DNA from: Chitinophagaceae bacterium
GTDB taxonomy: Bacteria; Bacteroidota; Bacteroidia; Chitinophagales; Chitinophagaceae
Reading direction: 5' to 3'
Assembly: GCA_027486835.1 (NCBI GenBank)
Contig: JAIXOJ010000135.1
Location: forward strand, 1 to 60,915
Length of the DNA: 60,915 bases
This document shows positions 1 to 60,915 of this stretch, piece after piece. Made by a program: the position numbers and the translations under genes. The notes under the pieces are model-generated. The model was not told where the DNA came from. It made no database searches and saw only the letters and a program-made list of their open reading frames with translations. Numbering within the stretch: the stretch's first letter is position 1; each line of letters starts with the position of its first letter.

Positions 1-243
1 CAGAGGGCTATCAGTTACAAACAGAGGGCTATCAGTTACAAACAGAGGGCTATCAGTTACAAACAAAGCCCTATCAGTTACAAACAGAGCCCTATCAATT
101 ACAATTAGAGGGCTATCAGTTACAAACAGAGCCCTATCAATTACAATTAGAGGGCTATCAGTTACAAACAGAGCCCTATCAGTTACAAGCAGAGGGCTAT
201 CAGTTACAAACAGAGGGCTATCGGTTACAATTAGAGCCCTCTG
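1..243. repeat. 21-bp tandem array A (runs off left edge)
   Basis: Eleven and a half head-to-tail 21-bp units, phased exactly at 1, 22, 43 and so on to 232. Units follow the pattern CAGAGGGCTATCAGTTACAA plus one base. Two variants are mixed: one carries AGGGCT, the other AGCCCT, and these are reverse complements, so neighbouring units of opposite type can pair. The last full unit and the terminal part-unit form a 9-bp stem (CAGAGGGCT with AGCCCTCTG, 211-243). One frame stays open through the array up to a stop at 299-301 but has no ATG, so I do not call a gene. The true left end lies outside the window. Confidence 0.95.
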
Positions 244-422
244 TTTCATTTTCATAGCACCTATTTTGGCAATTCCACCACTCTTTTTGCCAAAGAAGTA
301 ATTACTTTTTTGAGTTGTTGAAAATGTCATTTTTGCATTTCTCTCCCTACTCGCTATTATTTCTGCTAATTCGCTGTTGGTAGCTTTCGGATTAAGTAGT
401 AAATGTGGTAAGATTTGCTTTT

Positions 423-485
423 TTACAGGGTCATTTCCTGATTTTACAGGGTCATTTTGGGTAAATTGCTGGTCATTTTACTGAA
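423..485. repeat. 21-bp degenerate array G (three units)
   Basis: Three units at 423-443, 444-464 and 465-485. The first two share TTACAGGGTCATTT; the third keeps only GGTCATTTT at the same phase. The unit sequence is unrelated to array A 180 bp upstream, but the unit length is identical. The remaining non-coding sequence at 244-422 and 486-652 holds nothing else I can name. Confidence 0.6.
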
Positions 486-652
486 TCCGGGGCTTAAGGT
501 TTGGCAAGTTGTGGATTTTGCCTAACAAAAGCTTGTCAAAAAAGCGCATTATAAAGAGTAACTTCAAATTTACCTGAAAGCCCCCATTCCCCTTTACAGC
601 ATCAACTCCTTAAACTGTCTAGCACCGCACTACCCCAAATACCTACTGCACC

Positions 653-660
653 TTATCTTC
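653..660 (+). promoter_or_regulatory. Possible -7 element of the helicase gene
   Basis: TATCTTCG, one base from the Bacteroidota consensus TAnnTTTG, lies 6 bp before the ATG at 667. If it is used, the mRNA would be nearly leaderless. A similar TAnnTTCG stands upstream of lpdA. Confidence 0.3.
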
Positions 661-666
661 GCCCTT

Positions 667-3012
667 ATGCAGGATTATTTAAACGGATTGAATGCTCCAC
701 AGCGGGAAGCAGTAACGCATGTAAACGGGCCATTGATGATAGTTGCGGGTGCTGGCAGTGGAAAAACCAAAGTACTCACCACCAGAATTGCCCACCTGAT
801 GGCCAACGGGGTGGATGCTTTTAATATACTAGCACTCACTTTTACCAATAAAGCCGCTGCCGAAATGAAGGAACGGGTGAACAAAATTCTGAATAGCAAC
901 GAAGCGCGCAACCTCTACATTGGTACTTTTCACAGCGTATTTGCGCGCATCTTAAGGGCAGAGGCACATCGGCTTGGCTATCCCAATAATTTCACTATTT
1001 ACGATACCGACGATAGCCGCAGTGTGATTAAAACCATCGTTAATGAATTAAACCTAGACGATAAACACTATAAACCCAACATTGTGGGTAGTAGAATTTC
1101 TGGTGCTAAGAATGCCCTTATTGGCCCATTGGCTTATAGCACCGATACTTATATCCAGCAAGAAGATTTGCGCAACAAGCGTCCTGCAATGGCACAGATT
1201 TATGCGGGCTATTGCGCCCGTTGCTTTAAAAACGGTGCGATGGATTTTGATGATTTATTGCTAAAAATGTACGAAATGCTCAATACCCAGCCCGATGCAT
1301 TGAGCAAATACCAGCGCAAGTTTAAGTACATCATGATTGATGAGTATCAGGATACCAATGCCGTGCAATACCAAATTAGTAAGTTATTGGGGGCAATGAA
1401 TGAGAATATTTGTGTGGTGGGCGATGATGCGCAAAGCATTTACAGCTTCCGCGGTGCAACCATTGAAAATATTTTGCAATTTCAAAAAGACTATGATGAT
1501 GTGAAAGTGGTGAAGCTGGAACAGAACTACCGTAGTACCCAAAGCATTTTAAAAGTGGCCAATGAAGTAATTGGTCAAAACAAAGGGCAGATTCCTAAGG
1601 AATTATGGACCGACAACAAGGTGGGCGACAAAATAAAAATTGTTCGCACCATGACAGATAATGAGGAAGGCAAGTTTGTGTCTGACTGTATTCAAGAGCA
1701 AAAACTGCGCAACCACTACCATAATAAAGATTTTGCTATACTATATCGCACAAATGCACAAAGCCGGGCTTACGAAGAAAGTTTAAGGCGGATGGGGATT
1801 GCTTATAAGATTTACGGCGGCCTAAGCTTTTACCAACGCAAGGAAATTAAAGACATGCTGGCCTACCTACGTGTGGTGGTTAACCCAAGGGACGAGGAAG
1901 CCCTCAAACGGATTATCAATTATCCAGTAAGGGGTATTGGAAAAACCAGTTTGGAAAAATTGGCCATTGTTGCCAATGAACAAAACATTACACTGTTCGA
2001 AACAATTCAGCGGTCAGCAGAATTTGGATTTAAGGGTGGTACACAAGAAGCCTTGCAAAACTTCGTGACCATGATTCGCTATTTTCAAACCATGCTCTCC
2101 GAAAAGAATGCCTACGATGTAGCGGTGCAGGTGGGCAAACACACCAATTTGGTAAAAGAGCTTTTTTCAGACAAAACCACTGAGGGCTTGGCTCGATACG
2201 AAAACGTGCAAGAATTACTGAACTCTATAAAATATTGGACAGAAATACCCGATGGTGAAGATGGCGAAGTGGGTACTAAAGATTTGGGTGCTTTTTTGCA
2301 ACAAGTGACTTTATTTACTGATTCTGATACGGACACTGAAGACAAAGAAAGTGACGTGGTAAAGTTGATGACAATCCACGCTGCCAAGGGATTAGAATTT
2401 GGGTGTGTGTTTGTGGGAGGGGTAGAAGAAAATTTATTCCCCAATGCCATGAGCATTAACACCCGGGAAGAATTGGAAGAGGAACGCCGCTTGTTTTATG
2501 TGGCCGTAACCCGTGCAAAAGACAGACTGTGGCTCACTTTTGCTAATGCCCGTTACCGTTTTGGTCAGTTAGTACAAAACGAACCTAGCCGCTTTTTAGA
2601 GGAGATGCCAGAGCAGTTTTTAGATAGAAGCTATTCGGGTGGTGGCATGAAAAACCAAGGCATGAACAACATGGGTGGAGGCTTTCAGCACATGCAGCGA
2701 GGTTTTCCATCGCAGTCGCCTCCGCCTGCTTTCGAAAAAAAGAAAGAACCTAGCAAACCTGCTACACCTAGTTATTTGCCAGCTCAACCAACTGCTCCCA
2801 AAGTGGTAGAACACAAGCCCAGCGAAAATTTTGCACCCAGTGATACCAGCAATTTGCAAGTGGGGCAACAGGTGGAACATCAAAAATTTGGATTCGGCAC
2901 AGTTACTAAAATGGAGGGATCTGCGCATAATCCCATAGCCATTATTGAATTTGCCCATAATGGTGAAAAGAAAATCATGCTTAACTATGCCAAATTGAGG
3001 ATTGTAGAATAA
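667..3012 (+). CDS. pcrA: ATP-dependent 3'-5' DNA helicase, UvrD/PcrA (superfamily 1)
   Basis: A 781-residue SF1A helicase that unwinds DNA during nucleotide excision repair and mismatch repair and dismantles recombination filaments. Visible in order are the Q-motif region, Walker A AGAGSGKT (residues about 27-34), motif Ia GTFHSVFARIL, Walker B DEYQDTN, motif III GDDAQSIYSFRGA, motif IV EQNYRST and motif V TIHAAKGLEF. After residue 660 comes a low-complexity Gly/Met/Pro linker, then a small C-terminal domain (GQQVEHQKFGFGTV) like the Tudor-type RNA-polymerase-binding domain of PcrA. Length is usual for the family. The ATG at 667 is chosen because the helicase domain begins within ten residues. 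The next gene starts 54 bp after the stop, so the two may be cotranscribed. Bacteroidota often encode several UvrD-like proteins, so pcrA versus uvrD is a naming choice. Confidence 0.95.
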   Translation: MQDYLNGLNAPQREAVTHVNGPLMIVAGAGSGKTKVLTTRIAHLMANGVDAFNILALTFTNKAAAEMKERVNKILNSNEARNLYIGTFHSVFARILRAEAHRLGYPNNFTIYDTDDSRSVIKTIVNELNLDDKHYKPNIVGSRISGAKNALIGPLAYSTDTYIQQEDLRNKRPAMAQIYAGYCARCFKNGAMDFDDLLLKMYEMLNTQPDALSKYQRKFKYIMIDEYQDTNAVQYQISKLLGAMNENICVVGDDAQSIYSFRGATIENILQFQKDYDDVKVVKLEQNYRSTQSILKVANEVIGQNKGQIPKELWTDNKVGDKIKIVRTMTDNEEGKFVSDCIQEQKLRNHYHNKDFAILYRTNAQSRAYEESLRRMGIAYKIYGGLSFYQRKEIKDMLAYLRVVVNPRDEEALKRIINYPVRGIGKTSLEKLAIVANEQNITLFETIQRSAEFGFKGGTQEALQNFVTMIRYFQTMLSEKNAYDVAVQVGKHTNLVKELFSDKTTEGLARYENVQELLNSIKYWTEIPDGEDGEVGTKDLGAFLQQVTLFTDSDTDTEDKESDVVKLMTIHAAKGLEFGCVFVGGVEENLFPNAMSINTREELEEERRLFYVAVTRAKDRLWLTFANARYRFGQLVQNEPSRFLEEMPEQFLDRSYSGGGMKNQGMNNMGGGFQHMQRGFPSQSPPPAFEKKKEPSKPATPSYLPAQPTAPKVVEHKPSENFAPSDTSNLQVGQQVEHQKFGFGTVTKMEGSAHNPIAIIEFAHNGEKKIMLNYAKLRIVE

Positions 3013-3066
3013 TCAGGGCTTTTTTGGCATAAGTCTATTCGTTAACTTTTCGCTTGGAAGAAAACA

Positions 3067-3504
3067 ATGAAAATTTTAAAACTAGATGTAGATGCGCTCA
3101 ACCATGACTTTTTTGAAGACACTAAATTATTGGGCATCATCGCACCCACTGAAAAGCATTTATTCTGTTGGCAGCTTAATAACGTTCTTGGGTTTGAATT
3201 TAAATTGAGTAATGAAATTGAGATACCCATTATCAAGAAAAAAAGGAATTATTATTATGCCATCTACCAATCGCCAGAATCTGGCAGTAGCCTCGTGCAT
3301 CTGTTGTACCACAACCATTGCGATGGGGAATATTTACTACCCGAATTTAAACACATGGACTTTCTATGGTTAATGAAGGGCGATCTGATTGAAGATGATC
3401 GATACCTCTGGATAAAACAGGGAATAAAACAATTGCCTGTAGTACAATTAGTAACCGAGTTAACCAACGAAAAAATTATCAACAAAGGGAATTTGGTTTT
3501 TTAG
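3067..3504 (+). CDS. IPExxxVDY family protein
   Basis: 145 residues, function unknown. It fits the Bacteroidota family named after the motif IPExxxVDYxxxLKGD, which reads here as LPEFKHMDFLWLMKGD at about residues 92-107, with the expected spacing and conservative changes. There is no signal peptide or membrane segment, so it should be cytoplasmic. Members are small single-domain proteins often found beside housekeeping genes; here it follows the helicase gene by 54 bp on the same strand. The ATG at 3067 gives the family's usual N-terminus beginning with a short beta-rich stretch. Family membership is judged from the motif only. Confidence 0.8.
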   Translation: MKILKLDVDALNHDFFEDTKLLGIIAPTEKHLFCWQLNNVLGFEFKLSNEIEIPIIKKKRNYYYAIYQSPESGSSLVHLLYHNHCDGEYLLPEFKHMDFLWLMKGDLIEDDRYLWIKQGIKQLPVVQLVTELTNEKIINKGNLVF

Positions 3505-3641
3505 CCTGTGTCGGTTTTTTCCCAAAAAAATGAGTAGAATTGAAATAAACAAACAATGGCTTATTTGTCAGTTAATGTTTTTTTCTCCATTTGCGACTGA
3601 TGTTTTTATACCAAGAATTACATTATTGCAACTACTCAATC

Positions 3642-3690
3642 ATACCAAATACCCATTACTTAATACTTATTACTTACCACCTAATACACT
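3642..3690. repeat. Heptamer repeat (seven units, ATACTTA/TTACTTA type)
   Basis: Seven consecutive 7-bp units in exact phase: ATACCAA, ATACCCA, TTACTTA, ATACTTA, TTACTTA, CCACCTA, ATACACT. The reverse complement is the TAAGTAA/TAGGTGG type seen at 46608 and 55043. It lies immediately before the start of the S4-domain gene. Confidence 0.6.
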
Positions 3691-3695
3691 CAATA

Positions 3696-4112
3696 ATGGC
3701 AGTAAATAAAGAAAATGGTACAAAAGAGAAGTTACGGATTGATAAATATTTATGGAGTATCCGATTGTTCAAAACCAGAAGCCTAGCATCAGAAGCATGC
3801 GAAAAAGGGAAAGTAAAACTGAATGGCTCATCGGTAAAAGCCTCTAAAACAGTGAATGTGGGCGACGAATATGAAGTAAAAACAGAAGCCAAAAAATGGA
3901 TTATCAAGGTTACAGGTTTGGTGCATAATCGGGTAGCTTACACAGAGTCTTTAAACTTTTATTTAGACCTTACCCCTGCCGAAGAACTGGATGTTACCAA
4001 ATTTCAACCATCATCCTTCCACACTGGCAAACGCTTGAGCAAAGTGGGTCGCCCTACAAAAAGAGAACGAAGAGATTTGGATGATTTTCTGGAAATTGAT
4101 GAACCGGCTTAA
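3696..4112 (+). CDS. S4-domain RNA-binding protein, Hsp15-like
   Basis: 138 residues. An S4 RNA-binding domain occupies about residues 10-75: LRIDKYLWSIRLFKTRSLA followed by a GKVKLNGSSVKASKTVNVGD segment, the typical alpha-L RNA-binding loop. In the Hsp15 (YrfH/HslR) family such proteins bind 50S subunits that carry stalled nascent chains. The basic C-terminal tail (KVGRPTKRERRDLDD) is also typical of that family. An upstream in-frame ATG at 3591 would add 35 residues encoded partly by heptamer-repeat DNA, so I start at 3696, where homology begins. It is followed by trmD on the same strand after 72 bp. Confidence 0.85.
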   Translation: MAVNKENGTKEKLRIDKYLWSIRLFKTRSLASEACEKGKVKLNGSSVKASKTVNVGDEYEVKTEAKKWIIKVTGLVHNRVAYTESLNFYLDLTPAEELDVTKFQPSSFHTGKRLSKVGRPTKRERRDLDDFLEIDEPA

Positions 4113-4184
4113 AATTTCACGAAGAGTAGCGTCAATTTTCTCTACAACATTTTATAATAGGATTCACCAATTTAAGCGCATCAA

Positions 4185-4862
4185 ATGCAGATTGATATTA
4201 TCACCGTAGCACCTGAATTACTCGACAGCCCTTTTTCGCATAGCATTATGAAACGAGCGCAAGAAAAAGGCTTACTCCATGTGCGCTGCCATAATCTAAG
4301 AAATTGGGCCATTAATAAACATGGTCAAGTGGATGATTACCAATACGGTGGAGGTGCTGGCATGGTGATGATGTGCGAACCCCTATCGAATGCAATAGAA
4401 CATTTACAACAAACCACCATCTACGATGAAATCATATACATGACCCCAGACGGAGAAACTTTCCAGCAGCAAATGGCCAATCAATTATCTATGCAAAACA
4501 ATTTGCTAATCATTTGTGGTCATTACAAAGGAATAGATCAGCGAATAAGAGACCTATATATCACGAAAGAAATATCCATTGGCGATTATGTGCTCAGCGG
4601 TGGTGAGCTAGCCGCAGCGGTATTAGTGGATGCTATTGGCAGGTTGCTTCCAGGTGTGTTAAATGATGAAACCTCGGCATTGTTTGATAGCTTCCAAGAT
4701 AATTTATTGGCACCACCAGTTTATACTAGGCCCGTAGATTTTAAAGGACATAAAGTGCCAGAAATATTATTATCGGGTCATCCAGTAAAAATTGAAGATT
4801 GGCGAAGTGACCAAAGTATGAAAAGAACACAAGAAAAAAGACCCGATATTCTAAAAGATTAA
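4185..4862 (+). CDS. trmD: tRNA (guanine(37)-N1)-methyltransferase TrmD
   Basis: 225 residues. TrmD methylates N1 of G37 in tRNAs reading CNN, UGG and CGG codons, using S-adenosylmethionine and preventing +1 frameshifting. The SPOUT trefoil-knot motifs are clear: YGGGAGMVM near residue 55, [14 protein letters not shown] near 105-120, and [14 protein letters not shown] with LLPGVL near 130-155. The C-terminal helical domain carries HPVKIEDWR and RPDILKD. Length is typical. In many bacteria trmD lies with rpsP, rimM and rplS; here none of these are adjacent and its neighbour is the S4-domain gene. Confidence 0.97.
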
Positions 4863-5003
4863 AAAAGACATTGTATAAATAAACAAAGTTCGCAAACGTC
4901 ATTTAACTAATGCTCTACTGTTATTCTAAGCTTAAAATTAGGAGTGTTAATAAAAATTTATAGTCAATCTTACAAATGAAGCTTTGTTAATTCAGCTTTA
5001 GCC

Positions 5004-5011
5004 ACTATTTT
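5004..5011 (+). promoter_or_regulatory. Possible -7 element of lpdA
   Basis: TATTTTCG followed by CC, 75 bp before the lpdA start, in the 224-bp gap after trmD. It differs from TAnnTTTG by one base, as does the element before the helicase gene. Confidence 0.3.
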
Positions 5012-5086
5012 CGCCAACCTCAAATGTACAATTGTTGCAATTGAAGGTACGCACTACTTAATTTCAAAATTGATAAAAGATATTTT

Positions 5087-6496
5087 ATGGCATATGATGT
5101 AATTGTTTTAGGGAGTGGACCAGGTGGCTACCCTGCTGCTATTCGTGCTTCTCAATTAGGCTTTAAAGTGGCTATTATTGAAAAAGAAAGTTTAGGTGGG
5201 GTATGTTTAAACTGGGGATGTATTCCCACAAAAGCGTTACTTAAAAGTGCTCAGGTTTACGAATATTTAAAACACGCTGGTGATTATGGTATTACTGCAT
5301 CAGGTGTAGAACATAATTTTGACGGGGTTATCAAACGTAGCCGTGGCGTAGCAGATAAAATGAGCAAAGGCGTTCAATTTTTGATGCGCAAAAACAAGAT
5401 TGATGTAGTCATGGGCTACGGAAAAATCAAAGCCAAAGGTCAAATAGAGGTTACAGCAGCAGATGGCAGCAAACAGATAGTTGAAGGAAAATACATTGTA
5501 ATAGCAACCGGAGGTCGCGGAAGACAATTGCCTAATTTGCCAATTGATGGTAAAAAGGTAATTGGCTATAGAGAAGCCATGGTATTACCCTCCCAGCCTA
5601 AAAGCATGATTATCGTAGGAAGTGGTGCAATAGGTGTTGAGTTTGCTTACTTCTATAATAGTATGGGTACTAAAGTGACCATTGTTGAATATTTACCACG
5701 CATTGTACCTGTGGAAGATGAAGACATCAGCAAAGAATTGGAAAAAAGCTACAAGAAACAAGGTATTGATATTTTAACCAATTCTTCAGTAGAAAGTGTT
5801 GATACATCTGGCGCTGGAGTAAAAGCCTTGGTAAAGAAACAAGATGGTTCAACACTTACTTTAGAAGCGGATATCGTACTTAGTGCTGTTGGTGTTGTTG
5901 CCAACATAGAGAATATTGGTTTGGAAGAAGTGGGCATCAAAACTGAAAAAGGCAAAATTGTTGTTGACAAGTATGGTCAAACCAGTGTTGCAGGAATACT
6001 TGCTATAGGCGATGCTACCCCAGGACAAGCCCTGGCACACGTTGCCAGCAAAGAAGGAATCAATGCCGCCGAGTTTATTGGCTACAACGAAAAGAAATTG
6101 CACCACTTGCCCGAAGCAATGGATTATGGCAATATTCCTGGTTGTACTTATTGCTCACCAGAAATTGCTAGTGTAGGTTATACGGAGAAAGCAGCGAAAG
6201 ATGCTGGTTACGATATCAAGGTGGGTAAGTTTCCATTTATTGCAAGCGGTAAAGCTAGTGCAGGTGGAAACACAGAAGGGTTTGTAAAAGTTATTTATGA
6301 CGCTAAATACGGTGAATTGTTAGGTACACACATGATTGGTGCTAACGTAACTGAAATGATTGCTGAAGTAGTTACCGCAAGAAAACTTGAAACTACTGCA
6401 CATGAAATTTTGAATGCGGTGCATCCCCACCCTACCATGAGTGAAGGTTTTAAAGAAGCGACAGCCGTAGCATACGGCGAGGCTATTGATATATAA
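5087..6496 (+). CDS. lpdA: Dihydrolipoyl dehydrogenase (E3)
   Basis: 469 residues. This flavoprotein reoxidises dihydrolipoamide of the 2-oxoacid dehydrogenase complexes and the glycine cleavage system, passing electrons through FAD to NAD+. The FAD-binding GSGPGGYPAAIRASQLG is at residues 9-25, the redox-active pair in GGVCLNWGCIPTK at about 38-50, the NAD-binding GSGAIGVEFA near 180, and GDATPGQALAHVASKEG near 310. The C-terminal HPHPTMSEGFKEA provides the catalytic His-Glu. No E1 or E2 genes are nearby, so it may serve several complexes. It is transcribed alone: a 224-bp gap precedes it and an intrinsic terminator lies at 6583-6613. Confidence 0.96.
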   Translation: MAYDVIVLGSGPGGYPAAIRASQLGFKVAIIEKESLGGVCLNWGCIPTKALLKSAQVYEYLKHAGDYGITASGVEHNFDGVIKRSRGVADKMSKGVQFLMRKNKIDVVMGYGKIKAKGQIEVTAADGSKQIVEGKYIVIATGGRGRQLPNLPIDGKKVIGYREAMVLPSQPKSMIIVGSGAIGVEFAYFYNSMGTKVTIVEYLPRIVPVEDEDISKELEKSYKKQGIDILTNSSVESVDTSGAGVKALVKKQDGSTLTLEADIVLSAVGVVANIENIGLEEVGIKTEKGKIVVDKYGQTSVAGILAIGDATPGQALAHVASKEGINAAEFIGYNEKKLHHLPEAMDYGNIPGCTYCSPEIASVGYTEKAAKDAGYDIKVGKFPFIASGKASAGGNTEGFVKVIYDAKYGELLGTHMIGANVTEMIAEVVTARKLETTAHEILNAVHPHPTMSEGFKEATAVAYGEAIDI

Positions 6497-6582
6497 TTAT
6501 TGGCGTGCTTTATGCAAACTCCATTACATTTTGTTTTTTGTTGTTTTTTATGTGTTTGTTTTATTGATTGATTATGATTTAG

Positions 6583-6613
6583 CCCGTTGTATTCTTACAA
6601 TGGGTTTTTTTTT
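6583..6613 (+). terminator. Intrinsic terminator after lpdA
   Basis: A 9-bp stem (CCCGTTGTA with TACAATGGG, one G-U pair) and a TTCT loop, followed by nine T residues; it lies about 90 bp after the lpdA stop. Confidence 0.8.
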
Positions 6614-6703
6614 GCACCCCAATGAACTACTATTATTACTTACTAGAATTAATACCCAAATAAATATAAAAAGTACACCCTCTTCGTTAAACAAGAATTG
6701 ATT

Positions 6704-7207
6704 ATGGCAGAAAGGAAATATGTAATTGACAAGGCAGTTGTCGAACAGAAAATTGAAAGGTTAGCTTTAGAAATAGCTGAACAACTCTATGATGACAAAG
6801 CAGACATTGTTATTATTGGTATCAGGAATAGTGGCAAAGTTGTAGCTGAAAAAATTGGAAGAATTCTGCGTCAAAAATTGACAGTAAATGTTCAAGTTAT
6901 TTCTGTCATTCTTAATAAACTGGTACCGAAGGAAATATTTTTAAGCGACCCTAGTGTTAATTTCGACAATAAAAATGTAATTGTTGCGGATGACGTGGTT
7001 AACAGTGGTAAAACATTGCTTTATGCATTAAGGCCGCTGCTATATTTTCAACCAAAAAGAATTCAAACTTTGGTTTTGGTGGAAAGAATGCACAAACTAT
7101 ATCCCGTTAAATCAGACTATGTAGGTCTTACCGTAGCAACTACTGCTAACGACCATATATTAGTAGAAGTCGAAAACGGCGAAATAGTGGGTGCTTATAT
7201 AGAATAA
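6704..7207 (+). CDS. Phosphoribosyltransferase-fold protein (PyrR-like)
   Basis: 167 residues. A type I phosphoribosyltransferase fold with the PRPP-binding loop VIVADDVVNSGKTL (about residues 94-107) and the pyrophosphate-loop region IGIRNSGKVVA near residue 42. Size and order resemble PyrR, the uracil phosphoribosyltransferase and pyrimidine-operon regulator, but I see no adjacent pyrimidine gene or attenuator, so the substrate is uncertain; hypoxanthine or xanthine enzymes are alternatives. A TTG two codons upstream also opens the frame, but ATG at 6704 is preferred. It precedes the phosphohexomutase gene by 65 bp on the same strand and they may be cotranscribed. Confidence 0.75.
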   Translation: MAERKYVIDKAVVEQKIERLALEIAEQLYDDKADIVIIGIRNSGKVVAEKIGRILRQKLTVNVQVISVILNKLVPKEIFLSDPSVNFDNKNVIVADDVVNSGKTLLYALRPLLYFQPKRIQTLVLVERMHKLYPVKSDYVGLTVATTANDHILVEVENGEIVGAYIE

Positions 7208-7272
7208 CCAAGAGAACTTTTTAAAATTACTGTTGCTTAATACCTCTTTTAAATCACTAAAAATTTAAACAA

Positions 7273-9003
7273 ATGGATGCTGCTATTTTGGAAAAAGTAA
7301 ATATTTGGCTCACTGGCAATTACGATGAGGAAACGAAAAATACCATCAAGAAATTGCAGGCCGAAAACCCAAATGAACTTACTGAAAGTTTTTATACAAG
7401 TCTAGAATTTGGCACTGGTGGACTCCGTGGCATTATGGGTGTAGGTACCAACAGAATGAATAAATACACTGTTGGTATGGCCACTCAAGGATTTTCAAAT
7501 TATTTGAAGAAAGCCTTTGCTAATGGAGAAGAAATAAAAGTGGCAATTGCCCATGATAGTAGAAACAACAGTCGGTTTTTTGCCGAAACCACTGCTGGTG
7601 TATTTGCTGCGAATGGTTTTAAAGTTTTTTTATTTGAAGACCTACGCCCTACTCCAGAATTGAGCTTTGCCATCCGTCATTTAGGTTGTCAAGCAGGTGT
7701 TGTATGTACAGCAAGCCATAACCCAAAAGAATACAATGGCTATAAAGCATACTGGAAAGATGGTGGTCAATTGGTTCCACCTCATGATGTAAATGTTATT
7801 AAAGAAGTAGAAGCAATCAAAGGTGTAGATGACATCCTTTTTACAGGCGGCGAAGCGAATATCAGCATCATAAGCAAAGAAATTGATGATGCATATACAG
7901 CCATGGTCAAAGGACTAAGCGTTTATCCAGACGTAATTGCAAAAGAGCATGATTTAAAAATAGTTTATACCCCAATTCATGGCACAGGTATTACGCTTGT
8001 TCCAAAAGTATTGAATGCTTTCGGGTTTACTAATCTTACCATCGTAGAGGAACAAGCAACACCAGATGGAAATTTCTCCACTGTTGCATATCCCAACCCA
8101 GAAGAAACCGAAACCATGAGTATCGGTTTAGCCAAAGCCAAAGCCATTGATGCAGACATTCTTTGCGGTACAGACCCAGATGCAGATAGAGTAGGAGTGG
8201 GTGTAAAAAATCATAAAGGAGAGTGGGTGCTTATGAATGGTAACCAAACAGCCGTTCTAGCCATTGCCTATATGATTGAAGCTCGCAAAAGCAAGGGTAT
8301 TGCTAATCCTTGGGACATGGTGGTTACCACCATTGTTACCACTGAAATGATCAATGTAATTGCTAAACAAAACAATGTTCATTGCTACAATGTATTGACT
8401 GGTTTCAAGTGGATTGCAGAAAAAATTAGAGAAGAAGAAGGCAAGCAGCAATATATCATTGGAGGAGAAGAAAGCTTCGGGCTAATGATTGGCGATAAGG
8501 TTCGTGATAAAGATGCCGTAAGTTCAGTAGCACTTATGTGCGAAATGGCAGCTTATGAAAAAGCAAAAGGAAGAACCCTATTTGACAAGTTAATTGACTT
8601 GTACATTGAGTACGGTTTCTACTATGAAAACCTAATCAGCATCACCAAAAAAGGGATGAATGGCCAAAAAGAAATTGCCGATATGATGACAGGGTTTAGA
8701 GAAAACCCGCCTGCAACTATCAATGGCAGCAAAGTTGTAACGCTATTAGATTATCAATTACAAGTGGCCACTGATTTACTTTCTGGTACTAATAAACCCA
8801 TTGATCTTCCTAAAAGCAATGTATTGCAATTCATAACAGAAGATGGCAGTAAAATTTCCGCTAGACCAAGCGGCACTGAACCAAAAATAAAATTCTATTT
8901 CAGCGTAAATACTACTTTAGAGCGTAGAGAAGATTTTGATGAAAAATATGCGCTTCTTCAAGCTAAGATTGCAGGAATTATTTCAGATTTGAAATTAAAG
9001 TAA
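7273..9003 (+). CDS. Phospho-sugar mutase (phosphoglucomutase/phosphomannomutase)
   Basis: 576 residues, alpha-D-phosphohexomutase superfamily. It interconverts hexose 1- and 6-phosphates through an active-site phosphoserine. Visible are GTGGLRGIMGVG near residue 47, the catalytic serine motif TASHNPKEYNG near 147, the metal-binding loop GTDPDADRVGVG near 300, the sugar-specificity loop GGEESFGLMIGD near 397, and the phosphate-binding SARPSGTEPKIKFY near the C-terminus. The length and the GTGGLRG start match the PGM2/PgcA-type clade, which includes phosphopentomutases, so sugar preference is not decided. A strong terminator follows at 9031. Confidence 0.93.
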   Translation: MDAAILEKVNIWLTGNYDEETKNTIKKLQAENPNELTESFYTSLEFGTGGLRGIMGVGTNRMNKYTVGMATQGFSNYLKKAFANGEEIKVAIAHDSRNNSRFFAETTAGVFAANGFKVFLFEDLRPTPELSFAIRHLGCQAGVVCTASHNPKEYNGYKAYWKDGGQLVPPHDVNVIKEVEAIKGVDDILFTGGEANISIISKEIDDAYTAMVKGLSVYPDVIAKEHDLKIVYTPIHGTGITLVPKVLNAFGFTNLTIVEEQATPDGNFSTVAYPNPEETETMSIGLAKAKAIDADILCGTDPDADRVGVGVKNHKGEWVLMNGNQTAVLAIAYMIEARKSKGIANPWDMVVTTIVTTEMINVIAKQNNVHCYNVLTGFKWIAEKIREEEGKQQYIIGGEESFGLMIGDKVRDKDAVSSVALMCEMAAYEKAKGRTLFDKLIDLYIEYGFYYENLISITKKGMNGQKEIADMMTGFRENPPATINGSKVVTLLDYQLQVATDLLSGTNKPIDLPKSNVLQFITEDGSKISARPSGTEPKIKFYFSVNTTLERREDFDEKYALLQAKIAGIISDLKLK

Positions 9004-9030
9004 GCCTTAGAATTAACTATTTTACCTCTC

Positions 9031-9074
9031 CACATAAAAAAAGCTGGCTCATAAGAGTCAGCTTTTTTTATGTG
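9031..9074. terminator. Bidirectional terminator between the mutase and giant surface-protein genes
   Basis: A 20-bp stem starting CACATAAAAAAAGCTG with one G-U pair and an ATAA loop; A-tract on one side and T-tract on the other, so it can act on both strands between the convergent genes. Confidence 0.9.
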
Positions 9075-9130
9075 ATTACCTCGACGTAAATACACAGTCT
9101 GTGTTCAACGAACAATATGCTTATCAAATC

Positions 9131-9161
9131 AAAAAAGGCTTAGCAATTGCTAAGCCTTTTT
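9131..9161 (-). terminator. Terminator of the giant T9SS surface-protein gene
   Basis: A perfect palindrome (AAAAAGGCTTAGCAATTGCT and its continuation), 28 bp beyond the stop of the minus-strand gene and ending in a T-run on that strand. Confidence 0.85.
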
Positions 9162-9188
9162 CGTTAAAAAGTGATATGCATTATCCGT

Positions 9189-12100
9189 CTATTCCACAGC
9201 AAGTGTAGTAGTAGCAACTACTTTGTTGGTGTCAGCAGACTGGATGCTGATGTTGTAAGCACCAGCAACTAATTTACTAGCCGTAGTAATAAGTTGTCCT
9301 GCATTGGTACCATTATGGTTAATGATGGATTCATGTACTTTTTGGCCTAAGCTGTTGTACATCGTCACTACATATTTACCAGCAACTGCTTCACTGCCTA
9401 AACGAACGGTTACCGATTTACCTACCATTGGGTTAGGATATACACTTAGGCTTGCAGCAGCTATTGGTGTAACAGTAGCTGTCTTTGCAGCAGCCTTAAA
9501 TAAAATGCTAAAGCGATTGGCGTAAGTAGCGGCATTAGCAGCATCTACTTGGAAGCTGATTTGGTTTGCTTCCGTTTTCAATGCGGTAGTAGTATTGCCA
9601 AACGCATCTGCCAAATACACATCTAATCCTTCTGCTTTATAAGCACTAGCATCGATGTTTAAAGAGTAAGTACTAGTGGTCATTTTATCAAGACTCAAAG
9701 GCACTATATCTTCTGCTTGTGCAGGTTGACGACCTTCGATGCTCAGCATTTGACCTTTGTTTACAATGGCTAGATTTTCTCCATTGTTCATCATTTTCAC
9801 AGCATCTTCAGTACGTATGTCGTTGCTAAAGCGGCTATCAAAAACCACTACCGATGCATCCATCTTTTTCCAGTCGCTACCTTCTGCTTTCATCAAGCTG
9901 ATGGCCAATTTACTTCTGCTAGCAGTAGAACCAAACACGGATGTTTTAGTTGAACTGATGGCTTTGTCGGCCTCCGTGATAGTTAAGCTAGGTGAAGTGC
10001 TAGCATTATTTTGTACAAATATTGCCTGACCAGCTTGTATGTAGCGTGCACCTGTTGCTAAGTTACTTGCCACGTCGGTAAAGGCGTTATACGTAACATA
10101 TGCTCCAGATGAACCGATAGTTGGGTCAAGATAGTAGTAAGCAGGTCTTAGATTCACAACTCGACCATTATCGTACATATTCTTCCAATCTATAGGTGCT
10201 ACATATGGGTTACCTACAGAACTAAAGCTGGTATCTGTAGTACCATTCAGACCAAATGAAGCACTATTATATGTTGAACCAGAAACTGTATTTGTAACTC
10301 CTGTTTTGGTATATACAACATTGCCTGTGATTAATCTTCCAGTTGCCCTTAACGCAGTTGAATTAACCATTAATAACATGCCTGTAGTGCCAACTGTAGA
10401 TATAGGAGTAGTGTATAAATTAAAGGTTCTATCACCACGTACTAACACACGATAACCAGTGTAAGGATTTAAGCTAGTAGTCTTCGTATTTGTAACAGCT
10501 GTCCATACCCCTGCATTACTAAAGTTGTAGGCAGATTTCACACTGTTTACTGTTTGGTCTAAACCATTGGTAGCATCAACTCCATGACTTGTAGTGGTTG
10601 CGGTTGTACCTGTAATGAATAGGCCATAACCAGCATTGCCATAACTACCACCCTCTTGCCAGTTGTTGTATATACTTCCAGCGTTGAATACACTAGCAGA
10701 CATATCTCTCCAAGCACGATAACCTTTAGGAATGTAACGCTCTACAATTACATTTCCGTTAACAGCACCCGATACTGGAGCAACAACAGCAGAGTTAGCA
10801 ATTGAGGTAGATTTCAAGGTAAGTAAACCATTTGTGGTAAGCGTACCAGTAGTCAGGTAAAGAACGCCTGTTACATTTAATTGTGTAGAAGAACCAGAGT
10901 TAATCGTTACACCAGCATTATTATTGATAGTTAGACTGTTTACACTAGTAGGTAAACCAGAACCAGTGATTTGCGCAGCAGTACCATTGTAAGTCACATT
11001 AATACCGTTAGCGATAGTCCTCGTATTAGTTCTAATGTTTCCAGTACTAGATCCTACAGCAGCTATACCCAAAGTAGAACCAACACTTAAGTTAGCCCCT
11101 GTCTTAATATTCACTTCCGTACCTGTAACTGTGTTGTTACCTAAAATCAATGTACCTCCGTTTTCAACAGTTAAAGTACCAGTAACGTCTAATGCATTAG
11201 AAAGGGTTGCCACACCAGTACTTGTTACCGTGACATTAATATAAGAGCCACTAATTGATTGCGTATTGCTTACAATTAGATTACCACGTGTTGTAAAGCT
11301 ATTTGCAGCACAGCCACTGTTAGTACCATTTGAATTTACTGGATTAACCTTCCAGTAATAGGTTGTTCCATTCAACAAACTAATACCATTAGTTAATGTG
11401 TTGTAAGAGGTAACACCTATTCCTTGAGCAATCCTTGCAGAAACACTATTTGTAGTAACTAATGCTTGGTTTGTACTTAAATAGACATCATAACCAGTAG
11501 GATTACCAGAACCAGCTGTCCATGAGAATGTAATGCCATCTGAAGCTAAAGAACCACTTGAGCCATTTGCAGGCGATACAATGCTTACACAAGAAGGTGT
11601 ACTACCAAGTGTGGAGAATTGGGCCGTGTTAGAGGAACATCCGGTCGCCGAACCATTAATACCAATAGCAGTTACTTTCCAGTAGTAGGTAGTACCAGCA
11701 GAAAAAGTATTAGCTGGTACAGTATAGCTAGTAGTAGAAACAGTTGTATTAACAATAGGACTTGTATAAGAAGAATTGTCTGCCAACACAACTGAGTAAG
11801 AGGTTGCATTGGTAGCAGCAGTCCACGTAAGAGGTGTTGTTACTTGAGCACTTCTAGAAGTACCTAAACTTACTAAACCAGTAGCACAACTAGGTAACGG
11901 TGTAGAAACAGTTATGGTGAAACCAGTACTAGGCGTAATACCACCAGAAGCACCACTATACACTCTTAGATAATAAGTATTTCCAACGACAGTGGTTAAA
12001 TCTTGAGATCTAGTTTGTCCAGCTCCAGTTGGAGTTAAACAAGTTCTATTGGTAGTTGCAGTCGAATTAGTGATACAAGAACCTCCGCCTGAACCACCAT

Positions 12101-15100
12101 TCCATAACTCGATTCCTAAATTGAACCCAGCACCTGGTACAACCGAAACATTGGTATAGGTTGACGTAGCAGTAAACTTGTACCAAACATCACCAGCAGA
12201 TGTACTACCACCACAATTTGCAGGAACATTAGCTGAAACAGTAGCGTTAGAAGTACTACCACTTGATAATGGTGTGCCAATAGTTAAAGCTATTGCTCCA
12301 CTACAATCATCATTAACTAATGGAACAGCTTTTGTCCAAGCACTGATGATTATGTTATCTGTAGTAGCCGCTGTACCTGTATTAATAACACGAGCTAGAA
12401 TTACCTGACCAACAGAGGTTGGAAGACATGCAGATACACAAGTTAATCCCGTAGCACTCATCGTTGATGTTGCACCATTAGCCGAGCTTGAAGTGGTAAC
12501 TGCATTTAATAAATCATATGTTGTGCCATCCCTTAATTCTAATTTTCCATCTACATTGCTAGAACCCAATAAGCGAACAAAAATGGAATCAGTAGTTGAT
12601 GTAGCCGTTATTTTATACCAAACATCTGACTTAGCTTTATTTGTATTTACGTTAGTTAAGCCATTGTTATTGGTGTAACCGTTTAGGGTTTGAGAAGCAT
12701 TAAAGTCAGTTGATTCACCAACTGGCAAAGAGGATAAATTACCTGAAGAACTTATCACAGATAATAAATCGGTTGCTGTAGTAGGTTCATCATTAGTAAC
12801 TGTTAATGCAGATGCACTATATGTTTGAACAGTAGTACCTGGAGTGAAACTTAAGGATGTATTCGCTTTTGGTACCCAAACATTTGAAACAGTAGTAGAT
12901 TGAGCAAAATTTAAGACCTGAGATGCTTGTTGGTTTAAATAAGTAGACCCAGAAGTATAATCTGAAATACCAAGTCTGTATGTCCAAGCGGTACTTGTAT
13001 TACCAATGTATGGCCACATGTCACCATAAACAAATTCAATCTTATTAGTCCCCTCATATAGTTTAACTTGAAAATTAAGGTTAGGTCCAGCATTTACAAA
13101 CTTCTCCATCCCTATCCATTCAACAGTTAGTACTCTACTACCGGTTGTGCCACTAATTTGGTATAAAATTGAACTATTCAAAGAATTTAGGATAACGCTT
13201 GAATTACCAGAATTACCAGAACCTGGATTACCCGCAGTTACTAAATCAGCTACAAATGGAGCCAAACATCTTGGGTGAACACTGATTGCAGTACTAGAAA
13301 TACTCGTTTGGTCTGTATATCCTTCATCCAAAACTACATAGCCATTAACATTTGCTCTTAGTGATGAAATTAATTTACCTTGATACCTAAAATTAAATCC
13401 ACTTGGTAATGTTAACGCGCCAGAGGTATTTTCATCAGTCGGGTATGTACCATTAATTGCCCAACCTGTAAAAGGACTACCTGTTTGAGCTATCGAAGAA
13501 TAACTAACATTAGTATTTCTAGCTATCGTGTAGGTGTTTAACGGTTGATTTTGTAATGTGAAGTTTGTACTAGCAGAGTAATTACTAGTGCTTCCACTAC
13601 ATGTACTGCCCACTTGTATTTCATAAGTATACCCACCTAATAATCCAGTTAAACTAATCGGACTTGCTGTTATACTTCCCGTTGTCCAAGTAGTGGTTCC
13701 TTGTACACGATAACGATATACATAACTCAAAGCAGCAAGATTACCAGTAAATGGAATGGATGCGGCCGTATTTGATGAAACAGTTGGAGTTCCAATTGTT
13801 GGAGGTGCACAGCCAACAACATTCACAGTTACAGTGGCTGAATTTGTACAACCATTAGAAGTAGCAGTTGCTTGATAGGTTGTACTGCTAGTTAAAGCCC
13901 CAGTATTATATGTTGATGCTGTTGACAAACTTGTGGTACTTGGTGGAATTGTCCAATTGATGGTACCAGCACTAACAGTAGCTGATAAGGCAGATGAAGC
14001 ACCTGTTAAAATATCCGTAGGATTAGCATTTACAGATATAGTAGGAGTGGCATTTACAGTAACAGTTCTGGTAGCAGTATTTACGCACCCTGTAGTTGAG
14101 TTAGTAGCAGTTAAAGTAAATGTTGTTGTACCAGCAGCTGACGGCTTAGCATAAACAGTATTAGCACTAACGCCTGTATAACTAGTCGTTGCTCCAGCAT
14201 TACTATATAAGTTAGTTACTGGAGACCATACGTAGCTATTATAATTCCCAATTGTACTAGTTACACTTAATCCATCAATACTTGTTCCAACACCACAAAG
14301 CGTAGAACCTGTATTTACAGTTAATGCTGGAGCAGTAGAATAATTTAATGCTATAGCGGTTCTACCTCCATTATTTGTACAAGTACCATTAGTAACTTCT
14401 ATATAATAGGTAGTACTTCCAAAAATAGTAGGCGTGGGATATGGTACACCTGTGTAAAGTAGATTTCCACCAGTTGAAGCATCGTACCACTTAACAATAT
14501 CATTAGATGTTAAAGACGCAACATTAGTTAGGGTAAGATTTTTTGATGTTGAACCACAAATAGACACAGGCGTCGAAACGGTTGGCTTTACTGGTAAAGG
14601 AAGTACTGTTATAGTAGTATCCGCAGTATTGCTACAACCATTCTGAGTAAATGTAACTGTATATTTTGTAGTAGAAGAGGGAGTAACATTGATCGTAGAA
14701 GTGGTTGCCCCACCTGGAGACCACAAATAGGTTACTCCTGTAGCATCAAAACCTTGAACATTAATAACGTAGTCCTGGGTTTGTCCTGAAGCAAAACTTG
14801 TGCAGGCATCAGTACTAGCAAAAGAGGAAGTTCTGGTTCTAATTCGCAAAACAGTAACCCCACTAGTAAGACTCGTAGGTAATGTAAATGACATAGAAGA
14901 ATTTGCAGGGTTAGAAGTACTATAAGCAAGAACTTCTACATATTCTGTTGACTCAAAAGTTCCACTTCTATCGTAGTCAATCCAGACACCAACTTGATAA
15001 GGAGAACCAGCATAAGTATTTGAAATTGTATAGGTAGACCCTGCATTTAGTGTAACCAAAGGAGAACTTGCAGAACCATATACATTATATGCAGTCGTAC

Positions 15101-18100
15101 TGGATGTTGTATAATTTAAAGAACCAACCGTTAAATTAGTGACATATGTTCCAGTGAACGAATGCAAGCTACTTCCAGTAACACAACTATAAGTAGGTAA
15201 TGTTTGAGGCCCAGAAGCTATGGTACCAGCTACCACACTTACTGAAGTAGACCCACCTGTACAAATTTGTGAATTAGTTGCATCAATACTTGCAGCAGAT
15301 GGCAGTACGTTTACAGTTGCAGTTAATGTACTAATTGTGGTACAAAAGCCATCATTTGCTGTAAGCGTATATATGATTGTACCAGTTGCTGTTGGTGTTG
15401 CAACTTTAGATGTATTACTTGTACTTGAGGTGCCTGCACCTGAAGGTAAACCGTTTCCTGTTGTAACGGAAGTCCAAGAATAAGCATAGCTAGTATTGGA
15501 GCTTGATACCGCCAAAGTAATATTTTGGCCAAAACAAGCAGTTGATGTAGAAGCATGACCGTTTATTGTTGCATTGACTGCTGTTGGTTGTGAAACTGTA
15601 ACATCAATTTGTGTTCTTGCACTTTCGCAACCTGATGCATTTACTATTGAAACCCAAAGAGAATTAACCCCTGCACTTACGGGGTAATTTGTATAAATAT
15701 AATCTCCACTGGTAGCACCTACTATTGCGGTTCCTCCAGAAGATACAGTGTACCACCTATAAGAAGAACCAGAACCTGCACCAGTAGCACGATAGGTAGG
15801 AATACCGCATTGTGCCGATACAGTGCTATTATTAGTTGGTGCGCTTGGTAGCGCATTCACCGTAACTGCCACACCATTAGATGAAATAGGACAACCTGAA
15901 ACAGTTGATGTTGCAGTGTATGTTTTAGTAGAAGTAGGAGATACCGTAAGCGGATTTGTAGTTCCAACTACACTTGTGCCATCAGACCATGAGAAGGCTG
16001 TTGGGGTAATTGACCCAACTCCGTAAAATGTTGTATTTAATCTAGATGTTGATAAAGAAGCAGAATTTGTAGCTGCTGTAGAGGTATAAGCGACCGTATT
16101 TGCTACAGTAGTTGTATAATAGGTTGTTGAATTATTAGTTGAATTTGCACCATTATGTACTACTTGTAATACAATATTAGAAGTTCCATCCCAATTAAAT
16201 GGTGCATCAAAAGTAATTACTTGTAACCCTGTAGCAGTATGGGTATATGTTTTTGGGGTGAAGACTGAAGTAAAACCACTAGTGGTATCTACAAATGCTG
16301 TTAAAGCAGTTAGTGTTGTATTACCAACTTTCACTCTAAAACTAGAATTAGTGGCCGCATCGCCGAGTGATGTGATATCAAAAGCTATAGCAGTTATATT
16401 ACCTGCAGCTAAACCAGCAGCTTGTAATTCGGCTGCAGTGTACAAAAGTTGCATTCTATAAGATCCCCATCTATTACAAAAAGCAGTTGGTTGACTAGTA
16501 GCACTAGTTAAACTTGTACCTGTACCAACAATTGCCGTTCCACCAGGCGCAAAAACAGATACACTCAAGTTTGTTGGAGAACCAGAACATATTGGATTTA
16601 CGGAAACACTTGCACTTGAACTTGCTCCAACTAAAGGATTTATTACTGTTACTTGAACTGTACTTGTATTAGAGCAACCCAATGTAGCGTCTATACCTGT
16701 GATTGTATATGTATAAGTACCCGCTGCTGTTGGCGTTATTGTAATATCTTTTCCTGATGTACCAGAAACTGAAATACCACTTCCAGCTTGGGGGCTAGCA
16801 GTCCAAGTATAAACATAAGTATTTGTCGTACCAGATTTTGTAGCACTTAAGTCAACAGTAGTACCTAAACAAACCCCAGAGGTCTTGCTTGCTGCGGCTG
16901 TTAATCCGTCCGCCGAATTTACTGTAACACTCACAGCTGTTCGTGAGCTTTCACATCCATTAACTATTTCAGTAACATAAAATATTGATGTAGTATTTAT
17001 AGATGTTTTATAGGTTGTTGAAGGATCTGTTTGCAATGCTGTTCCACCCGTAGCCGCAGCATACCAAGAGAACGATTTTGGCGTGTTAGACGTATTAGAA
17101 CTTACCGAAACTGTTGGTATTCCTGCACCACACTGAACAGAAGGAGTGCCAGCAGATGGGGCTGTTGGCAAAGCATTGACTGTAACAAGAGCACCTGTAC
17201 CAACAATAGTACAACCAGATATTGTAGCGGTTGGCGTATAAGTTTTTGTTGATGATGGCGTAACTGTTAGTGGATTGGTTGAACCAACAACAGTTGAACC
17301 ATCTGACCATGAATACGCAGAAGGAGTAGGTGCAAAATTTCCTGAGAAAGTAAATTTAGGCCTATTTGAATAGGTTAAATAAACTGTTGAACTACCACAG
17401 ATTGAGCTCCCTGACGTTGCAGTAGTGTTGTGAGCATTTACGCTACATACATAACTTGTGGCATCAGCTGTTACTGTATTTGATTGAGTTGCTGTGGTAC
17501 TACTATTACCCCAGCAGAATTTTAATAGTATGTTCGAAGTGCCATCCCATGCAAAGGCATTTGTAAAGGTTATTGTATTTGTTCCTATTACCGGGGTTAC
17601 GCCCGTTGAATTTGAGTAAACAGTTGTAAAACCAGTTGTAGCCAAAGTACTTAATGCAGTTGCAGACGTATGTTGAATACCTAAACTAAAGTCTGGCATT
17701 ATGGTAGTTCCAGAAGTTACAAATAAACTTAGTGCTGTAATGTTTCCCGCAGATAAACCAGCAGCCGTAAGTTCACTTGCTTTCACTAAAATTTGCTGTT
17801 GTGTATGAGACCATGAACTATTAAAAGGATTGTCGTATGTAGAGGCAGTACTTGCACCACTACCAACAGTACCAGATCCATTTTTTGTAAGAACTAAACT
17901 TAGGTTAGTTGAAGAACCTGCACAAATTGGACTTGCTGATGCAGTAGCACTTGCCGTAATTCCTGCTGTTGGATTAATAACTGTAATTTGGATTGTACTT
18001 GTATTTGTACATCCTCTATCAATATCTACACCTGTTATTGTATAAGTGTAAGTGCCTGAAGCTGTTGGCGTTATGGTTATCGCGCTTCCAGATGTTCCAC

Positions 18101-21100
18101 CACTTGGAACGCCACTACCAACTTGTGGACTTGCAGTCCATGTAAATACGTAATTATTGGTAGAACCAGATTGATTTACACTCAAGTTAATAGATGAACC
18201 TAGGCAGACACCAGTAGTTTGACTGGCAGTTGCAGTTAAACCGTCCGCACTATTTACAGTAACACTTGCTGGTGTCCTTGTAGCACTTTCACAACCACTA
18301 ACTGTTTCAGTAACATAGAAAGTTGTTGTGGCATTTATGGAACTAGAATAAGTTGTAGAACTAGATGTTTGAAGTGCCGTACCACCAGTTGACGCCGCAT
18401 ACCATGAAAAGCTTTTTGGTGTGTTGGAAGTATTTGAACTCACCGATACTGTTGGTATGCCCGAACCACACTGTACAGATGTTTCGCTGGCATTTGGTGC
18501 TGAAGGAAGTGGCTTAACAGTTACAACAGAGGACTGCAAAGAGCCGGAGCAACCATTTAATGTTGCTGTTGCAGTATAAGTTCCTGTTACATTTGACTCT
18601 GTTGCATTCGTAACTATTTGAGATGAAGATGAACCACTAGCAATCGCTGGTCCAGTTAATGTTGATGCCCATGACCACGCGTAGTTTGCAGAAGCATTTG
18701 TGCTAGCTGTGATATTCCAGTTGTATAAGAAATAATATGTTGTACTTGTACCACTAATATAACCACTAGTAATACTACCTACTGAACCTAAAGCATAGGG
18801 GAAACCGCCTAAAGAACTTTCTCTTACTAATGAAGCAGAACCAGAGGTAACCAGCAAACGATAAGCAGTACCTACAGGAACGCTCCAACCAAGAGCAGCT
18901 GTATATGGAGTAGTTGTTCCGATTACTCCCGTACCAGCAGGGGCTGTAAAGGTTGATGAAGTTTGGAGTACCGTACCAGTATTGTCTTGTAATTGAATAA
19001 CAAAAGTTCCAGAAGAAGTAGAACCATTGAATACGTCAACTGAATTCAAAGTAAATGCAGAAGAAGCATCGAATACCAAACCATAACTAAAAGGGGTAGT
19101 ATTTCCAATATTAGCTGGTGCAGTTCTTGCACCATTAAAAGTAGATTGTGAAAATATTGCTCCTGCCAATGAAACTGTAGAACCACTACAAACTGATGAA
19201 GGAGTCGCAGTTACACTAGTTATTACAGGATTTGCATTAACAGTAAATGATGCAGTAGCCGTCGCAGTACAACCACCACCTGTAGCCGTCAAGGTGATTG
19301 TTTCAGGAGAAGATGTTGCGGAGGTGCGTTTATAATAGATAGTGGTGAACGTACTTGTTGTTCCATCATAAGGAGTAGTAGCACTACTATTTGTATATAA
19401 ATTTGTGCTAGGACTCCAAATGTAACTACTATAATTTGACAATGTTGATGTTACGCTAATAGGAACTATTGTACCAACACAGGTAGTTTGTGACCCTGTT
19501 GGAGAAATAGTTACTGCTGTAGGGTCATTTGCAACCGCTGCACAAGCAACTCTTGGGCTTTCACAACCACTAGCATCGGTAACCGTAGCCCAATATGTAT
19601 TGGTTGCACCGCCACCTGTATATGTACCTGGGGTATATGCTAAAGATGTTGCACCAGCTATTGCCGAACCACCACTTGAAGCAGCATACCATTTAATGGT
19701 TGGACTGCTTACTTCTGTTGTGATGGTGTAGGTTGGCAAGCCACACTGTGGGCTTGTGGTTACATTTGTTGGAGATGCCGTTATTGCATTCACAGTAACT
19801 GAAACACCTGTAGCAGAAATGGTACAACCTGAAATATTTGCAGTTGGCGTATAAGTCAAGGTTGAAGACGGACTTATGACTAAAGGACTATTTGTACCAA
19901 TTACCCCTGTACCATTTGACCAAGACACTGATGATGGTGTTACTGGAGCAACACCATAAAAAGTTGTATTTAATCTGGTTGTTGCTAAAGATGCAGAATT
20001 AGTTGCAGCCGTTGAAGTATAGGCAACAGTATTTGCAACAGTAGAAGTATAATATGTAATTGAATTATTTGTTGAATTTGCACCATCATGCACCACTTGT
20101 AAAACTATATTGGAAGTTCCATCCCAATTAAAAGGCGCATCAAAAGTTATTACTTGCCATCCTGATGCAGTATGGGTATAGGTTTTAGGCGTGTAAACTG
20201 TTGTAAAGCCTGTGGTTGTATCAACAAATGCTGTTAATGCAGAGAGTGCTGAATTGCCAATTTTTACTCTAAAATTGGCGTTAGTTGCTGCATCACCAAG
20301 ACTGGTTATATTGAAAGCTATAGCTGTAATATTACCAGCAATTAAACCAGCTGCCTGCAACTCTGCTGCTGTATATAATTGTTGCATTCTATAAGATGCC
20401 CATCTATTACAAAAAGCAGTTGGTTGAGTTGTAGCCGTGGTTAATGTAGTGCCAGTGCCAACAATTGCAGTACCTCCAGGAGCTTTTACAGATACACTTA
20501 AACTTGTTGAGGAGCCTACACACACAGGACTTACAGAAGCAGCAGCGGTTGCCGCTGCGCCAGCTATGGGCAGATAAACATAACTAGATCCTATAGTAGT
20601 GGTAGATAGTGATAATGAGTTTGAGCTAGTAATACTCCATGTAACTGTTGTTCCACCTGAAGTTGGTTCTGGTATGGTGTAAGAATATGTTCCACTAGAG
20701 TTGGTCATTGCAAATGGACCTGCTGCTGTACCATTGTTATAACTAATTGTTACGCTAGTAATAGTTCCACTTGGCGTTGTAGGAGTTACAGAAATAACTG
20801 TACCAGAACCTGCAGTACAAACATTAGAAGGGACTGTTAAACTTGCATTGGCTGGTGCGGGCGAAACACCAACAAACTCGTCTGCCCCTACATCTGGATT
20901 ACTTGCGTTTCGAGTATTTCCATCAACATCATCTGTAATGCCAGAAATTGCTATACCGCCACCCTCACATCTAGTATTTAATGAATTAACTAGGTGTAAA
21001 AAGGAGGTTGAAGTGCCAGTAGCAGGACCGGTAAGACTTTGAAAGAAAACGCCTGCTGTTGAAGAAACAGTTTCTGTAAACGAATTACTTTCTCTGGGAC

Positions 21101-23423
21101 TTACTTTGTTTTGAAAAGTTCCCGTTGTAGAAGCTGCGCCAAAAGAAAACGATGCTGCGGACGTACCATAATAAGCAGTTCCATCATAATAAATTACTCT
21201 AGTTGCAGAAGGCGTACCGGCAAAGAATAGATTATTATTAGAGGATGAGCCGTAACCCGTTAGAGCTGTAGAAGTACCACGTAAGGCAGCAGTGATACCA
21301 GTACCAGTCGGGGTACTTAAGTTAACTAAAATATTATTGTTTAATGTAACAGTTGGGAGAGTACTTGACATAAAAATGGCTGCGCTCGCAAAACCAGTAC
21401 CTGTACTTGTTCCATTTAGATATATCGTATTATAATAAATATTCATTGTTGAGGTTATAGCTCCACAAAAAATACCCGATAAATTCATTCCTGTACTAGC
21501 AGGAGTTGATAAATTTCCGATTAAGTTGTTATATACATTGAAGGTAGTGGCGGTAGAGGCCCCGAGATAAATACCCGAAACAGTTGGTGTGGTTCCAGTG
21601 GAACTTAAAGTGTGAATTATATTTTTTGCTATTGTAGATGTAGCAGTATATGCATTTCTAATTCCTATAACAGAAGCAGACCCTGCCCCAGAACTAGTAA
21701 ATGAAAGATTGTTAATATTATTTCCACTAAAGTTTTTTGCACCCGCAGTTGTTAAATTGTAAATTCCATAAATAACATTTGTAGATGCAGTATTTGAACC
21801 AGAAATTGTTAGATTATTAATATTATTGTTGGTCACATTTTCAATTACTGGTGCTGAAACATCGTAGTAAGCATAAATTGTAGATAAAGTTGATGATGCA
21901 TTATTAGGAATGGAAATATTTGATATTGTGTTGCCATCTACAGTAATAGTAGATGTACTACCTCTTATACAATGAATCGTACCAAAGCTGTTCAACAAGC
22001 TATTCCCAGTAATAGTGTTGCTGTTGGCAGTGAAGTTCGTAGAACTACCAGAATTGTAAATACCTTGAAACGTACAAGCACTTGCAGTGCCAGACGCTCC
22101 AATAGCGTTAGTTAGAATTTGATTACTATTTACATTGACATTAAGAGCTGTAGCTGAAGTTAATATACCAGTAAATGTAGCAGTAGTAGCGGTGGTATAG
22201 GTACAATTTTGTACGATATTGTTTGTAATAGTTACTGTATTTGAAGAAGCTGTTGAACCTGCTGCATTAGAAATTGCTGTAACAGCAGAAGTAGTTCCGC
22301 CAGCTTTTAAAGTTACTGTGTTGTTATCTATTAAAATATTTGCAGAAGTAGCAGTTCCAACCAATATGCCATTCAAGGTTGAGACGTGATTAACACCACT
22401 TCCATTATTGTTATTTATTACATTGTATCGAACTGTTGCACTCCATTGACTTGCTAAGTTGATACCCACTGCTAAAGTCGTAGCAGAAGCACCACCACCA
22501 TAATTGAGAATTGTATTTCCAAGACCACTAGAAGATCCTCCTACTAAATTATTAATATCCCCTAAAAATGTTGTGGCTGTAGGGGTTGGACCAACTCCAG
22601 AACTAGCAGCAAAGCCAGTTATGTTTATCCCTCCATTTCCATTATTGAATGTATTGGATTGAAAAGTATTATTGGAGTTTGTACCGTTTGATGCAAGGGT
22701 TCCTCCATTAGTAGGAGTTAAAGCAGTTGTTGCTGCTGCTGCAGTAGAATTCAGAACTTGGATTCCAAAAGAGCCATTTGCCATGGGACTAGATGCAGCA
22801 GCAAAATTGATTCTCTGCATATTGAAAGTACAGTTTTTCACAGTGTTCCCATTACATCCATCCCCAGCGGCTCGTTTAAAGAAGGCAATTCCATATTCCA
22901 TAGCTACAGTAGAACTCGCTGTATTTCCATCGGTGAAAGTTAGACCATCTATAGTTACACCATCCATACCACTAAGATATAACATACCATCTGGAGTGGC
23001 AGTTGGACCAGCTGATGTACCTACACCAGCGTTAATTACTGTTGCAGCACCTGATGCCTTTACTATCGTCAGCGTATTTGTAGTTGTAAAGACATTTGCA
23101 GTAGAAGTACTAATGTTGAAGCCTTTAACAGGTGCAGTTTCAGAACTACCGGCCGATAGAGTTGCAGTAACTGATCCACTCACGGCTGTTACACCATTTA
23201 AAGCTGTAACAAAATTGGCAAAACTTGTGTAAGATGATGCCAAATTAGGTGTTGTATTTGTTGCACCAGATATTGTTACGCCTATCTGTGCATTCGCCTT
23301 TTGCATTCCTGCTAAACACACCATACATAATAATGCAGATAGAACTCTTTTTCTAGTACTATTTCCTAGATAGGAAATAACATTCAACATTCCAATAGAT
23401 AATACGCTGTACACTTTTCTCAT
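9189..23423 (-). CDS. Giant modular T9SS-secreted surface protein (beta-helix, Ig-like, GEVED, FN3 domains)
   Basis: About 4,744 residues (ATG at 23423; a second ATG three codons upstream at 23432 is equally possible). The N-terminus is a long signal peptide with a hydrophobic run and ANAQ cleavage site near residue 46. Residues about 55-840 are right-handed parallel beta-helix repeats rich in NNT/GNTI turns, ending with NPDVGADEF. Then follow many Ig-like modules with SVxCxGxS starts; a GEVED-type domain near 2750-2895 (WIDYDRSGTFE); an FN3 domain near 3205-3290; two DVWYK pre-peptidase-like domains near 3550-3850; two FN3-like modules ending TTYYWKV; and a Por secretion tail in the last 80 residues (SVYPNPMVGKSVTVRL, GAYNISI). 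It should be exported by Sec, carried across the outer membrane by T9SS and attached or released, probably as an adhesin. Ser/Thr/Asn content is very high. Large internal duplications are listed separately. Confidence 0.92.
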   Translation of the reverse strand: MRKVYSVLSIGMLNVISYLGNSTRKRVLSALLCMVCLAGMQKANAQIGVTISGATNTTPNLASSYTSFANFVTALNGVTAVSGSVTATLSAGSSETAPVKGFNISTSTANVFTTTNTLTIVKASGAATVINAGVGTSAGPTATPDGMLYLSGMDGVTIDGLTFTDGNTASSTVAMEYGIAFFKRAAGDGCNGNTVKNCTFNMQRINFAAASSPMANGSFGIQVLNSTAAAATTALTPTNGGTLASNGTNSNNTFQSNTFNNGNGGINITGFAASSGVGPTPTATTFLGDINNLVGGSSSGLGNTILNYGGGASATTLAVGINLASQWSATVRYNVINNNNGSGVNHVSTLNGILVGTATSANILIDNNTVTLKAGGTTSAVTAISNAAGSTASSNTVTITNNIVQNCTYTTATTATFTGILTSATALNVNVNSNQILTNAIGASGTASACTFQGIYNSGSSTNFTANSNTITGNSLLNSFGTIHCIRGSTSTITVDGNTISNISIPNNASSTLSTIYAYYDVSAPVIENVTNNNINNLTISGSNTASTNVIYGIYNLTTAGAKNFSGNNINNLSFTSSGAGSASVIGIRNAYTATSTIAKNIIHTLSSTGTTPTVSGIYLGASTATTFNVYNNLIGNLSTPASTGMNLSGIFCGAITSTMNIYYNTIYLNGTSTGTGFASAAIFMSSTLPTVTLNNNILVNLSTPTGTGITAALRGTSTALTGYGSSSNNNLFFAGTPSATRVIYYDGTAYYGTSAASFSFGAASTTGTFQNKVSPRESNSFTETVSSTAGVFFQSLTGPATGTSTSFLHLVNSLNTRCEGGGIAISGITDDVDGNTRNASNPDVGADEFVGVSPAPANASLTVPSNVCTAGSGTVISVTPTTPSGTITSVTISYNNGTAAGPFAMTNSSGTYSYTIPEPTSGGTTVTWSITSSNSLSLSTTTIGSSYVYLPIAGAAATAAASVSPVCVGSSTSLSVSVKAPGGTAIVGTGTTLTTATTQPTAFCNRWASYRMQQLYTAAELQAAGLIAGNITAIAFNITSLGDAATNANFRVKIGNSALSALTAFVDTTTGFTTVYTPKTYTHTASGWQVITFDAPFNWDGTSNIVLQVVHDGANSTNNSITYYTSTVANTVAYTSTAATNSASLATTRLNTTFYGVAPVTPSSVSWSNGTGVIGTNSPLVISPSSTLTYTPTANISGCTISATGVSVTVNAITASPTNVTTSPQCGLPTYTITTEVSSPTIKWYAASSGGSAIAGATSLAYTPGTYTGGGATNTYWATVTDASGCESPRVACAAVANDPTAVTISPTGSQTTCVGTIVPISVTSTLSNYSSYIWSPSTNLYTNSSATTPYDGTTSTFTTIYYKRTSATSSPETITLTATGGGCTATATASFTVNANPVITSVTATPSSVCSGSTVSLAGAIFSQSTFNGARTAPANIGNTTPFSYGLVFDASSAFTLNSVDVFNGSTSSGTFVIQLQDNTGTVLQTSSTFTAPAGTGVIGTTTPYTAALGWSVPVGTAYRLLVTSGSASLVRESSLGGFPYALGSVGSITSGYISGTSTTYYFLYNWNITASTNASANYAWSWASTLTGPAIASGSSSSQIVTNATESNVTGTYTATATLNGCSGSLQSSVVTVKPLPSAPNASETSVQCGSGIPTVSVSSNTSNTPKSFSWYAASTGGTALQTSSSTTYSSSINATTTFYVTETVSGCESATRTPASVTVNSADGLTATASQTTGVCLGSSINLSVNQSGSTNNYVFTWTASPQVGSGVPSGGTSGSAITITPTASGTYTYTITGVDIDRGCTNTSTIQITVINPTAGITASATASASPICAGSSTNLSLVLTKNGSGTVGSGASTASTYDNPFNSSWSHTQQQILVKASELTAAGLSAGNITALSLFVTSGTTIMPDFSLGIQHTSATALSTLATTGFTTVYSNSTGVTPVIGTNTITFTNAFAWDGTSNILLKFCWGNSSTTATQSNTVTADATSYVCSVNAHNTTATSGSSICGSSTVYLTYSNRPKFTFSGNFAPTPSAYSWSDGSTVVGSTNPLTVTPSSTKTYTPTATISGCTIVGTGALVTVNALPTAPSAGTPSVQCGAGIPTVSVSSNTSNTPKSFSWYAAATGGTALQTDPSTTYKTSINTTSIFYVTEIVNGCESSRTAVSVTVNSADGLTAAASKTSGVCLGTTVDLSATKSGTTNTYVYTWTASPQAGSGISVSGTSGKDITITPTAAGTYTYTITGIDATLGCSNTSTVQVTVINPLVGASSSASVSVNPICSGSPTNLSVSVFAPGGTAIVGTGTSLTSATSQPTAFCNRWGSYRMQLLYTAAELQAAGLAAGNITAIAFDITSLGDAATNSSFRVKVGNTTLTALTAFVDTTSGFTSVFTPKTYTHTATGLQVITFDAPFNWDGTSNIVLQVVHNGANSTNNSTTYYTTTVANTVAYTSTAATNSASLSTSRLNTTFYGVGSITPTAFSWSDGTSVVGTTNPLTVSPTSTKTYTATSTVSGCPISSNGVAVTVNALPSAPTNNSTVSAQCGIPTYRATGAGSGSSYRWYTVSSGGTAIVGATSGDYIYTNYPVSAGVNSLWVSIVNASGCESARTQIDVTVSQPTAVNATINGHASTSTACFGQNITLAVSSSNTSYAYSWTSVTTGNGLPSGAGTSSTSNTSKVATPTATGTIIYTLTANDGFCTTISTLTATVNVLPSAASIDATNSQICTGGSTSVSVVAGTIASGPQTLPTYSCVTGSSLHSFTGTYVTNLTVGSLNYTTSSTTAYNVYGSASSPLVTLNAGSTYTISNTYAGSPYQVGVWIDYDRSGTFESTEYVEVLAYSTSNPANSSMSFTLPTSLTSGVTVLRIRTRTSSFASTDACTSFASGQTQDYVINVQGFDATGVTYLWSPGGATTSTINVTPSSTTKYTVTFTQNGCSNTADTTITVLPLPVKPTVSTPVSICGSTSKNLTLTNVASLTSNDIVKWYDASTGGNLLYTGVPYPTPTIFGSTTYYIEVTNGTCTNNGGRTAIALNYSTAPALTVNTGSTLCGVGTSIDGLSVTSTIGNYNSYVWSPVTNLYSNAGATTSYTGVSANTVYAKPSAAGTTTFTLTATNSTTGCVNTATRTVTVNATPTISVNANPTDILTGASSALSATVSAGTINWTIPPSTTSLSTASTYNTGALTSSTTYQATATSNGCTNSATVTVNVVGCAPPTIGTPTVSSNTAASIPFTGNLAALSYVYRYRVQGTTTWTTGSITASPISLTGLLGGYTYEIQVGSTCSGSTSNYSASTNFTLQNQPLNTYTIARNTNVSYSSIAQTGSPFTGWAINGTYPTDENTSGALTLPSGFNFRYQGKLISSLRANVNGYVVLDEGYTDQTSISSTAISVHPRCLAPFVADLVTAGNPGSGNSGNSSVILNSLNSSILYQISGTTGSRVLTVEWIGMEKFVNAGPNLNFQVKLYEGTNKIEFVYGDMWPYIGNTSTAWTYRLGISDYTSGSTYLNQQASQVLNFAQSTTVSNVWVPKANTSLSFTPGTTVQTYSASALTVTNDEPTTATDLLSVISSSGNLSSLPVGESTDFNASQTLNGYTNNNGLTNVNTNKAKSDVWYKITATSTTDSIFVRLLGSSNVDGKLELRDGTTYDLLNAVTTSSSANGATSTMSATGLTCVSACLPTSVGQVILARVINTGTAATTDNIIISAWTKAVPLVNDDCSGAIALTIGTPLSSGSTSNATVSANVPANCGGSTSAGDVWYKFTATSTYTNVSVVPGAGFNLGIELWNGGSGGGSCITNSTATTNRTCLTPTGAGQTRSQDLTTVVGNTYYLRVYSGASGGITPSTGFTITVSTPLPSCATGLVSLGTSRSAQVTTPLTWTAATNATSYSVVLADNSSYTSPIVNTTVSTTSYTVPANTFSAGTTYYWKVTAIGINGSATGCSSNTAQFSTLGSTPSCVSIVSPANGSSGSLASDGITFSWTAGSGNPTGYDVYLSTNQALVTTNSVSARIAQGIGVTSYNTLTNGISLLNGTTYYWKVNPVNSNGTNSGCAANSFTTRGNLIVSNTQSISGSYINVTVTSTGVATLSNALDVTGTLTVENGGTLILGNNTVTGTEVNIKTGANLSVGSTLGIAAVGSSTGNIRTNTRTIANGINVTYNGTAAQITGSGLPTSVNSLTINNNAGVTINSGSSTQLNVTGVLYLTTGTLTTNGLLTLKSTSIANSAVVAPVSGAVNGNVIVERYIPKGYRAWRDMSASVFNAGSIYNNWQEGGSYGNAGYGLFITGTTATTTSHGVDATNGLDQTVNSVKSAYNFSNAGVWTAVTNTKTTSLNPYTGYRVLVRGDRTFNLYTTPISTVGTTGMLLMVNSTALRATGRLITGNVVYTKTGVTNTVSGSTYNSASFGLNGTTDTSFSSVGNPYVAPIDWKNMYDNGRVVNLRPAYYYLDPTIGSSGAYVTYNAFTDVASNLATGARYIQAGQAIFVQNNASTSPSLTITEADKAISSTKTSVFGSTASRSKLAISLMKAEGSDWKKMDASVVVFDSRFSNDIRTEDAVKMMNNGENLAIVNKGQMLSIEGRQPAQAEDIVPLSLDKMTTSTYSLNIDASAYKAEGLDVYLADAFGNTTTALKTEANQISFQVDAANAATYANRFSILFKAAAKTATVTPIAAASLSVYPNPMVGKSVTVRLGSEAVAGKYVVTMYNSLGQKVHESIINHNGTNAGQLITTASKLVAGAYNISIQSADTNKVVATTTLAVE
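15960..18500 (-). repeat. Internal tandem duplication of Ig-like modules in the giant protein
   Basis: Two blocks encode nearly the same module pair. The segment with VQCGxGIPTVSVSSNTSNTP, then NSADGLTA, then TYTYTITG occurs at about 16630-17170 and again at about 17950-18500, a spacing near 1.3 kb. Each is followed by a jelly-roll-like module with the SAGNIT or AAGNIT and FxWDGTSNI motifs (16000-16560; a more diverged one at 17300-17900). Coordinates are approximate because boundaries fade. Confidence 0.75.
19950..20510 (-). repeat. Third copy of the FNWDGTSNI module in the giant protein
   Basis: This block encodes a module almost identical to that at 16000-16560: both contain PTAFCNRW, YTAAELQAAGL, NITAIAF, TPKTYTHTA and FDAPFNWDGTSNIVLQVVH. 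The two copies are 3.95 kb apart and clearly alike at the DNA level, which indicates fairly recent duplication or gene conversion. Confidence 0.8.
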
Positions 23424-23484
23424 AATTACCATTTTTTATCAACAAACAACTAAGGGTTGTAACTCCGTACTTTTTATTCTTAAT

Positions 23485-23510
23485 ACCCTGCTTGCGCAGG
23501 GTGTCTTTTT
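23485..23510. repeat. Hairpin in the 5' leader of the giant gene
   Basis: A 7-bp stem (ACCCTGC with GCAGGGT) and a 4-nt loop, 62 bp upstream of the giant gene start. On the + strand it is followed by TCTTTTT, so it can look like a terminator facing away from the gene; on the minus strand it would lie in the mRNA leader if transcription starts further upstream. Confidence 0.5.
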
Positions 23511-24644
23511 CTATTTTCGTTCCGATTATAAAGAGATCCAATATTCTATAATGGCTCTCCAATTTATTAAGTATCCTTTTTTGACACCTTTACTACACTT
23601 TTTCCTTTGGATAAGTGCATAATTTGTGTTACCCACAAAAGAGTTTGTACAGTGTGTTAGCGTTCTTTTGCCACCCATACTATTCCAGGAACAGGTAGGG
23701 CGACTCATTAGAACTCATTTGCAGCATCAGCTACTTTAGTACTTTTCTCAAAAAATTTATTCTAATTCCAGCCTTTGCGCAGTGGGGTTACTACTTCTCA
23801 GTGGACACGCAACTTAATGCAGATTTATGAAAGTAGTTCAGTTTTTAATTACATTTTAATTTTGTTAATTTAAATTGTATTATTAAAAGCCTTTGATTAA
23901 ATACTCTCTTAGGCAAACTTTTTTTGCTATTTACATACACTAATTTTATTTTAAAACCCTTTTCCATGAATGATTATAGACAAATTAAATTAACCCTTAA
24001 ATTAGGTGAACTATAATTTTTATCTCCTCGTTTTTCACAAAGAATTAGGAATAAAAATCTATCATCAATCTCATTTAAATTAATGCAATTTGATAAATCA
24101 TCTAGAGATTACGACAAGGCATGCGTTGAATTTCTTGGGGATTTCACTATTACTTATTAACTAAAAAAGACTACACAATTCATTCATTTCGAACATGAAA
24201 CGATTTCCTTTTTGTATGAGCAATTAAGCCTTTCATTGCACATTTTCTAAAAGATGCTCAAAGGTTTTAAATGGAATTCGATTTAAAGGGTCTTTTCAAC
24301 AAAAAATCAACAACTACAATTATCTCGGTTTTAAGTCCCCTACCTGATTTTTTGGGACTAACATTAGCTAGAAAATAGCGGCTTATTATAAATATGTTGC
24401 TATGTAAATGATGGTTTGTGAAAAACGCTAGTTTGTTCACCAAAGCAGAGTAACCGAGAAAGTCTTTATTACGCTTGATTCCACAGATGTTTTACAATGA
24501 ACTACAGTGTTTAGTAGCTCGGTGGTTCTCTGGGCAACTCTGTGAAATTGATACAAGTACCATCAAACTAATCTTTATGAAATGTACATGCGAAAAACTT
24601 TTATGCACCCATCCAACGGATTCGTTACGTTTTAACAACCTCGA
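23511..24644. other. Long intergenic region, no supported gene
   Basis: About 1.1 kb between the giant gene and pyrD. Short frames exist (for example a 16-codon ATG frame from 23966 and a 60-codon minus frame at 23526-23708), but none has recognisable protein features. The sequence is AT-rich and looks decayed. A CTCGGTGGTTCTCTGGGCAA segment with CTCTGTG at 24517-24543 resembles imperfect short repeats, but only one or two units are present. Confidence 0.5.
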
Positions 24645-24728
24645 ATTACTCAATCACGACGACTCATTACTCTATAATGACAGCTCATTTCTCTATCACG
24701 ACGGCATATTTCTCCACAATGAAACCTA
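24645..24728. repeat. 21-bp tandem array F (four units, meets the pyrD stop)
   Basis: Units at 24645, 24666, 24687 and 24708 follow the pattern ATTACTCAATCACGACGACTC, with ATTNCTC and the ACGAC block drifting. The phase is exactly 21 bp. The array touches the last codon of pyrD, whose stop is at 24726-24728, so the repeat ends where coding sequence begins. Confidence 0.65.
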
Positions 24729-25784
24729 ACTGCCTTTTAGCCATGCTTTACCTATTGACTTAACAATTCCCGGCCCACGGTAAACAAAGCCTGTCCATAC
24801 TTGCACAAGTGCTGCACCCAACTGTTTTTTTACAAGTGCATCTTGTCCACTGAAAATGCCTCCACTGGCAATGATGGGTACACTCCCTTTTAATTGCTTG
24901 TTCAAATACCCGAGAACGTCAGCACTTGCCGCTTTTAAAGGTAGGCCACTGAGCCCTCCTGCGCCGATTTGCTTGATTTTTTCATCGGGTGTTTTTAATG
25001 AGGATCGACTGATTGTGGTATTGGTGGCTACAAGGCCATCGATTTGTACTTCCTTGGTGAGTGTAATAATATCATCCAATTGGATGTTGGATAAATCGGG
25101 TGCAATTTTTAGGAGGATAGGTTTTGGATGCTGCTTTGTGTTATTGATGGCCTGTAATCGAGTGAAAATTTCAGCTAAAGCTGATTTTTCCTGCAATTCC
25201 CGTAAACCAGGCGTGTTGGGACTGCTCACATTCACTACAAAATAATCCACTACATCGAATAGTTCCTTAAAGCATACTTCATAATCCTTCCAAGCTTGGT
25301 CATTGGGAGTTTGCTTGTTCTTGCCAATATTGCCGCCAATTAACATTGGGCATTCATCTTCACGCATCAGCTGTTGTTGTTTCCAGACCCTAAGGCGTTG
25401 TGCTATACAAGCCACCCCATCATTGTTAAAACCCATTCGATTGATGAGGGCCTCGTCTTTAGGCAGACGAAACAAACGGGGGAGATCATTGCCCTGTTGG
25501 GGCAAAGGAGTTACAGTGCCGATTTCTACAAATCCAAATCCAAGGGCTTCTAACCCATTTAGGTATTGGGCATTTTTATCAAATCCTGCTCCCAAGCCTA
25601 CTGGATTTTTAAACTGCAAGCCCCATAGCTTTTGTTGCAAGGCTGGGTTTTTTATTTCGTAGCAACGATTAATGATTCGTTTACTCCAACTATATCTACA
25701 TGCAAACATCAAGCAGTGCATACTTAGGTGGTGGGCCTTTTCGGTACTTAGTAAAAACAATAATCGTCTTAGAATAGCATACAT
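24726..25784 (-). CDS. pyrD: Dihydroorotate dehydrogenase (quinone), class 2
   Basis: 352 residues. It catalyses the fourth step of de novo pyrimidine synthesis, oxidising dihydroorotate to orotate with FMN and passing electrons to quinone at the inner face of the membrane. The class 2 N-terminal helical extension (residues 1-40, for membrane and quinone contact) is present. Then come NPVGLGAGFDKNA (about 60-72), NRMGFNNDG, the catalytic-serine segment VNVSSPNTPGLRELQ near 185, and the FMN phosphate site SGGIFSGQDA near 310. Length is typical. The ATG at 25784 is the first in frame. It ends within repeat array F, and no hairpin terminator was found there. Confidence 0.96.
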   Translation of the reverse strand: MYAILRRLLFLLSTEKAHHLSMHCLMFACRYSWSKRIINRCYEIKNPALQQKLWGLQFKNPVGLGAGFDKNAQYLNGLEALGFGFVEIGTVTPLPQQGNDLPRLFRLPKDEALINRMGFNNDGVACIAQRLRVWKQQQLMREDECPMLIGGNIGKNKQTPNDQAWKDYEVCFKELFDVVDYFVVNVSSPNTPGLRELQEKSALAEIFTRLQAINNTKQHPKPILLKIAPDLSNIQLDDIITLTKEVQIDGLVATNTTISRSSLKTPDEKIKQIGAGGLSGLPLKAASADVLGYLNKQLKGSVPIIASGGIFSGQDALVKKQLGAALVQVWTGFVYRGPGIVKSIGKAWLKGS

Positions 25785-25873
25785 GGTGGCAAGGTTAGTA
25801 GTAAATGGTGAATTCTCCGTGTAATTGGCTTAGTTTACTTAGAAGAGCAACGTGCCTGTAAAATTTATCTACT

Positions 25874-25910
25874 AAAAAAGGCTGCCACATAGTAATGTGG
25901 GCAGCCTTTT
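25874..25910 (-). terminator. Terminator of the M1 peptidase gene
   Basis: A stem of AAAAGGCTGCC with ATGTGGCAGCC and a short loop, with T-runs at both ends; it lies about 100 bp beyond the minus-strand peptidase stop and before pyrD. Confidence 0.85.
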
Positions 25911-26009
25911 GATGATAAACTATTTGCTAGTGTTATTTCGACTAATTTATTTTATAACACTAAGAAGCGTTCCTACTAACAGAGATAAATTCAGTGCAGT
26001 TGAAACGTA

Positions 26010-28616
26010 CTACTTAAACTGGTCATCGCCTAGGTTAGAATTTGCTTTGGCTTCTTTTACTTTGAAATTGATGGTATAACCTCCCATTTCGCCTTTGCGC
26101 TCGTATGGAATTTTTACCCCACTACCTGCTAACTCGCGATAATCGGCAAACTCAGTAGAATTACTATTGCCATTTTTAATGGTTACTTCCTTGATTTTTA
26201 AACCCGTTTTTTCATCGTAATAGCGTTCGGTTTTGTTTCCATCAGCTTTGGTTTCTGTTACTACAAAAGCTAATGATTCATTCACCACTGCCAAATTAGC
26301 CGCTAATTGAAAATTGCCTCCATTGGCATCTAACTCCGGAAACAATTTTAAACCGCTTTTCATAGCCGCACGTGTTTCGTCGCCCACAACTGCAGGTTTT
26401 CCATTCTGTATTAGGTGAATGCTATCTCCATTAATGGTAAGCTTCATGGCTGTCATGCCCATTGCGGGAATGTTAATTTCTTGCAGCAGCTTATCTGGTG
26501 CTTTCTGTTTCATAGTCATGAGCACATCCACACCTTGAATAGAGCCTGATGCTAAATAGTATAAATCAGTAACTGCCTTTACCTTTTCTACGCCACCAAT
26601 AGCTTTTACATAACTATCAAACACCGTTTTAGTAGTAGTACCCAATGGCACAGCCTTAGCGTTTTGACCTGCCCAAACATTATTTGCCGGGTTTACATCA
26701 GGAAAATCATGGTTAGGGTCAATAACCAGTTTAGTAATTTTTGAGGTTGATTTATATTGGAAAGTCCAAGTACCACCTCTTTGCCAAATTTCTACTGGTA
26801 GCTTAACGGTATCTACTTTTCCATTTTCTTGCTTAATGGCAATTTCCACTGGCAAGGCCATTTCTTCTAAGTTCTCTAGGGTAATCAAAGCACCGTTCTG
26901 AGGATTTCCCTCTACGTACTCCACTTTTTTAACCCCTTGATCTAGTTTCCAATTATTTAAGAACCACTGGCGGAAAAACCAACTCAAGTCTTCTCCTGCT
27001 ACATTTTCCATGGTATGGAAAAAGTCCCAAGGGGTTGGGTGTTTAAATGCCCAACGTTTGATGTAGGTTTTAAAAGCATAATCGAAACGTTCTTTTCCAA
27101 GTACGTTGTTGCGAAGAATATTTAATCCTAGGCTTGGTTTAGAATAGGCTGCTGTGCCAAGATTGTAGGCTTGAATTACTTCTGGTACGTTCATAATTAC
27201 GTCCATTTTATCGCCAAACATTCTTTTACCAACTACCTGTGCATCGTCTTTTTCGTAGTATTCGCCCTTGTTAAACTCTTTGGTATCCACACCATTAATA
27301 AAGGTGTTAAAGCCTTCGTCCATCCAAGCATATTTTCGCTCATTGCTTCCGATAATCATAGGGAACCAATTGTGCCCAAATTCGTGGTTGGTAACATCCC
27401 ACAACTCACCTTTCTGCGATTTTGAACTACAAAACACAATACCAGGATATTCCATACCACCTACTACCCCTGCCACATTGGTGGCTACAGGGTAGGTATA
27501 TTCAAACCACTCGTCTGAATATAATTCAATACAGTTTTTAACGTATTCGGTGCTTCTGCCCCAAGCATCATTGCCTTTGCTTTCAAGCGGATAAAAGGAT
27601 TGGGCCAATATTTTTTTTCCGCTAGGCAAATTGATTCTTGCAGCATCCCAAATGAATGCCTTGGAAGCGGCCCAAGCCACGTCGCGTGCATTTTTACAGA
27701 AAAAATGCCAGGTGAGACTGGGTTTTGCAGGATAAAAACTGGTAGAATCTAGCTGGGCTTCAGATTTAATAATAAGGGTGCTGTCGGTGTTTTTGGCTTT
27801 ATTAAAAAGCGCAAGGGTTGCTGGTTTTAGCACCTCGGTTGGATTAACCAATTCGCCAGAAGCAGTTACGAGCATGTTGGCTGGAGCAGTGATAAAAAAG
27901 TCGTAATCGCCATAATCTAGATAAAACTCACCAGCACCTATATAAGGCAGGGTGTTCCATCCTAACACATCATCGTAAACGGCCATTCTAGGATACCATT
28001 GGGCTACTTCGTAAATCCAACCTTTAGAGGTATTTAAACGACCACAACGATCGGTGCCATACTCTGGCAATACAAAAGCGTAATCAATTTTAATGGTAAT
28101 TTTTGCCCCACCGCCTTTGAGGGTGTCTTTGAGTTTAAGCTGTAAACGAGTGTCGTTCACCAAATATTTTACGGGTTCGGGATTGCCATTTTGGATGATG
28201 GAAACAGATTTTATTTCATTGCCATCGGTAAAGCTTTTGTTGGCAAAACGCCCACCAGTAACTGGGCTAGTAGCCTCGCCTCTTGAATCGGCTTTGTAAA
28301 TATTCTGATCCAATTGCAGCCACAAAAATGGAAGCCTGTCTGGGCTATTGTTAGTATAAGTGATATACACCGTTCCAGATACCTTGTTCTTTGCCGTGTC
28401 TAGGGTTACATTAATTTTATAATCAGCCCTGTTTTGCCAATATTTAATGCCTGGTTCGCCGCCGGCAGTGCGGTATTCGTTTCCATTAAATGGATAAAAG
28501 AGGGGATTAAATACATTGTGTTGGTTGTACTTACTACCCGAGGATTGCGCCTGACCACCAGTAACACCTAAGGCGAAACCAATGGCAATGGCCAATAGAC
28601 TTTTAAAATATTTCAT
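26010..28616 (-). CDS. M1 family metallopeptidase, exported
   Basis: 868 residues. A gluzincin aminopeptidase-like enzyme that removes N-terminal residues from peptides using one zinc. The signature HEFGHNW starts at H411 (ligands H411 and H415, catalytic E412), and the third ligand E434 in WMDEGF follows with exact HEXXH-X18-E spacing. An N-terminal signal peptide (hydrophobic run, GQAQ near residue 24) predicts export to the periplasm or beyond. The N-terminal beta-domain (residues 40-290) precedes the catalytic domain. The last 230 residues after VNPANNVWAG resemble a lipoprotein-like beta domain common in Bacteroidota M1 proteins. The usual GAMEN motif reads GGMEYPG. No T9SS tail is present. 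It is divergent from gnd across a 1.2-kb repeat-bearing gap. Confidence 0.92.
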   Translation of the reverse strand: MKYFKSLLAIAIGFALGVTGGQAQSSGSKYNQHNVFNPLFYPFNGNEYRTAGGEPGIKYWQNRADYKINVTLDTAKNKVSGTVYITYTNNSPDRLPFLWLQLDQNIYKADSRGEATSPVTGGRFANKSFTDGNEIKSVSIIQNGNPEPVKYLVNDTRLQLKLKDTLKGGGAKITIKIDYAFVLPEYGTDRCGRLNTSKGWIYEVAQWYPRMAVYDDVLGWNTLPYIGAGEFYLDYGDYDFFITAPANMLVTASGELVNPTEVLKPATLALFNKAKNTDSTLIIKSEAQLDSTSFYPAKPSLTWHFFCKNARDVAWAASKAFIWDAARINLPSGKKILAQSFYPLESKGNDAWGRSTEYVKNCIELYSDEWFEYTYPVATNVAGVVGGMEYPGIVFCSSKSQKGELWDVTNHEFGHNWFPMIIGSNERKYAWMDEGFNTFINGVDTKEFNKGEYYEKDDAQVVGKRMFGDKMDVIMNVPEVIQAYNLGTAAYSKPSLGLNILRNNVLGKERFDYAFKTYIKRWAFKHPTPWDFFHTMENVAGEDLSWFFRQWFLNNWKLDQGVKKVEYVEGNPQNGALITLENLEEMALPVEIAIKQENGKVDTVKLPVEIWQRGGTWTFQYKSTSKITKLVIDPNHDFPDVNPANNVWAGQNAKAVPLGTTTKTVFDSYVKAIGGVEKVKAVTDLYYLASGSIQGVDVLMTMKQKAPDKLLQEINIPAMGMTAMKLTINGDSIHLIQNGKPAVVGDETRAAMKSGLKLFPELDANGGNFQLAANLAVVNESLAFVVTETKADGNKTERYYDEKTGLKIKEVTIKNGNSNSTEFADYRELAGSGVKIPYERKGEMGGYTINFKVKEAKANSNLGDDQFK

Positions 28617-28785
28617 TATAACTAATTTGTTTCGTGCCTAAATTAAGGGTGAGTGCTATAAGACTGTTGATATTTGTTTGAATGGTAATAAAGCAATACA
28701 AACGCTGTTAAAGCTGCATTAAAATAGGCTATTATGGGGAGTGATATGCTCGAATATTTATGGCAACTAGCGAAGACGAATCCAC

Positions 28786-28807
28786 TTTAGTTGACGATTC
28801 AACTAAA
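28786..28807. repeat. Short perfect inverted repeat
   Basis: TTTAGTTGA, CGAT, TCAACTAAA: a perfect 9-bp hairpin in the gap between the divergent peptidase and gnd genes. It could be an operator or a decayed terminator; nothing else around it decides. The rest of 28617-29019 shows no gene. Confidence 0.4.
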
Positions 28808-29019
28808 AAATTGACTACTCTTTTGCATTGCACAAACATTCTTGAAAAGCATATAAAAGCAGTTATTCAGCAAAAAGAGTATGGTGGGGAAGCGAGTGCA
28901 TGATCGTTTTTCGCAGTTATCATTCCTCCAAAAAAATTTCTACACGCTCATTTTAGATGGGGTATGATACAAGTCTTTTTTGAATAGAATTTGGTTGATT
29001 TTTTTTACTGAATACCATT

Positions 29020-29345
29020 TTCGTGTGTAAAATGTCATTTCCAAGTGCTAAATGTCATTTCCGAGTGTAAAATGCCATTCCCGAGTGTAAAATGTTTTTT
29101 TCAGGTGTAAAATGTCATCTTTCAAGTGCAAAATGTCATCTTTCAAGTGCAAAATGTCGTCTTTCAGGTGTAAAATGTCATCTTTGAAGTGCAAAATGTC
29201 GTCTTTCAGGTGTAAAATGTCATCTTTCAAGTGCAAAATGTCATCTTTCAGGTGTAAAATGTCATTCCCTAGTGTAAAATGCCATTTTCAAGTGTAAAAT
29301 GTCATTTTCAAGTGTAAAATGCCATTCCCGAGTGCTAAATGCACT
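29020..29345. repeat. 20/21-bp tandem array B
   Basis: About 16 head-to-tail units of the type GAGTGTAAAATGTCATTTCC (20 bp) or AAGTGCAAAATGTCATCTTT plus C (21 bp). The 21-bp subtype forms the centre and the 20-bp subtype the flanks. The 20-bp type contains AAATGNCATTT, an odd-centred inverted repeat with 5-bp arms. The same unit builds array E at 57250-57928. Short heptad-coding frames on both strands are by-products of the 21-bp period. Confidence 0.95.
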
Positions 29346-29786
29346 ACTTGAAGAACTCCCATGAATGTACTTATCAATGAATCATGAGATTGTGCTCACG
29401 CTTCTTTGAAGATGTTTCCTGAACAGTACATTGAAATTGGAAAATTCCTTTTCTCAATCGCCCAACTTGATTGTTTATTTTCCGAAACAGCTCATTTCTA
29501 GTAAAAGATTGTCAAGCAGTTTTCCCGCAAAGCAAGGAATGTTTTGTATGCAAAGAAGACGCAAAGTGCTACGCTATTTAACGGTAAAACATTTCGCTTT
29601 TTGGATTTATAAGACATGGTTTAAAAGGGGTTTTAATATTAGATTCATTCTGCTTATTAAGAACATTCATTACTATAAAACAATGGCAGGTTGTGTCGAA
29701 ATAAGAACTTCTTTGTACTGAAAAATAGCCCTTTCAAAATTGTGCTGCACTTTTACGGCTCAAACAATTGTCTAAATACAATAAAA

Positions 29787-31196
29787 ATGGAACAACAATT
29801 TGATTTTGCTATGATTGGCCTAGGCGTAATGGGGCGCAATCTGTTGCTCAACATGGCCGACAATGGCTTTGCAGTAGTGGGTTTTGATACTGATGCATCT
29901 AAAACCAGTGCATTAGAAAGCGCCGCCACAGTAGGTACAACCGTGAAAGGGGTGAATAGCCTTGAAGCTATGGTGGCACTGCTGAAAAAACCAAGGAAAA
30001 TGATTTTGTTAGTGCCTGCGGGCAAGCCTGTAGATGCGGTACTTACGTCTATACAACCACTATTGAGTCCGGAAGATGTGGTAATTGATGGAGGAAACTC
30101 GCATTATACCGATACCCTACGCCGAATAGAAGCACAATCTACAATGGGCTTTCATTTTATGGGTATGGGCATTTCTGGTGGAGAGTTAGGTGCCAGAACT
30201 GGCCCAAGCATCATGCCTGGAGGTAATTATGAAGCTTACTTAAATGTGCAACCAGTTTTAGAAGCTATAGCTGCAAAAGCAAACGGTGAACCATGTGTAG
30301 CCTACATGGGCAAGGGCGCAGCAGGACATTACGTGAAAATGGTGCATAACGGCATTGAATATGCCATTATGCAACTATTGGCCGAGGTATATGACCTATT
30401 ACAACATGGGCAAGGATACACCAACGAGCAGTTGCACCAACTGTTTCGCCAATGGAACGAAGGCGATTTACAATCTTATCTGATGGAAATAACGGCTGCT
30501 ATCTTCCTTCAAAAAGACGAATTAGCTGAAGGTGAATTATTAGACAGCATCCTAGATGTTGCAGGCTCTAAAGGAACTGGTAAATGGACCTCGCAAAGTG
30601 CAATGGACTTAGGTACAGCCATTCCTGTGATTGATGCGGCTGTGACTATGCGCAGTATTTCTGGCTTGAAAACAAATAGGATACAGGCGGCAGGACTCTA
30701 TTCACCACCTTCCAAAGCAATTGCAATAGAACCAGAGGAGTTTGAACAACAATTGCATGATGCACTCGTAAGTGCTATTATTATATGTTATGCGCAAGGA
30801 TTGGCCATGTTGCAGAAGGCTTCAACCGAACTAGGGTTTGAGATACCATTGCAAGATGCCGTGAAAGTGTGGCGACAAGGCTGCATCATTCGCTCGGCAA
30901 TGCTCGAACTTTTCTACACTGTTTGTAGCCAAAACCCCTCTATTAGTAATATACTTTTAGACCCTACCATTGTCCGTCCAATTCAAGCGAGTATTGGTGG
31001 GTTAAGATCGGTAGTAATAGCCGCTACTAAGGCAGGTATTCCTTCCATGGCCTTGTCTAATGCGTTGAATTATTTTGATGCATTTGTGTCGGATAAATTA
31101 CCCCTTAACCTTACCCAAGCCCAAAGGGATTTCTTTGGCGCACATACTTATCAGCGGCTTGACAGGGAAGGCATATTTCATAGTCATTGGGGGTAA
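29787..31196 (+). CDS. gnd: 6-phosphogluconate dehydrogenase (NADP+, decarboxylating)
   Basis: 469 residues. It converts 6-phosphogluconate to ribulose 5-phosphate, CO2 and NADPH. The N-terminal Rossmann motif MIGLGVMGRNLLLNMAD is at residues 8-24. The substrate and catalytic segments are DGGNSHYTDTLRR near 98, GMGISGGELGARTGPSIMPG near 122-141, and KMVHNGIEYAIMQLL near 180. GSKGTGKWTSQSA near 253 lies in the helical C-terminal domain. An open frame extends 32 codons upstream to 29691, but conservation begins at the ATG at 29787. It is followed by zwf (138 bp) and pgl, so the whole oxidative pentose phosphate branch is clustered. Confidence 0.97.
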   Translation: MEQQFDFAMIGLGVMGRNLLLNMADNGFAVVGFDTDASKTSALESAATVGTTVKGVNSLEAMVALLKKPRKMILLVPAGKPVDAVLTSIQPLLSPEDVVIDGGNSHYTDTLRRIEAQSTMGFHFMGMGISGGELGARTGPSIMPGGNYEAYLNVQPVLEAIAAKANGEPCVAYMGKGAAGHYVKMVHNGIEYAIMQLLAEVYDLLQHGQGYTNEQLHQLFRQWNEGDLQSYLMEITAAIFLQKDELAEGELLDSILDVAGSKGTGKWTSQSAMDLGTAIPVIDAAVTMRSISGLKTNRIQAAGLYSPPSKAIAIEPEEFEQQLHDALVSAIIICYAQGLAMLQKASTELGFEIPLQDAVKVWRQGCIIRSAMLELFYTVCSQNPSISNILLDPTIVRPIQASIGGLRSVVIAATKAGIPSMALSNALNYFDAFVSDKLPLNLTQAQRDFFGAHTYQRLDREGIFHSHWG

Positions 31197-31282
31197 TTGT
31201 AAAGGAATGTATGATCATATCGATTGGATTAAACACACCTCCTTTTAAAGAATGGATGGGATTCATCCCTCCCCTATTTGTT

Positions 31283-31310
31283 TACTTGACACCTTACCAC
31301 CTAATTCTTC
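31283..31310. repeat. Heptamer repeat copy before zwf
   Basis: Four 7-bp units in phase: TACTTGA, CACCTTA, CCACCTA, ATTCTTC. Two match units of the repeat at 3642-3690. It ends 24 bp before the zwf start. Confidence 0.45.
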
Positions 31311-31334
31311 ACACGATATCATAAAACATTTTTT

Positions 31335-32849
31335 ATGCCTGTTTTAAATAAAAAACCGAATGCTTCCATCATTTTCATATTCGGTGGAAGCGGTGATTTG
31401 AATTTGCGGAAACTCACTCCCGCCTTATATAACCTGAGTATAGACAATTATCTGCCTAACAAATTTGCCGTTTATGGCATTGGCAGAACGGAATACAGTA
31501 ATGAACAATACCGCATTAGATTACTAGAAGGCATTAAACTATTTTCTCGCAGAAACGAGGTGAACAAAAACTGGGAGAGTTTTGCACCTTATTTGAATTA
31601 CTTGCAAATGGATGCCGATAATGATGCGGCCTATTCCGCCATTTCAGACGTTGTAACTGCTAAAGAACAGGAATGGAACGAGCGTCCAAATGTGATTTTT
31701 TACATGAGCGTAGCACCACAGTTAGTACCAGAAATAGCCACCAATTTGGGCAAACTCAATCTTTGCTCCAATAAATCAAGCGTACGCATTGTGGTAGAAA
31801 AACCATTTGGACACGACCTAGAAAGTGCCAAGGCCCTTAATAAGTTGCTCACCAGTCTTTTTGCTGAAGAACAGATTTACCGGATAGACCATTATTTGGG
31901 CAAAGAAACTGTGCAGAATATCTTGGCCATGCGCTTTGCCAATGCACTTTTTGAGCCGATATGGAATAGAAACTATATTGAACATGTACAAATTACGATG
32001 GCAGAAACCGTGGGCCTCGAAGGCAGGGCAGGTTACTACGATCAATCTGGTGCCTTGCGGGATATGTTACAGAATCATATTTTGCAGTTGCTCTGCATGG
32101 TTGCCATGGAAGCACCCGTCTCTTTTAATGCGAATGAAATAAGGAACAAAAAAGTGGATGTGTTAAACGCAATTAGAAGACTCCGCACAGACGAAGTACA
32201 TGCAAATGCCGTTCGTGGACAGTACAGCGATGGCTGGATCAACGGCAATAAAGTAATTGGCTATAGAAAAGAAAAGAACATTGCCCCAGAATCGAACACA
32301 GAAACATTTGCGGCAGCAAAATTTTATATTGACAACTGGCGTTGGCAGGGTGTTCCGTTTTATGTACGTACTGGCAAACACTTGCACCAAAAAACTACCT
32401 TAATTACAGTACAATTTAAACCGGCTCCACATTATGCTTTTCCGATAGAAGCAGCCGAAACTTGGCGTCCAAATCGTTTGACTATTAGTATTCAACCCGA
32501 AATGGAAATCAAATTGCGCTTTCAGGCTAAAAAACCAGGACAAGCTATGATTCTAAATCCGGTGGATATGGTGTTTAGCTATGCCGAAGCCTATGATGGC
32601 CATGAACCAGAGGCCTATGAAACGCTTTTGCTAGATGTGATGGAGGGCAACCCGACACTCTTTATGCGAAATGATCAAGTGGAAGCAGCTTGGGAAATAA
32701 TCACGCCCATTTTGGAAGCATGGAGTACCAGACCCGCAGTGGATTTCCCCAACTATGCGCCCAACTCATGGGGCCCAGAAGACGCTGAAGCACTCATAGC
32801 TAGAGATGGATTTAATTGGGTAACGCTACCACTGGTGCAAAAGGATTGA
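31335..32849 (+). CDS. zwf: Glucose-6-phosphate 1-dehydrogenase
   Basis: 504 residues. It oxidises glucose 6-phosphate to 6-phosphogluconolactone with NADP+. The nucleotide motif reads [19 protein letters not shown] (about residues 16-34), where most enzymes have [16 protein letters not shown] near 154 and the active-site motif RIDHYLGKE near 182-190 (catalytic His 239-equivalent further on in the same domain) are present. The C-terminal domain ends with [27 protein letters not shown] and [11 protein letters not shown], all standard. Length fits. It stands between gnd and pgl on the same strand and is presumably co-regulated with them, although each gap (138 and 268 bp) could carry its own promoter. 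Confidence 0.97.
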
Positions 32850-33011
32850 TACCGCTTTAGTGGCTGGTACTAGAAATTGGAAAAAGTTGCCTGATTTGTT
32901 TACCGCTGCCCAGACCCTAGCTTCCGATAAATCGCAAATAGAATAGGCTGAGTTCAAATGCGGTTTTATTGAATAGTTGCTTTTTTTATCAACATAAAGT
33001 TTTCAACCTAT

Positions 33012-33019
33012 TATATTTG
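33012..33019 (+). promoter_or_regulatory. Predicted -7 element before pgl
   Basis: TATATTTG matches TAnnTTTG and lies about 100 bp upstream of the pgl start, in the 268-bp gap after zwf. No clear TTG -33 element at the usual distance was found. Confidence 0.4.
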
Positions 33020-33117
33020 AAACGCACCCACCAGCAACATACGGCCAAGATTGGTTAGCTAAGCTGGTGGTGTTATTTTATATTAGGTTATTCCACTCAA
33101 AAAAAACATCCTTATCT

Positions 33118-33867
33118 ATGCTCGTTAAATTTCATATTACTGACACTAAGGATCAGCTTGTACACCAATTTGCAAACTGGCTGAAACATGAAATAGCGAA
33201 TACGCTAGAGAAAAAATTTTACTGCACCATTGCTCTATCTGGGGGCAGTACGCCTTTAGACCTTTTTAAACTATTGGCTACCAGCCCACTTAGCCGTGAA
33301 ATTGATTGGGAAAAAGTACATGTTTTCTGGGGGGATGAACGAGATGTGCCATTTAATGATGAGCGCAACAACGCCATGCAAGCCATAGAAGCCTTGCTGA
33401 GCAAAGTAGCCATTCCACTAGGGCAAATGCATATTATCAACACCAAAAATGGAGCAGAAGCGGCTGCTACAGCCTACGACCAATTATTGCACAAATACTT
33501 TGAAGGCCGTACGTATAGTTTTGACATTACCCTGCTGGGAATGGGCGATGATGGGCATACCCTTTCCATATTTCCACATACCGAGGCGGTGGATGAACAG
33601 GAAAAATGGGTCATGAGCTATTATGTGCCAGCACTAGAAATGAACCGAATCACTCTACTTCCATCGATAATCAATAAATCTAAACAGATTTGTTTTCTTG
33701 TATCGGGTAAAAACAAAGCTGCCGTGTTGGCCAAAGTGTTGAATGGCCCTAAACTTCCAAATGAATATCCATCACAATTAATCAATCCTCAAAATGGCGA
33801 ATTGCATTGGTTTCTAGATAAGGATGCGGCTGCTGAAAGTGATCTACAACTTGCGAAAGAGGATTAA
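33118..33867 (+). CDS. pgl: 6-phosphogluconolactonase
   Basis: 249 residues, DevB/SOL type. It hydrolyses 6-phosphogluconolactone between the zwf and gnd steps. Motifs are ALSGGSTPLDLFKLL (about residues 37-51), VFWGDERDVP near 70-79 with RNNAMQ, and LLGMGDDGHTLSIFPHTEA near 140-158, the family's GxGxDGHTASLFP site with conservative substitutions. The frame is open to 33067, but that extension has no family counterpart, so ATG at 33118 is chosen. A strong terminator at 33918 closes the gnd-zwf-pgl cluster. Confidence 0.95.
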   Translation: MLVKFHITDTKDQLVHQFANWLKHEIANTLEKKFYCTIALSGGSTPLDLFKLLATSPLSREIDWEKVHVFWGDERDVPFNDERNNAMQAIEALLSKVAIPLGQMHIINTKNGAEAAATAYDQLLHKYFEGRTYSFDITLLGMGDDGHTLSIFPHTEAVDEQEKWVMSYYVPALEMNRITLLPSIINKSKQICFLVSGKNKAAVLAKVLNGPKLPNEYPSQLINPQNGELHWFLDKDAAAESDLQLAKED

Positions 33868-33917
33868 TGATACAACGGTTCTGCTAGTTACATTATCCAT
33901 ACAATTTCTGCAAAACT

Positions 33918-33958
33918 AAACAGCCCCCATGAATGTTAAAATTTCATGGGGGCTGTTT
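33918..33958 (+). terminator. Terminator after pgl
   Basis: A 16-bp stem (AAACAGCCCCCATGAA with TTCATGGGGGCTGTTT) and a 9-nt loop, 50 bp after the pgl stop. Confidence 0.9.
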
Positions 33959-34210
33959 CTTGGAATTTACAACTCGATTCTGTGCTATATCCATGCTTTG
34001 AGTGTTTTTTGTTGCCATTTGTAATGCCCTTAATTGCGCTAATCAGTTTTATTCATAAAATAGGAAATGATCTTTAACTCAAACACAAAACGACTACTCA
34101 TATAAACAAATAAGAAGTGATAAGAAGGAGAAAATTGCTAATTACGAGAGAAACAACCAGATACTGACAAAATGTCTTGAAATAGCCCCAAAAAGCCTTT
34201 TGAAGCCCAA

Positions 34211-34399
34211 AAAATCGGTACAAATGTCCACCGTAATGCTTCAAACGAGCATCGTAATGCTTCAAACGAGTACCGTAATGCTTCAAACGAGCATCGAAAA
34301 ACTTCTATTCAATACCCTAAAGCTTCAACGGTGTACCCCATAAGTTCAAAGCAGGATTGAAAGAATTCAAGCGCGTATCCGATGGGTTCGATTGTGCTT
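34211..34399. repeat. 21-bp tandem array C with decaying flank
   Basis: Three near-identical units CGTAATGCTTCAAACGAGCA plus one base begin at 34232, 34253 and 34274. Five more units (34295, 34316, 34337, 34358, 34379) hold exact 21-bp phase but keep little beyond a central TTC and scattered bases. One weak unit precedes them at 34211. The array looks old at one end and young at the other. Confidence 0.8.
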
Positions 34400-34405
34400 G
34401 GTAGG

Positions 34406-34446
34406 TTGCATTAGTAGGTTGTTGGAAGTAGGTATTAAGTTATTTC
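34406..34446. repeat. Heptamer repeat copy abutting array C
   Basis: TAGGTTG, CATTAG, TAGGTTG, TTGGAAG, TAGGTAT, TAAGTTA: five 7-bp units and one of 6 bp. It follows directly on the degenerate end of the 21-bp array. Confidence 0.45.
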
Positions 34447-34855
34447 CTCTTTTTCGGTGAAGCTATAAAGTATTATTTCGCTTACATGCGTTGTGGAAAG
34501 GGATAGTGATGTTTCATTGGGGCGGCCTGCCCCTTTTCCACGGCAATCATTCGCAAGGAGCAATTTTTTGGGTTTTAAACCTAGATAATTAAGAAACGGA
34601 AAGCTGATAGACTCAATAGGCTTTAGAGGCAAGCCATTGGTTTTAGGTACTTGGGGTTAAAAAAATGCAGGCATATTGTCTATACTTAAATTTTCCCTTG
34701 CTTGAACCAAATAATCCGAATTATTCAACGATTCGTGCCATTGGAGCGGTTGCTACTCATTTATTGCTTGGTAGTAGAGGGTAATCGTTAGTCGCCATTC
34801 GTGTATTAGTGGCTACCCTCAATTAGCATACTTTAATAAAAAACAGGAGTTAAAT
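34447..34855. other. Intergenic, no supported gene
   Basis: Contains a GGGGC-GGCCT-GCCCC hairpin at 34519-34533 whose GGGGCGGCC core recurs in the hairpin cluster after topA. A minus-strand frame at 34435-34632 overlaps it but has no recognisable features. Nothing else is seen. Confidence 0.4.
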
Positions 34856-34945
34856 ATGGAAAAATGGCACTCCATTTTAGATGGCGTTTACTGCACTGCT
34901 ACTCCTCTCCAAGGCCAACCAATCGTGCAGAAAAAAATTGATTAA
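34856..34945 (+). CDS. Possible 29-residue small protein or leader peptide
   Basis: ATG at 34856 follows AGGAG by 5 bp, unusually good for this phylum, and opens 29 codons beginning MEKWHSILDG and ending KKID. It lies 74 bp upstream of the next gene on the same strand. No family is recognised. It may be a real small protein, a leader, or chance. Confidence 0.25.
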   Translation: MEKWHSILDGVYCTATPLQGQPIVQKKID

Positions 34946-35019
34946 GGAATGTAGATTTTTCAACTAAGATTACTATTTTGCGACCATATTTTATTAAAGC
35001 ACTAAAAAAAGTTACTACT

Positions 35020-35988
35020 ATGTCAAAAGATAACCAACCAGAAGTATTGTATCAAATGCCCAATGGTGAGCTAATTAATGCAAGCTATGAGCATGAACCA
35101 TGTTTCATTAGAGATCTCAGCGATTTAAAATCAAGAGGAATTGACGCCACCCGAGTTGACGAATTAATACAGAAAAGAATCAACTTTCAAAATGTGCCTA
35201 CGGATGATACCATGACGGCATTGATTTCTGTGGAAATTAAGGCTAGGGATGCCGATGTGGAAATTCTAACGAATAATATGCAAGAAATTGTGGGTATTGC
35301 TAGGAATGGACTTGGTGCTAAAAGTCCAGAATTTGCCACTTTTGGTAATGTTGAATTTTCTAGAATGGACGTGCCTGCGCTTTGCACCGCCTCCATGACG
35401 ATAGCCCAAAGGGCCAATGTTTATTTAGCGAAACTGGGCATTAAAGGCATAACCAAAACGATGATTGATGATTTAGACAAGCAAAAAAAATCAGTGGAAG
35501 CTGGCATAATAAACGTGTCAAAGGCCGAAGCCAATCAAAAACTAACCACTTCTATCCGCCGCAATAAGGGCAACGAATTATATCTAGAGTTGAAAGACAT
35601 GAGCACTTCTGCTCGGGTGTATTACGAAAAAAGAGACCCATTAAAAGCAGACGATTATGTGCTGTATGACCTTCCTGACGATGTGCAAATGCGCAACGGG
35701 GAGGTAAAACCTACCCAAATAGTGACCCGAGAATTAAAAGGTGTTAACACTAAAAGCGTATTCCGCTTGCAGGTGAAAGTGGGTGATACCTTGACTTTTT
35801 ATTACAGCAAAAAGGAAAATGGAGTAGCTGGACTTAAAAAAGTAACCGTTAACAGCAACCCTGGCAATTATGACGACCACACTCCCGTCGACTTAGGCTT
35901 TGACCCCGAAAATGGCTACATACATTTTTGCATAGAAAACCCCAGCACTACCGAAGTGGCCAATTATCGCGTACAGGTAGTAGGATAA
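35020..35988 (+). CDS. Hypothetical protein: helical domain plus C-terminal beta domain
   Basis: 322 residues, function not recognised. There is no signal peptide. Residues about 30-190 are predominantly helical by inspection, with the order LGIKGIT, then KAEANQKLTT, then NELYLELKDMSTSARVYYEK, then KADDYVLYDL. This resembles the plan of the protein at 56367-57107 (LGLKGI, ATKDRDALYDELNEWMAEFKE). The last 100 residues (from about 220) look like a beta-sandwich, with KVGDTLTFYYSKK and NPSTTEVANYRVQVV. A TTG at 34978 opens the frame earlier, but the ATG at 35020 is preferred. A terminator at 36003 separates it from the ATPase-protease pair, so a joint function with that pair is not implied. Confidence 0.75.
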   Translation: MSKDNQPEVLYQMPNGELINASYEHEPCFIRDLSDLKSRGIDATRVDELIQKRINFQNVPTDDTMTALISVEIKARDADVEILTNNMQEIVGIARNGLGAKSPEFATFGNVEFSRMDVPALCTASMTIAQRANVYLAKLGIKGITKTMIDDLDKQKKSVEAGIINVSKAEANQKLTTSIRRNKGNELYLELKDMSTSARVYYEKRDPLKADDYVLYDLPDDVQMRNGEVKPTQIVTRELKGVNTKSVFRLQVKVGDTLTFYYSKKENGVAGLKKVTVNSNPGNYDDHTPVDLGFDPENGYIHFCIENPSTTEVANYRVQVVG

Positions 35989-36002
35989 TTGTTGAGCTAA
36001 AT

Positions 36003-36052
36003 AAAATAACAACCCCATTAATCTTTTTTGAATAATGGGGTTATTTGTTTTT
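36003..36052 (+). terminator. Terminator after the 322-residue protein gene
   Basis: AAATAACAACCCCATTA pairs with TAATGGGGTTATTT (one bulged base), followed by GTTTTTAT. A short GGGGTAGGCAAT segment at 36067-36078 is the reverse complement of ATTGCCTACC in the hairpin cluster after topA. Confidence 0.8.
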
Positions 36053-36274
36053 ATGGAGGGGAAAGAGGGGTAGGCAATCGTCGGGTATTAGTAAATTGGT
36101 ATCATATTTTGAAGAAGGAATAACTTTTCGCTAAGCGAAATGAATTTAAGGGGAGCAGCTCGTAATCAATTAGTCTATTTAACATTAAATTTCGCCAAAG
36201 AATTAGGAAACCCATTTATTTGAGTAAGACAGGTAAAATATTTTTCAATAATGCTAATTAAACACTTTACCTAG

Positions 36275-36282
36275 TACGTTTG
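36275..36282 (+). promoter_or_regulatory. Predicted -7 element of the ietAS unit
   Basis: TACGTTTG matches TAnnTTTG exactly and lies 21 bp before the ATG at 36304. This rules out the TTG start at 36280, which overlaps the element. Confidence 0.6.
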
Positions 36283-36303
36283 CAATACTTTAAAGATAAA
36301 GAA

Positions 36304-37305
36304 ATGAATCAGGCACTTTTAACTAGATTGTTTAAATCCATAGAAGGTGAAGAAAATTCGCCGATAATAAAAGTAGCTCAAAGCATCATTGAGGATGAAA
36401 AGGTAAGAGGTCATACAAATCTTGCCAACAAACTCAATAATATTTTACAAGAAAAATTTAGCAATAAATCTACAGATTACAAGCCTACTTTAAAAATAGC
36501 GCGAGAATCTGATTTTAATGTTCCACTTGATAGGAGGTATAGATTGCCTTTGGCAACTCACATTGAGAATGTGAACCTTAGGCACGATATGGTACTGTTT
36601 TCAGATGTAGAAAACAAAATACTTCGTATTGAGAAAGAATACCTTGCAAGGGAACGGCTGGCGCACCATGGATTAAAACCAAGAAAAAAAATTCTGTTAT
36701 ATGGGTCTTCTGGGTGTGGTAAAAGCATGGCTGCTGAAAGAATTGCATGGGATTTGGGCCTGCCTTTTTATAAAGTACGTTTCGACTCTATTATCTCATC
36801 TTATTTGGGAGAATCAGCCTCTAATTTGCAAAAGCTTTTCGAAAGCATCAATGAGTTTCCTTGCGTTTTGTTATTAGATGAATTTGATATTATAGGAAAG
36901 CAAAGGAATATAAACTCAAATGATGTTGGAGAAATCCACCGAATAGTAAATATTTTGTTGGGTTTATTGGAAGAATATAATGGAGAGGGCATTTTGATAG
37001 CAACTACAAATTTAGAAGGAACAATTGATAAAGCACTGTTTAGAAGGTTTGATGATTTTATTGAATTGCCAAAACCAACAGAGAAAGAAATTACTGAGTT
37101 GCTTAAAATATCTTTTTCTGCACTTAAACTAAGTCCTAAAATTAATCTTAAAAACTTTGCGCAACGAATGATTGGGATGTCTTATGCTATAGTAGTAAAA
37201 ATAGCAAATGATGCAGCTAAGAAAGCAATTATTCATTCTAAAACTGAAATTTCAATAGAAGACTTAAATCATTCATTGGAAGAAAATGAAACAATGAATA
37301 AATAA
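36304..37305 (+). CDS. ietA: AAA+ ATPase, IetA-like (defence / toxin-antitoxin partner)
   Basis: 333 residues. One AAA+ module: Walker A GSSGCGKS at residues 134-141, Walker B LLLDEFD with D192-E193, a sensor-1-like ATTNLEGTID, and the arginine-finger region ALFRRFDDFIELPKP, as in the FtsH/spastin-like ATPases. The first 100 residues are a family-specific helical N-domain. The gene is followed after 10 bp by a subtilisin-like protease gene. This order, ATPase then serine protease, is that of IetA-IetS: on Agrobacterium plasmid pTiC58 IetA is the antitoxin, and homologous pairs restrict phages. The DNA is AT-rich with many AGA and ATA codons, unlike the flanking genes, suggesting transfer. Confidence 0.85.
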   Translation: MNQALLTRLFKSIEGEENSPIIKVAQSIIEDEKVRGHTNLANKLNNILQEKFSNKSTDYKPTLKIARESDFNVPLDRRYRLPLATHIENVNLRHDMVLFSDVENKILRIEKEYLARERLAHHGLKPRKKILLYGSSGCGKSMAAERIAWDLGLPFYKVRFDSIISSYLGESASNLQKLFESINEFPCVLLLDEFDIIGKQRNINSNDVGEIHRIVNILLGLLEEYNGEGILIATTNLEGTIDKALFRRFDDFIELPKPTEKEITELLKISFSALKLSPKINLKNFAQRMIGMSYAIVVKIANDAAKKAIIHSKTEISIEDLNHSLEENETMNK

Positions 37306-37315
37306 AAAATACCGA

Positions 37316-39766
37316 ATGGAACAATTTCCACACTTGAAATTTATTAATAAAATTGAGGGTAAGCCAAGAGTTCGTGGAGGAGGTGGAACTCATGAAATCT
37401 CTCAAAAAAATAAAGACAACAGACAGAATCATAGAGATAATTTATTCTTTGCAACTAATAACATAAAGAATGATTGGTCTTCTTCAATAATTCAAAGAGA
37501 GAATGAATCTTTTGCATACTTAGACCCAGAAATAATTCCAATTTTTTTGCAAATTAATCCAAGCTCAATTAATAGTTTTTTTGATTTGAAATATCTAGGA
37601 ATTGAGATAATATCTGAAGAAGAAAATGGCTACATTATTGGAGCTTCACTAGACGGAGTACGACTTTTGGAATCAAAAATTAATGATTTTGAACAAAAAA
37701 ATCGGGGTTCTGGTAAAATAGCAGATTTATGGCAAATTGTTGATGGTAATAGAGAAGATTGGAAACCGAAACATATTCTTTCAGAAGAACTTTTTGCTAA
37801 ATGGAGTTTGATAGATGAGAATGCTTTATGTAAAGTAGAAGTGGGGATTGCTTTTGACAAGCCGCTAAGAACTAAGCCAAAAAGTATAAAAGCACTAGAA
37901 AACTATAAAAGAGAAGCTGCGGAACGGAATAATCAATTTGATTTAAGAATAGCACATTTTGAAAATTTCATTTCAAATTATGGAACTTTAAAAAGTGCCA
38001 TAATCGATATGGAAGACAGTTTTACTTGTGATGTTGAGATTACAGGCAAGGGGCTTAAAGATTTAGTTGTCAACTATCCATTTGTATTTGAAGTTGCAGA
38101 AGTTGAGAAAGTTGGAGGCGAGCTAGGAATGTCCTTAGAAGGTATGGATGCGGCTATAGAAATACTACCACCTAGTTTAGATGCAACAGAAGTGGGAGTA
38201 ATAGATAGTGGCATAATGGAAGGTCATATGTATTTAGAAAGTGCCATTAATAGTACTAAATCAAAATCATACTTAGAGACGGATGCCTCTACTGCTGATA
38301 TGGTAACTTCTGGTGGACATGGTACTAAGGTAGCTGGTGCAATACTTTACCCAAATGGAGTTTCAAATATTCAATCACCTTATCAACTTCCATGTTGGAT
38401 AAGAAATATTCGAGTTTTAGATGCAAACAATTCTTTAGTAAGCAAGCTTCCAGCAGAATTAATGAAAGAAATTGTAGATGACAATAATGATTGTTCCATT
38501 TTCAATCTTTCAGTAAATTCAAAAGCACCTTTCAGGAAAAAACACATGTCATCTTGGGCAGCAACCATTGATTCAATTATTCACGAACGAAAAGTTGTTT
38601 TTATAATCTCTGCTGGAAATATTGCTTTCGATACTATTAGAGAATACATAAAATTGGGAGAGAGTTACCCTAACTATTTATTAAATCCATCTTGCCAAAT
38701 AGCTAATCCTGCACAAAGTAGTTTTGCTATAGTTGTCGGCTCTATAAATCATGCTGATTTTGAAGATGAAGATTGGAAATCATTAGGTGGAAAAGATGAT
38801 ATATCCCCTTTTTCAAGAATAGGCACTGGCATTTGGGGAGAGATAAAGCCAGATGTAGTAGAGTATGGTGGAGGTTTGATTTTATCAAGTAATGGAATTA
38901 ATACTGTTAGAGTTAATAATAAAACCGGGGTGGAGCTAATAAGATCAACCTTAAATGGAGGAGGAGCTTACAGTACTGATAGTGTGGGGACATCTTTTTC
39001 TACACCGAAAGTAACACATATTGTTGCAAAGCTCAAGAAATTATATCCAGATGAAAATGTAAATTTATTTAGGGCATTAGTGGTACAAGGCGCTAGATTA
39101 CCTAATGATCATTTTAAAAATCCCACCTCTGAAAGTCTAAGACATTTTGGATATGGCTTACCCTCGTTAGAACGTGTAACTAAAAACACAGAACAAAGAG
39201 TTTCATTTTATACAACCGAGGAAATTAAAGCAGAAGAAGGCCATGTCTATTCTCTTAAAATACCAGAAGGGTTGAGGAATCAAGGTGACGAATATGATAT
39301 TTTGATAGAAGTGACTTTAGCATATACAGCAAAAGTTAGGAGAACACGTCAAAAAATGAAATCGTATCTATCAACTTGGTTAGATTGGGAAACATCAAAG
39401 ATTGACGAATCATTAGATGACTTCAAAGATTATGTATTGAAGGAAATAGATAAAGAGGTAACAAATTATGATTCAGATGCTAGAAAAGGTCTTGGAACGT
39501 TTCAATGGAAAATTAAAGATAAAATAGGCAGTGGATCTGCAAAGGAAATAAATAGAAATAATAGTACTGTCCAAAAGGATTGGGCGACAATAGAATCAAA
39601 TCAGCTACCTAAAGAAATATGTTTTTGTGTAAAAGGACACAAAGGGTGGGATAAAAATAAAGAATCAATTCCTTATGCGTTGGTTGTTTCTATTGAAGTT
39701 CTTAATGCAAACATTTCTATTTATAATGAAATTAGGATTGAAAACGAAATTGAGGTAGAGGTTTGA
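37316..39766 (+). CDS. ietS: S8 subtilisin-like serine protease, IetS-like
   Basis: 816 residues. The catalytic triad is complete: D297 in GVIDSGI, H335 in GGHGTKVAGA, S560 in GTSFSTPK, with oxyanion N435 in SAGN. The first 290 residues form a long N-terminal domain without a signal peptide, and 200 residues follow the protease domain. It is therefore an intracellular protease rather than a secreted one, as expected for IetS, the toxic or effector half of the ATPase-protease pair. It is translationally close to ietA (10-bp gap). Base and codon use match ietA and differ from the neighbours. No T9SS tail is present. Its targets are unknown. Confidence 0.85.
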   Translation: MEQFPHLKFINKIEGKPRVRGGGGTHEISQKNKDNRQNHRDNLFFATNNIKNDWSSSIIQRENESFAYLDPEIIPIFLQINPSSINSFFDLKYLGIEIISEEENGYIIGASLDGVRLLESKINDFEQKNRGSGKIADLWQIVDGNREDWKPKHILSEELFAKWSLIDENALCKVEVGIAFDKPLRTKPKSIKALENYKREAAERNNQFDLRIAHFENFISNYGTLKSAIIDMEDSFTCDVEITGKGLKDLVVNYPFVFEVAEVEKVGGELGMSLEGMDAAIEILPPSLDATEVGVIDSGIMEGHMYLESAINSTKSKSYLETDASTADMVTSGGHGTKVAGAILYPNGVSNIQSPYQLPCWIRNIRVLDANNSLVSKLPAELMKEIVDDNNDCSIFNLSVNSKAPFRKKHMSSWAATIDSIIHERKVVFIISAGNIAFDTIREYIKLGESYPNYLLNPSCQIANPAQSSFAIVVGSINHADFEDEDWKSLGGKDDISPFSRIGTGIWGEIKPDVVEYGGGLILSSNGINTVRVNNKTGVELIRSTLNGGGAYSTDSVGTSFSTPKVTHIVAKLKKLYPDENVNLFRALVVQGARLPNDHFKNPTSESLRHFGYGLPSLERVTKNTEQRVSFYTTEEIKAEEGHVYSLKIPEGLRNQGDEYDILIEVTLAYTAKVRRTRQKMKSYLSTWLDWETSKIDESLDDFKDYVLKEIDKEVTNYDSDARKGLGTFQWKIKDKIGSGSAKEINRNNSTVQKDWATIESNQLPKEICFCVKGHKGWDKNKESIPYALVVSIEVLNANISIYNEIRIENEIEVEV

Positions 39767-39975
39767 TAGTCTTAAAAAGTACAAAAAGATGAGGAGCAGC
39801 AACTTTTGGCTCAGATAAATGGAGTGATGATAAAAAAGCCGTCCAAAAGCAAACAATAATAGCATTAGCAGGGGTCAAAAAACCATTTCAATTTGGAGGC
39901 CAATACAATACGCAAAAAGCATGGAGTAGAAACAACATGCTCTCTACTGATATTACTTGCTTCAAAATTTTTACC
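39767..39975. other. Right junction of the ietAS segment
   Basis: 209 bp between ietS and the convergent GH28 gene. A + strand frame without a start codon crosses it (WSDDKKAVQKQTIIALAGVK at about 39822-39881), protein-like in composition and possibly a remnant cut off by the ietAS insertion. No terminator hairpin or direct repeat was found. Confidence 0.3.
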
Positions 39976-41238
39976 TTATTGGATTCCACTTACTTCTGCT
40001 TGGAAAGTGGTAAGCCTTTCTCCTTTGTCATTATTAATATGGCAATTGGTAAATGACACTTGTTTGGCATTATAAATTTGAACACCATTAGATGCGTGCA
40101 CCTCTACGTTGATAAACTGTAAGTTGGTAATGGGTGATTCTGGAAGGCCATGTACCTTGATCGCATCTTGACCATTTTCGACCACCACATTTTTTATTAG
40201 AATATTTCGGTAGGAAGGAATCCTTTCACTAGAAAGTAGAGTGGTGGTATCTTCTTGGGGTGTTTTTGGTTCTTTGGGGTAATATTCGGAAATAAAGATG
40301 GGATATTTTGAGTCTTTAATTGTAATATCTTGATAGCTAAGGTCTTCTACAATTCCCCCCCTGCCTCTTGCGGTTTTAATTCTAATGGCGGATGTTGTAC
40401 CCTCAAAACTGCAATTGCTAACGGCCAGATGCTTTAACCCTCCCGAGGTATAACTGCCAATAGACAAGCCATGTCCAAATCCAAAATGGCAATCTTTAAC
40501 TACAATATCCATACACTCAAATTCAGACTCTTTAGATTTATTACCAAAATTGATGGCAATATTATCGTCGCCTGTGTTGATGTTACAATGCTCGATGGTG
40601 CAATATTGTGTGGAAATATTTATGCCATCCGTGTTTGAAGAAGTAGCTGGTGCCTGAATGGTTATGTGGTGGATATATACATTCTTGGTGTTTTTGAGTG
40701 AGATATGTGTGTTTGGAGGATTTAGAAAAGTGACACCAGCAATTTCTATACGCAGTACGTTGTTGATATACAACATTTGGGGTCTGCGCAGGCTAAGTTT
40801 TTTTGCTCTGTATTGCTCCCACCAAATGTCTCCCTGCCCATCTATAGTACCCTCACCTGTTATTTTTATATCGCTAGCGTCATACACTGAAATAAAATTG
40901 GCGTATGCTTTTTTATCGGAAATGGGATAATTGACTATGTCATTTGTTAAGCGGAGTACCGCATCTTTCGCTATCACCAAGGTTGTTTTGCTGCCGATTG
41001 TTAGTGGTCCTGTGAGGTAAATGCCTTTGGGAATCAACACTTTACCCCCACCCTTTGCCTTATCTAGGGCCAGCTGAATTGCAGTAGTATTTAATGTTTT
41101 TCCATCGCCAATTGCACCACAATCGGCAATGTTTATCTCCTTTCCTTCAATGGTAGGCAATTCCCGATACTGGGCATTGCCAATTATAACAAGTGCTATT
41201 AAGCAGAAACAACAAGCAATTATTGGACGAATTTTCAT
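39976..41238 (-). CDS. Glycoside hydrolase family 28 (polygalacturonase-like), exported
   Basis: 420 residues. A right-handed beta-helix enzyme that hydrolyses alpha-1,4-galacturonosyl bonds in pectin, or related rhamnogalacturonan or xylogalacturonan links. GH28 signatures are all present: NTDGINI with D204, TGDDNIAI with catalytic D224 and D225, GHGLSIGS with H256, and RIK at 286-288. The signal peptide covers residues 1-22 (hydrophobic core ending GNAQ). The frame opens ten codons earlier at a TTG (41268), but ATATTTG, a likely promoter element, overlaps that region, so ATG at 41238 is used. There is no SusC/SusD pair nearby, so it is not part of a visible polysaccharide utilisation locus. 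Confidence 0.9.
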   Translation of the reverse strand: MKIRPIIACCFCLIALVIIGNAQYRELPTIEGKEINIADCGAIGDGKTLNTTAIQLALDKAKGGGKVLIPKGIYLTGPLTIGSKTTLVIAKDAVLRLTNDIVNYPISDKKAYANFISVYDASDIKITGEGTIDGQGDIWWEQYRAKKLSLRRPQMLYINNVLRIEIAGVTFLNPPNTHISLKNTKNVYIHHITIQAPATSSNTDGINISTQYCTIEHCNINTGDDNIAINFGNKSKESEFECMDIVVKDCHFGFGHGLSIGSYTSGGLKHLAVSNCSFEGTTSAIRIKTARGRGGIVEDLSYQDITIKDSKYPIFISEYYPKEPKTPQEDTTTLLSSERIPSYRNILIKNVVVENGQDAIKVHGLPESPITNLQFINVEVHASNGVQIYNAKQVSFTNCHINNDKGERLTTFQAEVSGIQ

Positions 41239-41737
41239 TCTAATTTTTTTGGTCACAAATATGGACAATCTTCTTGCTTTTTTAAGGAAAGTGATTTATT
41301 AGAAGCAATAATTTAGAAAAAAGAAATTGAGGAAACCCAGCACCTTTCTATCTCGTGGAAAACTTTCCATAGCTGTATATCCTATTATAATCAATAAATT
41401 TTTGGTGGTTTACGGGCAGATTATATATTTCAGAACTTTTTTGCATCAACAAAAGCACGATGTTTTTTATGATACACGTGGTGGTTTGAATTTGCAAAGC
41501 ATAAAATATTTACCCTTAAGCTGTTTTGTTTTACAACCATGTTTAGGCTTACACAACAACAGAACCTTTGCCAGTAAAGAAATAGAAACCAAAACAAACA
41601 TGCAATTATAATCAGTTTTAATTTATTCGTTTATTCTGATAAAAAAATACTTTGAATTATACCCACAATACCAATACTTTTAAACCCTTTGGCAGCCCTT
41701 CTTCAACCCCCGACTATTAAAACATTTTTTCAGTTAC
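41239..41737. other. Divergent intergenic region, GH28 to histidine kinase
   Basis: About 500 bp that must carry both promoters. A 94-codon + frame at 41327-41611 has no recognisable protein features and is rejected. The only likely element seen is CATATTTG read on the minus strand about 20 bp before the GH28 start. Confidence 0.4.
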
Positions 41738-44581
41738 ATGAATATGATTGCTGTTTCTGAGATAAACCGAAATGGTTTAGTTCTTGCCACATCTTCACCA
41801 AGAAATCTTTCTTTTTCATTGCCCAAAAGTGGGGACAACCTATTTAGTTTTTGGGATGGGACGGAGGTTATTGCAATACAAGGGCTTGTTGACAATGCCT
41901 TTGCATCATTTATGCCGCAGGAATGCACATTGAACATTGGTAATAATCGGTTAGACATAATGGTACATTGTACCACTGCCGATAAAGCATTTGTGTATTG
42001 GAAAAACATAACAGCACAAGTTCCTAACCAAGAGGAATTACTACAGATGGTAGGTTTTGCCTTTCAAAAAGTAAATACCGCCATCATTTTTACCACATTT
42101 GACCGTACCATTTTTCATTTCAATGAAGCTGCCTACCAACTACTCGGCTATACGAAAGAAGCGTTTGCAGGCTTGAAAATCGATGATTTGAGTACAAAAT
42201 TTAGCCTTGAGCAATGGGAGCAACAATGGGATTTATTGCGCAGCATAGGCTCGTGTTCCTTTCCTTGCAAAACCCTTAAAAAAGATGGGGCAACCGTAGA
42301 TGTAGAAATTCACATTAAACGCATTACTTATGGCAATACGGAGTTCCATTGTTCTTTCATTAATGACATTACTGAAAGAGTAAAAACGGAAGAGCGGATG
42401 CAGTTGGTGGATTTTGCTTTTAAGCACAGCTCAACCCCCATACAGCTAATCAATTCGGATGGCTCGTATTACGATTTCAATCAATCAATGCATTCATTGC
42501 TGGGGTATTCCCGTGAGGAATTTGCCCAATTGGATATCAGCGATGTTGCACCCTATCACCGAAAAGAACTGTGGCCTAAGCACTGGGCGTCTTTGAAACT
42601 GGATAAATCGATTTCGGTCATATCGCAATTGAAAGCGAAAGATGGCCGATTGATTGATGTGGATGTTTCTGCCAGTTACATTGCTTATGGTGACATGGAA
42701 ATTAATTTCTCGTTTGTAAGTGATATTACCGAAAAGAAAAAAACAGAGGAAATACTCAAGCTTCATGAAATTTCTTTTAAAAAGGCCGATACACCTATGA
42801 ACCTTATTAAAGAGGATGGCTCTTTTTATGATTTTAACGATGCGGCTCACAATCTATTGGGGTACACCCGTGAGGAATACTATGCTAAGCGTGTAAGTGA
42901 TATTGACCCTCATTACAATGCTGAACGATGGCCTCATCATTGGCAGGAACTACAGGAGGCAGGATCATTGACGTTTCCAACGCAATTGATACATAAAAAC
43001 GGCACTTTGATAGAGGTAGAGATTAACGTGAACATGGTCAAACATGCAGGGTATGAACTTAACTTTAGCTGTGTAACCAATATTACGGATAGGGTTCGGT
43101 CAGCAGAAGCGTTAAAAAAAAGCAATGAACGTTATGAATATGCCATTGCAGCCACCTCCGATGCCATTTATGAGGTGGACATGCGCGACAATTCTGTATT
43201 CTTTAGCCCTAGGTATTTTAACATGCTTGGTTATAGTACGTATGAATTTAACCACATCAACAATAATCAATGGCTGGAGAATATACACCAAGATGACAGA
43301 AAAAAAATTGGGCAAACTATTGAAGCTGTAATGACTGGTGCGCTTGAATCTTGGAGGGAAGTGTATAGGATGATAAAAAATGACGGTAATTATATTACTG
43401 TAATCGACCGCGGATTTGGCGTAAAGGATACAGAGGGGAAAGTGATGCGCCTCATTGGTTCTATACAAGATATTACTGTAAAGAAAAAAGAGGAGGAGCG
43501 GCTTAAACTTATTGAAACCGTAATTACCAACACCACCGATGCCGTTATCATTCGTAATGCGCAACCCAATGAAAATGGCGGGTTAGCGATAGTGTTTGTA
43601 AACGAAGCTTTTACAAACATGACTGGTTATCGATTTGAAGAAGTGGAAGGCAAAACGTTGCAAATGCTTAACGGTCCATTAACTGGCAGAACTGAACGAA
43701 CGAAACTCCGCGAAGCGATTAACCAATTTAAGCCAGGAAAAATGGAAGTGGTTAATTACAAAAAAGATGGTACGCCATTTTGGGTGAGTGTATCTATTTT
43801 TCCTGTGGCAAACAACGAAGGCATATTTACGCATTGGGTTTCTATTCAGCGAGATATTACCAGCAGAAAGGTGGCCGAACAAGAAAAGGAATTGCTGCTG
43901 CTTGAACTAATACAGTCCAACAACGAACTGAAACAGTTTAGCTACATTACCACCCACAACCTCCGTTCGCCTCTAACCAATCTGTTGTCTATCTGCAAAC
44001 TCCTAAACACAGAAACGATTAGCAATCCACGCACAGTTAAGTTGATAGAAGGTTTCAAAACATCCACCCAACATTTAAACGATACCCTGAATGATTTAAT
44101 CAATATTCTCATCATTAAGGAAAATCCCAACCTGCCCACTGGTCAACTTTCTTTTAACGCAGTGTTGCAAACCGTGCTTACTTCCATAGCCAATATTGTA
44201 AAAGAAGCATCGATTGAAGTGGATTTTTCTCTAGCCCCATCAGTGGCGTTTAATGGTGCTTATTTGGAAAGTATTTTCTTAAATCTAATTACTAATTCTA
44301 TTAAATACGCACAGCCCGAGCTAAAACCATCAATTGTCATTCAAACATTCCCATCTGCCAATGGTGGCATAACGATGACTTTTTCCGACAACGGTCGTGG
44401 GTTTAATATGGAGCAGGTAAGAGACAGGGTTTTTGGTTTGTACCAACGTTTCCATGACAATGCTGACAGCAAGGGCATTGGACTTTACATTATTCACGCA
44501 CAAATTACCGCCCTAGGCGGCAGTATTGAGGTAAACAGCCAAGTGAACGAGGGTACTACTTTTACCATCAGGTTTAAGTAG
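41738..44581 (+). CDS. Hybrid-free PAS-domain sensor histidine kinase (five PAS domains)
   Basis: 947 residues with no transmembrane segment, so a cytoplasmic sensor. After an N-terminal domain of about 100 residues come five PAS domains starting near 103, 225, 347, 470 and 592. The first three are close relatives (LLGYTKEAFAGL, LLGYSREEFAQL, LLGYTREEYYAK). The fourth is PAS_3-like with RMIKNDGNY and a PAC motif. The fifth resembles LOV domains (TGYRFEEVEGKTLQML) but has no Cys at the photoadduct position. The kinase core has an H-box with H740 in THNLRSPL, an N-box NLITNSIKYA, G1 FSDNGRGFN and G2 SKGIGLYI. There is no receiver domain and no adjacent response regulator. Signal and output are unknown. 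Confidence 0.92.
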   Translation: MNMIAVSEINRNGLVLATSSPRNLSFSLPKSGDNLFSFWDGTEVIAIQGLVDNAFASFMPQECTLNIGNNRLDIMVHCTTADKAFVYWKNITAQVPNQEELLQMVGFAFQKVNTAIIFTTFDRTIFHFNEAAYQLLGYTKEAFAGLKIDDLSTKFSLEQWEQQWDLLRSIGSCSFPCKTLKKDGATVDVEIHIKRITYGNTEFHCSFINDITERVKTEERMQLVDFAFKHSSTPIQLINSDGSYYDFNQSMHSLLGYSREEFAQLDISDVAPYHRKELWPKHWASLKLDKSISVISQLKAKDGRLIDVDVSASYIAYGDMEINFSFVSDITEKKKTEEILKLHEISFKKADTPMNLIKEDGSFYDFNDAAHNLLGYTREEYYAKRVSDIDPHYNAERWPHHWQELQEAGSLTFPTQLIHKNGTLIEVEINVNMVKHAGYELNFSCVTNITDRVRSAEALKKSNERYEYAIAATSDAIYEVDMRDNSVFFSPRYFNMLGYSTYEFNHINNNQWLENIHQDDRKKIGQTIEAVMTGALESWREVYRMIKNDGNYITVIDRGFGVKDTEGKVMRLIGSIQDITVKKKEEERLKLIETVITNTTDAVIIRNAQPNENGGLAIVFVNEAFTNMTGYRFEEVEGKTLQMLNGPLTGRTERTKLREAINQFKPGKMEVVNYKKDGTPFWVSVSIFPVANNEGIFTHWVSIQRDITSRKVAEQEKELLLLELIQSNNELKQFSYITTHNLRSPLTNLLSICKLLNTETISNPRTVKLIEGFKTSTQHLNDTLNDLINILIIKENPNLPTGQLSFNAVLQTVLTSIANIVKEASIEVDFSLAPSVAFNGAYLESIFLNLITNSIKYAQPELKPSIVIQTFPSANGGITMTFSDNGRGFNMEQVRDRVFGLYQRFHDNADSKGIGLYIIHAQITALGGSIEVNSQVNEGTTFTIRFK

Positions 44582-44671
44582 GGGGCATACAAGCAGGTAT
44601 CTAGCATTGATCAATTATACCCTACCCCCCAATCATCTATTTATAGAAGAAATTGAAACGGCTAACTGACT

Positions 44672-44778
44672 GGGTGCATAATAGTTTTTCGCCTCCATCG
44701 CAAACTTTTATAGGGTTTCAAATCCTATAAAAGTTAAAACGAAGCTTCAAAGCGAAAAACTTTGTGCACCCTTTTTTT
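44672..44778 (+). terminator. Nested 100-bp hairpin with terminal T-run
   Basis: The outer arms GGGTGCA and TGCACCC enclose a second pair GTTTTTCGC / GCGAAAAAC, and inside these AACTTTTATAGG / CCTATAAAAGTT forms a perfect 12-bp stem with a 9-nt loop. A GAAGCTTC palindrome lies on the 3' side. Seven Ts follow at 44772-44778. It lies 90 bp after the kinase stop and could terminate that transcript, but it is far larger than a normal terminator and may be a structured RNA or a small palindromic mobile element. Confidence 0.6.
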
Positions 44779-45011
44779 GCCCATAGTACTTGTATTATTT
44801 ATTGTATCTACTAAAAAATGTGTTGCCTATTTTTAAATAGTTAAGATAATTTGTTTGCTCGAGATTTATTTCGTTTCAACAACTGAAGTTTAACCTAACT
44901 AATAAGTAAATACTCTGTAGATACCGGCAACACAAAATTCATTTTTTGCAAAATCAATTTACAATTAAATTAATTGTTTAAGCTTCTTTAGTTATTTACC
45001 TAAGATAATTA

Positions 45012-45533
45012 TATCAGCGAAGGCGGGGAATGTATCAGCGAAGGTGAAGAATATATCAGCGAAGGTGAAGAATATATCAGCGAAGGCGAGGAATGTATCA
45101 GCGAAGGTGAAGAATATATCAGCGAAGGTGAGGAATGTATCAGCGAAGGCGAGGAATGTATCAGCGAAGGCGAGGAATGTATCAGCGAAGGTGAGGAATG
45201 TATCAGCGAAGGCGAGGAATATTTAGCAAGGTGTTGAACGTATCAAAAACAGTCAAGATTGTATCAAGAATAGTGTTGAACGTATCAAAAAGAGTCAAGA
45301 TTGTATCAAGAATAGTGGAGAACGTATCAAGAATAGTAAAAATTGTATCAGAATAGTGAAGAATCAATCAAGAATTGTAAAGAGTGTATCAGTAATAGTG
45401 CATAACAAGTCTCAAACAGTATTGATTGTATCACAAACAGTATTGATTGTATCACAAACGATATAGATTGTGTCAAAAACGATGTAGATTGTGTCAAAAA
45501 CGATGTAGATTGTATTTGCGAAGGACAATCAGA
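45012..45533. repeat. 21-bp tandem array D (25 units, two subfamilies)
   Basis: Ten near-identical units of TATCAGCGAAGGCGAGGAAT plus one base run from 45012 to 45221. After one 19-bp unit, 13 units of a second subfamily (TATCAAGAATAGTGTTGAAC type, later TATCACAAACAGTATTGATT) run from 45241 to 45512, nearly all exactly 21 bp. A last unit at 45513 returns to GCGAAGG. The shared skeleton is TATCA with a G and AGA at fixed positions. A translated frame gives heptads NISAKVK/NVSAKAR. The remaining intergenic sequence at 44779-45011 and 45534-45843 shows no gene. Confidence 0.95.
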
Positions 45534-45843
45534 AATTGGAAATCTTATACTGTATGCTAGATTAAAAATGAAATCGGAATACCCTAGCAGTTATACTATC
45601 CGAAAACTTAAATCTTTTGGGTAGTTGATGCACGATTTTATCCCCCCAACTGACTTGGGTACAGGGTTTTTTTATCTAGCGTACAGCATTGATTCGCTTG
45701 TTGTGCAATTGCGTGGACTTGTTTGGCTTTTCCATTTAGAGAAAGTGAAAACCTTTTATGTAACCATCCAATACTTATCCTAACCAAATACCCCCAGAAC
45801 CAATACTTTTACCACATTGAACCTTTATTAATCTTAGTGTATT

Positions 45844-46575
45844 ATGAATAAAAACATTGTAGCCTTTATTTTTGGTATTTCAATTGTGTTGGGTGCTTAC
45901 TTAGTGAGCAATGCGTTTGCCTCGCGCTACAAAACGGAGGATGTAGTATCTGTAACAGGCCTGGCAGACAAAGATTTTGAGAGTGATTTAATTAATTGGT
46001 CTGCCAGTTATAGTCGTAAATCGTTGGATTTAAAGGAAGCATTTGCACAACTAAAGGCAGATGAGCAGATTGTGAAAGCCTATTTAGTGTCAAAAGGTAT
46101 CACAGAAAAAGAGTTATTATTTTCTGCAGTGGATGTACAAAGGACACATGAGGACAAATTTGATCCATCAGGCAGGATGATTGGTTCGGTATTCACTGGT
46201 TTCCAGCTAACACAAACTGTATCTATTGAGTCAAAAAGAATTGATGCCGTAGAAACGGTGTCTAGAGATGTTACCTCTCTAATTGAAAAAGGCATTATCA
46301 TCAATTCATTTCCACCATCTTACTATTATTCTAAACTTTCCGAATTGAAAATAGATTTATTGTCAAAGGCAGCCGCAGATGCCAAACTGCGCGCTGAAAC
46401 GATTGCCAAAAGTGCTGGTGGAGGTTTGGGCAAATTAAAGAAAGCCAACATGGGTGTGTTTCAAATTACTGGTAAAAATAGCAACGAGAATTATGAAACT
46501 GGTGGAACATTCAATACCTCTTCCCGTATCAAAACAGCTACCATTACTGTGAAAACAGAGTACAAGATACGATAA
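45844..46575 (+). CDS. SIMPL domain-containing protein (DUF541)
   Basis: 243 residues. An N-terminal signal anchor or signal peptide (residues 5-26, VAFIFGISIVLGAYLVSNAF) is followed by the SIMPL domain, recognisable by VVSVTGLADKDFESDLINW, VSKGITEKEL, FTGFQLTQTVSIES and SKAAADAKLRAETIAKSAGG near residue 178-197. Proteins of this family (E. coli YggE, BP26, SIMPL) are periplasmic or envelope proteins linked to oxidative stress or signalling; the biochemical role is poorly defined. It stands alone, convergent with the glycosyltransferase genes. No intrinsic terminator was found after it. Confidence 0.88.
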   Translation: MNKNIVAFIFGISIVLGAYLVSNAFASRYKTEDVVSVTGLADKDFESDLINWSASYSRKSLDLKEAFAQLKADEQIVKAYLVSKGITEKELLFSAVDVQRTHEDKFDPSGRMIGSVFTGFQLTQTVSIESKRIDAVETVSRDVTSLIEKGIIINSFPPSYYYSKLSELKIDLLSKAAADAKLRAETIAKSAGGGLGKLKKANMGVFQITGKNSNENYETGGTFNTSSRIKTATITVKTEYKIR

Positions 46576-46607
46576 CAGTAAGCGCGTTAACGCATCCAAG
46601 CAAGTTG

Positions 46608-46635
46608 TAAGTAATAGGTTCTAGGTAGTAGGAAG
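46608..46635. repeat. Heptamer repeat copy (TAAGTAA/TAGGTAG)
   Basis: Four exact 7-bp units: TAAGTAA, TAGGTTC, TAGGTAG, TAGGAAG, between the convergent SIMPL and glycosyltransferase genes. Confidence 0.55.
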
Positions 46636-46775
46636 AATAGCATAGAGCAACTAACCATTAAAGTTGACTTGATGGTGTTCCCTTTACTAAAAGATTGAAA
46701 GCCAAGATGTTTTTAGAGTCGATTGTACATTCTTTTTTAAAAGATAATCTCTCTTTAGATGGTAATTGATCTTTC

Positions 46776-47939
46776 TTAATAAAACCTTTCTCCTCCAAGC
46801 CATTTACCCTCGCCCCAAATCCATTCCACTTGTTGTTTTGCATTGTGTTCGTTATTAAACATACCTAGCAAGTGCAACTTGCGTAATTCAATTTCTTCTT
46901 GGGTAAAAGGCTTTTGTTTCAGTTGTTTAATCAGCTCTAAAAAATCATTTTCATCCTTTCCAATGTGGCAGTCTGCTTCCAAGCCTGTGCCTTGAACCGT
47001 TGCTGGGTTTACCAAACAATGTCTTCCGTTGTACAAAGCATTTAGCAATTTGAGCTTTATTCCACTAGTATGATAGGAGGGAAGTATGTTTACATGTGCC
47101 TTCCTAATCATGTCTTGCATCTCTTGTTCAGAAGGATTAGCCACCATACATGTATGCATCTGCTGATGGGCTAATGCACACAGTTTTTTTGATGGATTTT
47201 TTCCTGCTATAACAAATGGCTGCTTGGTTTTGCTAAACACCTTCTCTAGCAACCAAATGGCCGCACGTTCATTTACCTCTACACTTAAATCTGCCTGATA
47301 CAAACAATACTTTCCTGTGCCAGTGAGGCAATTAACGGTCCAATCAGGGGGTAAATAAAGCGATAAATAATCGATGGTTTTGCAGCCAAATTCGGTTCTG
47401 TAAATAGCTACGTCTTTATGCGTAACGCCCCAAAAAGCGGTGGCTTTTTCTGCAATGGAGCATTCATATTTCCTCAAAAGTTTACTTTCCCTAAGGTAGT
47501 ATAGCTTTTTAAGGGGGGAGTTGCAGCTTTCATACAACTCTTGGTAATATTGATATTCTACATTGTGTACACGTACAAACTTTCTTCTGTTGGCAAACCG
47601 CTGGTCGTTCAACAAATAAGTACAGTGAATGCCTTCCATAAAAATGGGGTAGTCATCCTGTAATAAGTTGCTTAATAATGCCTCATTCTTTCTGCTAGCC
47701 ACAATGTATGGCAACACTGTAGAAACCGCTTTGTGACCTTCCTGCCTATGGTAATAATGCACCGATTCGCAATATTGATTGAGTGCTTGCTGCTGCCCCC
47801 TTCCATACTCAAAGCAATGGAGATGAATTTTCACACCCTGCTGCTGAAGGGAGGGCAGTTTATAAAACAAATCAAAAACACCTCCGTAATCAACAGGGTA
47901 TGGAACGTTAAGGGTGATGATATGCAGGTGTTTATCCAA
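46776..47939 (-). CDS. Glycosyltransferase, GT-B fold
   Basis: 387 residues. The N-terminus HIITLNVPYPVDYGGVFDL gives the first beta strand and glycine loop of a GT-B nucleotide-sugar transferase. The C-terminal half has VIAGKNPSKK, then VNILPSYHTSGIKLKLLNAL, where the usual GT4-type E-x7-E region is altered to a SGIKLKLL segment, followed by GRHCLVNPATVQGTGL. There is no signal peptide or membrane segment, so it acts at the cytoplasmic face. The start must be TTG at 47939: no ATG occurs upstream in frame after the preceding stop, and the next ATG would delete the nucleotide-binding domain. It begins 22 bp after the other glycosyltransferase ends, so the two form one operon. Substrates are unknown. 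Confidence 0.82.
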   Translation of the reverse strand: MDKHLHIITLNVPYPVDYGGVFDLFYKLPSLQQQGVKIHLHCFEYGRGQQQALNQYCESVHYYHRQEGHKAVSTVLPYIVASRKNEALLSNLLQDDYPIFMEGIHCTYLLNDQRFANRRKFVRVHNVEYQYYQELYESCNSPLKKLYYLRESKLLRKYECSIAEKATAFWGVTHKDVAIYRTEFGCKTIDYLSLYLPPDWTVNCLTGTGKYCLYQADLSVEVNERAAIWLLEKVFSKTKQPFVIAGKNPSKKLCALAHQQMHTCMVANPSEQEMQDMIRKAHVNILPSYHTSGIKLKLLNALYNGRHCLVNPATVQGTGLEADCHIGKDENDFLELIKQLKQKPFTQEEIELRKLHLLGMFNNEHNAKQQVEWIWGEGKWLGGERFY

Positions 47940-47961
47940 AATGTTGTTTAGAAGCGGGTGT

Positions 47962-49050
47962 TTATAATATATCTTTCCAAAACTGAAGTAATGTTTTTTC
48001 CTCTTCGCCCCAATGGAGTACCGATCTGGCTGCTAGGGCATTAGCTTCAATATGCTGGTATAATACATGGTCGGTAAGCAATTTGTTCAGTGCGGAGGCT
48101 ATTGTGTGGGGCTGCGTGTCTTCTATCAGGTAAGCAAAAGGATATTGTTCCAAAATCACCGCATATTCTGGGTAATTCACACAAACTTGAGGAATACCTG
48201 CCATCATGTAATCGAAAAAACGGTTGGCAAGTGAATAATATTGATTGAGACCAGTGGGTTCAAACAGCATTACCCCAATATGGCATTGGGGGGTAAGCTG
48301 TTGTAATTCAATCGGAGGTATAGCCCCCTTGAAGATAATTTTTTGCTCCAATTTATATTGTTGTACAAGGGTTTTTGCTGATTCAAGAAAATTGCCAGTG
48401 CCACAAATTATTAGCTCCGCATCCACCCATTGCATAGCAGGAATCAATGTTTCAAAACTTCTGCCTTCGTTCACTGCACCTTGATAAATGATGGTTGGGG
48501 AATTAAATTTCTGTTTTTGTGGAATGTTTTTATGCAAAGGCATATTTCTGACAATACCATACTGCACGCTATACCTGCGAGAAAACTCTTGCTGAATAAA
48601 CTCATTTACAGTGTATCCATTTAAAAATCGAGGAACTGCAAATTGCTCTATGGCTAACCAAAACCGATGAACCCTCTTTCTGGTAACAATTTCTTTTTGC
48701 TCCGTAAACAATTCATGCGCATCATAAACCCTTTGCTTACCTCTTATTAAAGAAGCAAAATATACTGGCATAATGGTGTCTAAATCAATTGCGCAAAAAG
48801 CATCGGCACGAATAAACAACAGGCGGAAAAACAATAAAATATTGTATGCCCCATAAAACAAGAAGCCTTTTGTAAACCAACAAAAAAGACGGTATTGCTG
48901 AAATGGTTGTTTTGTCAAGGGCGCAGATTGTGGCAATTGTCTGCCAATTAATGCCACTTCGTATCCCCCCTTTACCAAGGAACTACAGATACGTTGCATC
49001 CGTTGGTCGAAATTCAAATCGTTGGTAACTGTTAATATAATTCTAGACAA
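47962..49050 (-). CDS. Glycosyltransferase family 4-like protein
   Basis: 362 residues, GT-B fold. The N-domain starts RIILTVTNDLNFDQRMQRI, typical of GT4 mannosyl/glucosyltransferase-like proteins. DAHELFTEQ lies near residue 115. The C-domain has IYQGAVNEGRSFETLI, LIICGTGNF, IIFKGAIPP and LANRFFDYMMAGIPQVC, the nucleotide-sugar binding region with its FDYM-AG signature. The start is TTG at 49050, supported by the promoter element at 49070-49077. It is the first gene of a two-gene operon with the downstream glycosyltransferase, likely for an envelope polysaccharide or lipid-linked glycan. No flippase or polymerase gene is visible here. Confidence 0.88.
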   Translation of the reverse strand: MSRIILTVTNDLNFDQRMQRICSSLVKGGYEVALIGRQLPQSAPLTKQPFQQYRLFCWFTKGFLFYGAYNILLFFRLLFIRADAFCAIDLDTIMPVYFASLIRGKQRVYDAHELFTEQKEIVTRKRVHRFWLAIEQFAVPRFLNGYTVNEFIQQEFSRRYSVQYGIVRNMPLHKNIPQKQKFNSPTIIYQGAVNEGRSFETLIPAMQWVDAELIICGTGNFLESAKTLVQQYKLEQKIIFKGAIPPIELQQLTPQCHIGVMLFEPTGLNQYYSLANRFFDYMMAGIPQVCVNYPEYAVILEQYPFAYLIEDTQPHTIASALNKLLTDHVLYQHIEANALAARSVLHWGEEEKTLLQFWKDIL

Positions 49051-49069
49051 ATTTGGACAAGTTGTAAAA

Positions 49070-49077
49070 CAAATATA
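49070..49077 (-). promoter_or_regulatory. Predicted -7 element of the glycosyltransferase operon
   Basis: TATATTTG on the minus strand, 19 bp upstream of the TTG start at 49050, giving a leader of roughly 13 nt. An exact TAnnTTTG match. Confidence 0.6.
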
Positions 49078-49289
49078 CTGGGTCTATAAGCCTATAATGT
49101 AAGCTTTTCTTGGATGTTTACAGGGCATTAAGGCAAAATTTAAGGATTCCATACCGTTATCAGTCAGTTACGAATGAATAAATAACTCCTAAAAACGGCA
49201 GTAAATGATTGCAAATGAGCCATAAAAAGCTAACAAATAGCTAAATGAATAAGTATAATTACCCAACCTTTGTAGAAATTATTATTAAG

Positions 49290-49323
49290 TTGCCTCAATC
49301 AATGTGCATTTCTCCTACATTTG
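49290..49323 (+). promoter_or_regulatory. Predicted promoter of rpsO
   Basis: TACATTTG (49316-49323), an exact TAnnTTTG, with a TTG at 49290-49292 23 bp upstream as a possible -33 element. The leader to the rpsO ATG would be about 55 nt, room for autoregulation by S15. The rest of 49078-49383 shows no gene. Confidence 0.6.
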
Positions 49324-49383
49324 CGGCCATTAAAAAAAATATAAGAAGCAATACCGTTTGTTTCGCTTAAAAAAAGAATTACG

Positions 49384-49653
49384 ATGGCAATCACTAAAGA
49401 AAAAAAAGTTAGCGTTTTCACTCAATATGGTGGATCAGCTACAAATACTGGCTCAACAGAAGCGCAAATAGCTTTATTAACTGAGCGTATTGTGGATATC
49501 AGCAAACATTTGCAATCCAACAAAAAAGATTTTTCCAGCCAAAAGGGCCTTATTGAATTGGTAGGTCAAAGAAAGAGCTTGTTAATCTATCTACAGAAGA
49601 AAGACTTGATGGGCTACCGTGCCTTGATTGAAAAACTAGGTCTTAGAAAATAG
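49384..49653 (+). CDS. rpsO: 30S ribosomal protein S15
   Basis: 89 residues, the standard length. S15 binds helices 20-22 of 16S rRNA and is a primary assembly protein of the 30S platform. Recognised by the order TGSTEAQIALLTERI, then LQSNKKDFSSQKGLIELVGQ, then RKSLLIYLQKKD, then YRALIEKLGLRK at the C-terminus. Followed by pnp after an intrinsic terminator, the conserved rpsO-pnp arrangement of many bacteria. S15 often represses its own translation through its leader; whether the leader here folds suitably was not determined. Confidence 0.98.
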   Translation: MAITKEKKVSVFTQYGGSATNTGSTEAQIALLTERIVDISKHLQSNKKDFSSQKGLIELVGQRKSLLIYLQKKDLMGYRALIEKLGLRK

Positions 49654-49719
49654 GTCTTCCTCCCCATTGTTGGGGGTTTGGAGGCGATTGTATAGACCAA
49701 TTGGTTTTATAACTGTATG

Positions 49720-49759
49720 CAAATCCCAGCTTCTTATTGATGTTGGGATTTGTTTTTTT
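49720..49759 (+). terminator. Terminator between rpsO and pnp
   Basis: A 9-bp stem (CAAATCCCA with TGGGATTTG) and a 15-nt loop, followed by seven Ts. It may be partly read through into pnp. Confidence 0.8.
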
Positions 49760-49845
49760 ACCCCTTTTGTAGTTATCTTTTTTCAACGATTGTAATTAGC
49801 AGGCACAAGGTTTTGTGCTTCATTTCAATACCAACTTAATACCAA

Positions 49846-51975
49846 ATGTTATCTCAACCCATTCAATCAACTTTTACGCTACCTAATGGCGAAGAAGTAT
49901 TTATAGAAACGGGCAAGATTGCCCGTCAGGCAGACGGTTCAGTTACCGTTCGTCAAGGTAATTGTATCCTTTTAGCTACCGTTGTAGCTAATAAAGACCC
50001 TAAAGAAGGTCAAGACTTTTTCCCTTTGAGTGTAGATTATCAAGAAAAATTTGCTTCTGCTGGAAGAATCCCTGGCTCATTCTTTAAACGTGAAGCTCGA
50101 TTAAACGATTATGAAATCTTAACAAGCCGATTGATTGACCGTGCACTTCGCCCACTTTTTCCCGAAGACTATTTCTGCGATGTACAGGTTTTAATCAGCC
50201 TTGTTTCCAGCGACTATGAAGTAATGCCCGATGCATTAGCTTGCTTAGCAGCATCTGCAGCATTGGCTGTATCGGATATACCCGTGAAGGAAATCATTTC
50301 TGAAGTAAGAATTGGCCGAGTAAATGGTGTATTTGTGGTTAACCCTACCCGTACCCAATTAGAATCTGCCGACATGGAATTTATCATCGCCGCCACTGAA
50401 AAAAACCTAATGATGGTGGAAGGTGAAGCCAAACAATGCAGCGAAGAAGATTTAATCAAAGCATTAGAACTGGCGCATGATGCCATTAGGGTTCAAATAA
50501 AAGCGCAAGAAAAACTTAGAGATTTAAAAGGAATCACCACTAAACGTGATTATAAAAAACCTGTTGAGGACCTTGAATTAAAAGCTAAAGTTGCCAGTTT
50601 TGCTACTGAAAGAATTTATGAAATTTCCAGAAAAGGTTCTGCTAAGCACGACCGTAGTGATGCTTACAGTGCTTTAAAAACCGAGCTTTTAGAAAGTTTA
50701 GGCGAAGAAGCAACCGATGTACAAAAAAAATTAACCAAGAAATATTTCGACGATTTACATTGGGAAGTGGTTAGAAATATGATTTTAGACGACCGCATTC
50801 GTTTAGACGGAAGGAAGCTAGATGAAGTTCGTCCGCTTGCTATGGAAGTAGATATATTACCTGGGCCACATGGATCTTCTTTGTTTACAAGAGGCGAAAC
50901 CCAGTCTTTAACTACCGTAACTTTTGGAACACCTTTGGACGATTTGCTCGTTGAAAGTGCTGCGAAATCTGTTGATAGTAAATTTTACCTACATTATAAT
51001 TTCCCGCCTTTCAGTACAGGTGAGGTAAAAATGATGCGTGGACAAAGTAGAAGAGAAGTTGGACACGGCAACCTTGCTCAACGCTCTTTGAAACAAATGA
51101 TGCCTACAGGTGATTATGCCTACACCGTTAGGGTAGTGAGCGACATTTTGGAAAGTAATGGTTCCTCGTCTATGGCTACTGTTTGCGCTGGTTCTTTGGC
51201 ATTAATGGATGCTGGCGTACCAGTTCCTAAGCATGTAAGTGGCGTGGCAATGGGCTTGATAACACGAGCCGACAGCAAATACGCTATTCTCACCGATATT
51301 CTTGGTGATGAAGACCATTTGGGAGATATGGATTTTAAAGTGACAGGAACTCGTGAAGGAATTTGCGGGGTACAAATGGATATAAAAGTAGATGGTTTGA
51401 GCATGGATGTTATGCGCGAGGCGCTTAATCAAGCCAAAGCAGGCAGGCTTCATATACTTGATGCCATGTACGATACCATTGATACTTATAGAGAAGACGT
51501 AAAACCGCATGCTCCTCGAGTAGTTAAATACATCATCGACAAAGAATACATTGGTGCAGTAATTGGGCCAGGTGGTAAAATCATTCAAGAAATACAGAAG
51601 GAAACTGGTACCACTATTAACATTGTTGAAGTGGGTATTACTGGCGAGGTTAGTATTTTCTCTAGTAATAAAGAATCTGTTGAGCGTGCTTTAAATTGGA
51701 TTAAGGGTATTGTATGTGTACCAGAAGTGGGTACCGTATATGAAGGAACAGTAAAAAGCATTAAAGAATTTGGTGCTTTTGTAGAATTCTTACCTAAAAA
51801 AGAAGGGTTACTTCACATAAGTGAAATAAGCTGGAAACGTTTAGAAACAATGGAAGGCGTTATGAAAGAGGGAGACAAAGTGAAGGTAAAACTCACCGAT
51901 ATTGACCCACGTACTGGTAAATATAAATTGAGCCACAAGGCCTTGATACCAAAACCAGAACCTGCTAACAAATAA
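49846..51975 (+). CDS. pnp: Polyribonucleotide nucleotidyltransferase (PNPase)
   Basis: 709 residues. A phosphorolytic 3'-5' exoribonuclease that degrades mRNA with phosphate, releasing nucleoside diphosphates. Two RNase PH domains (residues about 10-220 and 320-540) flank a helical linker. FFKREARLNDYEILTSRLIDRALRPLF and GRRKLDE-like RLDGRKLDEVRPL are typical. The second core has SLFTRGETQSL and SGVAMGLI, with the catalytic DILGDEDHLGDMDFKV near 485-500. A KH domain (IGAVIGPGGKIIQEIQKETG near 566-585) and an S1 domain (GTVYEGTVKSIKEFGAFVEF near 623-642) complete the protein. All parts are intact and the length is standard. Confidence 0.98.
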   Translation: MLSQPIQSTFTLPNGEEVFIETGKIARQADGSVTVRQGNCILLATVVANKDPKEGQDFFPLSVDYQEKFASAGRIPGSFFKREARLNDYEILTSRLIDRALRPLFPEDYFCDVQVLISLVSSDYEVMPDALACLAASAALAVSDIPVKEIISEVRIGRVNGVFVVNPTRTQLESADMEFIIAATEKNLMMVEGEAKQCSEEDLIKALELAHDAIRVQIKAQEKLRDLKGITTKRDYKKPVEDLELKAKVASFATERIYEISRKGSAKHDRSDAYSALKTELLESLGEEATDVQKKLTKKYFDDLHWEVVRNMILDDRIRLDGRKLDEVRPLAMEVDILPGPHGSSLFTRGETQSLTTVTFGTPLDDLLVESAAKSVDSKFYLHYNFPPFSTGEVKMMRGQSRREVGHGNLAQRSLKQMMPTGDYAYTVRVVSDILESNGSSSMATVCAGSLALMDAGVPVPKHVSGVAMGLITRADSKYAILTDILGDEDHLGDMDFKVTGTREGICGVQMDIKVDGLSMDVMREALNQAKAGRLHILDAMYDTIDTYREDVKPHAPRVVKYIIDKEYIGAVIGPGGKIIQEIQKETGTTINIVEVGITGEVSIFSSNKESVERALNWIKGIVCVPEVGTVYEGTVKSIKEFGAFVEFLPKKEGLLHISEISWKRLETMEGVMKEGDKVKVKLTDIDPRTGKYKLSHKALIPKPEPANK

Positions 51976-51998
51976 TTAATGCTGAAATAAAAAGGTTT

Positions 51999-52040
51999 AA
52001 ATAGGCTGTATTTCCACAAAAAAATACAGCCTATTTTTTT
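51999..52040 (+). terminator. Terminator after pnp
   Basis: A 15-bp perfect stem (AAATAGGCTGTATTT with AAATACAGCCTATTT) and an 8-nt loop, followed by Ts. The following 412 bp (52041-52452) show no gene or repeat. Confidence 0.9.
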
Positions 52041-52452
52041 ACTGTTTTCTGCTTCAACCCTTTATCTACTAATCCATTTCCATTGAATTTCGGTGCTTTG
52101 CCAAGACATCCCAATCTACAATAATGACCATTTCTTCTAAGCCTAAACTCCAAAAAAGGAAATTGGAAAACTTGTTTGTCATCCTATTTGGTGGGTTTAA
52201 AATAATTTTTGGGTGCTTCTGTATTCGTTCACATCCTCCTAATTACAAATACTGAGGGCAAGGCAAAAGCAAACATTTCTATACCCACGTTCTTTGTTGT
52301 TTAATGGTTTGGACTATTATTGCACCGCTTCTGCTGGAAGTGTATGGAAAAGAGGGTTGAAAGAAAAGGGGATTTAGATAAATTTTTTTGAGGGGCTTAG
52401 GATGGATAGCCATTGAAAAATCAAGAGCTCACACACATTTATTTTCAAGAAA

Positions 52453-55041
52453 ATGAGTAAGAATTTATTAATTGTAGAGAGTCCTGCTAAAGCTAAGACG
52501 ATTGAAAAAATTTTAGGCAGCGATTTCGATGTTCGTAGTTGTTATGGACATATCCGTGACTTGGAGAAAGACGATATGGGTATTGACATCCATAATAATT
52601 ATCGCCCCAAATACATTATTCCCGACGATAAAATAAAGGTGGTAAATGAGTTAAAATCATTGGCAAAAAAATCAAAAGAAGTTTGGTTAGCTTCCGATGA
52701 GGACCGCGAGGGGGAAAGTATTAGTTGGCATTTGGCGGAAGTATTGGGCTTAGACCCCATTAGTACCAAGCGTATTGTTTTTCATGAAATTACTGCCCCA
52801 GCTATTAAAAAGGCGGTTGCCAATCCTCGAACCATCAATATGGACTTGGTAAATGCCCAACAAGCTAGGCGGGTATTGGACAGATTAGTGGGTTTTGAGC
52901 TTAGCCCCGTGTTGTGGAAAAAAGTGCAACCAAGTTTAAGCGCAGGAAGGGTGCAAAGCGTGGCAGTACGATTAATTGTAGATAGAGAAAGAGAGATTAA
53001 TCATTTTATTCCCGTTAGTTCCTTTAAAGTAGATGCAGTTTTTGCCGCCAAAGACATTAGCAACAAGCCTGTGACTTTTAAAGCAGAGGCACCTGCTAAA
53101 ATGAACACACTTCAAGATGCGCGTAAATTCCTAACCTCTTGTTTTGGTGCAACTTATACCGTAAAATCTATTGAAGTAAAACCAGCAAAAAGAAGTCCTG
53201 CGCCTCCTTTTACTACCTCTACCTTACAGCAAGAAGCATCTAGAAAGCTGGGGTATAGCGTAAGCAAGACCATGTTAGTGGCTCAGAAACTGTATGAGAG
53301 TGGAAAGATTACTTATATGCGTACGGATAGTTTCAATTTAAGTGAAACTGCTTTAGCTGACATAAGTAAGGAAATCAATGCTAACTATGGATCTCAATAC
53401 AACCAACCTCGAAAGTTTAAGAATAAGAACGAAAGTGCGCAAGAGGCGCACGAGGCCATACGACCTACTTACATGAGTAACCACACGGTGGATGACCCTG
53501 AAAGCAAGCGATTGTATGAATTGATATGGAAAAGAACCATTGCCAGCCAGATGAGCGAAGCAGTGTTTGAAAAAACAATTGCAAAAATTGATATTAGTAC
53601 TAACCATGAGGAATTGACTGCCATTGGAGAAGTATTAAAATTTGACGGCTTTTTAAAAGTTTATTTAGAAGGAAAGGACGAGGAGGACGAGGAGGATGAA
53701 GATGGAATGCTGCCTCCTTTGGCAAAAGGCCAAGTGCTTAACTTTCAAGAAATGATTGCCGCTGAGCGTTTTTCTAGACCCAATGCTCGTTACACAGAAG
53801 CTTCTTTGGTAAAGAAAATGGAAGAATTAGGCATTGGCCGACCATCTACCTACGCCCCTACTATCACTACCATTGTGAAGCGCAATTATGTGGAGAAGAA
53901 AGATAAGGATGGGATAAAGCGGCAGCTCACCATTTTGCGATTGAAACCCAATAATGAAATTGGGCAAGAAATGATTACTGAAAACACTGGTGCTGAAAAA
54001 TCTAAACTATTCCCTACCGATTTAGGTATGGTGGTAACTGATTTTTTAAATAACCATTTCAATAAAGTAATGGATTTTAGTTTCACGGCTAAAATTGAGG
54101 AAGAATTTGATGGTATTGCTTTAGGTAAAATCAAATGGAGCAATATGATTGATGGTTTCTATAAACCATTCCATCAAAACATAGAGAATACCCTCGAAAA
54201 TGCGGAACGTGCAAAGGGGGAAAGAGAATTGGGCATTGACCCAGTTTCGGGTAAAAAAATTATTGCCAGAATGGGTAGATACGGCCCTATGGTTCAAATT
54301 GGGGAAACCAGCAACGAAAAGGAAAAAGCAAGGTTTGCTAAGTTGAAAGCATCCCAAAGCATTGAAACCATTACGCTAGCAGAAGCCATTGATTTGTTTC
54401 AACTGCCTAAAAGTATTGGAGAATATGAGGGCGAAGAACTAATAGTGAACGTGGGCAAATTTGGCCCATATGTAAAATTTAGGGATCAATTTGTATCGTT
54501 AGCGAAGACTGATGACCCTATGGATATTACGCTTGAACGCGCCATTGAACTGATAAAAGAAAAGAATATTGCCGATGCGGCTATTGGTCAATACGAAGAC
54601 AAGCCGGTAACCAAAGGCAAGGGAAGGTTTGGGCCATTTATTAAATGGGATGACTTGTATATCAACATTCCGAAAGGATATAACTACGATAGTCTCAGCC
54701 AAAAAGATATTACCGAGCTCATTGAAAAGAAATTAGACAAAGAAGCCAACAGGTTTATACAACAATGGCCAGCCGAAAAAATTTCTATTGAGAACGGAAG
54801 GTGGGGTGCATTTATACGCTTTGGAAAACTCATGCTGAAACTTACTGGAAAAGAGGGTGGAGGAAAATATACGCCTGAGGAAGCGGCTTTGTTAACCCTT
54901 GGTGATGTAAAAAGAATGGTGGAAGCTCAAGTGCCTGGTGCTTTTGATAAAAAACCTGCCGCAGAAAAGAAGCCTAAACCTGTTTCAGCTATGGCTGCAA
55001 AAAGAACGACTACGGCTGTGGCGAAAAAGAAGGGGAGGTAA
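52453..55041 (+). CDS. topA: DNA topoisomerase I (type IA)
   Basis: 862 residues. It relaxes negative supercoils by a single-strand break and a 5'-phosphotyrosine intermediate. The Toprim domain opens with NLLIVESPAKAKTIEKILG and has the metal-binding SDEDREGESISWHL near residue 80-93. QQARRVLDRLVGFELSPVLW and LSAGRVQSVAVRLIVDRERE follow. The catalytic tyrosine is Y288 in ITYMRTDSFNLS. GRPSTYAPTITTI is near 455. In place of the C4 zinc fingers of E. coli, the C-terminus carries three or more related GPYVKF / GPFIKW / GAFIRF repeats and a basic Lys/Ala tail, common in Bacteroidota enzymes. An acidic insert lies near residue 412. Length is normal. Confidence 0.97.
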   Translation: MSKNLLIVESPAKAKTIEKILGSDFDVRSCYGHIRDLEKDDMGIDIHNNYRPKYIIPDDKIKVVNELKSLAKKSKEVWLASDEDREGESISWHLAEVLGLDPISTKRIVFHEITAPAIKKAVANPRTINMDLVNAQQARRVLDRLVGFELSPVLWKKVQPSLSAGRVQSVAVRLIVDREREINHFIPVSSFKVDAVFAAKDISNKPVTFKAEAPAKMNTLQDARKFLTSCFGATYTVKSIEVKPAKRSPAPPFTTSTLQQEASRKLGYSVSKTMLVAQKLYESGKITYMRTDSFNLSETALADISKEINANYGSQYNQPRKFKNKNESAQEAHEAIRPTYMSNHTVDDPESKRLYELIWKRTIASQMSEAVFEKTIAKIDISTNHEELTAIGEVLKFDGFLKVYLEGKDEEDEEDEDGMLPPLAKGQVLNFQEMIAAERFSRPNARYTEASLVKKMEELGIGRPSTYAPTITTIVKRNYVEKKDKDGIKRQLTILRLKPNNEIGQEMITENTGAEKSKLFPTDLGMVVTDFLNNHFNKVMDFSFTAKIEEEFDGIALGKIKWSNMIDGFYKPFHQNIENTLENAERAKGERELGIDPVSGKKIIARMGRYGPMVQIGETSNEKEKARFAKLKASQSIETITLAEAIDLFQLPKSIGEYEGEELIVNVGKFGPYVKFRDQFVSLAKTDDPMDITLERAIELIKEKNIADAAIGQYEDKPVTKGKGRFGPFIKWDDLYINIPKGYNYDSLSQKDITELIEKKLDKEANRFIQQWPAEKISIENGRWGAFIRFGKLMLKLTGKEGGGKYTPEEAALLTLGDVKRMVEAQVPGAFDKKPAAEKKPKPVSAMAAKRTTTAVAKKKGR

Positions 55042-55042
55042 A

Positions 55043-55077
55043 TAAGTTTTAAGTAGTAAGTTTTAGGTAGTAGGTGA
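55043..55077. repeat. Heptamer repeat copy directly after topA
   Basis: Five exact 7-bp units: TAAGTTT, TAAGTAG, TAAGTTT, TAGGTAG, TAGGTGA. It begins one base after the topA stop codon. Confidence 0.6.
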
Positions 55078-55143
55078 TTGGAAGTATTGAAACGAACTAT
55101 TTAAAAATGAATTTATTTTATCAACCCCCTTTATTACAGCGTG

Positions 55144-55226
55144 AAAGTTTGGGGCGGCCAAACTTTCCCTGTTGCATAACTTATGCGGAATTGCCACCCC
55201 GCCCTGCGGGCACCCCTCGAGAGGGG
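55144..55226. repeat. Cluster of four consecutive perfect hairpins
   Basis: In 83 bp: AAAGTTTGG-GGCGG-CCAAACTTT (55144-55166), GCATAA-C-TTATGC (55174-55186), GCCC-TGC-GGGC (55201-55211) and CCCCTC-GA-GAGGGG (55213-55226). The region is GC-rich in an AT-rich genome. Pieces of it (GGGGCGGCC; ATTGCCTACC) recur at 34519 and, inverted, at 36069. It looks like an interspersed palindromic element rather than a simple terminator. Confidence 0.7.
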
Positions 55227-55307
55227 AATTGCCTACCGAGTATCTAGAAACCGACTTTTTTCAAAGAAGCTATAATAGATTAATAGCATTCTAACTATAA
55301 CAACAAT

Positions 55308-55347
55308 AAAAAAGGCACTTTCTTCAATGGAGAAAGTGCCTTTTTTT
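55308..55347 (-). terminator. Terminator of pyrH
   Basis: A 15-bp stem (AAAAAAGGCACTTTC with GAAAGTGCCTTTTTT) and a 10-nt loop, 18 bp beyond the pyrH stop; T-tracts on both strands, so it can also stop transcription from topA. Confidence 0.88.
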
Positions 55348-55364
55348 ATGCTATTAATTCAAAC

Positions 55365-56081
55365 TTATTTTACCAAGGTTCCTACATTCATTCCTTCGAC
55401 TACTCTTAATAAATTACCAGGCTGGTTCATGTCAAAAACAATAATGGGCATTTTGTTTTCCATACACAATGTGAAGGCTGTCATATCCATAACCTTTAAG
55501 TTTTTGCTGATGCACTCTTGATATCCCAGATTTTCAAACTTTACGGCAGTTGGCACTTTTTCCGGATCTGCGGAATAAATACCATCTACTCTAGTGCCTT
55601 TTAAAATAACGTCTGCCTTCATTTCTATAGCCCTAAGACTTCCCGCAGTATCTGTGGTGAAATAAGGATTACCTGTTCCTGCACCAAAAATTACAACTCG
55701 GCCTTTTTCTAAATGCCTTAAAGCCTTACGACGGATATAGGGTTCGGCAACTTGCTCCATATTGATGGCACTTTGCAACCTTGTATAAACACCTATGCGC
55801 TCTAGCATGGCCTGCATAGCCATTGCATTGATAACTGTGGCCAACATACCCATGTAATCACCATGCGCACGCTCAATACCACTTTCGGCTTCATTCATCC
55901 CCCGATAAATATTTCCCCCCCCAATTACAATGGCTACTTGTACACCTAAATCTGTGACGCTTTTAATGTCAATTGCATATTGTTCAATGATTTTAGGATT
56001 GAATGGATCACCGTTTCGTTGATTTCCCAACAGGGCTTCACCCGATAGTTTAAGCAGAACTCTTTTGTACTTAGGTAGCAT
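55365..56081 (-). CDS. pyrH: UMP kinase
   Basis: 238 residues. It phosphorylates UMP to UDP with ATP; the bacterial enzyme is a hexamer of the amino acid kinase fold, feeding all pyrimidine nucleotides. Motifs are [13 protein letters not shown] at residues 7-19, [13 protein letters not shown] near 50-62, [16 protein letters not shown] near 75-90, and [19 protein letters not shown] near 132-150. [15 protein letters not shown] near 160 contacts nucleotide. The length is standard. In many bacteria pyrH is followed by frr; here frr is not adjacent, and a terminator closes the gene. pyrD lies 30 kb away. Confidence 0.97.
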
Positions 56082-56310
56082 TTAAAAATCTTTTTGTTCG
56101 GCTGCAAATAACCCATTTTTTTACCCTCGTACCAAATGCAATGTCAGAGATAAATTGGGGGTGGCAAGTTGAGGGTTCATACACATAATAAAATTGACCT
56201 TAGATTTCGGCTATTATTGTACAAATGGCATTAAAGCGAAAGGGCTTAGGCTATACAAAGGCAACTATTGTGTAATAAGCATTAGAAATTGGGATGATAG
56301 AAATTCTAGG

Positions 56311-56352
56311 CATAAAAAAGCCCCAACAATGTTTTGCTGGGGCTTTTTTATG
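56311..56352 (-). terminator. Terminator of the helical hypothetical protein gene
   Basis: The arms CATAAAAAAGCCCCA and TGGGGCTTTTTTATG pair perfectly around a 12-nt loop, 15 bp beyond the stop of the 246-residue minus-strand gene. Confidence 0.9.
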
Positions 56353-56366
56353 ATTGAGGCGGTTGA

Positions 56367-57107
56367 CTATTCTTCTATGTAACCCAATTTTTCCCTTAAC
56401 TGAGGAAATTTTTTAAGGGCAATAATGGCGGTTTCCTTGAATTCAGCCATCCATTCGTTCAATTCATCATAAAGGGCATCTCTATCTTTTGTGGCTTTTT
56501 GGGCTTCTGCCGACTCTTTGTCTTTAGAAGCAGATAAAACTACCAAATCGTTAAACCCTTTTTGTTGGGCTTTTAATTCTGTATCAGTAACCCCTTTTTT
56601 GGCAAATGCTGCGATATAATCTGCATTATCGAGTGCACCATCATAGAACAATTTTCCTTGCTTTGCATAACCACTTTCCGAGGCACTTCTTATTCCTTTT
56701 AAACCAAGGGCCGATTTAGCGGCTGCATCATTTTTAAACAATCGGCGACCAAAAGTTAGATGATCTGCGTACTCTTCATCTAGTAATTCTACCTTTTTAT
56801 TATACTCTTCAGTGGCATCAAATTGTTCACCATATTCTTTTTTTTGTGCTTGATATAGCTTGTCTAAATCGGCAAACTGTTTCTGTTTGTCTAGAATCAA
56901 CGCTTTGGGGTATCCTCTTTTCTCCAACAAAGGCAGAATTTCCGAGTCTTGAGCATTGATAAGGGTTTTTTGTGAATCAAGAATGAATTCTGGAAGGGGT
57001 TTGTAAACCTTTTTCCTTTTCTTTTTAGGTTTGGTTGAGCCTTTGCTTTTGGCTTGGCTACTTTCATCATTTACATTTTCTAGCGGAGCATTATTTAAAT
57101 TTTCCAT
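56367..57107 (-). CDS. Hypothetical helical protein
   Basis: 246 residues, function not recognised. No signal peptide. The first 40 residues are low-complexity and end in a basic run (KPKKKRKKVYKPL); the rest is almost entirely helical by inspection, rich in Lys, Glu, Ala and Leu. Two halves can be seen: residues 45-130 (LLEKRGYP to LFKNDAAAKSALGLKGI) and 135-246, with GVTDTELKAQQKGFNDL then AQKATKDRDALYDELNEWMA. The pattern of a helical bundle with a late ATxxRDxLYxELxxW segment is shared with the N-terminal part of the 322-residue protein at 35020. It is monocistronic, with its own promoter element and terminator. Coiled-coil or structural roles are possible, but no function is claimed. Confidence 0.8.
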   Translation of the reverse strand: MENLNNAPLENVNDESSQAKSKGSTKPKKKRKKVYKPLPEFILDSQKTLINAQDSEILPLLEKRGYPKALILDKQKQFADLDKLYQAQKKEYGEQFDATEEYNKKVELLDEEYADHLTFGRRLFKNDAAAKSALGLKGIRSASESGYAKQGKLFYDGALDNADYIAAFAKKGVTDTELKAQQKGFNDLVVLSASKDKESAEAQKATKDRDALYDELNEWMAEFKETAIIALKKFPQLREKLGYIEE

Positions 57108-57150
57108 TTTGAAATAATTTTTATTGAATTACAATATTTTAGTCATAGGG

Positions 57151-57158
57151 CAAAAGTA
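57151..57158 (-). promoter_or_regulatory. Predicted -7 element of the 246-residue protein gene
   Basis: TACTTTTG on the minus strand followed by CCC, 43 bp upstream of the ATG at 57107; an exact TAnnTTTG match. Confidence 0.5.
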
Positions 57159-57249
57159 AGGGAGAATTTTATATCCTTATATGTGGTGTTCAATTATTTT
57201 TTTGTTAATGATTTAAAGCAATTAGGAGGGTTATTGGGGAAGGTATTTC

Positions 57250-57928
57250 GAGTGTAAAATGTCATTTCCGAATGTCAAATGCCATTTTCGAGTGTAAAAT
57301 GTCATTTTCGAGTGTAAAATGCCATTTCCGAGTGCAAAATGTCATTTTCGAGTGTAAGATGCCATTTCCGAGTGCAAAATGTCATTTTCGAGTGTAAGAT
57401 GCCATTTCCAAGTGTAAAATGTCGTGTCCGAGTGTAAAATGTCATTTTTCAGGTGCAAAATGTCGTCTTTCAGGTGCAAAATGTCGTCTTTCAGGTGCAA
57501 AATGTCGTATCCGAGTGTAAAATGTCATCTTTCAAGTGCAAAATGTCGTCTTTCAGGTGTAAAATGTCATCTTTCAAGTGCAAAATGCCATTTCCAAGTG
57601 TAAAATGCCATTCCCGAGTGTAAAATGTCATTTCCGAGTGCAAAATGCCATTCCCGAGTGTAAAATGCCATTTCCGAGTGCAAAATGCCATTCCCGAGTG
57701 TAAAATGCCATTCCCGAGTGCAAAATGCCATTCCCGAGTGCAAAATGCCATTCCCGAGTGCAAAATGTCAATCCCGAGTGTAAAATGTCATTCCCGAGTG
57801 TAAAATGTCATTCCCGAGTGTAAAATGTCATTCCCGAGTGTAAAATGTCATTTCCAAGTGCAAAATGCCATTTCCCAAGGCAAAATGTCATTTCCAAGTG
57901 TAAAATGCCATTTCCAAGTGCAAAATGC
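57250..57928. repeat. 20/21-bp tandem array E (same unit as array B)
   Basis: About 33 units, mainly GAGTGTAAAATGTCATTTCC or GAGTGCAAAATGCCATTCCC (20 bp). A central patch of 21-bp units with CTTTCAGGTGCAAAATGTCG lies at about 57440-57590. Most units contain ATGNCAT, many the longer AAATGNCATTT. It is the longest array in the window and shares its unit with array B, 28 kb away. Confidence 0.95.
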
Positions 57929-58116
57929 CTTCTTACATGGCCCAAATGCCGTTTTCGGACATCTTCAATACGAATGACCGTCAAATGAAGCGGTGGTATC
58001 AAATATGAACTAAGCTGTTTGCTTACTTCGTTTTACTTAAAGAATAAACAGCGGTTTAATTGGATTACTTTGGGTGTTATACCTTGTAAACATAGTTGTT
58101 GTCAGTTGGCGTTGTT

Positions 58117-58622
58117 TTATCTAATTTCTTTTCTTAATTGCATTATTTGGGCCACGGTGAGGCCGGTCAAATCAACAATTGTAGCATTATCCAATCCCTT
58201 TGGAATAGCATTGGCAACTGACTTTATTCCTTATACAATTCCAATCTCTATTCCCGCTTCCTTACCCTTTTCTTCCCTAATGTCTAATACGGTTAAAAAA
58301 GAAGCGGCCAATTTGGAGGCTTCCCATTCTGATGAATTTATAATGATGATATTTACTAATTTAGATGCTCTTTTAATACCAAGATTGCTGATGTTGATAC
58401 TTGGATGGTTGGGGTGGTAGCTACTTTCGTAAATAAGATCTAACCAATCGCGATAATTGGGTGGTGTGCCTTCGCCTTTGTAATTGGGATTTAATACGAT
58501 CAATTCATGATTACATATTTTGCGCTCCAAGCCCTGCAAATAGTAAGGATTCGATTTGGAAATCAATGCTCTAAGTGCAAAAAAATGTAAATTGATTAGT
58601 AATGCTAAATCATGGGCAGGCT
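58117..58622 (-). pseudogene. Rpn/PD-(D/E)XK nuclease-type gene remnant
   Basis: A minus-strand frame from about 58620 reads LALLINLHFFALRALISKSN, then NPNYKGEGTPPNYRDWLDLI, NLGIKRASKLVNI and EEKGKEAGIEIGIV. It meets an in-frame TAA at 58228-58230 and continues in the same frame with GIKSVANAIPKGLDNATIVD and LTGLTVAQIMQLRKEI to a stop at 58117. This is the C-terminal half of the Rpn family (recombination-promoting nuclease / putative transposase), whose members end with a G-x-E-x-G helix and a helix-turn-helix-like tail. The N-terminal nuclease domain with its catalytic residues is missing (stop codon just upstream). It is therefore a decayed gene. A + strand frame over the same DNA (58019-58420) is a shadow. 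Confidence 0.65.
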
Positions 58623-58754
58623 AATTTGTTGATACCCTATGGTGTTCATTAGTCAGCCACATTTATAGTATTTATATTGCCTGTAACAATGCCCTTAGGC
58701 AACAAGTACTTTCAATGCTAAATAATTGAGTTTAAAGTTAGTTGAGCAAAAAAT

Positions 58755-58790
58755 AAAAGGCCGCTCCATTTTTGGTGGAACGACCTTTTT
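58755..58790 (-). terminator. Terminator of the second T9SS protein gene
   Basis: The stem AAAAGGTCGTTCCA with TGGAGCGGCCTTTT (G-U pairs included), 40 bp beyond the stop on the minus strand and followed by a T-run. The 58623-58754 stretch upstream in + coordinates shows no gene. Confidence 0.8.
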
Positions 58791-58828
58791 AATATGAAAA
58801 GCTTAAGCCTAATTTGGTAAAGTCTTGA

Positions 58829-60915
58829 CTATTTTACAATTATCCTTTTGATGGCATTAGCATTATCTAAACCAACTGCCTTGAGGTAATAAACACCTGA
58901 TGGTAATTTATTGGTAGCGTTTAAGTTACTCGCAAATTGATTAGAACCCTTGCGTGCTTCTACTTTTTGACTAAACACAAGCTTTCCAGCAGCATCCACT
59001 AACTCGAAACGAAGTGCTTTATCTGATTTTAGCGACAACTTGATGTTTACTGGACCAGCAGTAGGTACCGGAGCTACATCCCAAGATTCCGCATAAATCG
59101 CATCTTCATTCGGTGATACCAATTTACCTTCTGTCTTCACAATGGTATGTAGTTTGAAATCTGCATCATAGGCTTCGATAGGGGCAAGGTCTGATGTGAT
59201 GGCAATATTGTCAGTTTGAATATCACCAACTTTTTCAAATACTAATTCCATCAACACTGTTCCATCAGCCAAAGTATTGGCCTTTGATTGAACATCATTC
59301 CATAGAAACGCTAATTTACCTTCATTACTATACTTTGTGCCGTATTCTACATCTAGCAAATTGTTCTCAATAGCCTTTAATTTCAATTGTTGCGCATTGA
59401 AGTTTAGCGTAAACTGCATACCCAATAATTGGTTGAAGTTGCGAACTTTTATAGGGATTCTTACTTCTTGCTGAGCTTTGGAAATATTCACATTACTGTG
59501 GTAAAACTCTACAGCTTTGTTTTGTTTGAAAGCTCCTAAAGTAGAAGCTAACCAATCCCAAGTAACATCTCCAAGTTTGTAACCAATTAAGGATTGACCA
59601 ACTTTACTTGAAGTTGCTTTGCTGATTCTAATGCTGTCTTTATTAGGGAAAGGGTTGGCATTATCGGCAAATTGATATGCACTATCAGAGAAGCCCCAAA
59701 GCCTGCCAGAGAATGAGGAATCTGTAGCAAGGATTAACCTTTTTAGCAACAATAAATCTAGGGTAGTTACAGAGCTACTATTATTTACGTCTGCGGCTAA
59801 AACCTTGTATGGAGAATTAAAGGTTAGTTTTTTAAGGATGTATGCTTGAATTTGAATAACATCAAGTACACTAACACCGTTTGTTTTACTTACATCATTA
59901 TTCTTAAATGCGCGCACTGTATAGCTAGAGTCAGGCGAAACTGAGAAACTATAATTACCCGCTGCATCTACTTTTTGTGAAGAAACGGCATCACCAGTTA
60001 AATTAACAGTTACGCCAGGAATAATCGTTCCAAGCGGATGATGAACATTACCACTGAAAACAATCTGTGTGGCTACACTAATAATTACACTGTTTGAAGT
60101 AGCGTTAGATGTAGTTACACATGTAAGGCTACTAGATATTACACAACGAATAGTATCATTATTAGTCAAGCTAGAAGTAGTGTAAGTGCTGCTGTTTGCA
60201 CCACTAATATTCACGCCATTTTTTGTCCATTGATAAGAAGGAGCTGTTCCTTCATTAGTAGGAGTTGCTGTGAATGTAACTGAAGTTCCAGCACTTATAC
60301 TTGTAGCAGAAGCTGTAATGCTAACAGTAGGAACTGCAGAAGTTGTTACAGTCAACACCAATGTAGCGATACTATCACATCCTACACTGTTTACTAGTGT
60401 AGCGGTATAGGTACCTGCGGTGGTATAGGTTTTACCATTGAAGCTATAGCTGCTGCCTGAACAGATGCTTGCAGTGGTGGTAGAACTTGAAGTTGATTTA
60501 ACACCTAATACCAATGTTGCGATACTATCACAGCCTACACTATTCACCAAAGTGGCGGTGTAAGTTCCTGCGGTGGTGTAAGTCTTACCGTTGAAACTGT
60601 AGCTGCTGCCTGAACAGATGTTTGCAGTGGTGGTAGAACTTGATGCTGATTTGAGACTCAATACCAATGTTGCAATACTATCACAGCCTACACTGTTTAC
60701 CAAAGTGGCGGTATAAGTTCCTGCGGTGGTGTAGGTTTTACCGTTGAAGCTATAGCTGCTGCCTGAACAGATGCTTGCAGTGGTGGTAGAACTTGAAGTT
60801 GACTTGAGACTCAATACCAATGTTGCGATACTATCACAGCCTGCACTGTTTACTAGTGTAGCGGTATAGGTACCTGCGGTGGTATAGGTTTTACCATTGA
60901 AGCTATAGCTGCTAC
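58829..60915 (-). CDS. T9SS-secreted repeat protein, 3' part (5' end outside window)
   Basis: About 695 residues visible; the frame is open to the right edge, so the start lies outside. Near-identical 51-residue repeats (key stretches SGSSYSFNGKTYTTAGTYTA and NSVGCDSIATLVL) fill the N-terminal visible part, with starts 153 bp apart at about 60358, 60511, 60664 and 60817. Next come an Ig-like domain (SYQWTKNGVNISGA), a carboxypeptidase-regulatory-like beta domain (IVFSGNVHHPLGTIIPGVTV), a dockerin-like segment (VLDVIQIQAYILKKL and AADVNNSSSVTTLDLLLLKR), a cohesin-like domain (LLGMQFTLNFNAQQLKLKAI) and a C-terminal Por sorting tail (PSGVYYLKAVG, IKRIIVK). It should be secreted by T9SS and surface-attached; adhesion is a likely but unproven role. 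Confidence 0.9.
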   Translation of the reverse strand, partial: SSYSFNGKTYTTAGTYTATLVNSAGCDSIATLVLSLKSTSSSTTTASICSGSSYSFNGKTYTTAGTYTATLVNSVGCDSIATLVLSLKSASSSTTTANICSGSSYSFNGKTYTTAGTYTATLVNSVGCDSIATLVLGVKSTSSSTTTASICSGSSYSFNGKTYTTAGTYTATLVNSVGCDSIATLVLTVTTSAVPTVSITASATSISAGTSVTFTATPTNEGTAPSYQWTKNGVNISGANSSTYTTSSLTNNDTIRCVISSSLTCVTTSNATSNSVIISVATQIVFSGNVHHPLGTIIPGVTVNLTGDAVSSQKVDAAGNYSFSVSPDSSYTVRAFKNNDVSKTNGVSVLDVIQIQAYILKKLTFNSPYKVLAADVNNSSSVTTLDLLLLKRLILATDSSFSGRLWGFSDSAYQFADNANPFPNKDSIRISKATSSKVGQSLIGYKLGDVTWDWLASTLGAFKQNKAVEFYHSNVNISKAQQEVRIPIKVRNFNQLLGMQFTLNFNAQQLKLKAIENNLLDVEYGTKYSNEGKLAFLWNDVQSKANTLADGTVLMELVFEKVGDIQTDNIAITSDLAPIEAYDADFKLHTIVKTEGKLVSPNEDAIYAESWDVAPVPTAGPVNIKLSLKSDKALRFELVDAAGKLVFSQKVEARKGSNQFASNLNATNKLPSGVYYLKAVGLDNANAIKRIIVK
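60358..60915 (-). repeat. 153-bp in-gene tandem repeat
   Basis: Four units in the window, each 153 bp (51 codons), nearly identical at DNA level, and continuing past the right edge. Third-position differences are few, so the array was amplified or homogenised recently. Confidence 0.9.

What the first reader, a model, noticed from the sequence alone, without database searches (positions are those of the whole stretch)
1..57928. Seven intergenic tandem arrays with different sequences but one locked 21-bp period
Seen directly: arrays at 1-243, 423-485, 24645-24728, 29020-29345, 34211-34399, 45012-45533 and 57250-57928. At least five unit sequences are unrelated, yet unit length is 21 bp, or 20 in many units of two arrays. 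All lie between genes. Slippage alone would not fix one length for unrelated sequences. A shared length points to a mechanism or function that measures 21 bp: two helical turns for an array-binding protein, a polymerase or repair step with that footprint, or translation of heptads. I know of no described system that matches; that part is my judgement, not a search.
Basis: partly seen in the sequence, partly recalled or inferred. Interest (0 to 1): 0.8.

Follow-up and report, generated by a model that had tools for sequence, protein, structure and literature searches.

The report
Intergenic repeat arrays locked at 21 bp
A bacterium related to Chitinophagaceae, and its sister species, carry many tandem repeats, mostly between genes, whose sequences are unrelated but whose unit is usually about 21 bp or its double, which suggests that something in these cells measures two turns of the DNA helix when repeats are made or kept.

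Summary
In 52 further stretches of the same genome, 41 of 89 arrays with three or more copies have a 20-22 bp unit and 17 a 40-43 bp unit. One vote per unrelated sequence (window included), 52 of 64 clusters with period 15-60 bp fall in these bands; in congeneric genomes 24 of 24 do. Other genera of the family (0 of 13) and other Bacteroidota (1 of 22) lack the lock. Units are shared between species at most slightly above chance, show no 10.5-bp phasing and no sign of coding selection. With ORFs of 150 aa or more, 61 of 66 locked arrays lie outside ORFs, against 14 of 30 of other periods. No reverse transcriptase, Ku or over-cut-off IS21 transposase was found in this genome. Best reading: a genus-specific amplification step, largely blind to sequence, with a two-turn register, arrays being tolerated between genes; the enzyme is unknown. 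Heptad translation is not supported; a binding-platform function is untested. Closest published parallel: Borg tandem repeats, for which I saw no such lock in the passages read.

The parts
1..243 (.). 21-bp array (CAGAGGGCTATCAGTTACAAA), at the contig start, 5' of uvrD (667-3012)
   Evidence: TRF 1-230, 11 copies, 86% matches; units printed; UvrD by Pfam
423..485 (.). weak three-unit 21-bp repeat (two good copies, one diverged)
   Evidence: printed; lag-21 hit 421-457; not listed by TRF at score 30
24645..24728 (.). weak 21-bp array at the 3' end of a dihydroorotate dehydrogenase gene (24726-25784, minus)
   Evidence: TRF 24645-24705, 2.9 copies; DHO_dh
29011..29345 (.). mixed 20/21-bp array of the AAATGYCATTTYC family between divergent genes (26010-28616 minus; 29691-31196 plus)
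   Evidence: same family as 57245-57927
34160..34433 (.). 21-bp array with short flanks, dispersed in the genome
   Evidence: TRF; 84% over 282 bp to L005, and 34141-34328 85.7% over 189 bp to L011
45012..45220 (.). 21-bp array TATCAGCGAAGGCGAGGAATG, with 63-bp higher-order period
45231..45515 (.). adjoining 21-bp array GTATCAAAAACAGTAAAGATT, with 42- and 83-bp higher-order periods
57245..57927 (.). 20-bp array of the AAATGYCATTTYC family with a central 21-bp block
   Evidence: 15 matches in the genome including itself, 8 with E below 1e-100

Best explanation
These are mainly intergenic minisatellites made or enlarged in this genus by a process largely blind to sequence but with a fixed register of about two helical turns (20-22 bp) and its double (40-43 bp). 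Arrays arise at many places, grow and homogenise in whole units (with 42- and 63-bp higher-order forms), sometimes disperse with short flanks, and are replaced so fast that sister species share the length but hardly any units. Shown: the lock, its restriction to the genus among the genomes sampled, species-specific units, mainly intergenic location. Inferred: that the length is set at birth or expansion and not by selection on a function, and that an enzyme or DNA-bound complex spanning about 21 bp (for example a replisome or repair complex, or paired nicks on one face of the helix followed by fill-in) is the ruler. The enzyme is not identified.
For: Period lock per unrelated cluster: own genome 37 of 64 clusters (period 15-60) at 20-22, 35 of them exactly 21, and 15 at 40-43; congeners 15 and 9 of 24. 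Unit spacing inside 44 own arrays: 383 of 413 exactly 21, 25 at 20, 5 at 22. Forty-nine clusters from 65 21-bp arrays, with pairwise likeness close to that of shuffled units. Between-genome similar pairs 4 of 2549, against 0-2 in five shuffles; within genomes 65 of 2401, 63 of them in the own genome, whose sample includes eight stretches chosen for one family. Two-copy repeats also peak at 21 (15 of 35 in own). Some 41-bp arrays show no 20/21-bp sub-period (10 clusters, shift-20 Z -1.1). Flanking-gene orientation follows background (28 tandem, 12 divergent, 9 convergent) when ORFs of 80 aa or more are used.
Against: Most two-copy 21-bp cases are edges of degenerate arrays; few are isolated, so locked births are thinly supported. 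Arrays are richer in G+C than their non-coding flanks (mean 42.0 vs 36.2%; higher in 30 of 44), so units are not a plain sample of the local sequence. TTCCG is over-represented (9 of 52 own clusters, 1.8 expected, uncorrected) and palindromes are in mild excess. Ku is absent from G000 and found in 1 of 13 genomes of the genus, so Ku-dependent joining after fill-in is not available. With stricter ORFs divergent gaps were in excess (19 of 35), which would fit regulation, but not with shorter ORFs. Counting two-copy repeats as well, 21 is the commonest single period also in the other named Bacteroidota (13 of 86, beside 18 with 10 and 15 with 8), though not among arrays with three or more copies. 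Congeners carry many 7/14-bp arrays (19 of 49), and 21 and 42 are multiples of 7. No candidate ruler was found.
Confidence: 0.45

Rival explanations
1. The arrays are functional platforms: a protein, or a set of them, binds side by side on one helix face every two turns, and selection keeps the 21-bp spacing while the sequence is free or recognised by different paralogues.
For: Spacing held to 21 plus or minus 1 in 413 intervals; locked class mainly between genes; arrays with different units lie 5' of uvrD in own and in 4 of 11 congeneric loci, one with only 2.2 copies; units richer in G+C than flanks.
Against: No common motif beyond TTCCG in 9 of 52 clusters; no 10.5-bp composition phasing; gene orientation as background; long runs of 20-bp units would drift out of phase with a 10.5-bp helix (units; inference); the uvrD count is small.
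Confidence: 0.23
2. All arrays descend from one old satellite that spread through the genome; sequences turned over by concerted evolution while unit length, which changes only by coordinated indels, persisted.
For: Families are dispersed with flanks; neighbouring alike arrays at 45012-45515; higher-order 42/63-bp forms; TTCCG excess; array G+C above that of flanks; 4 between-species pairs against 0-2 shuffled.
Against: Between-species unit likeness near chance; length does drift between 20 and 21 within one family, so total loss of sequence likeness with retained length needs an added constraint.
Confidence: 0.19
3. The arrays are ends or derivatives of transposons with multiple 20-22 bp transposase sites (IS21, Tn7 or Mu type).
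For: Unit length similar to such sites (recalled); array families dispersed.
Against: No IS21 transposase over cut-off in this genome, two weak partial matches; many unrelated units; arrays run to 34 copies. Tn7/Mu-type transposases were not searched.
Confidence: 0.06
4. Assembly artefact related to k-mer size.
For: Draft genomes; 12 of 53 own sequences begin within an array.
Against: Units within arrays differ by many substitutions; the lock occurs in congeneric records with different contig-name styles (titles of L021-L024); arrays also lie well inside contigs.
Confidence: 0.03
5. Translated heptads or coding repeats.
For: 21 is divisible by three; with ORFs of 80 aa or more and none discarded, 34 of 66 locked arrays fall in an ORF.
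Against: The 40-43 bp class and 20/22-bp units break frame; open frames as in shuffled units; with ORFs of 150 aa or more only 5 of 66 are inside.
Confidence: 0.02

Closest known systems
Tandem repeats of archaeal Borg elements (PMC9879509; abstract and passages seen)
   Same: Pervasive arrays, each with its own sequence, very rarely shared between related genomes, arising independently and recently, many intergenic, often ending contigs. One intergenic example described there has 20-nt units and one of 21 nt.
   Different: Borg units are perfect copies and 43-65% lie in ORFs; 14-38% of intergenic unit lengths are divisible by three, and no lock to one length appears in the passages read (length figure S4 not seen). 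Here units are diverged, mainly intergenic, and locked at 21 and 41-42.
TAACTGA heptamer repeats of Beggiatoaceae, Cyanobacteria and some Bacteroidetes (PMC4679880; abstract and passages seen)
   Same: Intergenic direct repeats with a fixed unit length, also in some Bacteroidetes; 21 = 3 x 7, and congeners here carry 7/14-bp arrays.
   Different: One conserved 7-bp sequence there; here unrelated 21-bp units with no 7-bp sub-period in the own genome (shift-7 Z 0.8).
Bacterial VNTRs / minisatellites formed by slippage (recalled)
   Same: Head-to-tail units, higher-order periods, tolerance between genes.
   Different: No single unit length is expected; a lock was absent in the other Bacteroidota sampled.
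Multiple transposase-binding end repeats of IS21/Tn7/Mu (recalled)
   Same: Repeated sites of about 20-22 bp.
   Different: Not tied here to a transposase gene; many unrelated units.

Membership tests
Bacterial minisatellite / VNTR | Head-to-tail repeats of a unit over about 10 bp | tested here: met
Bacterial minisatellite / VNTR | Copy number varies between strains | not testable with these tools
   No close strain; nearest relative 88% amino-acid identity in the G6PDH protein
Borg-type tandem repeats | Units unique to each array and rarely shared between related genomes | tested here: met
   (with some dispersed families in the own genome)
Borg-type tandem repeats | Perfect identity of units | tested here: not met
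   units diverged
Borg-type tandem repeats | About half inside ORFs | tested here: inconclusive
   5 of 66 with ORFs of 150 aa or more, 34 of 66 with ORFs of 80 aa or more, none discarded
IS21 ends | Repeats flank an IS21 transposase gene | tested here: not met
   no IS21 transposase over cut-off in G000; congeners not searched
Tn7/Mu-type ends | Repeats flank a TnsB/MuA-type transposase | not tested
   -
TAACTGA-type heptamer arrays | 7-bp unit or sub-period | tested here: not met
   no shift-7 excess in own units; one own and two congeneric clusters reach 0.5 identity at shift 7
CRISPR arrays | Repeats separated by unique spacers | tested here: not met
   units directly abut
Protein-coding repeats | Frame kept open by selection | tested here: not met
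   open frames equal shuffled units

The most novel reading that the evidence does not exclude
This genus has a molecular ruler, an enzyme or DNA-coating complex spanning two helical turns, that duplicates or fixes DNA in steps of about 21 bp (and 41-42 bp) whatever the sequence, making a bacterial satellite-DNA system in which length is inherited and sequence is not.
Probability: 0.3. Interest if true: 0.88.

Novelty: new variant of a known kind. Interest (0 to 1): 0.62.

Why it matters
How tandem arrays are born, and what sets their unit length, is to my knowledge an open question. A bacterial genus in which unrelated arrays share one length, while the related genera sampled lack it, gives a natural comparison for finding a length-setting factor, or for showing that selection for two-turn spacing keeps arrays. 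It would also change how intergenic repeats are read in environmental genomes, where they break assemblies.

Tried and rejected
Heptad coding: not supported. Composition phasing at 10.5 bp: harmonic-2 Z between -0.2 and 1.8. Seven-bp origin: shift-7 Z 0.8 in own, 1.6 in genus units. In-place inversions between units as a sign of hairpin template switching: 12 unit pairs in 4 arrays against 26 in 4 arrays for the plain-reverse control, so not supported. Divergent-promoter enrichment: 19 of 35 with ORFs of 110 aa or more, 12 of 49 with ORFs of 80 aa or more, as background. Reverse transcription: no RVT_1 match in G000; 5 of 12 congeners have one. Ku-dependent joining: no Ku in G000 and in 12 of 13 genomes of the genus, while 8 of 11 genomes of other genera of the family have it; Ku loss alone does not explain the lock, since the small stretches seen of Ku-less relatives (G022, G023, G017) show no 20-22 bp array with 3 or more copies. 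SbcD: over cut-off in G000 and in 3 of 12 congeners, so its presence does not follow the arrays. Y1 transposases: no clear pattern. IS21: none over cut-off in G000. Empty-site comparison through paralogous flanks: paired flanks were found, but no clear array-free site was established. Viral contigs: no match to a two-unit pattern of the 20-bp family. Rfam: nothing at gathering score. DNA-level comparison with congeneric loci gave 14 matches, none of them over a window array. Correction made on re-check: one search dropped array-dominated ORFs for the locked class only, which favoured an intergenic result; applies one rule to both classes and replaces it here. Script failures: one search stopped with an error after printing its counts; one search stopped before the genus part, so palindrome figures are for the own genome only and count one L204 array three times.

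Papers: ten searches listed no paper whose title or abstract start describes a 21-bp lock; the library is open-access PubMed Central only. PMC9426551 (passages) reports intergenic tandem repeats linked to deletions in lake Planctomycetota; of PMC9879509 and PMC4679880 I saw the abstract and passages; other papers only as listings.

Full report
What was claimed and what is there. The window is bases 1-60915 of contig 46 of a 6.4-Mb draft genome in 219 contigs. The four best named relatives are metagenome bins, two titled Chitinophagaceae, one Chitinophagales and one Flavobacterium. All seven places exist. Five are clear; 24645-24728 and 423-485 are weak. The 29020 and 57250 arrays belong to one family, AAATGYCATTTYC, and 45012-45533 is two adjoining arrays with partly alike units. 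The larger units that TRF reports in the window at 34230, 45010 and 45236 (42, 63, 83 bp) have a 21-bp fundamental.

Genome-wide lock. I took 60 stretches of the own genome; eight (L156-L163) were chosen because they hold the 20-bp family and are left out of the counts that follow. In the other 52 stretches (808,752 bp) TRF finds 89 arrays with three or more copies: 39 with a 21-bp unit, one each with 20 and 22, and 17 with 40-43 bp. A first-order Markov control of all own stretches and the window (1,008,615 bp) gives none with three copies. Giving one vote to each group of alike units (window included), 75 groups remain of 90 arrays; of the 64 groups with period 15-60 bp, 37 are at 20-22 (35 exactly 21) and 15 at 40-43. 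Inside 44 arrays of 21 bp, 383 of 413 unit spacings are exactly 21, 25 are 20 and 5 are 22. All own stretches but two begin at a contig start, and 12 of the 53 own sequences used begin within an array, so array density is inflated; I make no genome total from it.

Restriction to the genus. In 40 stretches from congeneric genomes (570,910 bp) 49 arrays have three or more copies: 15 at 20-22, 9 at 41-42, 12 at 7 and 7 at 14 bp. By cluster, with loci L021-L024 added, 24 of 24 with period 15-60 are at 20-22 or 41-42. Ten of 12 congeners show at least one array of the two classes; G005 and G009 did not in the sequence seen. In 20 stretches of other genera of the family (346,620 bp) 0 of 13 arrays with three or more copies are in the two bands, 7 being 7-bp; in 76 named loci (L025-L100) of other Bacteroidota (1,419,760 bp) 1 of 22 is. 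Against this, when two-copy repeats are counted too, 21 is also the commonest single period of the named loci (13 of 86), next to 18 (10) and 15 (8), a pattern that coding repeats would give (the coding reading is inference).

Nearly sequence-blind. Sixty-five 21-bp arrays (own plus genus) form 49 clusters, and the likeness between clusters is close to that of shuffled units. Among 100 arrays with 20-22 bp units (2.5 or more copies; own sample including the eight chosen stretches), 65 of 2401 within-genome pairs are alike (63 in the own genome) but only 4 of 2549 between-genome pairs, where five shuffles gave 0-2. So families spread inside one genome, but sister species share the length and hardly any units. 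Departures: TTCCG in 9 of 52 own clusters (1.8 expected, uncorrected); palindromic stems in mild excess (Z 4.3 for 20-22, 3.65 for 40-43; own genome only, families not independent); and array G+C above that of non-coding flanks (42.0 vs 36.2%, higher in 30 of 44). There is no composition phasing at 10.5 bp and no 7-bp sub-period in own units. Unit G+C ranges from 24 to 67%.

The double length. The 42-bp arrays often keep a 21-bp likeness (0.57-0.95 identity at shift 21), as expected of higher-order repeats, but the 41-bp arrays (and some of 42) do not (0.1-0.4). They may be dimers diverged beyond recognition or a primary second length. Their existence, and units of 20 and 22, speak against reading frame as the cause.

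Place. With ORFs of 150 aa or more and none discarded, ORFs cover 78.3% of the unselected own sequence; 61 of 66 arrays of the locked class (60-63 bp included) lie outside them, against 14 of 30 arrays of other periods. The result depends on the rule: with ORFs of 110 aa or more it is 44 out and 22 in, and with 80 aa or more 32 out and 34 in, unless ORFs that are themselves at least half array are discarded (60 out and 6 in at either length). Since open frames are no more frequent than in shuffled units, I read the short ORFs as by-products of repeats. Orientation of neighbouring genes is as in the background (28 tandem, 12 divergent, 9 convergent; 34 further merged arrays had no gene on one side within the stretch and 9 lay inside ORFs). 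An earlier count with longer ORFs suggested divergent enrichment (19 of 35). Upstream of uvrD, own and 4 of 11 congeneric loci carry arrays, each with a different unit, one with only 2.2 copies; this may be chance at such density.

Mechanism. In the own genome the searches gave no reverse transcriptase domain, no Ku and no IS21 transposase over cut-off, while SbcD is present. This leaves replication or repair steps that span about two turns, selection for two-turn spacing, or descent from one satellite. I favour the first because length is nearly all that is shared, because sister species have unrelated units, and because two-copy repeats peak at 21 too (15 of 35 in own), though most of those are edges of degenerate arrays. 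The step is inferred; no ruler was found. Inside an established array, growth in whole units and higher-order forms is ordinary satellite behaviour. Some families then spread with short flanks.

Comparison. Borg tandem repeats are the nearest published parallel that I found in being many, independent and sequence-unique; they differ in perfection and, in the passages read, in having no stated length lock. TAACTGA repeats are one conserved heptamer. I class the finding as a new variant of bacterial minisatellites whose distinguishing trait, a nearly sequence-independent unit length limited to one genus among those sampled, did not appear in the listings of ten searches of open-access papers.

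Noticed in passing
congeneric loci, e.g. L124:4923-5016, L222:841-893, L240:2551-2603: Arrays of 7- and 14-bp units (TAACCAC, ACTTTCG, AATTAAT) are common in congeners (19 of 49 arrays) and in the family (7 of 13 with 7 bp) but rare in the own genome (3 of 89).
   Followed up: partly
own genome, e.g. L199:11651-11860, L009:4531-4731, L006:18418-18613: Many dispersed non-coding repeats of about 200 bp besides the arrays; the largest linked group has 57 bins.
   Followed up: partly
G000 and congeners: Ku is missing from 12 of 13 genomes of the genus but present in 8 of 11 genomes of other genera of the family; SbcD is over cut-off in 4 of 13 genomes of the genus.
   Followed up: partly
window 1-243: Units alternate AGGGCT and AGCCCT, its reverse complement, at one place; a general test for larger swaps of this kind showed no excess.
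   Followed up: partly
window 60352-60913: 153-bp repeat array overlapping the ORF 58829-60820 (minus), apparently a coding repeat.
   Followed up: no
window 9189-23432: ORF of 4747 aa on the minus strand, not analysed.
   Followed up: no
window 36280-39766: AAA ATPase gene directly followed by a subtilase gene, a possible two-gene module.
   Followed up: no
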